A stretch of 38,429 nucleotides of DNA, taken from positions 1 through 38,429 of the forward strand of contig JAGWWA010000013.1 of NCBI GenBank assembly GCA_018970605.1, in the 5' to 3' direction. Positions 1-38,429 of the stretch are shown here, piece by piece. Each line of letters starts with the position of its first letter. Position 1 is the stretch's first letter. This DNA comes from Planctomycetota bacterium. GTDB lineage: Bacteria; Planctomycetota; Planctomycetia; Pirellulales; UBA1268. The notes under the pieces were generated by a model. The model had not been told where the DNA came from, ran no database searches, and worked only from the letters and a program-made list of their open reading frames with translations. A program made the position numbers and the translations under genes.

Positions 1-1511
1 TGGATGGCGGGGCCGGTGGCATCGGCGGAGGCCGACAGCCAGACGGTCTTGCCGGGCTCGCTGTACTTGATCGCGTTGTCCACGAGGTTGATGACCGCCT
101 GTTCGAGCAGCGGGCCGTTGACCGCCACCATCAGGTCCGGCGGGCAGTCCACCTCCAGGCGGATCGAACGCTCCGCGGCCCGGGGTCGGCAGTCGTCGGC
201 GGCCGTGACGAGGATTCCCGCGATCTGCTGCGGCTCCAGCGGCAGCTTCCCACTCGTCTCGCTCTGCTCGATCCGCGACAATGCGAGGAGGTCTTCGATG
301 ATCGCCGCGAGCCGGTCGGCCTGACGTGCCACGATGCCCAGAAACCGCCGGGCGTCGTCGGGGGCGTCCAGCGCTCCGTCGAGCAGCGTCTCGACGAAGC
401 CCTTGATCGACGCCACCGGGGTCTTGAGCTCGTGCGACACGTTGGCCACGAAGTCGCGACGGATGTTTTCGAGCCGCTGGACCTCGGTCACGTCGTTGAG
501 CACGATCACCGCGCCGCCGTCCCCCGATGCGTCGCGGAGGGCGGTGCCGCGGAGGCGGATCGTGCGGTCCCGGATGCCGCGGAGCAGGAGGTCGTCCTCG
601 ACCGGATCACGGCAGTCGATGGCGGTGAGCGCGAATCGTCGCAGGTCGGGATTGCGGATCACGTCTTGAATCGGCCGCCCGGCGGCCTGCTCGGCCTCGA
701 CGTCGAGGAGTTCGGCCGCGGCGCGGTTGATGCCGAGGATGCGTCGGCGGCCGTCGATCGCCAGCACGCCCTCGATCATGCTGCCGAGCACGGCCTCCTG
801 CTGGGTGTCCTGTCGGCCGATCGTGAGCCCACGTTCCACCAGCTGCTCGCGGAGCCTGACGAGGGCCGCCGCGATGTCGGCGAACTCGGCCACGTCGGTC
901 GCAGGGGGGTCGGCGCGGACGTCACCCGAGGCCAGCCTCGCGGATGCAGCCCGGAGGCCGTCGACGGGCCGGGCGAGCTGCCGGGCGAGGGCATAGGAGA
1001 TGGCCGCCGCCGCCGCCGTCACGGCCAGGCAGCCGAGCAGCAGGGTTCGCTGCCACTCCGCGAGTTGCCGGTCCGAGTCGGCCGCATCGGCGGTGACGAG
1101 GATCACGCCCGGCGGGCTGGAGCGGACCGGCAGGGCCACCTCAACCGACCGGCGGCCCGACCGGCTGTCGTAGCGGCTGCGACTCACGACGCCGCCGGCG
1201 CGGGCCGCCGCCACGGTCGGATCGTCGTCGCCCGGGTCGCCGGCCGTCGCGTCGAGCAGGCGGCAGTCGATGCGACTCGTGTCCCGCAGTCCGCGGGCCG
1301 CGGACTCGAAGGCGGGCCGGTCGATCAGGCCGGCAGCATCCACCGTCGCCGCGGCGAGTCCGCGACCGGCGTCGGCGAGCCGGTCGCGAAGAGCCGCGTC
1401 CGCCAGCCCGGCGAACTGGATGCTCGCGATCCAACAGGCCGCTGCGGCGGTGGCGGCGACGATCGCAGAACAGCCGGCGAAGACGTGCCAGACAAAGCGG
1501 TTGCGGGGCAT
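1..1511 (-). CDS. phoR: PhoR-like sensor histidine kinase (3' end cut by window)
   Basis: Membrane histidine kinase that would autophosphorylate and pass phosphate to the PhoB-like regulator encoded just upstream. Reading the minus strand from the ATG at 1511 (MPRNRFVWHVFAGC) gives a first membrane segment, an extracytoplasmic stretch, a second membrane segment near RTLLLGCLAV, a HAMP-like segment (ALARQLARPVDGL), a PAS-like domain (GVLAIDGRRRILGINRAA), the dimerisation box SHELKTPVASIKGF with the phosphoacceptor His near base 434, and the N box NLVDNAIKYS near base 70. The G boxes of the ATPase domain lie beyond the window. It lies 143 bp after the regulator on the same strand, so an operon is likely. 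No good Shine-Dalgarno is visible at this start. The PhoR name rests on domain order and neighbour; the stimulus (phosphate or other) is not shown. Confidence 0.88.
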   Translation of the reverse strand, partial: MPRNRFVWHVFAGCSAIVAATAAAACWIASIQFAGLADAALRDRLADAGRGLAAATVDAAGLIDRPAFESAARGLRDTSRIDCRLLDATAGDPGDDDPTVAAARAGGVVSRSRYDSRSGRRSVEVALPVRSSPPGVILVTADAADSDRQLAEWQRTLLLGCLAVTAAAAAISYALARQLARPVDGLRAASARLASGDVRADPPATDVAEFADIAAALVRLREQLVERGLTIGRQDTQQEAVLGSMIEGVLAIDGRRRILGINRAAAELLDVEAEQAAGRPIQDVIRNPDLRRFALTAIDCRDPVEDDLLLRGIRDRTIRLRGTALRDASGDGGAVIVLNDVTEVQRLENIRRDFVANVSHELKTPVASIKGFVETLLDGALDAPDDARRFLGIVARQADRLAAIIEDLLALSRIEQSETSGKLPLEPQQIAGILVTAADDCRPRAAERSIRLEVDCPPDLMVAVNGPLLEQAVINLVDNAIKYSEPGKTVWLSASADATGPAI

Positions 1512-1654
1512 GGTCGGGCGTCGCGCGGCGTGGATGGTGTCGTGGCCCGCCGGAACGTCGCCGTCTGTCAGGGCGGCATGCGGCCGATGCAGCCGCCCAT
1601 CAGTGTGTCACGCGCCAGCGTGTCGGGAAAGCGGCCGCCATGGATGGCCGGCGG

Positions 1655-2434
1655 TCACTTGCGGAGCCGGTAGCCGACGCCGCGGACGGTTTCGACGTAA
1701 TGGCCACAGTCGCCGAGTTTTCGCCGCAGGCCGGCGACCTGCACGTCGACCGACCGCTCGGTGACCGGATAATCGGCCCCCTTCACGGCATCGACGATCT
1801 GCGCCCGGCTGAAGGCCCAGCCGGGCCGTCGGGCGAGGAACGTGAGCAGGGCGAACTCGGTGTACGTGAGGTCGAGCAACCGGCCGGCGAGCGTGGCCTC
1901 GTGGCGGCCGGGGTGAATCGACAGCTCGTGCACGTCGATCGTGGTCTCCTGATCCTCCAGCCGCCGCGCTTCATCGCGACGAAGCAACGCCCTCACCCGC
2001 GCCGAGAGCACGCGGGGGCTGAAGGGCTTGGAGATGTAGTCGTCGGCGCCGCGTTCGAGTCCGGCCACCATGTCGGCCTCCTCGCCTTTCGCGGTGAGCA
2101 TCACGATCAGGATGTCACGGGTCTTGGGGTCGGCCTTGAGCCGCCGGCAGACCTCGAGACCGTCCACCGCCGGCAGCATCAGGTCGAGGACGATGAGGGT
2201 GGGAGGACTGGTGCGGGCGGACCGCAGCGCCTGCTCGCCGCTGCCGACGCACTCCACGTCGTAGCCGTCCTTGGCGAGGTTGTAGCGGACGAGTTCGAGC
2301 AGGTCGTCCTCGTCGTCGACGACGAGGACCCGCGGCTTGTGCGGCTCCTGCGGACCACGGTTCCTGGTGGGCATGTGCATCGCCTCGGCCGAGCGCGTCG
2401 GGTGGCTGTCGGTGGTGATCATAGTCGCCGACAT
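1655..2434 (-). CDS. phoB: PhoB/OmpR-family response regulator
   Basis: DNA-binding response regulator of 259 residues at the longest start. The receiver domain spans about residues 34-150, with the acidic pocket DDED at 40-43, phosphoacceptor Asp84 (VLDLMLP), Thr114 and Lys136 (SKPFSP). A winged-helix output domain follows at about 165-258 (SVDVQVAGLRRKLG, ETVRGVGYRLRK), the OmpR/PhoB type. The start is uncertain. Met21 at base 2374 has GAGG eight bases upstream and leaves a natural short lead into the receiver, so it may be the true start. Met1 at 2434 has GAGG touching the ATG. It is followed by the PhoR-like kinase and preceded by the SNF2 helicase with a 55-bp gap, all on one strand. Assignment to phosphate control is by family resemblance only. 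Confidence 0.92.
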   Translation of the reverse strand: MSATMITTDSHPTRSAEAMHMPTRNRGPQEPHKPRVLVVDDEDDLLELVRYNLAKDGYDVECVGSGEQALRSARTSPPTLIVLDLMLPAVDGLEVCRRLKADPKTRDILIVMLTAKGEEADMVAGLERGADDYISKPFSPRVLSARVRALLRRDEARRLEDQETTIDVHELSIHPGRHEATLAGRLLDLTYTEFALLTFLARRPGWAFSRAQIVDAVKGADYPVTERSVDVQVAGLRRKLGDCGHYVETVRGVGYRLRK

Positions 2435-2489
2435 CCTCGGATCGGATCGTGAGGATTTCGTGAGGGCCGGCGACGAGCGCGAGGGCCGC

Positions 2490-5400
2490 CTACGAGAGCA
2501 GCAGTTCGACGTCCTCGGGCGTGAGGCTCGAGATCATGCTCTCGTCGGCCGCCACGATCGACTCGGCGAGTTCCCGCTTGCGGTCCTGGAGGGCGAGGAT
2601 CTTCTCCTCCACCGTGTCGCGGGCGATCAGCCGGTAGGCGAACACGCGGCGGGTCTGGCCGATGCGGTGGGCGCGGTCCACGGCCTGCGCCTCCACGGCC
2701 GGGTTCCACCAGGGGTCGAGGATGTAGATGTAGTCGGCTGCGGTGAGGTTGAGGCCCTGGCCGCCGGCCTTGAGGCTCACCAGGAACAGCCGGCAGTCCG
2801 GATCCTCCTGGAAGCGGACGACGCGGGCCTGCCGGTCGGTCGTGCGTCCGTCGAGGTATTCGTAGACGGTCTTCTTCTCGTCGAGCCGCCGGCGGAGGAT
2901 CGACAGGAAGCTGGTGAACTGGCTGAACACGAGCACCTTGTGCCCCTCGTCGAGCACCTCTTCGAGCTGCTCGAGCAGCGTGTCGAGCTTGGCACACGAC
3001 TCGTCCACGCGGGAGTGATCGACCAGCCCCTGATGGCAGGCGGTCTGCCGGAGCCGCAGGAGCGCCTCGAGCACGGCGATCCGCGAGCGGCCGATGCCCA
3101 TCCGGCCGATCCGCCCGGCGAGTTCGGCCCGGAAGTGCTCGCGGAGTTCGTCGTAGGCCTTCCGCTGGGTCTCGCCGAGTTCGACGAACAGCGTCTGCTC
3201 GGTCTTCTCCGGGAGATCGGAGAGCACCTGCGCCTTCGTCCGCCGCAGCAGGTAGGGGCGGACGGCGCGGGCCACGACCTCCGCGCTGCCTCGTCCGTCG
3301 GCGAGAAACTTTCTCAGTCGGGCGGCGCTGCCGAGCTGTCCGGGGTTGAGGAACTCGAAGATGCTCCAGAGTTCGCCGATGTGGTTCTCGACCGGCGTGC
3401 CGGTGAGGGCCAGGCGATGGCGGGCTCGCAGCAGCCGGCAGGCCTTCGCCGCCTGGCTGGCCGCGTTCTTGATCGACTGGGCCTCGTCGAGGATCACGTA
3501 GTCGAACTCGGTCTCACGGTGCGCCACGATGTCGCGGCGGAGGGTGCCGTAGGTCGTGATCACGATGTCCCAGTCGGCGAGCGTGCCCGTCTCGTCGGCC
3601 CGTGTCGTGCCGGTGTGGTTGGCGACGCGCAGGCCAGGCGCGAAGCGGCGAGCCTCGTCCATCCAGTTGAAGACGAGGCTGCGGGGCACGATCACGAGCG
3701 TCGGGCGGTGCGGAATGCCGGCGGCGCGGACCGCGGCCTGGCGGCGGGCGAGCAGCGCCAGCACCTGGATCGTCTTGCCGAGACCCATGTCGTCGGCGAG
3801 GCAGCCGCCCAGTCCGAGGGACTCGAGAAACACCAGCCAGCCGAGCCCTTCCCGCTGGTAGTGACGGAGCGTGCCCTGGAAGCCCTCCGGTTCGGGCTCC
3901 GCCTCGGGTCGTTCACCGGCGGCGAGCTGCTCGCGGAGGCGGTCGAATGCCTCGTCCACCGTGGACCTCGGCTGGCCGGCGAGCAGCGCGTCGAGCAGCG
4001 CCATCTGGATGCGGCCGTAGCGGAGCTTGCCGTCGTGCTTCTGCGCGAGCGCCGCCATGGGCGCGAGTTCCTGCGCGAACGTGTCGGGCAGGATCCCGAT
4101 CGAGCCGTCGGGCAGTTCGACCGACCGGCTGCCGCGAGCGATCGCCTCGAGCAGGGCCGGCAGATCGGCCGTCACGCCGCCGAAGTCGATGGCCGCGGAG
4201 AGTTCGAACCAGTCGATGCCGCTGGTGACGTTCCAGGCGACGCTGCCGGCGGGCCGGTAGCGGCGGCCTGCGACCTCGACGAGCCAGCCGGTGGCGGCGA
4301 GCTGCGACACCGAGGTGTCGAGCCTGTTGCGCGGGATTTCGACGTGGTGGGCGGCGGGCGAGCCATCGAGTGACTGGCCGCGGGCCGCGGTGGCGCCGTG
4401 CCGCGGCAAGAGCGCGAGTGCCTCGCGCTCTGCGGCCCGGTCGCGACGGACGAAGACGCGGTGCGTGGCGTCGGCGGCGCCCCCCGCCGGATCGTCGGCG
4501 GCGATCGAAAGGCCCGCGTAGTCGAACCAGATCCGGCCGGCGAGATGCACGCGGGGCTGTGCCCGTCGCCGCTCTCCCGGCTCTGCGTCGAGCGACACGG
4601 CGGGCGAGTCGTCGAGCACGAGCTTGGGGCGGGGCGCGCCCGATTCGATTCGCCAGCCGGTCCAGGCGGGCAGGACGAGCCGCGGCACATCGGCGAGGAG
4701 CGCGAGCCGCTCGATCAGGCCGTCGACCTGAGCTCCGGCCACCTCGATCGGGCCCCGGCGTTCGAACTGTTCGAGCCAGCCCGACGAGATTCCGCCAGTG
4801 TCGCCGTCGTCGATGGCCTTGAGCCGCGCGATGCGATCGGCAAAGACCACGAGCCCGGCCCGGAGGACCGCCTTCGGCTCGCTGAGGTTCTTGCGCTGGC
4901 TTCCCCGGACGAGCATGCCGCGCAGGGTGGCCTTCGCCGGCCGCGGCAGGGCGTCGTCATCGCCGTCGTTCCGGCCCTTCGCCGGCCTGAGGTCGTCGTC
5001 ATCGGGCTCGAGCACGAAGGCGAACTCCCACGGCTGGCCGCCGTCCCACGTCATCGGCACGACCCGCTCGGGGTCTCGGCGGGGTTCCGGCTGCACCACG
5101 AGCCGCCCGGTTTCGCAGAGCATCGCGAGATGGGTGGCCGCCGACCGCGGGCTGACCACGATCCGAACGATCGACCTCCGCTCGACCGGGTCAGGCAGCC
5201 CGTGGCCGCCTGCAACCGTCGCCCCGACGAGCTGCTCGACGATCAGCCGTTCCTGGGGGTCGAGCTGATCGAGCTCGACCTCTTCGGGGCCGAGGACGAC
5301 CGGTCGTGGTCGGCCGGTGGCGTTGCCGGCGACGTCGAGCTGCATGCGGGCCGGCACCAGAACCGCGGCCCGTGCCTCCGACGATGCCCCGAGGTCGAGG

Positions 5401-5984
5401 AGGAAGACGAGCGCCCCACCGGCACGTCGCTGGTCCGGGATCGAGAGGCCGTGGGCGCGGACGGCCGGTTCGACGAGCCGCCGCCGCTCTTCGAGTTCCG
5501 TCGCCCAGGCCGGGAGCCGTTGGCCACCGCGGCGGATCGCCGGCGGGGGCGTCCACGTCGGCACGGCCGCGGCGGCGGCATCAGCGCCCTGATCGCCGTC
5601 GTCCGCGTCGTCGGTCGCTTCGTCATCGGCCGCTTCGATCTCCGGAACGTCGTCGGCCACGATGTCGAGCGTGACCGGCGTCTGGTCGTGGATGCCCGAG
5701 AGCAGGCGGCGGCGATCGACCTCGAGCAGCACGGCGGCGAGCACGGCGCAGGGAAGGCCGGCGCGGCCGGCGGTGGTGGTGCAGCGGGTCTCGAGGGTCA
5801 TGCCGCCGCGGCGATGGGCCGACAGCTCCAGCTGCACCTCGTGTTCATCGCCGTCGTCCCCGACGACGGTGGCCCGCACCTGCCCCACTCTCGGGCAGGC
5901 GACGGAGGCGGGGGTGATCGTGCGGGCCTTGGCGACGTCGGCCGAGGGGAAGAGGTGAAAGAGACGCTGCTCGAGGGTCTTCAT
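2490..5984 (-). CDS. SNF2/RapA-family DEAD-like helicase with degenerate SWIM motif
   Basis: Large Swi2/Snf2 ATPase of 1164 residues, expected to move along or remodel nucleoprotein on DNA using ATP. Seen in order: an N-terminal region with a SWIM-like stretch (RCTTTAGRAGLPC) lacking the full CxC...CxH set, an acidic low-complexity linker (EIEAADDEATDDADDGD), a long middle domain, then the motor. Motor motifs are Walker A DDMGLGKT, DEAQ box (VILDEAQSIKN), motif III LTGTPVENHIGELW, and in the second lobe KVLVFSQFTSF, LKAGGQGLNLTAAD and the arginine-finger motif VDRAHRIGQTRRV. I chose Met at 5984 (MKTLEQRLFHLFPSADV); the open frame extends 24 codons further to 6056 but reads as Arg/Ala-rich non-family sequence. 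Such bacterial proteins are often called DEAD/DEAH or SNF2 helicases; the target is unknown. Confidence 0.93.
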   Translation of the reverse strand: MKTLEQRLFHLFPSADVAKARTITPASVACPRVGQVRATVVGDDGDEHEVQLELSAHRRGGMTLETRCTTTAGRAGLPCAVLAAVLLEVDRRRLLSGIHDQTPVTLDIVADDVPEIEAADDEATDDADDGDQGADAAAAAVPTWTPPPAIRRGGQRLPAWATELEERRRLVEPAVRAHGLSIPDQRRAGGALVFLLDLGASSEARAAVLVPARMQLDVAGNATGRPRPVVLGPEEVELDQLDPQERLIVEQLVGATVAGGHGLPDPVERRSIVRIVVSPRSAATHLAMLCETGRLVVQPEPRRDPERVVPMTWDGGQPWEFAFVLEPDDDDLRPAKGRNDGDDDALPRPAKATLRGMLVRGSQRKNLSEPKAVLRAGLVVFADRIARLKAIDDGDTGGISSGWLEQFERRGPIEVAGAQVDGLIERLALLADVPRLVLPAWTGWRIESGAPRPKLVLDDSPAVSLDAEPGERRRAQPRVHLAGRIWFDYAGLSIAADDPAGGAADATHRVFVRRDRAAEREALALLPRHGATAARGQSLDGSPAAHHVEIPRNRLDTSVSQLAATGWLVEVAGRRYRPAGSVAWNVTSGIDWFELSAAIDFGGVTADLPALLEAIARGSRSVELPDGSIGILPDTFAQELAPMAALAQKHDGKLRYGRIQMALLDALLAGQPRSTVDEAFDRLREQLAAGERPEAEPEPEGFQGTLRHYQREGLGWLVFLESLGLGGCLADDMGLGKTIQVLALLARRQAAVRAAGIPHRPTLVIVPRSLVFNWMDEARRFAPGLRVANHTGTTRADETGTLADWDIVITTYGTLRRDIVAHRETEFDYVILDEAQSIKNAASQAAKACRLLRARHRLALTGTPVENHIGELWSIFEFLNPGQLGSAARLRKFLADGRGSAEVVARAVRPYLLRRTKAQVLSDLPEKTEQTLFVELGETQRKAYDELREHFRAELAGRIGRMGIGRSRIAVLEALLRLRQTACHQGLVDHSRVDESCAKLDTLLEQLEEVLDEGHKVLVFSQFTSFLSILRRRLDEKKTVYEYLDGRTTDRQARVVRFQEDPDCRLFLVSLKAGGQGLNLTAADYIYILDPWWNPAVEAQAVDRAHRIGQTRRVFAYRLIARDTVEEKILALQDRKRELAESIVAADESMISSLTPEDVELLLS

Positions 5985-6122
5985 GCTGCCGGTTCGGAGG
6001 GTCGAAAGACACGCTGCGGCGAACCGGACCCACGCGGGGCCCCGCGGGCGCAGCACGTTGTTGTACCCCGCCGAAGCCGCGTTTGGCGAGGGCGGGCGTC
6101 GTGGGCACCGCGGACGGCGCGA

Positions 6123-7172
6123 TCAGCCCCCCTTCACCGTGGCCACGAGTTCCAGCACGTTCTCGACCGGCGTGTTCGGCAGGATGCCGTGGCCAAGGTT
6201 GAAGATGTGGCCCGGCCGGCCCGCGGCGCGGGCGAGCACTTCCCGCGTTCGGCGGCGAACGGTGTCGCGATCGGTGAGCAGGACGATCGGCTCGAGGTTG
6301 CCCTGCACCGCACGATCGTGGCCGACGGCGGCCCAGCCCGCGTCGAGGTCGATCCGCCAGTCGATCCCGATCACCGAACCGCCGGCGTCGCGCAACAGCG
6401 GCAGCAGGGCGGGGTTGCCGGTCGCGAAGTGGATCGTCGGCACCCGCTTCGCCGCCGCCGCCAACGCCGTGCGGCTGTGCGGGAGCACGTAGCGGCGGTA
6501 GTCGTCGGGGCCGAGGCAGCCGACCCAGCTGTCGAACAACTGCACCACCTCGGCGCCGGCGTCGATCTGCGCCACGAGGTAGCGGCTCACCCCGCGGGCG
6601 AGCCTGTCCATCAGATCGTGCCACGCCGACTCGTGCCGGTACATGAACTGCTTGGTGAGCAGCCAGGCCTTGCTCGTGCCTCCCTCGATGCAATAGCCGG
6701 CAAGCGTGAAGGGGGCGCCGGCGAACCCGATCACGGGAATCGAGGTGTCGAGGCCGGCCCGCGTCGCCCTCACGGTATCCATCACGAAGCCGAGGCGGTC
6801 GATGTCGTCGAGCTCCCGCACGCGGCCCACGTCGTCGGGCGAACGCACGGGGTTGTGGATCACCGGACCTTCGCCGTGGGCGAACTCGAGGTCGAGCCCC
6901 ATCGGCTCGAGGATCGGGAGGAGATCGCTGAAGATGATCGCCGCATCGACACCGAGCCGCGCGACGGTCGCGATCATGACCTCGGCGGCGAGCCGCGGCG
7001 TCTTGCAGAGTTCGAGAAACCCGACCTTGTCGCGGATGGCCCGGTATTCCGGGAGGTAGCGGCCCGCCTGCCGCATGAGCCAGACTGGCGTCCGTTCCAC
7101 CGGTTCCAGGCGGCAGGCCCGCAGCAGCAGCGGGGCGGCGGACGGCGGCGACAAGATGGAAGCGGCAGGCAT
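6123..7172 (-). CDS. hemE: Uroporphyrinogen decarboxylase
   Basis: Cytosolic enzyme that removes four acetate carboxyls from uroporphyrinogen III to give coproporphyrinogen III in haem synthesis. The 349-residue product has the usual length. It carries signature one (PVWLMRQAGRYLPEYR), the catalytic Asp segment IFSDLLPI, signature two (IGFAGAPFTLAGYCIEGG), and the C-terminal GHGILPNTPVENV. The frame is open far upstream, to about 8093, but family similarity begins at about MPAASILSPPSAAP, so Met at 7172 is chosen; MARVGHILAPM at 7202 is a possible alternative. It is divergent from hemX-hemA with 87 bp between starts, grouping three tetrapyrrole genes and allowing shared control. Nothing unusual is seen. 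Confidence 0.96.
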   Translation of the reverse strand: MPAASILSPPSAAPLLLRACRLEPVERTPVWLMRQAGRYLPEYRAIRDKVGFLELCKTPRLAAEVMIATVARLGVDAAIIFSDLLPILEPMGLDLEFAHGEGPVIHNPVRSPDDVGRVRELDDIDRLGFVMDTVRATRAGLDTSIPVIGFAGAPFTLAGYCIEGGTSKAWLLTKQFMYRHESAWHDLMDRLARGVSRYLVAQIDAGAEVVQLFDSWVGCLGPDDYRRYVLPHSRTALAAAAKRVPTIHFATGNPALLPLLRDAGGSVIGIDWRIDLDAGWAAVGHDRAVQGNLEPIVLLTDRDTVRRRTREVLARAAGRPGHIFNLGHGILPNTPVENVLELVATVKGG

Positions 7173-7259
7173 CGGGGCGAGTATATGCCCGACCCGGGCC
7201 ATCCGCAGGACGGGTTTCGCAACTACACTACAGCAATTCACGATCCGTCCGGGCGTCGC

Positions 7260-8138
7260 ATGGCCGCATTTCTTTCCGGCATCTCCATCGTCTGCTTTGC
7301 GGCGAGCTACGCCGTGGCGCTCGCGTGCGAGGCGTCGCGGCTTGCCTTCCGCTCCGGCGTTCGCGGGGCGGCGATGGTGGCCTTCGCGGCGGCGGGGCTC
7401 TTCGCCCACACGCTGTTCCTCGTCTGGCGTGCCGTGGATGGCGGCGCGGCGCCACTCTCGAGCCCCTTTGACTGGTATCTGCTGGCGGCCTGGCTGCTGG
7501 CGGCCGGCTATCTCTGGCTCACGATCGCCAATCCTCGGACGCCGGTGGGCCTGTTCCTGCTCCCCATCGTGCTCGGTCTCGTCGGTGCCGCGACGCTCGC
7601 CAGCCGCGTGCCGTTTCTTCACGATTCGGCGTCGCTCTTCTGGGGGCGGATCCACGGCGGGCTGCTCCTGGTGTGCAGCGTGAGCGTGGTGCTCGGGGCC
7701 ATCGCCGGCCTGATGTGGCTCATCCAGGCCGGCCGCCTCGCCCGCAAGGAGGCGCCGGTTCGCGGCTTCCGCATGCCGAGTCTCGAGCGGTTGGCCAGCA
7801 TCACGGCCCGCACGCCGATGATCGCGGCCTGGGCCGCAGCGGCCGGCTTCGCCTCGGGCATCGTGCTCAACGCGGTCAACCGCCGGCGCGGCCTGCTGGA
7901 GACCGTCCCCTGGACCGATCCGGTGGTGCTGCGGATGGCCGTCGTGGTCGTCTGGCTGGTGATCGCCGCACGGATCGCCGCGGCTGCGCGGCGAAGGCCG
8001 GACGGCGGCCGGACAACTGCCCAGCTGGCGCTGGTGAGTCTGGTCGTGCTCGTGGCCAGCATCGCCTGGGGCGTGCTCGGCGAGACGCAGCATGGCAGGC
8101 CGGCGACGCTGCAGGCTGCGGCCGGGGAGTCGCCATGA
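7260..8138 (+). CDS. hemX: HemX/CcsA-like cytochrome c assembly membrane protein
   Basis: Integral membrane protein of 292 residues with about eight hydrophobic segments, beginning MAAFLSGISIVCFAASYAVAL. The pattern, with conserved Trp and His residues such as FWGRIHGGLLLV, resembles the cytochrome c assembly (CcsA/CcmC/HemX) domain. In many bacteria such a gene precedes hemA and influences glutamyl-tRNA reductase level or haem handling. Here its stop overlaps the hemA start by four bases (ATGA at 8135-8138), so the two are translationally coupled. The haem-binding WWD motif of true CcsA is not evident, which favours the HemX subgroup. The family assignment is fairly secure; the exact role is inferred from its position. 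Confidence 0.85.
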   Translation: MAAFLSGISIVCFAASYAVALACEASRLAFRSGVRGAAMVAFAAAGLFAHTLFLVWRAVDGGAAPLSSPFDWYLLAAWLLAAGYLWLTIANPRTPVGLFLLPIVLGLVGAATLASRVPFLHDSASLFWGRIHGGLLLVCSVSVVLGAIAGLMWLIQAGRLARKEAPVRGFRMPSLERLASITARTPMIAAWAAAAGFASGIVLNAVNRRRGLLETVPWTDPVVLRMAVVVVWLVIAARIAAAARRRPDGGRTTAQLALVSLVVLVASIAWGVLGETQHGRPATLQAAAGESP

Positions 8139-9409
8139 CGCTTGCCCTGGTTGGAGGCACGCATCGCACGGTGCCGCTGGCGCTGCGGGAGCGGCTCGCC
8201 TTCTCAGCGGAGCAGGCCGCCGAGGCGCTGGCGCGGTTTCGCGACCGCTTTCCCGGTCGCGAGGGCGTGCTCCTCTCCACCTGCAATCGTGTCGAGTTTT
8301 ACGCTGCGGGCGAAAACGCCGCCGCGGCGCCGCCGCCCGAGCAGCTCGTGTCGTTCCTCGCCGAATGCAGGGGGATCGACGCTGCGGCGCTCGGGCCGCT
8401 GCTCGCCCGCGAGCACGACGATGCGGTCGTGCGGCACCTGTTCGGCGTGGCGGCGGGCCTCGACAGCATGGTGCTCGGCGAGCCGCAGATCCTCGCGCAG
8501 GTCAAGCAGGCCTGGGCGATCGCGCAGGACAGCCAGACGTCGGGGCCGCTCACGGCCGGGCTGTTCCAGGCGGCTCTGCGAACCGCTAAACGAGTCGCTT
8601 CGGAGACGGCGCTCGGCCGGGAGCGGGTCTCGATCCCGAGCGTGGCGGTGGCCGACTTTGCCAGCGGCGTCTTCGAGCGGTTTGACGACAAGCGGGTGTT
8701 GCTGGTGGGCGCGGGCAAGATGGCGGCGGAGACGCTGAGGTATCTCCGCGAGGCCGGCACTCGGGACGTGGTGATCGTGAACCGGACGGCGGCCCGGGCC
8801 GACGATCTGGCCGCCCGCGTCGATGCCCGGCCGGCGGCGTTCGAGCGTCTGGACCGGGAACTCGTCGCCGCCGACCTCGTGGTGAGCACGACCGGGGCGA
8901 GCAATCACGTCGTGCCGCTCGAGCTCTTTGTTCGTGTGGAACCGCTGCGCGAGGGGAGGCCGCTGGTGGTGCTCGACCTCGCGGTGCCACGAGACTTCGA
9001 TCCCCGAATCGGCGAGCGGCCGGGTGTTTGGCTCTACTGCATCGACGACCTGGCCGCGGCGTGCGAGGCGAACCGCAAGAGCCGGCAGCGGGAGATGCCC
9101 AGGGCGCTGGCGATCGTCGATGAGGAGGCCCGCCGCTTCATGGGCGACATGCACCATCGCACCACGGCACCGGTGATCGAGCAGCTGCGGGCGGGCTGGA
9201 CGGAAACAGGCGAGGCGGAACTGGACCGACTCTTTCGGCGGCTGCCCCATCTCGCGGAAGCGGATCGCGAGGAGATCCGCCAGGCGTTCGACCGGTATGC
9301 GGCGAAGATGCTCCACCCGCCGCTCGCCTCGCTCCGCAGCGAGAGTCACTCCGGGCCGCCTCACGGGCTGCTCGACGCGCTCAAGCGGCTCTTCAATCTT
9401 CAGGATTGA
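8135..9409 (+). CDS. hemA: Glutamyl-tRNA reductase
   Basis: First committed enzyme of the C5 pathway: it reduces the glutamate on tRNA-Glu to glutamate-1-semialdehyde with NADPH. The 424-residue product matches the family length. Visible features are the N-terminal catalytic domain with Cys50 in LLSTCNRVEFY, the region FGVAAGLDSMVLGEPQILAQVK, the NADPH-binding motif LLVGAGKMAAETL, VVSTTGASNHV, LDLAVPRDFDP, and a C-terminal helical dimerisation tail. The ATG overlaps the hemX stop. A 16-bp near-direct repeat (9399-9414 and 9415-9430) spans its stop codon. Together with divergent hemE it makes a small haem-synthesis locus. Confidence 0.97.
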   Translation: MTLALVGGTHRTVPLALRERLAFSAEQAAEALARFRDRFPGREGVLLSTCNRVEFYAAGENAAAAPPPEQLVSFLAECRGIDAAALGPLLAREHDDAVVRHLFGVAAGLDSMVLGEPQILAQVKQAWAIAQDSQTSGPLTAGLFQAALRTAKRVASETALGRERVSIPSVAVADFASGVFERFDDKRVLLVGAGKMAAETLRYLREAGTRDVVIVNRTAARADDLAARVDARPAAFERLDRELVAADLVVSTTGASNHVVPLELFVRVEPLREGRPLVVLDLAVPRDFDPRIGERPGVWLYCIDDLAAACEANRKSRQREMPRALAIVDEEARRFMGDMHHRTTAPVIEQLRAGWTETGEAELDRLFRRLPHLAEADREEIRQAFDRYAAKMLHPPLASLRSESHSGPPHGLLDALKRLFNLQD

Positions 9410-9430
9410 CTCGCTTCAGGATTGAGTCGC
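9399..9430. repeat. 16-bp tandem direct repeat across the hemA stop
   Basis: TTCAGGATTGACTCGC at 9399-9414 is repeated at 9415-9430 with one change (C to G at the twelfth base). The first copy contains the hemA stop codon TGA (9407-9409), and the second starts immediately after. This looks like a small duplication at the 3' end of the gene; no function is evident. Confidence 0.8.
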
Positions 9431-9549
9431 ATGGCTATTCCAGTCGCTGCTTCTCGCAGGCGGCTCGGCGACGATGGCCCGTGTCGAGTACCACGGCCGT
9501 GGGCGGAACGACAGGGTGGTTGATCGCGGCGGCTCAGTAAGTTATCCAA

Positions 9550-9579
9550 TTGCAAACACTCCGGTTGTCACCTTTGTAA
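9550..9579 (+). promoter_or_regulatory. Possible sigma70-like promoter for the small basic protein
   Basis: A locally AT-richer stretch between hemA and the gene at 9646 contains TTGCAA (9550-9555) and TTGTAA (9574-9579) separated by 18 bases. This is only a weak match to the -35/-10 consensus. The rest of 9410-9645 shows nothing else except the short repeats noted separately. Confidence 0.25.
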
Positions 9580-9602
9580 CACCCGTTGAATTTCCCCCCG
9601 TG

Positions 9603-9634
9603 CACGATTTCACGATTCCACGATTCCACGATTC
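9603..9634. repeat. Four tandem 8-bp units ahead of the small gene
   Basis: CACGATTT followed by three exact CACGATTC units run from 9603 to 9634 and end just before the ribosome-binding GGAG (9637-9640) of the gene starting at 9646. Such a short array can change copy number by slippage or can be a multi-site operator; neither is shown. Confidence 0.75.
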
Positions 9635-9645
9635 CTGGAGTACCT

Positions 9646-10038
9646 ATGGCCGATCCGAAGAAGCCTGCCGACAAGAAGCCCGCCGCCGACATCAACAAGT
9701 CGGCAGAGATCCGCAAGGTCGCCACGGCGATGAAGGCCAGCGGTGAGAAGCCGCGTCCGGTCACCATTATCGCCACCCTGAAGAAGCATGGCGTGACGGT
9801 GTCGTCGCCGCAGGTGAGCATGGTGCTCAAGCGCATGGGCTTCAAGCCCCGCAAGCGGCGGAAGGCCGGCAGTTTGGCTGCGGCCGTCGCCGTGGCGAAC
9901 AAGGCAAACAAGACAGGCAAGTCGAAGACCAAGATCTCGGTCGAGGACCTCGTCGCCGCCAAGAAGGCGGTCGGCCGGCTCGGCGGGCTCGACCGGGCGG
10001 TCGCCGCGATCGAGGCCCTGCGGCAGTTCGAGTCTTGA
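9646..10038 (+). CDS. Small basic protein with helix-turn-helix-like segment
   Basis: A 130-residue, Lys-rich protein without signal peptide or membrane segment. It starts with a PADKKPAADINKSAE leader, then a helical region (EIRKVATAMKASGEKPRPVTIIATLKKHG), and TVSSPQVSMVLKRMGF, which resembles a helix-turn-helix recognition unit. A strongly basic PRKRRKAG segment follows, then an Ala/Lys linker and a short helical tail (VAAKKAVGRLGGLDRAVAAIEAL). This suggests a nucleic-acid-binding protein, perhaps nucleoid-associated. I recall similar uncharacterised proteins in planctomycetes but know no assigned function. GGAG lies six bases before the ATG and supports the start. A strong hairpin follows the stop by eight bases, so it is probably a single-gene unit. 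Confidence 0.8.
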   Translation: MADPKKPADKKPAADINKSAEIRKVATAMKASGEKPRPVTIIATLKKHGVTVSSPQVSMVLKRMGFKPRKRRKAGSLAAAVAVANKANKTGKSKTKISVEDLVAAKKAVGRLGGLDRAVAAIEALRQFES

Positions 10039-10046
10039 TTCCAAGG

Positions 10047-10075
10047 GCCGGCTGGCCGCTGAGCGGCCAGCCGGC
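10047..10075 (+). terminator. Perfect 14-bp inverted repeat after the small gene
   Basis: GCCGGCTGGCCGCT (10047-10060) and AGCGGCCAGCCGGC (10062-10075) are exact reverse complements with one base between them, eight bases after the stop at 10038. The tail TACTGTTTC has only a weak T run, so this may be a factor-aided terminator or an mRNA 3'-end stabiliser. Confidence 0.6.
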
Positions 10076-10151
10076 TACTGTTTCATGCCCCTGTGCATGC
10101 GCGTATTCATGCCCCGGGGCGTTCACGGCAGCCCCGCGGAGTTGGGTCAGC

Positions 10152-11387
10152 ATGATCCGAGCATCCCACCCCGAAGTCGTGGTCATCGGCGGCGGACCAG
10201 CCGGCACGACGACGGCGACGCTCGTCGCCCAGCAGGGCCGGTCGGTGCGGCTCTACGAGCGGGAGCGTTTCCCCCGCTACCACGTCGGCGAGTCGCTGAT
10301 TCCGGAGACGTTCTGGGTACTCGACCGGCTCGGCATCCTGCCGCAGCTTCGCGGGGGTCCGTTCGTCGAGAAGCACAGCGTGCAGTTTGTCTCGGAGCAG
10401 GGGCGGCTTTCCGAGCCGTTTTACTTTGCCGATTACAAGCCGCACGAGAGTTCGCAAACCTGGCAGGTCACACGCCAGGAGTTCGACCAGCTGATGCTCG
10501 ACAACGCCCGGCGGCATGGTGTCGATGCCCGCGAGGGCGTACGGGTGCTCGAAGTGCTCTTCGAGGGCGGTCGGGCGGTCGGCGTGCGGACGGTCGATGA
10601 GGCCGGTTTCGAGGAGGAGGTCCGCTGCCGTGTCGTGGTCGATGCGGCCGGGCAGAGCGGCCTGATTCTCGATCGACTGGGCTTGAGGCAGTGGGATCCG
10701 GTGCTCAAGAAAGCGGCGATCTGGAGCTACTTCAAAGGGGCGGCCCGCGAACAGGGCCGCGATGCCGGGGCGACGCTCGTCATGCAGACCGCCGGCAAGA
10801 TCGGCTGGTTCTGGTACATCCCGCTTCAGAACGACATCACCAGCATCGGCGTGGTCGCGCCATTCGATCACCTCTTCAAGAACCGCGACACCAAGGATCT
10901 CGAGGCGATCTTCACCGAGGAGATGGCGAGGTGCCCCGGCCTGCAACCCAGGATCGCCGGGGCCGAGCGGGTGGCGCCCCACCGGGCGGCGAAGGAATAC
11001 TCCTACCGCTCCTCGAAGGTGGCGGGCGACGGATGGGTGCTCGTGGGCGATGCCTTCGGGTTTCTCGACCCGCTCTACTCCTCGGGCATTCTCCTCGCGC
11101 TCAAGAGCGGGGCGCTGGCCGCCGATGCGATCGTCGCGGGCCTGGAGCGGGGTGATGTGTCGGAGGCGGCCCTGGGCTCGTGGGGCCCGGGCTACGTCGC
11201 CGGTCTCGAGCGGATGCGACAACTCGTCTGCGGCTTCTACGACGGCCTGAACTTCGGCAAACTCGTCCGCGATCACGGCCACGCCAAGCCGCTGATCACC
11301 GACATTCTCATCGGTGATATTTTCAAGGGCGACATCGACGCCCTCTGGCCCCTGGTCGAGGCGGCGAAGGAGCCGGCGGCGGTCTGA
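10152..11387 (+). CDS. FAD-dependent oxidoreductase, flavin-halogenase-like
   Basis: A 411-residue flavoprotein of the PHBH-like superfamily that includes geranylgeranyl reductases and flavin-dependent halogenases. The FAD dinucleotide fold is at the N terminus (VVVIGGGPAGTTTA, residues 9-22), followed by HVGESLIPETFWVLDRLG. The second FAD motif is DGWVLVGDAFGFLDPLYSSG near residue 295-315. Two features match halogenases: WFWYIP at 219-224 fits WxWxIP, and Lys74 in FVEKHSVQF is near where the class places its active-site Lys. Geranylgeranyl reductases have a related but different motif. Met at 10152 is chosen because it leads directly into the nucleotide-binding strand; the frame is open upstream to 10035. 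No flavin reductase or biosynthetic cluster lies beside it, so the substrate is unknown. Confidence 0.85.
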   Translation: MIRASHPEVVVIGGGPAGTTTATLVAQQGRSVRLYERERFPRYHVGESLIPETFWVLDRLGILPQLRGGPFVEKHSVQFVSEQGRLSEPFYFADYKPHESSQTWQVTRQEFDQLMLDNARRHGVDAREGVRVLEVLFEGGRAVGVRTVDEAGFEEEVRCRVVVDAAGQSGLILDRLGLRQWDPVLKKAAIWSYFKGAAREQGRDAGATLVMQTAGKIGWFWYIPLQNDITSIGVVAPFDHLFKNRDTKDLEAIFTEEMARCPGLQPRIAGAERVAPHRAAKEYSYRSSKVAGDGWVLVGDAFGFLDPLYSSGILLALKSGALAADAIVAGLERGDVSEAALGSWGPGYVAGLERMRQLVCGFYDGLNFGKLVRDHGHAKPLITDILIGDIFKGDIDALWPLVEAAKEPAAV

Positions 11388-11395
11388 GACTCCTG

Positions 11396-11430
11396 CTCGG
11401 GGCTACCCACGTCCGTCGCCGGACGTTCGC
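11396..11430 (+). repeat. Diverged partial copy of the palindromic repeat
   Basis: CTCGGGGCTACCCACGTCC followed by the family sequence GTCGCCGGACGTTCGC, starting nine bases after the FAD-enzyme stop codon. It matches the left arm and the adjacent core of the copies that follow, but the right arm is missing. Confidence 0.6.
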
Positions 11431-11485
11431 ACCGGCCGGAAGCCCAACGGTGTACGCCATGAGGGCCTTCGCGTGGTGCGCCGCT

Positions 11486-11580
11486 CGGGGCTGCCGTGCC
11501 CCGTCGCCGGACGTTCGCCTCGGCCCTCATGGCCTCGGCTCACTCGGATGCCGCCGGCTCGCGGGGCATCGGCAGCCCCG
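11486..11580 (+). repeat. Palindromic element, array copy 1 (short form)
   Basis: Left arm CGGGGCTGCCGTGCCCCG (11486-11503) and right arm CGGGGCATCGGCAGCCCCG (11562-11580) are inverted repeats differing by one inserted base. The inner part keeps GTCGCCGGACGTTCGC but lacks the CTGCGCTTCGCCATCCTG segment of longer copies. Confidence 0.8.
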
Positions 11581-11651
11581 AGGTCCCCGCAGTGATCTCA
11601 TCAGGAAGCCCAATCGCGTAAGCGATGGGGGCCTCCGCGTGGAATGCCGCT

Positions 11652-11782
11652 CGGGGCTGCCGTACCCCGTCGCCGGACGTTCGCTGCGGGCATCCTGCCC
11701 TGCGCTCACTGCACGCCGGCTGCGCTTCGCCATCCTGGCTGCGCTGGCCGCCGAGCCCGGCTCCGGGGCATCGGCAGCCCCG
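11652..11782 (+). repeat. Palindromic element, array copy 2
   Basis: Full 131-bp form. Left arm 11652-11669 (CGGGGCTGCCGTACCCCG) pairs with right arm 11764-11782 (CGGGGCATCGGCAGCCCCG). Inside are GTCGCCGGACGTTCGC, an imperfect small hairpin around GCGGGCATCCTGCCCTGC, and the segment CTGCGCTTCGCCATCCTGGC. Confidence 0.8.
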
Positions 11783-11853
11783 AGCTCCCCGCAGTGATGT
11801 CATCCGGAAGCCCAATCGCGTAAGCGATGGGGGCCTTCGGGTGGTGCGCCGCT

Positions 11854-11987
11854 CAGGGCTGCCGTGCCCCGTCGCCGGACGTTCGCCTCGGCCCTCATGG
11901 CCTCGGCTCACTCGGATGCCGCCGGCGCTTCGCCATCCTGGCTGCGCTTGGCGGCATGCGCCGGCTCGCGGGGCATCGGCAGCCCCG
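11854..11987 (+). repeat. Palindromic element, array copy 3
   Basis: Left arm 11854-11871 (CAGGGCTGCCGTGCCCCG) pairs with right arm 11969-11987 (CGGGGCATCGGCAGCCCCG). The core is a mosaic: its first half matches copy 1 and its second half carries the CTTCGCCATCCTGGCTGCGC segment of copy 2, which suggests recombination between units. Confidence 0.8.
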
Positions 11988-12008
11988 AGCTCCCTGCAGT
12001 GATGTCAT

Positions 12009-12080
12009 CAGGAAGCCCAATCGCGTAAGCGATGGGGGCCTCCGCGTGGAATGCCGCTCGGGGCTGCCGACGTCCCGTCG
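12009..12080 (+). repeat. Truncated array copy 4
   Basis: The hairpin leader is intact and almost identical to copy 2, followed by the left arm CGGGGCTGCCGACGTCCCG. The element then stops and unique sequence begins, so the core and right arm are lost. Confidence 0.7.
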
Positions 12081-12399
12081 CGGCATCCAGGTGCAGGTCG
12101 GCAACCGTTCCCTACGCGGGGAGCCCCGACGAAACCGGGCGGCCAGCAGGCTTGTTCGAGTGTGCACGAGTCGGCTTCCACGCGGTGGTGAAGGGCGCGA
12201 ACCTGCCGGTTGTGCCGCTGCTGCGGGCAGCGGCAGGCCATTGCCGGCCCCGCCACCTCCGGGCCGGCGCCGGGAAACCGGGTGTATGCTTGAGCGGATC
12301 GGTCTGCCGGCAAAGTTTGGCCAGGCCGCTTCTCTTTCCTGTTCCGCAGGGTCGCCTGTTCGAGCGGAGCAGAGCCCGTCTCGCCTCATCCCGAGTTCG

Positions 12400-14715
12400 A
12401 TGTCCGACAACCGCGAGTTCATCGAGGAGTTTCTGGTCGAGTCGAGTGAGAACCTCGACCAACTCGACAAGGACCTGCTCGCGCTGGAGGCCGATCCGGC
12501 CGACCCGCAGCGGCTCGCGAGCGTGTTTCGCACGGTTCACACGATCAAGGGCAACAGCGGCTTCTTCGGCTTTTCCAAGCTCGGAGCCCTCGCCCACAGC
12601 GGCGAGCACCTGCTCGGCAAGCTTCGCGACGGCAAACTGCGGCTGGATGATCGCGTGGCGGGCACGCTCTATTCGATGGTCGATGCCGTCCGCACGATCC
12701 TCCAGTCGATCGAAACCGCGGGCAACGAGGGCGACCACGACTACCGCGAACTCTCGCGGACGCTGGCGGCGGTCGCGGAGCAGTCGCAGGCGGCCGTGGA
12801 AGTCGCCACGGCACCATCGACCCCGGCCGTTCCTCCCGAGCCATCGTCATCCGAGCCAGCTGCCGTGGAGCCGCCGGCGCCGGAGCCGCTCACGGTTGCC
12901 CACGCTGAGCCGGTGGAGTCTTCGCCTCCTCAGGTGACACCGCCCCCTGTAGCACCACCGGCTCCGATCCAGCCCGCTGCCGCGGCGGTCGCAGTGCCTG
13001 GCAGCGCCGCTCCTAACTCGCCTGCGGCATCTCCGCCGGCGACCGTCTCCGCCACGGAGACGACCGTCCGCGTCGATGTGGAACTACTCGCCTCGATCCT
13101 CGACCTGGTGGGCGAACTGGTGCTGGCCCGCAACCAACTGCGGAGCGTCGACAGCGACGATCCGGCTGTGCAGGCCTGCTCCCAGCGGATCAACGCGGTC
13201 ACCAACGCCCTGCAGGAGACCGCCGTCAAGACCCGGCTGCAGCCCGTCGAGCATGTCTTCAACCGGTTTCCCCGGACCGTCCGCGACCTCGCGGTGTCGT
13301 GCGGCAAAGAGGTGCAGCTGGTCATCGACGGCGCCGACACCGAACTCGACCGCTCGCTGATCGAGAGCATCCGCGACCCGCTGACGCACCTGATCCGCAA
13401 CGCCGTCGATCACGGCATCGAGCCACCCGACGTGCGTGCCGCCACCGGCAAGCCGCGGGCAGGCCGCTTGTCGCTGCGGGCCTTCAATGAGAGCGGCCGC
13501 GTCACGATCGAGGTGTCCGACGACGGTGGCGGTATCGCCTTCGAGAAGGTGCGGGAGAAGGCGATCGCCCGCGGCCTCGTGTCGGCCGCCGAGGCGGCGG
13601 CGCTGTCGCCGGAGCGGGTTCTGCAGTTCATCTTCGAGCCCGGGTTCTCGACTGCCGCCCAGGTGACGAGCGTCTCGGGCCGCGGAGTCGGCATGGACGT
13701 CGTCCGTACCAACATCGAGGCGATCGGCGGCACGATCGACATCCAGAGCGTGCCCGGCATGGGCACCACCGTCCGCGTGCACGTGCCGCTGACGCTCGCG
13801 ATCATGCCGGCGCTCGTGGTCCGGTGCGGCAGCGAGCGGTTCGCCATCCCGCAGTCGGCGGTCGGAGAGCTCGTGCCGGTTTCCCGCGATCGCAGCGGTC
13901 CGCGCATCGAAGGCCTGGCCGACGCTCCCGTGATGCGGGTTCGTGGTCGGCTCGTGCCGATCCTGTTCCTCGACCAGTTCCTCGGCATCCGCGAGACGAC
14001 CGCCTGCCGCGAGGAAGGAACCGTGGTCCTCGTCCGCGTTGACGATCACGAGTTCGGGCTCGTCGTCGATGGCATGCAGTCGGCCGCCGACCAGTTTCGC
14101 TGCCGCGACCTGCTCGACGCCGCCAGCCTCTCGACCATCGTGGTCAAGCCGATCGGCGGACTGCTCGCGGGTCTCGGGCTCTATTCGGGGGCGACCGTCC
14201 TCGGCGACGGCGGCGTGGTGCTGATCCTCGATCTCCGCGGGCTGCAGCGCATCGCCCGGCTTCCGCCCGTCGCCCGCGAGCCCGAAGCGGCCCTGGTGCC
14301 GTCGGCCGAGATCGCCGACCGATACCTCGTCTGCGGCACGCCGGCGGGGCGGCGGGTGGCCGTGCCCTTGGCCGACGTGGTGCGGCTGGAGCAGTATCAA
14401 CATGACAAGGTGCAGGTCGTCGCCGACCGCGCCGTCGTCCGTCGGGGCGAAGGGTTCACGCCGCTCGCCGACATCGACGAGGTCTTGGGGCGGCCGCCCG
14501 GCGCGACGCCTCAGACGCTCAATGTGGTCGTCATCGACGGTGGCGACGTCGGCGTGGGCCTCGCCGTCGCGACGATCCTCGACGTGCTCGCCGCCGAGTC
14601 GCCGATGCAGCCGACGGCTGCGACGGGCGTTTCCGGCATCCTGTCGCTGGGCGGCATCGCGACCGAGGTGGTCGATCTCCGCGCGGCGCGGCGGCACGTG
14701 GCGATCGAGGCCTGA
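12400..14715 (+). CDS. cheA: Chemotaxis histidine kinase CheA
   Basis: Cytoplasmic kinase coupling receptor arrays to response regulators; 771 residues. The HPt (P1) domain is at 1-130 with phosphoacceptor His47 in TVHTIKGNSGFFGF. Residues 131-219 are a Pro/Ala/Ser-rich linker where the CheY-binding P2 domain would be; no P2 fold is apparent. The dimerisation helices are at about 222-300 (LVGELVLARNQL). The ATPase carries N box HLIRNAVDHGIE, G1 VSDDGGGI and G2 GRGVGMDVV. The C terminus appears to hold two CheW-like domains, about 462-620 and 640-771. ATG 12400 starts directly at the HPt helix. The cheW gene begins one base after the stop, so the chemosensory genes are co-transcribed. Confidence 0.95.
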   Translation: MSDNREFIEEFLVESSENLDQLDKDLLALEADPADPQRLASVFRTVHTIKGNSGFFGFSKLGALAHSGEHLLGKLRDGKLRLDDRVAGTLYSMVDAVRTILQSIETAGNEGDHDYRELSRTLAAVAEQSQAAVEVATAPSTPAVPPEPSSSEPAAVEPPAPEPLTVAHAEPVESSPPQVTPPPVAPPAPIQPAAAAVAVPGSAAPNSPAASPPATVSATETTVRVDVELLASILDLVGELVLARNQLRSVDSDDPAVQACSQRINAVTNALQETAVKTRLQPVEHVFNRFPRTVRDLAVSCGKEVQLVIDGADTELDRSLIESIRDPLTHLIRNAVDHGIEPPDVRAATGKPRAGRLSLRAFNESGRVTIEVSDDGGGIAFEKVREKAIARGLVSAAEAAALSPERVLQFIFEPGFSTAAQVTSVSGRGVGMDVVRTNIEAIGGTIDIQSVPGMGTTVRVHVPLTLAIMPALVVRCGSERFAIPQSAVGELVPVSRDRSGPRIEGLADAPVMRVRGRLVPILFLDQFLGIRETTACREEGTVVLVRVDDHEFGLVVDGMQSAADQFRCRDLLDAASLSTIVVKPIGGLLAGLGLYSGATVLGDGGVVLILDLRGLQRIARLPPVAREPEAALVPSAEIADRYLVCGTPAGRRVAVPLADVVRLEQYQHDKVQVVADRAVVRRGEGFTPLADIDEVLGRPPGATPQTLNVVVIDGGDVGVGLAVATILDVLAAESPMQPTAATGVSGILSLGGIATEVVDLRAARRHVAIEA

Positions 14716-14716
14716 C

Positions 14717-15202
14717 ATGAGCGACCCGCGTATCCACCACTGCTGCACGTTCCGCATCGGCGATGCCTGCTTCGCGCTGCCCGCCGACGGCGTCGTCGAG
14801 GTGCTCCGCGGCGGCGGGCTGGCCCGCGTGCCGCTCGCGCCGGAGGGCGTGCGTGGGCTGGTGCACCTGCGGGGCCGGATCGTGCCGGTCGTCGATCCGG
14901 CGGCGCAGCTCGGCGTCAGCCGTGTCGCCCCGGAGCGGGCAACGCACCTGGTGATCGCCCTGCAGGACGACTGGTACGGCCTCGTGATCGACGAGATGCT
15001 CGACGTGGTCGAGATTCCGGCCGACCGTGTCGAGCAGGCCGCCACGCCCACCACCGAGTCCAGTGGCGACGCCTTGATCGGGGTTTTCGCCGCCCCCGAC
15101 CGGCTCGTGCATCTGCTCGATCCCCAGCGCATGATTCATTCACTCACGCGGCTCCGGCCGCAGGCACCCGAGAGACAGGGAGTTTCCCATGGCAGATCGT
15201 GA
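14717..15202 (+). CDS. cheW: Chemotaxis coupling protein CheW
   Basis: A 161-residue CheW that links receptor tips to CheA. It shows the typical SH3-like strands ([23 protein letters not shown]), the hallmark [22 protein letters not shown], and [23 protein letters not shown]. The start is one base after the cheA stop, and the end overlaps the receptor start by 14 bases (15189-15202), so translational coupling is likely. The C-terminal tail after [12 protein letters not shown] is short and Arg-rich. Confidence 0.94.
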
Positions 15203-17330
15203 TCATGCCGCCGTCGGCGGCTGGCGTTCGTTCCTCACCAATCCCCTCCTCCTCGCCCTGCTCGGGGTGTCGCTGATCCCCATGCTCTTCATGGGGCTGA
15301 TGAACTACCGCACGTCGTCGGCGGCCCTGCGGGAGCAGGCCTTCAAGCAGCTCGACACCGTCAATGCGATCACCGCGAAGGCGGTGGAGCGGTATTTCTC
15401 GACCCTGCGGCAGGAACTCTCCGTCCTGGCCGAGGGGCGGATCTGCGTGGAGTCGCTGCAGAAGTTTGCCGCCGGCATGGCATCCCTGCGGAACGACGAC
15501 AGGATCGACGACCAGGCACTCGCCGCCGCCCGCCGCGACCTCGAGGCCTTCTACACCGGAGACTTCACCACGGAGTTTCGCCGTCGGTCGGGCGAGTCGG
15601 TCGATCTCCGGCCGCTCTGCCAGGCGCTCGACGACGACTCGGCCTACGCGCAGTACCTCTACATCCGCTCCAACCCGAATCCGATCGGCTCCAAGTTCCT
15701 GCTCGAAGCCGCCGCCGACGGGTCGCCGTATTCCGCGGCCCACGCCGCCTACCATCCGTTCTTTCGCGGGCTCTGTGAGAAGTATGGCGTGTCCGACGTG
15801 TTCCTGATCGACGCGGCGACGGGCAAGGTGGTCTACAACGTGTCCAAGGAGACCGACTTCGGCACGACGCTGCGGGAGGGCCCGATGGCCTCCTCGAGTT
15901 TGGGCTTCGCCTTCCAGCAGGCGGTGGCGGCCGGCCGCCGCGATGCCGTCGCCTTCGGGCTTTTCCAGCGGTACCTCCCCTCGTGCAACGAGCCGGCGAG
16001 CTTCATGGCGGCGCCCATCTTCGACGGCCGGACGCTGGTTGGGGTCGTGGCCTTTCAGGTGCCGATCGACAAGGCCAACGCGATCATCGGCGAGACCACC
16101 GGCATGGGAAAGTCCGGTGAGACCTATGCGATCGGACCCGACCGGCTGTTTCGAAGCGATTCCCGATTCACCAAGGAACTCGGGGCGAAGACCACGATCA
16201 TCAATCCGGAGTTCAAGGTGGACACCGCCGCAGTCCGCGCGGCGCTCGACGAGGGCAAGTCCGGGACGGCGGAGGCGGCCGACTACCGCGGCGTGCCGTC
16301 GCTGGTGTCGTGGCGGCCGATCACGATCCACCGCGACGCCACCGGCGGCCGGGAAGACGTCCGCTGGGCGCTGATCTCCGAGATCGACACCGCCGAGGTC
16401 TTCCAGCCGGTCTCACGGCTCTTGAAGCTCGGCTTGACGGTGTTTGGACTCACCTCGGCGGCCGTGCTCGGTGTCTCGACCTTGATCGCCCGCCGGCTGA
16501 CCCGCGAATCCCAGCGGCAGGCCGCGCTCGTCGGCGGCATCGTCGACAACACCCACGCCCTGGCGAGTTCCTCCGAGGAACTCACGAGCGTCAGCCAGCA
16601 GATGAGCGCCGCCGCGGAGCAGACCACCGCCCAGGCCAACCTGGTGTCGGCTGCCGCGGAGCAGGTGAGCGGCAACACCCGGACGGTGGCCGGCTCGATC
16701 GACAACCTGGTGGCGAGCATCCACGAAATCGCCAAGAACGCGCAGGAGGCCGCGACCACGGCTCGCAAGGCGGTGGAGATGGCGTCGGCCACGTCGGGCA
16801 CGATGGCGGCCCTCGGCCGCTCCAGTCAGGAGATCGGCGCGGTGATCAAGGTGATCACGTCGATCGCCGAGCAGACCAACCTCCTGGCGCTCAATGCCAC
16901 GATCGAGGCCGCGCGGGCCGGGGAGGCGGGCAAGGGTTTTGCGGTGGTGGCGAGCGAGGTCAAGGAACTCGCCCGCGACACGGCCAAGGCCACCGAGGAG
17001 ATCGGCGGCCGGATCGAGTCGATGCAGGACGACACGCAGCGGGCCGTCGAGGCGATCGCCAGGATCGGCGACGTGATCGAGCAGATCGACAGCCTGCAGA
17101 CGAAGATCGCCGCGGCGGTGGAGGAGCAGTCGGTGACGACGAGCGAGATCGGCCGTAACATATCCGAGGCGACCACTGGCACGTCCGAGATCGCGGAGAA
17201 CATCGTGCAGGTGGCCCAGGCCGCGCAAAGCACCGCGGAGGGCGCGTCGAATACGCAGGTCTCATCGCAGGAACTCTCGCGGATGGCCCAGGCCCTGCAG
17301 CGGCTGGTCGAGGAATACAAGAAGAACTGA
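15189..17330 (+). CDS. Methyl-accepting chemotaxis protein without HAMP
   Basis: Membrane chemoreceptor of 713 residues. Membrane segments lie at about 18-38 and 411-433. The 370-residue extracytoplasmic region resembles a double Cache sensor ([24 protein letters not shown], then [21 protein letters not shown]). After the second membrane segment the chain goes from [18 protein letters not shown] straight into the coiled-coil signalling domain, with no recognisable HAMP. The kinase-control tip is [20 protein letters not shown] followed by [15 protein letters not shown]. The C terminus VEEYKKN lacks the NWETF-type CheR tether. It overlaps cheW and precedes cheB by 51 bp. The ligand is unknown; a small molecule is likely from the Cache fold. 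Confidence 0.93.
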
Positions 17331-17343
17331 TCGCCGACCGCGA

Positions 17344-17359
17344 CCGGCCCAGCGGCCGG
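17344..17359 (+). other. Small hairpin between receptor and cheB
   Basis: CCGGCC (17344-17349), loop CAGC and GGCCGG (17354-17359) form a perfect 6-bp stem between the receptor stop and the cheB ribosome-binding site. It could influence mRNA processing or relative expression; it lacks a T tract, so it is not a convincing terminator. Confidence 0.35.
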
Positions 17360-17381
17360 CCGGGACAGGGAGGATCCCGCC

Positions 17382-18824
17382 GTGCGTGCCCTCGTCGTCG
17401 ATGATTCCAAGCCGAGTCGGAGCATCGTTGCGCGGGCGCTCACCGATCTGCGGTTTGAATGTTCGGAGGCCGGCAACGGCCAGGAGGCACTGGCCGCACT
17501 GGCGGCGTCGGCGCGGCCCGATCTGATCACCGTCAACTGGCACATGCCGGTGATGGACGGGATCGAACTGGTCCGGCGGCTCCGCCGCGAGCCGGCCTAC
17601 CGAAAGCTCCCGATCCTGATGATCTCCACGGAGCACGAGCAGGAGCGGATCGCGCTGGCTCGGCAGGCGGGAATCGATGACTATCTCGCCAAGCCCTTCA
17701 CGGCCGCGGCACTGGCCCGCAAGCTCGTTGATCTCGGCGTGGTTGCGGAGCCGGCGCAGACGGGGGGCCGGGATCCGATCGGCGTCTTGATCTGCGACGA
17801 CTCCGCAACCATCCGGGGCATTCTCTCGGCCACGCTCGCCGCCGACCCGGAACTGAAGATCGTGGGCACCGCCGTGAACGGTGAGGCCTGCCTGGCGGCG
17901 ATCCCCTCAGCGCGGCCCGATCTCGTGCTGCTCGACGTCGAGATGCCGGTGATGGACGGGATCACCACGCTTCGTGAGATTCGCCGCCGGTTCGGCAAGC
18001 TGCCCGTCGTGATGTTTTCGAGCCTCACCGAGCGCGGCGCGAAGGCCACGGTCGATGCGCTCCTGGCGGGTGCCAACGACTACGTCGCCAAGCCTGCCGG
18101 CCTCGACGCGGCCGAGGTGGCGGAGCGGATCCGCACCGATGTGATCGGCCGGATCAAGTCGCTCATCCCCCGGCGGGCGGCCAGCGCCGGCGGTCGATCC
18201 GTCTCCCGGATTTCCGAGGCTCCGCGGCCCCTCCGTCAGGAGCGGATTCGCGGCGTGGTGATCGCGGTGTCCACCGGCGGCCCGACCGCACTCGCCGAGG
18301 TGCTGCCCGCGTTCGTCCCCGACGCCCGCGTGCCGATCCTCGTGGTCCAGCACATGCCCGCCGCGTTTACCGCGCACCTCGCGGAACGCCTGGCGAAGAC
18401 GGGGGGGCTGACGGTCCGCGAGGCGGCTGACGGCGATCTCGCCAAGCCCGGCGAGGTGCTGCTCGCGCCCGGGGGTCGGCATCTCGAACTCGTGAGCGAT
18501 ACGCCGCAGCCTCGGGTGCGGCTCACCGACGACCCGCCGGAGAACTCCTGCCGCCCGGCCGCCGATGTGTTGTTTCGCTCGGCGGTTCGCCTCTGGGGTG
18601 GCGGCACCCTGGGCGTGGTGCTCACCGGCATGGGGAAAGACGGGCTCGCCGGCAGCCGCGAGATCGTGGCCGCCGGGGGGAGCGTGATCGCCCAGGACGA
18701 GTTTTCGAGCGTCGTCTGGGGCATGCCCGGCGAAGTCGTGCGGGCGGGGCTCGCCGATGCGGTCTTGCCACTCTCGCAGGTCGGCGTCGAGGTGGCCCTC
18801 CGGCTCAAGAGGCGCGGCGGCTGA
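17382..18824 (+). CDS. cheB: REC-REC-CheB fusion (receptor methylesterase) with Asn in first receiver
   Basis: A 480-residue protein-glutamate methylesterase with two receivers. Receiver 1 (1-120) has the acidic pair Asp7-Asp8, Ser82 and Lys104, but Asn52 replaces the phosphoacceptor Asp (VNWHMPVMDG, codon AAC at 17535-17537). Receiver 2 (132-255) has the normal Asp186 in LLDVEMPVMDG. The catalytic domain (288-478) shows the triad Ser297 (AVSTGGP), His324 (VQHMPAAF) and Asp420 (TGMGKDG). CheB would demethylate the receptor, opposing CheR. The start is GTG at 17382, supported by GGGAGG about eight bases upstream and by the receiver strand MRALVVDDS. The cheR gene starts 17 bases after the stop. 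The extra inactive-looking receiver is unusual. Confidence 0.94.
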   Translation: MRALVVDDSKPSRSIVARALTDLRFECSEAGNGQEALAALAASARPDLITVNWHMPVMDGIELVRRLRREPAYRKLPILMISTEHEQERIALARQAGIDDYLAKPFTAAALARKLVDLGVVAEPAQTGGRDPIGVLICDDSATIRGILSATLAADPELKIVGTAVNGEACLAAIPSARPDLVLLDVEMPVMDGITTLREIRRRFGKLPVVMFSSLTERGAKATVDALLAGANDYVAKPAGLDAAEVAERIRTDVIGRIKSLIPRRAASAGGRSVSRISEAPRPLRQERIRGVVIAVSTGGPTALAEVLPAFVPDARVPILVVQHMPAAFTAHLAERLAKTGGLTVREAADGDLAKPGEVLLAPGGRHLELVSDTPQPRVRLTDDPPENSCRPAADVLFRSAVRLWGGGTLGVVLTGMGKDGLAGSREIVAAGGSVIAQDEFSSVVWGMPGEVVRAGLADAVLPLSQVGVEVALRLKRRGG

Positions 18825-18841
18825 CGCCGCGCGAAGCCTCG

Positions 18842-19669
18842 ATGAAGGTCGCCGACCCCCAGTTCGACTATCTCTGCGGACTGCTGCGCCGACGGACGGG
18901 CGTGTGCATCGACCAGACGAAGCAATACCTCGTCGTCGCCCGACTGATGCCGATCGTCCGGCAGCGGAAGATCCCGAGTCTCGAGACCCTCATCGACCGG
19001 GTGCGGCAGGGCCTCGACCCGTCGCTGGAGAAGGACGTTCTCTGTGCGATGATGACGCACGAGACGTCGTTCTTTCGCGACAGGAAGCCTTTCGACTCGC
19101 TGCGCGAGGTGATTGCCGAGCTCGTGCAGCGGCGGGCGGCGGAGCGGCAGCTCACGCTCTGGTCGGCCGCCTGCTCGACCGGCCAGGAGCCGTTCAGCAT
19201 CGCCATGGTGCTGCTCGAGCACTTCCGCGACCTGGTGGCCACCTGGCGGATCCGGGTCATCGCGACCGACTTCTCCGAGCCGATCCTGGAGAAGGCCCGT
19301 GAAGGCGTCTACAGCGACCTGGAGATCAATCGCGGCCTGTCTCCGGCGCTGCTCAAAAAATACTTCCGGACGCTTCAGGGCCGGCACAGCATCGTGCAGG
19401 AGTGTCGCCACCTCGTCGAGTTTCGCTCGATGAATCTCAACGGCACGTGGCCGTTGATGCCCATGGTGGACGTCGTTTTTCTTCGCAACGTGATGCTCTA
19501 CTTCGACGTGCCCACGCGTTCGGCGCTCGTGGGCCGCGTCCGTCGCGTGCTGCGGCCGGACGGGGCCCTCTATCTCGGCGGCGCCGAGACGATGATCGGA
19601 ATCGACGACGGCTGGGACCGCGTCGTCCACGGTGGCTGCAGCCACTATCGGCCAAAGCCACGGCGTTGA
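18842..19669 (+). CDS. cheR: Chemotaxis protein methyltransferase CheR
   Basis: A 275-residue SAM-dependent methyltransferase that methylates receptor glutamates for adaptation. The N-terminal helical domain (FDYLCGLLRRRTGVCI) is followed by MMTHETSFFRDRKPF, the SAM-binding SAACSTGQEPFSIAM, IRVIATDFSEPILEKAREG, and DVVFLRNVMLYFDVPTR. The length is typical and there is no TPR extension. It is the last gene of the cheA-cheW-mcp-cheB-cheR unit, 17 bp after cheB. A truncated palindromic repeat and a convergent gene follow. CheR plus CheB shows that the system has methylation-based adaptation. Confidence 0.95.
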   Translation: MKVADPQFDYLCGLLRRRTGVCIDQTKQYLVVARLMPIVRQRKIPSLETLIDRVRQGLDPSLEKDVLCAMMTHETSFFRDRKPFDSLREVIAELVQRRAAERQLTLWSAACSTGQEPFSIAMVLLEHFRDLVATWRIRVIATDFSEPILEKAREGVYSDLEINRGLSPALLKKYFRTLQGRHSIVQECRHLVEFRSMNLNGTWPLMPMVDVVFLRNVMLYFDVPTRSALVGRVRRVLRPDGALYLGGAETMIGIDDGWDRVVHGGCSHYRPKPRR

Positions 19670-19696
19670 CGGGCGCCGTTGGGGGCGCTCACCGGA

Positions 19697-19776
19697 GTGA
19701 TGTCGTCAGGAAGCCCAATCGCGTGAGCGATGGGGGCCTTCGCGTGGTGCGCCGCTCGGGGCTGCCGACGCCCCAG
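19697..19776 (+). repeat. Truncated repeat copy at the cheR/PP2C convergent junction
   Basis: GTGATGTCGTCAGG joins the hairpin leader (AAGCCC, ATCGC, loop GTGA, GCGAT, GGGGGC; about 19708-19741) and then the left arm CGGGGCTGCCGACGCCCCAG from 19757. The core and right arm are absent. It lies between two converging genes. The rest of 19670-19845 has no gene. Confidence 0.75.
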
Positions 19777-19845
19777 TCTCCGGCTGGTGGCGAGCCAACT
19801 CGTGCCGTCCCACGGCTGGCTTTGGCGAGGCCGGTGTGAGGCGCT

Positions 19846-21270
19846 CTACGGCCGCCACTCGACGCCGAGGATCGAGACGTCGTCGAGCGGGCCGTTGGGC
19901 TGACACCAGTTCTCGACCGCCTCCAGCAAGCCCTTCACGCCGGCCTCGACCGGGGCACCGCGGAACTCCGCGATGCAGGCCGCCATCGCGTCGTCGCCGT
20001 ACGGGTTCCTGTCCTTGTCCATCGCCTCGGGGACGCCGTCGGAGTAGAGGAACAGCCGGTCGCCGGGCACGAGTTGCAACGTCTTCTGCTCGTATTCGAC
20101 GTCCGGCACGAAGGCGATGGGAAAGCTCTCGGTGGCGTGGAACTCGACGTCACCGCCCGCGGCGGGGAGCCGGACGAGGGCCGGGTGGCCGCCCGAACAG
20201 TAGTCGAAGCGGCCCGTGGGCAGGTGGAGCACGCCGTAGAGCAGCGTGAAGTAGAGCCCCGAAAAATCGTCGGCCTGAAAGAGCCGGTTGAGCTGCGTGG
20301 CGACTTCGGCCGGCCGGGCGACCGCTATCCGGCCATCCGCGCCCTGCCGCACGAGCAGCGACTGGTCGGAGACTTTCGGCGTGAGGAAGCGGCCCACCGT
20401 CACCGCCATCAGCGACGAGGGAACCCCGTGGCCGCTCACGTCCACGACGAACAGCCCCACATGCTCGTCATCGAGCGGAAACACGTTGAGGAAGTCACCG
20501 GCGAGGCCCTGGCAGGGAACGTATCGCCAGGCGATCGTCGTGCCTGGGATCTCGACGTCGTCGGCCGGCAGCAGCGATCGCTGCACCTTCGCGGCCGCCT
20601 TGAGATCGCGGACCATGTGGGCGTTGATCCGCGAGATCTCGGCGTTGAGGGTGGAGAGTTCCTCGTTCGACTTCTGCAGGCCGTCACGGGCGACCGAGAG
20701 ATCCTGGTTGGCGACCACGAGCTCCTGATTCTTGGCGACGGCGTTCTCGAACGTGGACACGAGCAGGTTGAGCACCTGCTGGCGACCCGCCTTGACCCGG
20801 AACTTCTGCCCCTGCAGTGTCACCTCGAGCATCGCTGCCGATCCATCGTCGGCCGACTCGAGCGGCGACGCGAGCAGTGAGTTCATCCTGCCGAGCAGGT
20901 AGTCGGGCTCATAGGGTTTGGTGACGTAGTTGTCGGCCCCGGAATCGAGCCCACGGATGATGTCGATCGGGTCGGAGAGCGTGGAGAGCAGGATGAAGGG
21001 CACCGTCTTGAGCGAAGGATCCGACTTCGCGGCCTTGCAGAACTCGTAACCCGTCATCTCGGGCATCTCGATGTCGGAGACGATGATGTCGGGCCGGCGT
21101 TCCTTCGCCAGGGCCAACGCCAGAGCGCCGTTCTCTCCCCAGCGGACGGTGTGTCCGGCGTCCTCGAGCCGCCGGATGAGCATCCGTGCCTGGATGCGGC
21201 TGTCTTCGGCGATGACGACATCGACGCCGCCGGTTCTGCCGGCATGTGCCCCGTCGGCTTGGTCTGCCAC
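19846..21270 (-). CDS. Receiver-PP2C (RsbU-type) phosphatase
   Basis: A 474-residue response regulator whose output is a PPM/PP2C serine phosphatase. The receiver (about 17-135) has Asp66 in IIVSDIEMPEMTGYEF and Lys in VTKPYEPDYL. A long helical linker (QVLNLLVSTFENAVAKNQEL to DLKAAAKVQRSLLP) is probably coiled coil. The SpoIIE-like phosphatase follows with metal-binding GDFLNVF and DVSGHGVPSSLMA, then SGGHPALVRL, FLYSDGVPEAMD and DDVSILG. Such enzymes dephosphorylate a STAS anti-sigma antagonist, and one is encoded 14 bp upstream. I chose GTG at 21270 (VADQADGAHAG), just after the STAS stop with a GGCGGGGG stretch before it; the frame continues to 21390 but overlaps the STAS gene. It faces the chemosensory operon. 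Confidence 0.92.
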   Translation of the reverse strand: MADQADGAHAGRTGGVDVVIAEDSRIQARMLIRRLEDAGHTVRWGENGALALALAKERRPDIIVSDIEMPEMTGYEFCKAAKSDPSLKTVPFILLSTLSDPIDIIRGLDSGADNYVTKPYEPDYLLGRMNSLLASPLESADDGSAAMLEVTLQGQKFRVKAGRQQVLNLLVSTFENAVAKNQELVVANQDLSVARDGLQKSNEELSTLNAEISRINAHMVRDLKAAAKVQRSLLPADDVEIPGTTIAWRYVPCQGLAGDFLNVFPLDDEHVGLFVVDVSGHGVPSSLMAVTVGRFLTPKVSDQSLLVRQGADGRIAVARPAEVATQLNRLFQADDFSGLYFTLLYGVLHLPTGRFDYCSGGHPALVRLPAAGGDVEFHATESFPIAFVPDVEYEQKTLQLVPGDRLFLYSDGVPEAMDKDRNPYGDDAMAACIAEFRGAPVEAGVKGLLEAVENWCQPNGPLDDVSILGVEWRP

Positions 21271-21284
21271 GGCCGCCCCCGCCG

Positions 21285-21641
21285 TCAGGTGAAGGTGGCC
21301 AAGGCCGTCGGCGCATCCTTGTGGATGCTGAACAGCTTGTCGAGATTCGTGATCTTGAACACGGTGAGGATCTCGGGCCGGATGCCGCACATCTTCAGCC
21401 GGCCGTGTCCGCTCGAGATCTTGCGATGCAGCTGACCGAGCAGGCCCAGCATGGCGCTCGACATGAACTCGACGTTCGAGAAGTCGAGCAGGACGTCGGG
21501 TCCGGACGCCTTGCCGATGAGCTGGGTGACCTCCGTGCGGATCTCGTCGAGGACGGTGTCATCGAGGATCTTCTTGTCCTTGAACTGGACGAGGTGAATG
21601 TCGCCCTTCTTTCCGGTCTGAATGCGGCGGAACTGGTCCAT
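21285..21641 (-). CDS. STAS-domain anti-anti-sigma-factor-like protein
   Basis: A 118-residue single STAS domain: MDQFRRIQTGKKGDIHLVQF, then DVLLDFSNVEFMSSAMLGLLGQL. Ser62 aligns with the phosphoserine of SpoIIAA/RsbV; the usual DSSG motif is altered to SSAM. Phosphorylation there would release the partner anti-sigma kinase, and the PP2C gene downstream would reverse it. No anti-sigma kinase or sigma factor is in the window. The start at 21641 matches the beginning of the domain; the frame extends to 21782 with Pro/Arg-rich non-family sequence. It is co-transcribed with the phosphatase and divergent from the barrel gene. Confidence 0.9.
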   Translation of the reverse strand: MDQFRRIQTGKKGDIHLVQFKDKKILDDTVLDEIRTEVTQLIGKASGPDVLLDFSNVEFMSSAMLGLLGQLHRKISSGHGRLKMCGIRPEILTVFKITNLDKLFSIHKDAPTALATFT

Positions 21642-21925
21642 GGCGGCTCGCGTGGGCAAGAGGGTGAAACGGGGCAAGGCGGGCTGGAACCCTGCGGGAG
21701 AGCCTAGCGTTTCGGGCGGGGAGCCGCCACCGTCCGGGTTCCTCGGGCGGCGCGACGGTAAGGCCGCCGCAGTTTGCCGCATCGCAGGCCCCGCGCATGA
21801 CGTTCGTGACGATTCTCATGCCTGGCGTCGAAAATACCGATCGCTCCACGGGAAGGGATCGTGCCGGTGGGGGGCTTGGTTCCGGTCTGGAACACGCCGG
21901 CCCGCACCGCCGAAAAGGGGGCGAC

Positions 21926-23164
21926 ATGATACTGCGTCTGATTGCCGCCGCAGCCGTGGTGATGGCCGTGGCATCGGGGTCTGTGACCCAGGGGCAGGCG
22001 TCTTCCGTCGGGGAGTTCGTGATCGAGCCGATCGTGATCGGCGGCACGTTCGATGACGAGGGCATGCTCGACGAGGCGGTTGTCCTCGGTGCCATTCCGG
22101 GCGGCGCGGTGGTCGATGGCCCCGCCATGACCGACGACACCGCCCTCGACGGCGTGGTCCGTGCCGCCGGCGTTGCCGGCGACTGCGGGCACACCGGCCG
22201 ATGTGGATGCGGCGGCGCTCCCCGAGAGTACGTCGTGTTCGACGTGCTGTTTCTCGACCGGGACAACGCGACCAACAACCAGGCCATCCTCATCGATGGC
22301 ACTGGCGGCCTGAATCCCGGCGCCACCGTGTTCACGACCCGGAGCATGGTGCCCACCACGGCGCCAGGCGTGAGGCTCTTCGTCGGCCGGCATGGTGGCA
22401 ACACCACAGGATGGGAGATGGGCTACTGGGGTGTCTATGGATGGTACGGCGATGCCGGTGCCTCCACGAACGGGTCACTCGCAATCCCCGGCGACATCGG
22501 CGCCGCCGTTCCCGGCTGGAACGCCGCCAGCAACGTGCGGACGACGTGGTCGTCGTCGCTCAACGTCGCAGAACTCAACCTGCTCGCGAGCGAGTTCACG
22601 AGCGGCTGTGAGCCTGGCTCACGCTGGCCGCAGCGGCGGTGCCGCCATGAGACCGAGGTCGACTGGATCGGCGGGCTGTTCTGGGCCGGTCTTGAAGAGC
22701 AGGCCGCCCTGCAGGTGTCGCCATCCGCGGGCGAGCCGTCGACGTCGTACCGGGTGGCGACCAGTTCGAACCTGTTCGGCGGCCAACTGGGGCTCCGGGG
22801 CCGCCGCACCTGGGACCGCTTCTCGCTCGAGGGCTGGCTGAAGGCCGGTCTTGGAGGGGCATGGCTTTCGCAATCAGCACCCCCGATCACCAGTTCGCTC
22901 GCGCCGGGCGCTCACTACCGGCCAGGCCGATCGGCCGACGACACGGGCATGGGATTCCTGTCGAGCATGAACATGTCGATGGCGTACCGGTTCAGCGAGG
23001 TGTGGGGCCTGCGGCTTGGCTACAACGTCGCCTGGCTCAGCGGCGTGGCCCTCGCGCCCAACCAGTGGGACTTCACCGACACGCAGGCCAGCGGCACCGG
23101 CGTCCGCGGCGCCGGTGGCGTGTTTCTCCACGGCGCCAATCTTGGCCTCGAAGCCCGCTGGTGA
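21926..23164 (+). CDS. BBP7-like outer-membrane beta-barrel protein
   Basis: A 412-residue secreted protein with signal peptide MILRLIAAAAVVMAVASG. After a short leader with a Cys cluster (CGHTGRCGCGG) comes YVVFDVLFLDRDN, then alternating aromatic/Gly strands (GVRLFVGRHGG, LFGGQLGLRGRRTWDRF, MSMAYRFSEVWGLRLGYN) and a terminal strand ending NLGLEARW, an aromatic barrel end. This fits the planctomycete BBP7 family, assigned from overall pattern without a search. The start at 21926 has a G-rich site eight bases upstream and begins the signal peptide. It is a single gene with a palindromic repeat starting nine bases after its stop. Confidence 0.75.
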   Translation: MILRLIAAAAVVMAVASGSVTQGQASSVGEFVIEPIVIGGTFDDEGMLDEAVVLGAIPGGAVVDGPAMTDDTALDGVVRAAGVAGDCGHTGRCGCGGAPREYVVFDVLFLDRDNATNNQAILIDGTGGLNPGATVFTTRSMVPTTAPGVRLFVGRHGGNTTGWEMGYWGVYGWYGDAGASTNGSLAIPGDIGAAVPGWNAASNVRTTWSSSLNVAELNLLASEFTSGCEPGSRWPQRRCRHETEVDWIGGLFWAGLEEQAALQVSPSAGEPSTSYRVATSSNLFGGQLGLRGRRTWDRFSLEGWLKAGLGGAWLSQSAPPITSSLAPGAHYRPGRSADDTGMGFLSSMNMSMAYRFSEVWGLRLGYNVAWLSGVALAPNQWDFTDTQASGTGVRGAGGVFLHGANLGLEARW

Positions 23165-23173
23165 TCCGCCGCT

Positions 23174-23306
23174 CGGGGCTGCCCATGCCCCATCGCCGGA
23201 CGTTCGCGTCGGGCATCCTGCCCGACGCTCACTGCATGTCCGCTGCGCTTCGCCATCCTGGCTGCGCTTGCTCCCATAGCCCGGCTCTGGGGCACGGGCA
23301 GCCCCT
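23174..23306 (+). repeat. Palindromic element at the BBP7/TPR convergent junction
   Basis: The left arm GGGGCTGCCCATGCCCC (from 23175) and right arm GGGGCACGGGCAGCCCC (23289-23305) pair at 16 of 17 positions. Nested inside is a perfect 10-bp stem GCGTCGGGCA/TGCCCGACGC (23206-23215 and 23219-23228, loop TCC). The core is almost identical to the copy at 36102-36231, with about five substitutions and one indel. An arm-end A-T pair here is G-C there, a compensatory change. Confidence 0.85.
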
Positions 23307-23370
23307 CGCTCCATCATGTTCCGATGTGAGTCAAGAAAGGGGAGCAGTCGGCCGGCCGTCGCGTCGCACG

Positions 23371-23415
23371 AGGATCACATGCGAGCCGTCTTCTACGCGT
23401 CACGCGTGTGATCCT
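23371..23415. repeat. 13-bp inverted repeat, terminator-like
   Basis: AGGATCACATGCG (23371-23383) and CGCGTGTGATCCT (23403-23415) are inverted with one mismatch and a 19-base spacer. No T tract follows on either strand. It lies 207 bp beyond the barrel gene stop. Confidence 0.5.
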
Positions 23416-23444
23416 GAGGCGTTCCTGCGGCGGTGTCACTCCGC

Positions 23445-23473
23445 CAGGAAGCCCCGAGCGAGAGCGAGGGGAT
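23445..23473 (+). other. GNRA-loop hairpin (CCCC/GGGG type)
   Basis: CAGGAAGCCCCGAGC, loop GAGA, GCGAGGGG. The stem is CCCC/GGGG, then tandem A-G and G-A mismatches, then GC/GC closed by a GAGA loop. It has the same architecture as the leader hairpin of the 11.4-kb array but different paired bases. Confidence 0.5.
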
Positions 23474-23556
23474 CATGCGTGGCGGCGGTGAGCGACGCGT
23501 GCCGATCCGCGGAGCCGTTTCCGTCGCTTCCGCTCCGGGCTTTGGGGGTTCCGTGG

Positions 23557-23579
23557 AAAAACCCGCGAGCATCACGGGT
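23557..23579 (-). terminator. Intrinsic terminator of the TPR gene
   Basis: On the minus strand ACCCGTG (23579-23573), loop ATGCT and CGCGGGT (23567-23561) form a 7-bp stem with one G-T pair, running into a T5 tract. It begins nine bases after the stop codon of the TPR gene. Confidence 0.75.
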
Positions 23580-23587
23580 GACGCGTC

Positions 23588-26215
23588 TTACGGCTGGCGG
23601 GTGAACACGAGGGGCTTGGTGTCCTTCGGGGCCGAAGGGAGCGAAAACTCGAACGAGTCGGCCGTCTTCGGCGTGACCTTGGCCACCATCGTGCCCGCGG
23701 ACTCGCTCACCAACGCGATCGCGTCGGCCGAGGTCTCGATCGTGCCCTTGAGTTCCACCGCGGGTTTGCCGGACGGCTGCGCCTTCCAGGTAAACGCCGA
23801 TTCGGACGTCACCGTCAAGACGACCGTGTCGCTGTCGCTTGTCGCCTTCCACGTGCCGACCAGATCGATCTCGGGAAGGCTGTTCTCGGCGGGCGCCTCG
23901 GCGTCGGTCTTTGCAGGAGAGGCACCGGGCTCCGTCGCCGGCGCTGCCTTCTCCTCTGCGGGAGGCGCGACGGCGTCGAGCAACCGTTTGGCGACCACGT
24001 CGCCCGGCTGCTTGGCGACCACCACCCGGAGCGCCGCCGCGGCCATGTCGGTATGGCCGCCGACGAGGTAGTGATAGCCGAGCACGAAGTGGGCTGCAGC
24101 ATCGTCGGGATGCGTGCGGCAGAACTCCTCGAGCGTGCGGAGGTGGCCGGTGTAGGCGTCCACCGAGCCGTAGACGTTGCTCATCGTCGTCCAGTCCATG
24201 CCGGGAGCGGTGGCGAGCACCGCGTTGAGCGCCGCGGCCGCCTCCGTGTAGCGACCGAGGGCGAACAGCGACAGCGCCCGCACTTCGTGGATCACCGAGT
24301 CCTTCGGTGAGATTTTGAGCGCCTGGTCGAAGCCGGCGAGCGCTCCGGAGTAGTCGCCCGCCTTGAACTTGCCGAGTGCCGCATCGACCGCGGCATCAGC
24401 CGGAGACGACGGCTGAGCCGCCGGCTGACCCGTTGGCTGCTGGGTGGCGGCCGCATCGGTCTCGGGTGCCGCGGCATCGGCCGGGATGTAGTTGTTGATG
24501 ATCACCGGCTGCGAATAGTCGTAGGGCGACGAGGCCACCACGGCCGCCGGCATCGCGGCGTAGTACGGGTTGACGTAGCCGGCGGACCCGTAGCCGAGGG
24601 AGTTGTAGCCGAGCCCCCAGCTGCCGATGCTCGAGAGCAGGCCCCAGGTCGCCGCGCCGGTCACGAATGGAGCCCACCAGCCGCCGTTATAGCCCCAGTT
24701 GTTGCCCCAGCCGCCGTTGTACCAGTTGCCGTAGTGCGGGTTGACCCAGCCGTTGTTGTGCCAGCCGTTGTTCCAACCGTATCCGCCGCCATACCCACCG
24801 CCATATCCGGGATAGCCCCAACCACCCCCGCCGTTCCAGCCCCAGCCGCCGTAGCCACCGCCGACGTGGACGTTATTGAAGTTGTTGTTGTTGAAGTTGC
24901 CGCTGTTCCAGTTGCCGTTGTTCCAGATGTTGTTGCCCTGGCCAGGTCGATGGCCGCCGATGCCGGGCCGATTCGGGCGGTGACCGTCGTTCCAGTGGCC
25001 GCCGTTGCCGTGGCCGAGATCGCCGGGAAGGGGCGTGGGCCTGTTACCGCCGATACCAGGACGATTACCGCCCATACCCGGACGATTGCCGCCGATGCCG
25101 GGACGGTTTCCACCCGGGCGGTTGCCAAGATCGCCAGGTAGCGTCGTGGGGCGGTTGCCTCCGAAACCGGGTCTGTCACCACCCAGTCCCGGACGGTTTC
25201 CACCTCCCTGGCCAGGACGATTGCCTCCGAGGTCACCGGGGAGGGGTGTGGGGCGATTGCCGCCTCCGATGCCGGGCCGGTTGCCACCGATCGTGCCGGG
25301 GAGCGTCGTTGGACGATTCACGTCGCCAAGGCCAGGTCGTCCGGGCCTGTTGCCACCGGCCAAGCCGCCACCTCCGCCAGGCAAGCCCGGGCTCGGAAAC
25401 GAAGGCTTTGTCGTGGGGACTCCAGGCCGGTTGCCAATCTGCCCTGGGAGCGTGCTGACACCCGGTCGTCCGCCGCCACCACCACCACCACCACCGCCGC
25501 CACCGCCACCGCCCGGCAGCGGGGCTGGCTTCGTGGCGAATCCGCCACCGGGCCTACTCGCCGTGCCCGGCCCTGCTCCGGGGCCTGAACCTTGGCCAGC
25601 GCCAAAACCCGGTCGGCCCGGCATTGGAGCCGGCGAAGGTCTCGTCGCTCCAATACCAGCGCCCGCCCCGGGGAGACCGGCGCCGCCAGGACGCCCTGCC
25701 AGGCCAGGAGTGGGCGCAGGACCGGATGGACGGATTGAACCGAGCCCCGGTCGCGATCCGGTGGTGGGCGACGGAAACGCGGGTTGAGGCCGTGCCATGG
25801 CGTTGGGCAACGAGGGCCGCGCAGGATTCGGCCGTTGCATCGAACCCACGCTCGGCCGCTGAAAGTTTGGCACCTGGGGCCGGGCCATGCCTCCCATGCC
25901 GCCCCCCGGCATTCCGGCAGGACGTTGCTGCATGTTCGGCGTGGCGGGCCGCGCCGTGGGCATGCTGGGCCGCGCCATCGGCATCTGTGGACGAGGGGTT
26001 GCCATCTGCGGACGGGGAGCCGCCATCTGCGGGCGGGCTGCCGGCATCGCCGGCCGCGCCGAGGGCATGGACGGCCGGGCTGCGCCACCGCCGACCCGGC
26101 CCATCGAGGGTCGTCCACCGCCAGGACCGCCACCACCGCCGGGCCGCGCGTCGGCGGCGCCGGAGAAGAGCAGGACGATGATCGCGATCGACGCACATGC
26201 AGCCGGGAGCCGCAT
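23588..26215 (-). CDS. Secreted Gly/Pro/Asn-rich protein with TPR repeats
   Basis: An exported protein of 875 residues. A signal peptide (MRLPAACASIAIIVLLFSGAADA) is followed by Pro/Met/Arg-rich repeats to about 150, Gly/Pro sequence with a 15-Gly run near 236-250, GGNRPG and NRPTPLPGDLG repeats (about 285-430), and an Asn/Gly/Trp/Tyr-rich tract (430-515). A short hydrophobic segment (APFVTGAATWGLLSSIG) follows, then TPR-like helices (about 607-745: ALGKFKAGDYSGALAGFDQALKISP) and a beta-rich C-terminal domain (785-875: VGTWKATSDSDTVVLTVT). It is likely envelope-associated; the repeat part looks disordered. The start is ATG 26215 or the adjacent GTG 26218; GAGGAG lies upstream of both. It is preceded by the SnoaL-like gene on the same strand. 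Confidence 0.85.
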   Translation of the reverse strand: MRLPAACASIAIIVLLFSGAADARPGGGGGPGGGRPSMGRVGGGAARPSMPSARPAMPAARPQMAAPRPQMATPRPQMPMARPSMPTARPATPNMQQRPAGMPGGGMGGMARPQVPNFQRPSVGSMQRPNPARPSLPNAMARPQPAFPSPTTGSRPGLGSIRPSGPAPTPGLAGRPGGAGLPGAGAGIGATRPSPAPMPGRPGFGAGQGSGPGAGPGTASRPGGGFATKPAPLPGGGGGGGGGGGGGGGRPGVSTLPGQIGNRPGVPTTKPSFPSPGLPGGGGGLAGGNRPGRPGLGDVNRPTTLPGTIGGNRPGIGGGNRPTPLPGDLGGNRPGQGGGNRPGLGGDRPGFGGNRPTTLPGDLGNRPGGNRPGIGGNRPGMGGNRPGIGGNRPTPLPGDLGHGNGGHWNDGHRPNRPGIGGHRPGQGNNIWNNGNWNSGNFNNNNFNNVHVGGGYGGWGWNGGGGWGYPGYGGGYGGGYGWNNGWHNNGWVNPHYGNWYNGGWGNNWGYNGGWWAPFVTGAATWGLLSSIGSWGLGYNSLGYGSAGYVNPYYAAMPAAVVASSPYDYSQPVIINNYIPADAAAPETDAAATQQPTGQPAAQPSSPADAAVDAALGKFKAGDYSGALAGFDQALKISPKDSVIHEVRALSLFALGRYTEAAAALNAVLATAPGMDWTTMSNVYGSVDAYTGHLRTLEEFCRTHPDDAAAHFVLGYHYLVGGHTDMAAAALRVVVAKQPGDVVAKRLLDAVAPPAEEKAAPATEPGASPAKTDAEAPAENSLPEIDLVGTWKATSDSDTVVLTVTSESAFTWKAQPSGKPAVELKGTIETSADAIALVSESAGTMVAKVTPKTADSFEFSLPSAPKDTKPLVFTRQP
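24735..25555. repeat. Low-complexity coding repeats in the TPR gene
   Basis: Within the gene on the minus strand, GGNRPG-type codons repeat from about 24950 to 25360, a run of 15 Gly codons lies near 25465-25510, and Gly/Trp/Asn codons dominate about 24670-24930. These tracts are prone to length change and leave artificial open frames on the other strand. Confidence 0.8.
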
Positions 26216-26275
26216 CACTGAAATCTCCTCGAGGAGGGTCGAACAGGGGCCAGGTGTCTCAGGGGCCAGGGGTCT

Positions 26276-26293
26276 ACGAGCGCCACCGCTCGT
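26276..26293 (-). terminator. Hairpin after the SnoaL-like gene
   Basis: ACGAGCG (26276-26282), four-base loop, CGCTCGT (26287-26293): a perfect 7-bp stem ten bases past the stop at 26303, without a T tract. Beside it the near-direct repeat CAGGGGCCAGGTGTCT / CAGGGGCCAGGGGTCT lies between 26244 and 26275. Confidence 0.4.
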
Positions 26294-26302
26294 CGGTTCG
26301 AA

Positions 26303-27253
26303 TCAGTTGCCGGGCTGCGGAGGCTTGCGGGCGATCACGAGTTTGAAGTCGGCCTCCTCGACGCCACCCACGATCCGATCGGTGCTCTCGACGACGAAGT
26401 GGTCGGCGTCGGACGGGCGGATCGTGACGGTCGCCGAGCCGATCGTGCCGTCGGGCAACGTCGCCTCCGACTTCACGACCCAGCCGTCATCCGTGCCCAG
26501 CCACTCGCCTTCGCTGAATCCGCCATCCGAGTCAAATGTCCACGAGCGGAGCGTGCCCTCGACGGGATCCCAGCCGATCCGCTGCACGCTCTTCGACGCC
26601 GGCTGGCCGCCGACCGAGAGGTTGTATTCGCCGATCAGGAAGTTGCCGTCCTCGGTCCAGCGGTAGCTGATCTGCGTCTTGCCGTCGGGGCTCTCGTCAA
26701 CCCAGTCGCCCACGATCCAGTCGAGCGTGGCGAGCATCTCCGTCGGCGTCGGCAGCGGGTCGTCGGAGAACTCGCGGTAGGAGGCGAGCGGCCAGCGGTC
26801 GCCCTGCTTCGTGCGGACCGCCACATACCTCACCTGGGCCGCCGCGGCTCCCTGGTCGGTCGTGATGCGGCGCACGCCCTCTTCGATCACGACGTCGTCG
26901 CCGATTTCACGGGCATCGGTCACCTCCATCTCGAGCGTCGCCTTCGGAAACCGTTCGAAGAACCTCTTGAACAGCGATGCGATCTCGGCCCGCGATTCCG
27001 TGACGGTGCCGTTCTCGTCAACGACTTCGCCGTCCTCGATGAACATGCCCGCGAGGGCTGCGGCATCGCCGGCGTTGAACGCCTTCACGGTCGCCTCGGC
27101 TTCGGTCGCCACCGCCTTCACGACAGCGGCCACGCCCGGGGTGACCGGTGCCGTCGTCGCCTGCGCCCAGGCCGAGCCTGCCGCCACGAGCACCATCGCC
27201 ACTGCCAGACAGGATCCCCGGGCCACCGTTCCTCGCGTCGAAAACACCGTCAT
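26303..27253 (-). CDS. Secreted SnoaL/DUF4440-like protein
   Basis: A 316-residue exported protein. The signal peptide runs to about 31 (LAVAMVLVAAGSAWAQA). Residues about 42-165 form a SnoaL-like/NTF2-fold segment (TVKAFNAGDAAALAGMFIEDGEVVDENG, then VRYVAVRTKQGDRWPLASYRE). The second half, about 180-310, has LDWIVGDWVDESPDGK, IGWDPVEGTLRSWTFDSDGGFSEGEW and a beta-rich tail. The same two-part layout recurs in the lipoprotein at 34872-35984, so these are paralogues. The NTF2 fold can be catalytic or only ligand-binding; the substrate is unknown. Start ATG 27253 begins the signal peptide. It lies between the desaturase and TPR genes on the same strand, with gaps near 100 bp. Confidence 0.8.
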   Translation of the reverse strand: MTVFSTRGTVARGSCLAVAMVLVAAGSAWAQATTAPVTPGVAAVVKAVATEAEATVKAFNAGDAAALAGMFIEDGEVVDENGTVTESRAEIASLFKRFFERFPKATLEMEVTDAREIGDDVVIEEGVRRITTDQGAAAAQVRYVAVRTKQGDRWPLASYREFSDDPLPTPTEMLATLDWIVGDWVDESPDGKTQISYRWTEDGNFLIGEYNLSVGGQPASKSVQRIGWDPVEGTLRSWTFDSDGGFSEGEWLGTDDGWVVKSEATLPDGTIGSATVTIRPSDADHFVVESTDRIVGGVEEADFKLVIARKPPQPGN

Positions 27254-27354
27254 GACTCGTCTCTCCAGGCTGTTCGTGCGGGCCAACGAAGGACCGCGAA
27301 GGATCGAATTAAAAGACCATCTTCCCGTGGAGCTTGCAAGCAGCCGGTGGGCCG

Positions 27355-28443
27355 TCAGCATGCCGACGGACTGCCTCCGAAGATCGCCCGTCGGGCCACG
27401 CTCCACCAGCCGGGCCGTTCGAGCGAGCGGTACGGGGAGTCGGCGGGCAGCGCGGCCATCAGGTGCTCGTGGGCCGGCTTGAGGTTGTGGTAGGGCAGCG
27501 AGGGGAAGAGGTGGTGGAGGGCGTGGTAGCGGATCGAAAACGGGAAGAAGAGCAGCGTGAGCGGGTCGTTGGTCGTGAAGTTGCACGAGTCGGCGATGTG
27601 CGACTCCATGTTCGAGGGGGCGCCGTCGCCCTCGCAGTGGTGGTCGGCGAGAAATCGCATGTGGTTGAGGGCCACGGTGGCGACAGCCAGGGCGTAGAGC
27701 AGCGGAATCCGCGTCCAGGGGTTGAGGCCGAGGATCACAAGCAGGGGGATGAGGAGGGCCCTGAAGAAGCAGGGGATCTCCGCGGCGAGAATGGCGCGGC
27801 GGTCGGCGGCGGTGAGCCGGCGCTCGTAGCGACGATTGAAGGTCAGCGCCGACGCACGGCGGAGGGTCCATTCGCGAACGCCGGGGGTGATGAAGGTGAG
27901 CGGCACGAGCAGGAATCGCAGGAACACCAGGATCGGCATCGCCATGATCTTCAGGGCGTAGCCGAGCACGCTGGCGAGATTGCCTCCCTGAACCATGTTG
28001 GCGGCATACTCGGGATCCTGCGGCGTGCCGTAGTACCGCTGGCTGTGGTGGTCGCGGTGGTGGCGGGTGAAAAACGGGCTCGGCATCAGGATCATGACGC
28101 CGCCGAGCACGTTCCAGGCCGCCTTGAACAACGGCATCTCGTGCTCGCCGAGATGGCAGACCTCGTGGACGAGTGAGCCCATCCGGTAGAGCCAGAAGAC
28201 CGCGATCGGGAACGCGACCAACTGCGGCCACGAACCCAGCGGCGACGTCAGGTACACGCCGGAGGCGGTGTAGGCGGCGACGAGGCTGACGAGGAAGTCG
28301 GTCCAGTACCGCAGCGGGGAGGGGCGGAAGAAATCGACGCCGCTCGCCTGCATCGCCCGCCGGGCGTCGTGGATCCAGCCGCCGCCTCCATCGGGTCGAG
28401 CGGACTCAGAACAAGCCGATTCATCCGAGCAGGCCTCGAGCAT
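27355..28443 (-). CDS. Membrane fatty acid desaturase
   Basis: A 362-residue integral membrane di-iron desaturase that introduces double bonds into fatty acyl chains. The three His boxes are visible: HEVCHLGEH, RHHRDHHSQRYYG and RYHALHHLFPSLPYH, separated by hydrophobic segments (WTDFLVSLVAAYTASGVYL, ILVFLRFLLVPLTFI, LLIPLLVILGL). This matches the FA_desaturase superfamily; related hydroxylases and carotenoid enzymes share the boxes, so the substrate is not certain. The start at 28443 (MLEACSDESACSES) has GGGAGG seven bases upstream; the open frame extends to 28602 across the upstream terminator, which argues against the longer form. It is probably independent of the YTV gene upstream because of that terminator. 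Confidence 0.9.
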   Translation of the reverse strand: MLEACSDESACSESARPDGGGGWIHDARRAMQASGVDFFRPSPLRYWTDFLVSLVAAYTASGVYLTSPLGSWPQLVAFPIAVFWLYRMGSLVHEVCHLGEHEMPLFKAAWNVLGGVMILMPSPFFTRHHRDHHSQRYYGTPQDPEYAANMVQGGNLASVLGYALKIMAMPILVFLRFLLVPLTFITPGVREWTLRRASALTFNRRYERRLTAADRRAILAAEIPCFFRALLIPLLVILGLNPWTRIPLLYALAVATVALNHMRFLADHHCEGDGAPSNMESHIADSCNFTTNDPLTLLFFPFSIRYHALHHLFPSLPYHNLKPAHEHLMAALPADSPYRSLERPGWWSVARRAIFGGSPSAC

Positions 28444-28545
28444 CTGTCTGCCTCCCTGCGGCCGTCGTCCGGAACCCGCCTGGTCCAGATCGGGGCGAGA
28501 CGCAATCGACCAGAAACCCGGCTGACAGGCAACTCGAGAAGGCGA

Positions 28546-28583
28546 AAAAGCGGGGGGCCGGGCGTTTTCACGCCCGGCCCCCC
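28546..28583 (-). terminator. Strong intrinsic terminator of the YTV gene
   Basis: GGGGGGCCGGGCG (28552-28564) and CGCCCGGCCCCCC (28571-28583) are exact inverted repeats with a 6-base loop. On the minus strand the stem is followed by GCTTTTTCGCC. It lies 53 bases past the YTV stop codon and upstream of the desaturase ribosome-binding site, so it separates the two genes. Confidence 0.9.
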
Positions 28584-28636
28584 TGGACCAACCTGTGGGC
28601 ACATCGGCATCGGGTGGAACCCGATGCAGTCAGTGC

Positions 28637-30667
28637 TTACTTGCAGCGACGGCAGCCGCAGCCGCGACGGCGGCCACCGCACTCGCCGCAGGCAGCAGCC
28701 GAGGCACCGCCGCAGCTGTCGCAGGCCGAAGCCTCGCCACAACCGCCGCAGGCACCGGCGTCACCGCCGCAGCCGCCGGCAGCACCGCAGCCACCGGCCG
28801 AGCCGGCGTCACCGCAGCCACCGCAGGCGTTCTCGACGGGCACCTCGACGGCGACCGTCACGCACTTCTGCACCGGCACTTCCTTCGTGACCGTGTGCGG
28901 GACGCGAACCGTGTAGCTCTGCGTCTTCGTCTCGGGCACGCAGTCATACACCGTCACGGTGTACGACTCTTCCTTCTGCTGGGGAACCATGACCGTGTAG
29001 GAAACTTCCTTGGTCATCGTCTCCGGCACGCACTTGGTCACCGTGTACTCCCGAGTCTTGGTCTCGGTGCGGTACTTGGTGACGTTGACCGAACGGCTCT
29101 TCTGCTCCGGCACCATCTTGGTGACGGTGTAGGTGCGGGTCCGCTCTTCCGGCACCATGGTGGTGACGGTGTAGGAGCGGGTCCGCTCTTCCGGACGGTA
29201 CTTGGTGACGCTGACCGAGCGGGTCTTCGTCTCCGGAACGCACTTGGTGACCGTGTAGGTCCGGGTCCGCTCTTCCGAGCGGTACTTGGTGACGTTGACC
29301 GAGCGGGTCTTCGTCTCCGGAACCATCTTGGTCACGGTGTAGTTCCGAGTCCGCTCTTCCGAGCGGTACTTGGTGACGTTCACCGAACGGGTCTTCTGCT
29401 CCGGCACCATCTTCGTGACGGTGTAGGTGCGGGTCCGCTCCTCGGGGCGGCACTTCGTGACCGTGTAGGTCCGGGTGCGCTCCTCGGTGCGGCACTTGTT
29501 GACCGTCACCATCCGGCTCCGCTGCTCCTGACGGCACTTGGTGACCGTGTAGGAGTAGGGGACCTCCTCAGTCGTGCACTGGTAGGTCGTGACCGGGACT
29601 TCCTTCGTTTCGCACGTCGGAACCCAGACACGCTTGCAGCACGTCTTCGGGGGGCAGGGGCAGCCGCAGGCGTCGGTGCCGGCCGAGGCGACCTCGACCT
29701 GCTGCGTGGCCCAGTGGCCGCCACGGACCTGCACCGTCTTCGACGACTGGACCGGGACGCGCTTCTGCACGGTCCGGCTGCCGGTCATCTCTTCGGTGTA
29801 GGGCACGTTCACCGTGTAGGTCTGCTCGACCTGCTCGGTGTAGGGAACGTTCACCGAGTAGGTCGAAACCTTCTCTTCGGTGTAGGGAACCATGACCGTG
29901 TAGGTCGAGGTCTTCTCTTCCGAAACCGGCACCATCACCGTGTAGGTCTGCTCGACCGACTCGGTGTAGGGGACCTGGACCGTGTAGGTCGAGGTCTTCT
30001 CTTCCTGAACCGGCACGTGCACCGTGTAGGTCTGCTCGACCGACTCGGTGTAGGGGACCTGGACCGTGTAGGTCGAAGTCTTCTCTTCCGGCACGGAGGT
30101 CATCACCGTGTAGGTCTGCTCGACCTGCTCGGTGTAGGGAACCTGAACCGTGTAGGTCGAGGTCTTCTCTTCCTGCTTCGGAACCATGACCGTGTAGGTG
30201 GAGGTCTTCTCCTCGCTCACCGGCACGTTCACCGTGTAGGTCTGCTCGACCGACTCGGTGTACGGAACCTGGACGGTGTACTCAGCCGTCTTGGTTTCCG
30301 TCACGTTCTTGTTGACCGTGTAGTTCACGGTCTTGGTCCGAGTCTCGGGAACCTGCACGGTGACCGTGCGGGTCTTCGTCTCGGTCCGCGGGACGCGCTT
30401 GTTGACCGTGTAGGTCCGCTCGCGGGTCTCGGTGGTGTACTCAGTGCTCGTGACCGTCTTCATCTCGGTCACGTACTGCTTCTGGTACACCGTCTTCGTG
30501 CCGCACGAGGCGGCACAACCACCACACTCACCACCGCTGACGACGGCGCCGCTTTCAACGACGCCCTCGCTGCCACTGCCGCAGGCGCAGTCGGCGGCCC
30601 ACGTGCTGGTGCACGTGGCGACGACGGCGAAGGCGGTCAGGAGGCCAGAAAGAACTTTGCGAACCAC
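28637..30667 (-). CDS. YTV-repeat secreted surface protein
   Basis: An exported 676-residue repeat protein. Signal peptide MVRKVLSGLLTAFAVVATCTSTWA is followed by a Cys-rich start. A first array at about 80-300 has a 14-residue period (TYTVQVPYTESVEQ, TYTVMVPKQEEKTS). A Cys-containing middle follows (CGCPCPPKTCCKRVW, 334-348). A second array at about 371-600 has the same period but is basic (TYTVTKCRPEERTR, SVNVTKYRSEERTR). The tail (614-676) is Cys/Gly-rich. YTV repeats are described from Rhodopirellula baltica and other planctomycetes and are thought to be cell-wall or surface proteins, with Cys allowing cross-linking. The start is GTG with GGAGG five bases upstream. A promoter-like site lies near 30800-30827 and a strong terminator follows, suggesting a single, well-expressed gene. 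Confidence 0.88.
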   Translation of the reverse strand: MVRKVLSGLLTAFAVVATCTSTWAADCACGSGSEGVVESGAVVSGGECGGCAASCGTKTVYQKQYVTEMKTVTSTEYTTETRERTYTVNKRVPRTETKTRTVTVQVPETRTKTVNYTVNKNVTETKTAEYTVQVPYTESVEQTYTVNVPVSEEKTSTYTVMVPKQEEKTSTYTVQVPYTEQVEQTYTVMTSVPEEKTSTYTVQVPYTESVEQTYTVHVPVQEEKTSTYTVQVPYTESVEQTYTVMVPVSEEKTSTYTVMVPYTEEKVSTYSVNVPYTEQVEQTYTVNVPYTEEMTGSRTVQKRVPVQSSKTVQVRGGHWATQQVEVASAGTDACGCPCPPKTCCKRVWVPTCETKEVPVTTYQCTTEEVPYSYTVTKCRQEQRSRMVTVNKCRTEERTRTYTVTKCRPEERTRTYTVTKMVPEQKTRSVNVTKYRSEERTRNYTVTKMVPETKTRSVNVTKYRSEERTRTYTVTKCVPETKTRSVSVTKYRPEERTRSYTVTTMVPEERTRTYTVTKMVPEQKSRSVNVTKYRTETKTREYTVTKCVPETMTKEVSYTVMVPQQKEESYTVTVYDCVPETKTQSYTVRVPHTVTKEVPVQKCVTVAVEVPVENACGGCGDAGSAGGCGAAGGCGGDAGACGGCGEASACDSCGGASAAACGECGGRRRGCGCRRCK
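28870..30430. repeat. 42-bp coding repeats of the YTV gene
   Basis: Two blocks of 42-bp units, about 28870-29555 and 29770-30430, encode the 14-residue repeats. Units marked by GTGTAGGT (the antisense of TACAC, Tyr-Thr) recur almost exactly. Several neighbouring pairs are nearly identical, a sign of unequal exchange or gene conversion. Confidence 0.85.
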
Positions 30668-30799
30668 GCAAACCTCCAGGAAAAAGGAAACGAACAGGGG
30701 AAAATCGAGCAGGTTTTTCGCACGCGCCCGAACTTCGGTCGGCCGAAGAGACCTTTCTCTTCCGACGACCGAACGCTTCGGCCGCCTGATAAGTTGGAT

Positions 30800-30827
30800 A
30801 GATTACGTTGACTAATCCGGCTTTCAA
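30800..30827 (-). promoter_or_regulatory. Candidate sigma70 promoter of the YTV gene
   Basis: On the minus strand TTGAAA (30827-30822) and TAATCT (30805-30800) are separated by 16 bases, in an AT-rich pocket. Transcription would begin near 30793 and leave a leader of about 125 bases before the GTG at 30667. Judged by eye only. Confidence 0.4.
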
Positions 30828-30980
30828 GGGATGGGAACGGACAAAATCGGTTTTTCGTGGAAAGCCGGTCCGTCCCCCTCCGGAAACGGGGGGCGGAATC
30901 GAAAAAATGCCAGAAATCAGACGGTTTCATGATCGCCGGGACAAACGGCAGCAAGCGACGTCGGTGACGTCACGACCGGT

Positions 30981-31002
30981 AAAATCCGGTTTCCCGACCG
31001 GA
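30981..31002 (-). terminator. Possible weak terminator of the HAD-SGNH gene
   Basis: On the minus strand TCCGGT (31002-30997), loop CGGGAA, ACCGGA (30990-30985) and then TTTT form a 6-bp stem with a short T run, 65 bases after the stop at 31068. Confidence 0.35.
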
Positions 31003-31067
31003 CACGACGGTCACGGTGGAGCGTTTTCGGGCCTGAGGTGACCACGCACCCAGGCGGCCACGGGCTG

Positions 31068-32987
31068 TCAGGGAGCCACGAGCAGGTCCTTGAGCATCGG
31101 CCGCATCAACTCCGCGCGGCGGGCGTTGCCGATCGTGCTCGGGTGCTGCATGTCGTCGAGAAAGCACTCCGGCGCGGGCTTGCCGTCCGGGCCGAGGAAG
31201 GCCGCGTTGGCGTCGAGGTAGACGAGTTTCCCATCGCCGCGTGCGTCGATGCAGGCCCTGATCGCCGCATTCGCCTCCACCTGCCGATCGAGCTGTTCCC
31301 ACCGCTTCACCGTCGGGGAGATGGCGAGAAACGCGATCGTCGCATCCGGATGATCGCGGCGGAGCGAGTCGATGAGCCGCTCGAACGCGGCGCGGATGTC
31401 GCCGGTGCTGGTGCCGGCATTGACGTCGTTGGTGCCGGCCCCGACCACGATCACCCGCGGCTTCGCGGCGGCGACGAGCCGCGGCGCGAACTCGGCCAAC
31501 TCCACGAGCCGGCAGCCGCCGACGCCGCGATTGACGACGTTCATGCCGGGAAAGTCATCGGCGAGGGTGTTCCACATCCGGATATTCGACGACCCCAGCA
31601 GGACGATGCCGCCCGGTTCCACGGGCGAGTCGCGGTCGAGTTTCTCGTAGGCGGCGATTTCATCCTCCCACTTCGACGGTGACGGACCTGCGGCCGAAGG
31701 CGTCGCCGCCGGAGCCAGCGACACCTCGGCCGGTGCCGTGATCGCGGGTGTCGCCGCCGCCACGGCATGCCGAGGAGGTGTCGCGACGGTGGCCGGCTGC
31801 ACTGCGGGAGTGGTTGCGGGCTGTTTCTTGGCCAGGGGCTTGGCGAACACGCGGTTCCAATCCTCCGCGATCCGCACCACCTGCCAGCCGTACTTGTTTG
31901 CCGCGTCAAGCGACTCGTTGAGTGGCTCGCCGTAGGCCATTTCCCGCTCCGCGTCGTCGTGCAGCACGAGCAGCTGGAGGCTCGGCCGGTCGCTCGACTG
32001 CGACCAGCGCAGCATTTCGATGTCGCCGGTCGTGCCCACGTTGCCGACGGCGAGAATCGGCCGGCGGCCGATCTGCTCGCCGATGCTCACAGGCTTTCGT
32101 TCCTCGTCGTTGAGCACGTGGAGCTGCGGAAGCACGACCAGGTCGAGCCGGCGATTCGGTGTTTTTTCGTTCGCGGGCGACGGCTCTTCGACCTCCCGGA
32201 GCTCGGTGAGCGGGCGGGAGGCGATCACGTGGTCGGGGGCGATGCCGTACCAGAGCTCCGCGGCGGGCCGCATGAAATGCACGCCGCTGCCCGAGCAGAT
32301 CCAGACATCGAAGCCCTTGGTCTTGAGCAGGGCCAGCAGCTCCTTCATCGGCTGGTAGGCGACGTCGCCGAGCGGGACGTCGAACACCGGGTGACGGGTC
32401 GTGCGGATGAAATCGCGGGCCTCGGCCTCGAGTTTCTCCTCCGGGACGCCCGCCAGCGTCGAGAACGTCAGGTCGGTGAAGAACTTTTTGCCCAGCCGGC
32501 GGATGAACTCGAGGTCGCCGGTCAGGAGCGTGGCATAGGGCTCCTCGTGGGCCAGCTCCGGCCGCCGCTCCACCAGCGCCCTCACACGGTCCACCAGGAA
32601 CATGCCGTGCATCACCGGCTTCTCGCAGACGAGGGTGCCGTCGTGGTCGAACACGGCGATCCGTTCGGCCGGCGGCACGAACGTGGGGGCCGATTCGGTG
32701 GTCACGGCCGAGACGAAGTCGAGGATCGCCTTCTTGGCCGCTCCCTCGCGCCACGAGGGCAGAGGGTCGGAGACGGTGGCCACGGTCTGGCCCGGCGCCA
32801 CGGGTGCCGGCTCCGGCGTCGGGGCGGGCTTCGTGCCGAGCCAGACGGCGGCCGCCAAGAGGCCGAGGGCGACCAGTGGAATCGCCACCGCGGACGTGGC
32901 CGACGCCTTCTCGCCGCGGTGGGCGTCGTCACCGTGCGCGTCTGGTTGGGGTGTTGGCTCGTGCTCGCGATGCATCTCGTCCTTCAT
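31068..32987 (-). CDS. Membrane-anchored HAD phosphatase / SGNH hydrolase fusion
   Basis: A 639-residue protein with a short charged N terminus, one membrane segment at about 32-51 ([20 protein letters not shown]), then two enzyme domains. Residues about 105-395 are HAD-like: motif [10 protein letters not shown] with Asp114 and Asp116, motif II ICSGSG, motif IV region [15 protein letters not shown]. After an Ala/Pro/Thr-rich linker (about 400-445), residues 455-639 are SGNH/GDSL-like: block [12 protein letters not shown] (GSS in place of GDS), block II NRGVGG, block III GTNDVN, and DDMQHPST giving the Asp/His pair. The HAD part should hydrolyse a phosphoester, the SGNH part an acyl ester; substrates are unknown. 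ATG 32987 has AGGAG nearby. It is divergent from the acetylesterase gene. Confidence 0.85.
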
Positions 32988-33201
32988 GGCACAGCTCCTG
33001 GTCTCCGGTGCAACCGGTGCTCACGATACCCTGCGCCGAGGCGCCATGCGAGGAGCCGTCGGGGCGGATCCGCCACCGGCCAGCCGCGGCGGGAGATCCG
33101 CCACCGCCACGATTCCGCCGAGGGTTTCCGGAGTCTATCCACGGCGATATCCTCCGGTTCGGGAGGAACTGTTCCACCATCACTCCGGAGAGACTTGCCC
33201 C

Positions 33202-34776
33202 ATGTCCCGCGTCCGCCTCACGCTCGCCGCGTTCCTGCTCTCCGTCGCCACCACCGTCCGGGGCGACGTGTCGCTCAACAACATGTTCGGCGACCACATG
33301 GTCCTGCAGCAGGGCATCAGGAACAAAGTCTGGGGCAAGGCCGACCCAGGCGAGACGGTGACGGTGACCTTCGCCGGTCAGACGAAGTCGGCGACCGCCG
33401 CCGCCGACGGGTCGTGGAGTCTGTTTCTCGACCCTGTTCAGGAGTACGGCGGCCCGCACACGCTCGCGGTCAAAGGCAAGAACAGCGTGACGTTCAACGA
33501 CGTGCTCGTCGGCGAGGTCTGGGTCTGCTCCGGCCAGTCCAACATGCAGTGGGCCGTGAACCAGGCCAACGACCCCGATCTGGAGAAGGCCGCGGCGCGG
33601 TTCCCGAACATCCGCTTCGTGTCGGTGCCGCAGGTGGGCCAGCAGGAGCCCGCGTGGAACTTCGAGGGGACGTGGCAGGTCTGTTCGCCCGAGACCGTGG
33701 GCGACTTCTCCGCGGTCGGCTACTTCTTCGGCCGGCAACTCCACCAGACGCTCGGCGTGCCGGTGGGCCTGATCGACAACGCCTGGGGCGGCAGTGCCGC
33801 CGAAGCCTGGGTGAAGCGGGACAAGCTCGCGACCCACCCGACCCTCAGGGCGATCCACGAGCGCTGGGAGAAAGAGGAGGCCAACTACGAAAACGCCAAG
33901 GCCGAGTTCGAGAGAAAGCTGGCCGCGTGGAAGGCGGCCGTCGCGCAGGCGAAGAAGGACGGCAGTCCCGAGCCGGCCGGCAAGCCCGACGCCAAACAGG
34001 ATCCCGCCGGACGGATGAAGGGCAATGCCCGCCCGGGCAACATCCACTCGGGCGTGCTCGCGCCCTCGATCGGCTACGGGATCAAGGGGGCGATCTGGTA
34101 CCAGGGCGAATCAAACGCCGGCCGCGCCTACCAGTACCGCGATCTCTTCCCGTTCATGATCAGGACGTGGCGCGAGGAGTGGGGGCTCGGCGATTTCCCG
34201 TTCTACTGGGTCCAGCTGGCCGACTACAAAGCCGAGAAGGCTGAGCCGGCCGACAGCGACTGGGCCGAGCTTCGCGAGGCACAGACGATGACGATGAAGG
34301 CCCTGCCGGCCACCGGCGAGGCGGTGATCATCGATCTGGGCGAGGGCAAGGACATTCATCCGATGAACAAGCAGGGCGTCGCGAAGCGGCTGGCCCGTTG
34401 GGCCCTCGCCGAGACGTACCATCGGCCCGGCATCGCCTGCCGGAGCCCGCTCTACAAGGGCATGGAGAAGGATGGTGCGAAGATCGTGCTCGCGTTCGAC
34501 CACGTCGCCACCGGCGGCAAGGGCTGGCGTCCGTTCGACGTGAACGAACCGATCGGGTTCACGATCGCAGGTGCCGACCGGAAGTTTGTGCCTGCCCAGG
34601 CCAGGATTCGGGACGATGGCCGGATCGAGGTCTGGAGCGATGCCGTGGCCGAGCCGGTGGCGGTCCGCTACGCCTGGGCCGACAACCCGGTCTGCAACCT
34701 GTACGCCACGACGGGCCTGCCGCTGACTCCCTTCCGCACGGACGACTTTCCCGGCGTGACGGCCGACGCGAAGTGA
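33202..34776 (+). CDS. Sialate O-acetylesterase-family protein (SASA domain)
   Basis: An exported 524-residue carbohydrate esterase. The signal peptide ([21 protein letters not shown]) is followed by a beta-rich N-terminal domain ([21 protein letters not shown]). The SASA hydrolase has nucleophile Ser113 in [28 protein letters not shown], and the late His motif [16 protein letters not shown] Lys/Glu-rich helical insertion (about 215-285: [20 protein letters not shown]) interrupts the hydrolase. The family removes O-acetyl groups from sialic acid or from other acetylated glycans; in planctomycetes the latter is more likely (inference). ATG 33202 begins the signal peptide. The divergent HAD-SGNH gene and this one share a 214-bp control region. 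Confidence 0.92.
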
Positions 34777-34871
34777 CTGTCCGCTCCATCGTCAAACGGG
34801 TACGCTGACGAGGTCCGTCCGTTTCCGCACGGTGTCGGAACGGTCGGGTTCACGAACAGGGAGGTTGCATC

Positions 34872-35984
34872 GTGATCGACCGGGCTTTGGCGGGCGTGGT
34901 GATCGGGACGGTCTTCCTCGTGGTCGCCGGCTGCTCGACCGGCTCCAACGAGGCCCGCATCGGCGCCGAGCGTGTCGAACCGGAACTGAGTCCGCGGACG
35001 GCACGAAGCGTCGGCCCCGTGCCCGTGGTCATCGATGCGGCGCGGCCGTATCACACCTCGCGAGGGGTCGCCTCGCGGCCCGCTGCGCCGCGGCGGTTGC
35101 CGCTCGCCGGAACTGCCCAGGACGGCCTGCAGGCCGAAGTGGAGACGATGCTCGGCGACTATCTCCGCGACTTCAACCGCCACGACACCGTGGCGGTCGC
35201 CGCGCACTGGACCGAGGAGGGCGAGAACCTCGATCTTGACACGGGGGAGGCCACCGTCGGCCGCGCCGCGGTGCGGGAGGTGTTTGCGGCGCTCTTCGAC
35301 GAAGACGCCGGCGCAGCCATCGACATCGACGTGCAGTCGATCCGGCCGGTGAGTCGCGACGTCGCCGTGGTCGACGGGAACTCGACGGTCCGTTTCGGCG
35401 ACGGCGCCCGGGCCGGCAGCCGATTCTCGGCGGTCGTGGTCAGGCAGGATGGACGGTGGAAGCTCGACAGCGTCCGCGAAGCGGCCAACCCCGAGGCGGC
35501 CCACGACGGCCGGCCGCTCGATCAGTTGGCGTGGCTCGTCGGGACCTGGGCAGACCCGCGGCCGGGCATGACGGCGAGCACGCGTTGTTTCTGGAGCGCG
35601 GGCCATGGATTCCTGATCCGCACCCACGCGGTATCGGGCAGGGCCGCAGCCGGCGAGGTCGCGCCGGGCATCCCCGCTCTCCTGTCCGACTCCGAGTCCG
35701 ATGCCGCGGAGCGGGAGGTGACCGAGATCATTGGCTGGGATCCAGACAGCCAGCTGATCCGCTCGTGGGTGTTCACGTCGGCCGGCCGGTTCGCCGAGGG
35801 CACGTGGAGCCGGACGGGCGACGGCTGGCGGGTGCGGCTCGAAGGCCGGGGGGCCGACGTGGGCCGGGCCTGCGAGTGCGTGCTCACCCGCCGCGGCTCC
35901 GATGCCGTGTCGGTGAGCGGTCCGCGCGACGGACTCGCCGCCGACCTCACCCCCGTCTGCGACGTCGTCCGCGTCGGCCCCTGA
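34872..35984 (+). CDS. SnoaL-like lipoprotein, paralogue of the 26.3-kb gene
   Basis: A 370-residue lipoprotein. The signal has lipobox VVAGC with Cys21 for lipidation. A variable linker follows, then a SnoaL-like segment at about 80-210 (YLRDFNRHDTVAVAAHWTEEGENLD, VVVRQDGRWKLDSVREA) and a C-terminal domain (LDQLAWLVGTWADP, IIGWDPDSQLIRSWVF, GRFAEGTWSRTGDGW). The order and motifs match the protein at 26303-27253. The start is GTG 34872, supported by GGGAGG eight bases upstream. It follows the acetylesterase by 95 bp on the same strand and is followed by a palindromic repeat. Function unknown. Confidence 0.8.
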   Translation: MIDRALAGVVIGTVFLVVAGCSTGSNEARIGAERVEPELSPRTARSVGPVPVVIDAARPYHTSRGVASRPAAPRRLPLAGTAQDGLQAEVETMLGDYLRDFNRHDTVAVAAHWTEEGENLDLDTGEATVGRAAVREVFAALFDEDAGAAIDIDVQSIRPVSRDVAVVDGNSTVRFGDGARAGSRFSAVVVRQDGRWKLDSVREAANPEAAHDGRPLDQLAWLVGTWADPRPGMTASTRCFWSAGHGFLIRTHAVSGRAAAGEVAPGIPALLSDSESDAAEREVTEIIGWDPDSQLIRSWVFTSAGRFAEGTWSRTGDGWRVRLEGRGADVGRACECVLTRRGSDAVSVSGPRDGLAADLTPVCDVVRVGP

Positions 35985-36101
35985 CGCTCGAACGCGTCCG
36001 TTCATGACGCTCGGGACTGCATCATCGCTCCCCAGGAGCACAAGGGTGTCAACCTGTGGCTTCTACGGGTTGCACGCGAGCCTGAGGTTTACGCGAAGCG
36101 A

Positions 36102-36231
36102 GGGGCTGCCCGTGCCCGTCGCCGGACGTTCGCGTCGGGCATCGTGCCCGACGCTCACTGCATGTCCGCTGCGCTTCGCCATCCTGGCTGCGCTTGCTCC
36201 CATAGCCCGGCTCCCGGGCACGGGCAGCCCC
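36102..36231 (+). repeat. Palindromic element at the lipoprotein convergent junction
   Basis: The left arm GGGGCTGCCCGTGCCCG (36102-36118) and right arm CGGGCACGGGCAGCCCC (36215-36231) are perfect 17-bp inverted repeats. The nested stem GCGTCGGGCA/TGCCCGACGC (36132-36141 and 36145-36154, loop TCG) is also perfect. It is nearly identical to the copy at 23174 despite 13 kb of distance. Confidence 0.88.
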
Positions 36232-36283
36232 TCGCACCATCATCCCTCTCAGTGGGATTCAGGAAGGGAGAGCAGTCGGCCGT

Positions 36284-36312
36284 CCAGGCCCAACGCCGTG
36301 AGGCGCGGGGCG
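36284..36312 (+). other. GNRA-loop hairpin (CGCC/GGCG type)
   Basis: CCAGGCCCAACGCC, loop GTGA, GGCGCGGGG: the inner stem CGCC/GGCG, a two-base internal loop and CCC/GGG repeat the leader hairpin architecture with different paired bases. Confidence 0.5.
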
Positions 36313-36415
36313 CGGCCAGGAGAGGGCTGGGTCCAACTCGGTTCGCCCGCGGCCTTACGGCCGGTCGGCTTTCACGTACCGTGCACTCGAGCGTGAGGAT
36401 CGACGGTGAATCGTA

Positions 36416-36490
36416 TCACACGTCCCGCCGGCGCCGAGCATGTCTCCGGCCGGCTGCGGTGCCGCCACGAGGCGCGGGAATCACGTGTGA
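36416..36490 (-). terminator. Bulged inverted repeat after the secreted gene
   Basis: TCACACGTCCCGC (36416-36428) pairs with GCGGG and ACGTGTGA at 36474-36490 across a four-base AATC bulge, starting 13 bases past the stop at 36503. It is terminator-like in position but has no T tract. Confidence 0.35.
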
Positions 36491-36502
36491 CTCGTGGACG
36501 CG

Positions 36503-37576
36503 TCAGCGGCGGGTGGCCTTGGAGGTCGCCATCTGCGGACGCTTCACGAAGTAGACCTTCGGGTCGTCGATCACCCAGGGCGTGCTCCAGGTCCGGCCGT
36601 CGTCCTGCGTGCAGACGTTGAAGAAGAACGTCTTCACCAGCTCCGTCCGGTAGCCGTACGGGTACTGCGACGTGATGTGGTCGTCCATCGTGAGTTCATC
36701 CACGCCGGGGCTCGCGAAGTAGTGCACCATGCCGTCGGGCGTGAACGACATCCCGAGCGTCCACCAGCCGAGTTGCTCGATCCGCGGGCCGCGGATCTCG
36801 CCACCGTTGCGGCCGCTGCGGACGCGGATGTAGGCGCCGTCCTCCTTGAACTTGCCGGAGTGGCTGCTCTCGAAGCAGACGAACATGCCCGGCCAGTATT
36901 CCTCCAGGCCGAACCGGCCCTCATCCGGATGGTCGTCGCCGGTGATGATCGCGTGGGTGAAGCAGCCGGCGCGGAAGCCGAAACTCGGGCCGGTGCGATT
37001 CTCCCACTGCTCGAAGGGCGGCATGTAGACGCGGACCGTGATGCTCGGGCTGTCGGCCACCGACATGCTCCGACCGGTGAACTTCGAGAGGTTGTAGATC
37101 AGGTCGTCCTGCTGCATCGTGTAGGTGACGCGGCCAGGGATGCCGCCGTGGAGGGTGGCCACGAGGAGGCCGTGCTCGCTTCCCTCGAGGCCCGGCGCGG
37201 GCAGATCGACCCGCTTGACCACGTCGGGTGTGCCCCGCTTCGGGCCTTCGAACCAGCGGTTGTTGGTGCTCTTGCCGAGCGGCCCGCGCATCCGCTTGTC
37301 CTGCTCCTCGGAGCTCTTGGGGTGGTTGTATCGCCAGGTCCACTTCTCGTCCTCGAAGTCGTCGACGACGTTCTTGACGAGCGACCCGGTCCCCGGGAGC
37401 AGCACCGGCTTCTTGGGGAGCGGCGGCTGCACCGCCGCGGGAGCGGCGGCAGGCCGCGGCTTGGCAGCCGTGGCGCGGCCACTCGTGCCGGCGGCCGCAG
37501 CGAAGCCGGTCGCCGCGACGACCACGGCCGCGGAGAGGATCGCCTGTGCCGGTGACGAAAGGGATGAACGATTCAT
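36503..37576 (-). CDS. Secreted protein of unknown function
   Basis: A 357-residue protein with a signal peptide (AILSAAVVVAATGFAAAAG) and an Ala/Pro linker. One mostly beta domain follows, from about 65: VVDDFEDEKWTWRYNHPKSS, RVTYTMQQDDLIYNLS, ITVRVYMPPFEQWENRTG, GFRAGCFTHAII, YWPGMFVCFES, GWWTLGMSFTPDGMVHYF. The DDFED opening and the many aromatic strands suggest a jelly-roll, carbohydrate-related fold, which is inference. I recall no named family. ATG 37576 follows a modest GGATCGG site. It is convergent with the lipoprotein and divergent from the PDZ gene. Confidence 0.75.
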   Translation of the reverse strand: MNRSSLSSPAQAILSAAVVVAATGFAAAAGTSGRATAAKPRPAAAPAAVQPPLPKKPVLLPGTGSLVKNVVDDFEDEKWTWRYNHPKSSEEQDKRMRGPLGKSTNNRWFEGPKRGTPDVVKRVDLPAPGLEGSEHGLLVATLHGGIPGRVTYTMQQDDLIYNLSKFTGRSMSVADSPSITVRVYMPPFEQWENRTGPSFGFRAGCFTHAIITGDDHPDEGRFGLEEYWPGMFVCFESSHSGKFKEDGAYIRVRSGRNGGEIRGPRIEQLGWWTLGMSFTPDGMVHYFASPGVDELTMDDHITSQYPYGYRTELVKTFFFNVCTQDDGRTWSTPWVIDDPKVYFVKRPQMATSKATRR

Positions 37577-37869
37577 GGTGCCGATCCTCCGGGTCGCGAA
37601 TCCTGCGTGCGTCTCTCCTATCGGACAGAGCCTGCCGGTCGATCAGCCGGTGACCGCGCACGCAGACGGGACGACCTCCGCCACCCCGGTACCGCAGGGT
37701 CGCGCCGCGGCCCGGAGCGGCCCGAACTGCCCCGCCTCCCCAGATCACCGCGCGGCGGGTGGCGGCCGGGCCCGGCGAAGAGTCGTCTGGCGGAGAAGCC
37801 GAAAAAACGTCACATATCCCCGGACCACGGGCCGGAGATGGCCCAGTTCGCGACCCGGTGAACGGAATC
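37577..37869. other. Divergent intergenic region
   Basis: This 293-bp region between divergent starts must hold the promoters of both the secreted protein and the PDZ protein. It is very GC-rich apart from GAAAAAACGTCACATATCC near 37800. I cannot assign a promoter or operator with confidence. Confidence 0.5.
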
Positions 37870-38429
37870 ATGAGGCAGACACTCTCCCGGATTCGACGCG
37901 CTCGCTCGGTGGCCGGCATGGTCGCGGTGTGCCTCGCCTGCCAGATCGTCGTCGGCGCCGACGCCCCGCGGTCGCACCTCGTCCCCGCAGGCAATGCCGC
38001 GACCGCTCCGACGTCGTGCGCCACCCTCGGCCTCACCCTGTCGCGGGCATCGGGCGTGCTGCGCCAGCAGCTGGCGCTCAAGCGCGGGGCGGGGCTCGTC
38101 GTGGAGGGCGTGGTGCCCGGGTCGACCGCCGCCCGGGTCGGCATCGCCCAGCACGACGTGCTCGTGCAACTCGACGACCAGCTCCTCGTGCTACCCGAAC
38201 AGTTCGACGCCTTGCTGGAAGCAGCCGGGGCCGACGTGCCGCTCGCCTGCACCGTGCTCCGCGGTGGCCGCGAGATCGTCGTGCCGATCACGGCCGGCAG
38301 ACAGCCGGAGGGAGGACCGCCGCGCGGGTCCGCCGCGAACGGGGGCCTGAGACCGACGGCATCCGCGCTGGCCATCGTGGAGCAGGCGGCACAGAAGCAG
38401 GGACCCATCCCGGCCGTACCGCTCCGCCG
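37870..38429 (+). CDS. Secreted PDZ-domain protein (3' end cut by window)
   Basis: The first 186 residues are visible. A signal peptide (SVAGMVAVCLACQIVVGADA) is followed by a PDZ domain at about 52-143: ATLGLTLSRASG, GLVVEGVVPGSTAARVGI, HDVLVQLDDQLLVLPEQFDALL, VLRGGREIVVPITAG. A Pro/Gly/Arg-rich stretch follows. PDZ domains bind peptide ends, often in envelope proteases or scaffolds; no protease domain is seen before the PDZ, so this is not an ordinary DegP layout. ATG 37870 begins the signal peptide; no clear Shine-Dalgarno is visible. What follows the PDZ is outside the window. Confidence 0.8.
   Translation, partial: MRQTLSRIRRARSVAGMVAVCLACQIVVGADAPRSHLVPAGNAATAPTSCATLGLTLSRASGVLRQQLALKRGAGLVVEGVVPGSTAARVGIAQHDVLVQLDDQLLVLPEQFDALLEAAGADVPLACTVLRGGREIVVPITAGRQPEGGPPRGSAANGGLRPTASALAIVEQAAQKQGPIPAVPLR

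What the first reader, a model, noticed from the sequence alone, without database searches (positions are those of the whole stretch)
11396..36231. Family of palindromic repeat elements present at every convergent gene junction
Elements of 95-134 bp with 17-19-bp terminal inverted repeats and, in the single copies, a nested perfect 10-bp stem occur at 23174 and 36102, with a truncated copy at 19697 and an array at 11437-12080. The window has three convergent junctions (cheR/PP2C, BBP7/TPR, lipoprotein/secreted protein) and each carries a copy. All are in the same orientation, and none overlaps a gene. Paired changes (A-T in one copy, G-C in another at the arm end) preserve the stem. They could be bidirectional terminators, mRNA 3'-end structures or a non-autonomous mobile repeat.
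Basis: partly seen in the sequence, partly recalled or inferred. Interest (0 to 1): 0.85.

Follow-up and report, generated by a model that had tools for sequence, protein, structure and literature searches.

The report
Three-armed palindromic repeat between planctomycete genes
A 140-base DNA repeat that folds into a three-armed hairpin is scattered in many copies through the gaps between genes in a family of planctomycete bacteria; it looks like a large, structurally conserved relative of known bacterial palindromic repeats rather than a special marker of convergent genes.

Summary
The repeats are real and belong to a large family. A covariance model from 56 copies finds 144 matches in the 2.86-Mb draft genome, and matches in 34 of 37 genomes of the taxonomic family but 0 of 23 from other families of the order. 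The unit is about 140 bp: an outer stem and two inner hairpins, with two-sided changes in 34 of 55 pairs. A·C mismatches outnumber G·T on the listed strand, so the opposite strand probably folds.

The title claim does not generalise: 17 of 109 convergent, 35 of 521 co-directional and 1 of 108 divergent gaps carry a copy, the published pattern of REPs. Only 2 of 68 have a T-run, so these are not ordinary intrinsic terminators. Copies form arrays with a smaller palindrome, co-oriented in 45 of 45 pairs; that type flanks a RAYT-like gene. Copies on one contig tend to share a strand.

Best reading: a new, large REP/BIME-like repeat, perhaps active as single-stranded DNA. The mobiliser is unproven; no target duplication or clean empty site was found.

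The parts
23170..23310 (+). large element q, full copy, in the BBP7-like / TPR convergent gap
   Evidence: R1 match 145.7 bits; fold z -7.7
36097..36236 (+). large element q, full copy, in the convergent gap 35984/36503
   Evidence: R1 match 141.4 bits; fold z -9.6
11648..11786 (+). large element q, full copy in the array
   Evidence: R1 match 117.9 bits; fold z -5.9
11850..11991 (+). large element q, full copy in the array
   Evidence: R1 match 119.3 bits
11482..11584 (+). large element q with an internal deletion, in the array
   Evidence: R1 match 73.7 bits, 103 nt
11395..11430 (+). head-only remnant of q
   Evidence: blastn match to q 2-38, 86%
12055..12079 (+). head-only remnant of q at the end of the array
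   Evidence: read from the sequence
19753..19775 (+). head-only remnant of q in the CheR / SpoIIE-phosphatase convergent gap
   Evidence: read from the sequence
11437..11467 (+). small REP-like palindrome u (variant)
   Evidence: read from the sequence; repeat family D5
11603..11633 (+). small REP-like palindrome u
11804..11835 (+). small REP-like palindrome u
12010..12040 (+). small REP-like palindrome u

Best explanation
The large element (q) is a non-autonomous, high-copy intergenic repeat of the REP/BIME kind, but much larger and of three-way-junction shape. Shown: about 140 bp; one outer stem and two inner hairpins held by compensatory change; found in one planctomycete family; many copies per genome; gaps next to gene 3' ends; nearly absent from promoter-promoter gaps; arrays with a smaller GGAA-tagged palindrome (u) in fixed relative orientation; gain, loss and truncation between close relatives; and, for the small palindrome type, copies on both sides of a RAYT-like HUH/Y1 gene. 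Inferred: the strand opposite to the one listed folds as a single strand. The orientation clustering suggests that this happens as DNA at replication forks, where an HUH-type enzyme acting on u, or slippage and recombination within arrays, copies or moves the u-q block. Insertions into genes and promoters are then removed by selection, which leaves the 3'-end pattern. Any effect on mRNA ends would be secondary.
For: Copy number and range: 144 matches in the own genome (150 candidates scored); 22 of 22 genomes of the genus (own included), 12 of 15 in other genera of the family, 0 of 23 elsewhere in the order (stricter filters). Structure: 34 of 55 pairs with two-sided changes, 84.5% of cells paired against 31-46% when slid; RNAalifold on the same alignment, without my structure, finds 30 pairs, 16 with two-sided changes. 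Strand: at well-paired positions A.C 58 vs G.T 12 cells (19 vs 7 positions) in 56 own copies, and 92 vs 22 (21 vs 5 positions) in 72 copies from relatives; one copy folded both ways is more stable on the opposite strand (-102.6 vs -88.5 kcal/mol). Context: 17/109 convergent, 35/521 co-directional, 1/108 divergent; published REPs lie between unidirectional and convergent genes and mostly downstream of genes (PMC3733652, abstract and passages). u-q co-orientation 45 of 45 pairs. Same-strand pairs along contigs: 66 of 99 vs 49.7 expected (P 0.003) and 58 of 87 vs 42.9 (P 0.004). RAYT-like protein P0001 has HVH and Y----Q motifs and a Y1_Tnp match just over Pfam's cut-off, and its gene is flanked by GGAAGCCC palindromes. 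Of 11 family loci of this gene (own included), the 10 that could be read have repeats on both sides. Turnover: a 20-nt head left after a deletion (L247 vs L099) and an opposite-orientation copy in the same gap (L253 vs L103).
Against: No target-site duplication above shuffles. No clean empty site: gains come as mixed blocks of u, q and other repeats. q itself is not beside any of 16 RAYT homologue loci (best E 0.051). 15 of 34 q-bearing family genomes show neither a P0001 homologue nor a Y1_Tnp match, two of three q-free family members have Y1_Tnp matches (four and one), and P0001 homologues occur in 10 of 23 q-free genomes of other families (one search is not fully sensitive). P0001 is below NCBIfam's cut-offs for REP-associated and IS200 transposases (23.7 of 80 and 28.2 of 55 bits). 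No autonomous parent with q ends was found in the 1.09 Mb read. Six of 11 syntenic copies are 94-98% identical beside flank alignments of 83-92%, which could mean selection for a function at the site; in the other five q is 77-89% identical. The link of orientation to replication is weak: skew sign agrees for 43 of 59 loci by whole-contig skew but 35 of 59 by third-position skew, rank correlations p 0.08 and 0.09, 32 of 47 by strand-balanced third-position skew.
Confidence: 0.66

Rival explanations
1. q is a bidirectional transcription terminator or mRNA 3'-end stabiliser, placed by selection behind genes.
For: 52 of 53 q-bearing gaps lie behind at least one gene 3' end. In co-directional gaps q is nearer the upstream stop in 24 of 35 (medians 92 vs 142 nt). 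The stem is very stable. Six of 11 syntenic copies are 94-98% identical beside flank alignments of 83-92%.
Against: T- or A-run at the element's edge in only 2 of 68 copies. 92 of 109 convergent and 486 of 521 co-directional gaps do without one. The strand that tolerates G-U is antisense to the upstream gene in 22 of 34 unmixed co-directional gaps (p 0.12). Avoidance of promoters alone gives the same distribution.
Confidence: 0.15
2. The apparent compensatory changes come from quasi-palindrome correction (one arm copied from the other by template switching), so no selection on structure is needed.
For: Two-sided changes are frequent (244 cells) while G.T cells are rare (32 of 2995), as arm copying would give.
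Against: The apical loops are also conserved (GGA in 47 and 52 of 56 copies), and the A.C/G.T asymmetry is not predicted by symmetric arm copying. Subfamilies carry different complementary sequences in the same inner arm (read).
Confidence: 0.12
3. q is a transcribed RNA on the opposite strand that titrates the regulator CsrA through its two GGA hairpin loops.
For: Opposite-strand apical loops read CAGGAUG or similar; GGA in both loops in 43 of 56 copies; CsrA matches in 60 of 60 genomes searched. The CsrB-repeat motif is recalled, not from a call.
Against: CsrA is equally present in the 23 genomes of other families in the order that show no q. A 166-167-nt subfamily (7 of 144 copies) has another hairpin in place of the P3 loop in the two copies read. 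Orientation relative to genes does not favour transcription of that strand.
Confidence: 0.04

Closest known systems
REP / BIME / REPIN repeats with RAYT (TnpA_REP) genes (PMC3733652, passages and one section read; PMC3116915 and PMC2817692, search listing only)
   Same: High-copy intergenic palindromes; unidirectional and convergent gaps; arrays; the associated small palindrome type flanks a tyrosine HUH transposase-like gene.
   Different: q is about 140 bp with a three-way junction, not 20-40 bp; no conserved 5' tetranucleotide tag found; not itself beside a RAYT gene; u and q units in arrays point the same way rather than alternating.
Class 3 TnpA_Y1 with 'atypical secondary structures', mainly Planctomycetes, Acidobacteria and Proteobacteria (PMC6006769, passages and the class 3 section)
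   Same: Planctomycete host; Y----Q motif in P0001; gene flanked by palindromes that are repeated in the genome.
   Different: The published foot is CnGA; the palindromes here carry GGAA. Membership of P0001 in class 3 was judged by motif only.
Palindromic composite repeats such as ERIC, NEMIS/Correia, RUP and other MITEs (recalled)
   Same: Imperfect palindromes of about 100-200 bp between genes, many copies, non-coding.
   Different: No target duplication and no parent insertion sequence found; three-way junction with strong covariation; restricted to one planctomycete family among the genomes searched.
Integron attC sites (recalled)
   Same: Single-strand-folded imperfect palindromes of similar length behind genes, one strand preferred.
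   Different: No RYYYAAC / GTTRRRY core boxes seen in the q consensus (read); dispersed over the genome, not confined to one cassette array.

Membership tests
REP (repetitive extragenic palindrome) | 20-40 bp palindrome | tested here: not met
   q is about 140 bp; the associated repeat u is about 30 bp and does meet it
REP (repetitive extragenic palindrome) | conserved tag tetranucleotide (GTAG or CGTC) at the foot of the hairpin | tested here: not met
   no base in the 10 positions outside either edge of q exceeds 38 of 64 copies; u carries GGAA, not GTAG/CGTC
REP (repetitive extragenic palindrome) | high copy number, intergenic, unidirectional and convergent gaps | tested here: met
   144 matches; 17/109, 35/521, 1/108 gaps; 2 of 68 copies fall in a called frame, with no called gene beyond it on the contig
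REP (repetitive extragenic palindrome) | flanks a RAYT gene | tested here: not met
   q: no match at E <= 0.01 in 16 RAYT homologue loci. The small GGAAGCCC palindrome type flanks P0001's gene on both sides
BIME | arrays of regularly spaced palindromes in alternating orientation | tested here: inconclusive
   array steps of 166-205 bp in the window; u and q co-oriented in 45 of 45 pairs; inverted q pairs occur in relatives
MITE | terminal inverted repeats | tested here: met
   outer stem, columns 2-23 with 124-145
MITE | target-site duplication | tested here: not met
   not above the range of shuffled flanks for 3-8 nt in 64 copies
MITE | ends shared with an autonomous element | tested here: inconclusive
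   two far head-tail pairs in 1.09 Mb of 2.86 Mb, both ends of neighbouring q copies by their coordinates
intrinsic terminator | hairpin followed by T-run | tested here: not met
   2 of 68 copies have one within 12 nt
Rfam families | match at gathering score | tested here: not met
   0 matches in the window
integron attC | RYYYAAC / GTTRRRY core boxes | tested here: not met
   not seen in the q consensus by reading; box sequences recalled
REPIN-type mobility | transposition observed or clean empty sites | tested here: inconclusive
   presence/absence between relatives but only as mixed blocks

The most novel reading that the evidence does not exclude
q is a single-strand-DNA-active element: one strand extruded at replication forks folds into a conserved three-way junction (with a tandem GA/GA mismatch near the foot that, by reading, is shared with the RAYT-linked palindrome) that an HUH or other enzyme recognises, so that a whole family of planctomycetes carries a large, replication-polarised class of non-autonomous ssDNA elements, outside the hairpin architecture of REPs and IS200/IS605 ends.
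Probability: 0.25. Interest if true: 0.7.

Novelty: new variant of a known kind. Interest (0 to 1): 0.42.

Why it matters
It adds a large, structurally conserved repeat to a group (REPs and BIMEs) built on 20-40 bp hairpins, in a phylum where my few searches found little on such repeats. The strand asymmetry of mismatches is a simple sequence-only test for which strand of a palindromic repeat is under structural constraint, and the strand clustering makes a replication-linked mechanism testable. For genome readers it warns that 'a copy at each convergent junction' in one window need not hold genome-wide.

Tried and rejected
Rfam scan of the window: nothing. Viral contigs scanned with one core pattern: 0 matches, so no sign of phage carriage by that pattern. 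Target-site duplications: not above chance. Autonomous parent: none in the part read; the two far head-tail pairs are ends of neighbouring q copies. CsrA sponge: possible motif, but CsrA occurs in every genome searched whether or not q does. Dependence on a RAYT: presence does not track q; one search missed the own-genome gene that one search found, so it is not fully sensitive. GC3 skew as a replication marker: weaker than whole-contig skew. Unpaired-column control for mutation bias: only 1-2 G columns, too few to decide. attC sites: core boxes not seen by reading. Paper searches gave listings with nothing used.

Rows dropped: alignment A1 uses 56 of 61 copies (two with an inserted hairpin and three with divergent ends or gaps left out). 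For A2, 72 unique near-full rows, taken from the best 75 of 113, were counted. Of the 77 matches, nine weak opposite-strand duplicates of stronger matches were not counted, leaving 68. In one search arrays were collapsed (144 to 132 loci), 64 of the 65 matches were used (one opposite-strand duplicate dropped) and collapsed to 59. The G018 skew stretches were chosen on contigs whose copies are all or mostly on one strand. In one search, 11 of the 16 listed pairs are syntenic by my reading; the other five are repeat-to-repeat matches of L247 and L253; some flank alignments there run into q. One of 11 family RAYT loci could not be read for flanks because runs of N filled the output.
Full report
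What is there. The window is a whole contig (C38) of a 2.86-Mb draft genome in 164 contigs, 76% complete. The large one, called q here, is about 140 bp: 23170-23310, 36097-36236, 11648-11786 and 11850-11991, with an internally deleted copy at 11482-11584. The small one, u, is a palindrome of about 30 bp of the form CAGGAAGCCC...CGCGTAAGCG...GGGG; it makes up most of the 'truncated copy' at 19697 and alternates with q in the array at 11395-12079.

Structure. I aligned 56 of 61 near-full copies from the part of the own genome that I read. The consensus is an outer stem of up to 27 pairs and two inner hairpins. On a structure written by hand, 84.5% of cells are paired, 34 of 55 pairs have changes on both sides, and no shuffle of 500 reaches any of the five measures; sliding the partner drops pairing to 31-46%. 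The structure was drawn from these sequences, so the slide control leans its way. RNAalifold on the same alignment, without my structure, finds 30 pairs, 16 of them with two-sided changes. Seven of the 144 genome matches are 166-167 nt long; in the two of these read in full the extra bases form a hairpin in the loop of the second arm.

Which strand folds. In the stems as read on the + strand, A·C mismatches are far commoner than G·T: 58 against 12 cells at well-paired positions in the own genome, 92 against 22 in relatives. Counted by position this is 19 against 7 (p 0.03) and 21 against 5 (p 0.002). On the opposite strand those A·C pairs read as G·T or G·U. The opposite strand is therefore probably the one whose folding is under constraint; the one copy folded both ways is more stable on that strand. 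A mutational bias cannot be excluded: the unpaired control has only one or two G columns. Copies also share ancestry, so the p values are indicative.

Range. With the covariance model R1, 144 matches were found in the own genome, with 150 candidates scored, so the count may be capped. In 60 genomes including the own one, 22 of 22 of the genus, 12 of 15 of other genera of the family and 0 of 23 of other families in the order have q; this run used stricter filters, scored at most 53 candidates a genome, and counts range from 2 to 53 among the positives. One relative scored more fully has 65 matches (G018), and another, of 2.0 Mb, has 57 (G060). A core pattern had no match in viral contigs.

Gene context. 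I called genes with a codon-usage script on 1.09 Mb (795 genes, 88% coding). q lies in 17 of 109 convergent, 35 of 521 co-directional and 1 of 108 divergent gaps; of the 68 copies 6 are at contig edges and 2 in a called frame. Fisher p is 8e-5 for convergent vs divergent, 0.006 for convergent vs co-directional and 0.012 for co-directional vs divergent. Convergent gaps have two gene ends; per 3' end the rates are 17/218 and 35/521, nearly equal (my arithmetic). Part of this sample was chosen because it holds q; in the unselected contigs the numbers are 3 of 38, 8 of 192 and 0 of 41. In 80 loci of relatives fetched for holding the core pattern: 22 of 61, 22 of 215 and 4 of 70. So the window's three-for-three is chance plus a true preference for gene ends. 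A published survey describes the same pattern for REPs (PMC3733652: abstract and passages; section 16).

Link to a transposase. The own genome has one Y1_Tnp match, a 163-residue protein P0001 with HVH and Y----Q motifs; it is below NCBIfam's cut-offs for REP-associated and IS200 transposases. Its gene is flanked on both sides by GGAAGCCC palindromes, each with an inverted partner. Homologues occur in 11 of 37 family genomes and in 10 of 23 of other families. Of the 11 family loci, own included, the 10 that could be read have repeats on both sides, not all of the GGAAGCCC type. q is not near any of 16 homologue loci. Class 3 of the TnpA_Y1 superfamily, found mainly in Planctomycetes, Acidobacteria and Proteobacteria, has a Y----Q motif and is flanked by atypical structures (PMC6006769: passages, class 3 section); P0001 resembles it by motif only. 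15 of 34 q-bearing family genomes show no P0001 homologue and no Y1_Tnp match, and two of three q-free family genomes have Y1_Tnp matches. u and q within 300 nt of each other are co-oriented in 45 of 45 pairs (28 of 68 q copies; u found by a regular expression with 77 hits against 0 in reversed sequence), so they may travel as a block even if only u is the enzyme's target. By reading, the foot of q and the RAYT-side palindrome share the same CCCC-GA-GC / GC-GA-GGGG pattern with tandem GA mismatches; this is a lead, not a test.

Turnover. Against a close relative (G060; median protein identity 91%), conserved gene pairs share some q copies and differ in others: of 99 syntenic pairs, 4 have q in both, 2 only in the own genome, 2 only in G060, and 91 in neither. 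A comparison with 80 loci of several relatives gives 5 shared, 3 relative-only, 1 own-only and 76 neither. In one case the own genome keeps only a 20-nt head (L247 vs L099); in another the two genomes carry q in opposite orientation in one gap (L253 vs L103); in a third, q is matched by an array of u (L266 vs L052). No precise q-only insertion was found in the gaps aligned. Among 11 syntenic q pairs identity runs from 77 to 98%; six are at 94-98% beside flank alignments of 83-92%, and five are at 77-89%, one of them beside a 95% flank.

Orientation. q copies on one contig tend to share a strand: 66 of 99 pairs (49.7 expected, P 0.003) in the own genome and 58 of 87 (42.9, P 0.004) in G018. The + strand of q tends to be the G-richer strand: 43 of 59 loci by whole-contig skew, 35 of 59 by third-position skew, with rank correlations short of significance (p 0.08 and 0.09), 32 of 47 by strand-balanced third-position skew, and 7 of 9 chosen contigs of G018. 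This fits a link to replication direction but does not prove it.

Reading. q behaves like a very large relative of REP/BIME repeats. It does not meet the size, tag or RAYT-adjacency criteria of REPs, so I do not file it as one. I found no description of it in print: paper searches (listings, apart from the two papers named above) and Rfam. Function at the RNA level is not excluded.

Noticed in passing
L070:804-1295: RAYT-like gene (P0001) flanked on both sides by inverted pairs of GGAAGCCC-type palindromes, a REPtron-like unit in a planctomycete.
   Followed up: partly
L072:15261-15427, L095:506-672: q subfamily of 167 bp whose second arm carries an extra hairpin in place of the usual loop.
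   Followed up: partly
L071:4500-5040, L086:17780-18050: Frequent short palindrome AGGTTTTCAACCTG (a third intergenic repeat) beside q; not analysed.
   Followed up: no
window 28950-30330: 42-bp tandem repeat within the gene called at 28637-30667 (- strand).
   Followed up: no
L155:3134-3446, L189:6738-7050, L206:7007-7308: Pairs of q in opposite orientation, tails facing, 19-31 bp apart, in relatives.
   Followed up: no
L133, L145, L166, L173, L176, L180, L187, L198, L208: In these nine loci, each as long as its contig, the contig ends inside q, so the repeat may break assemblies and copies may be undercounted.
   Followed up: no
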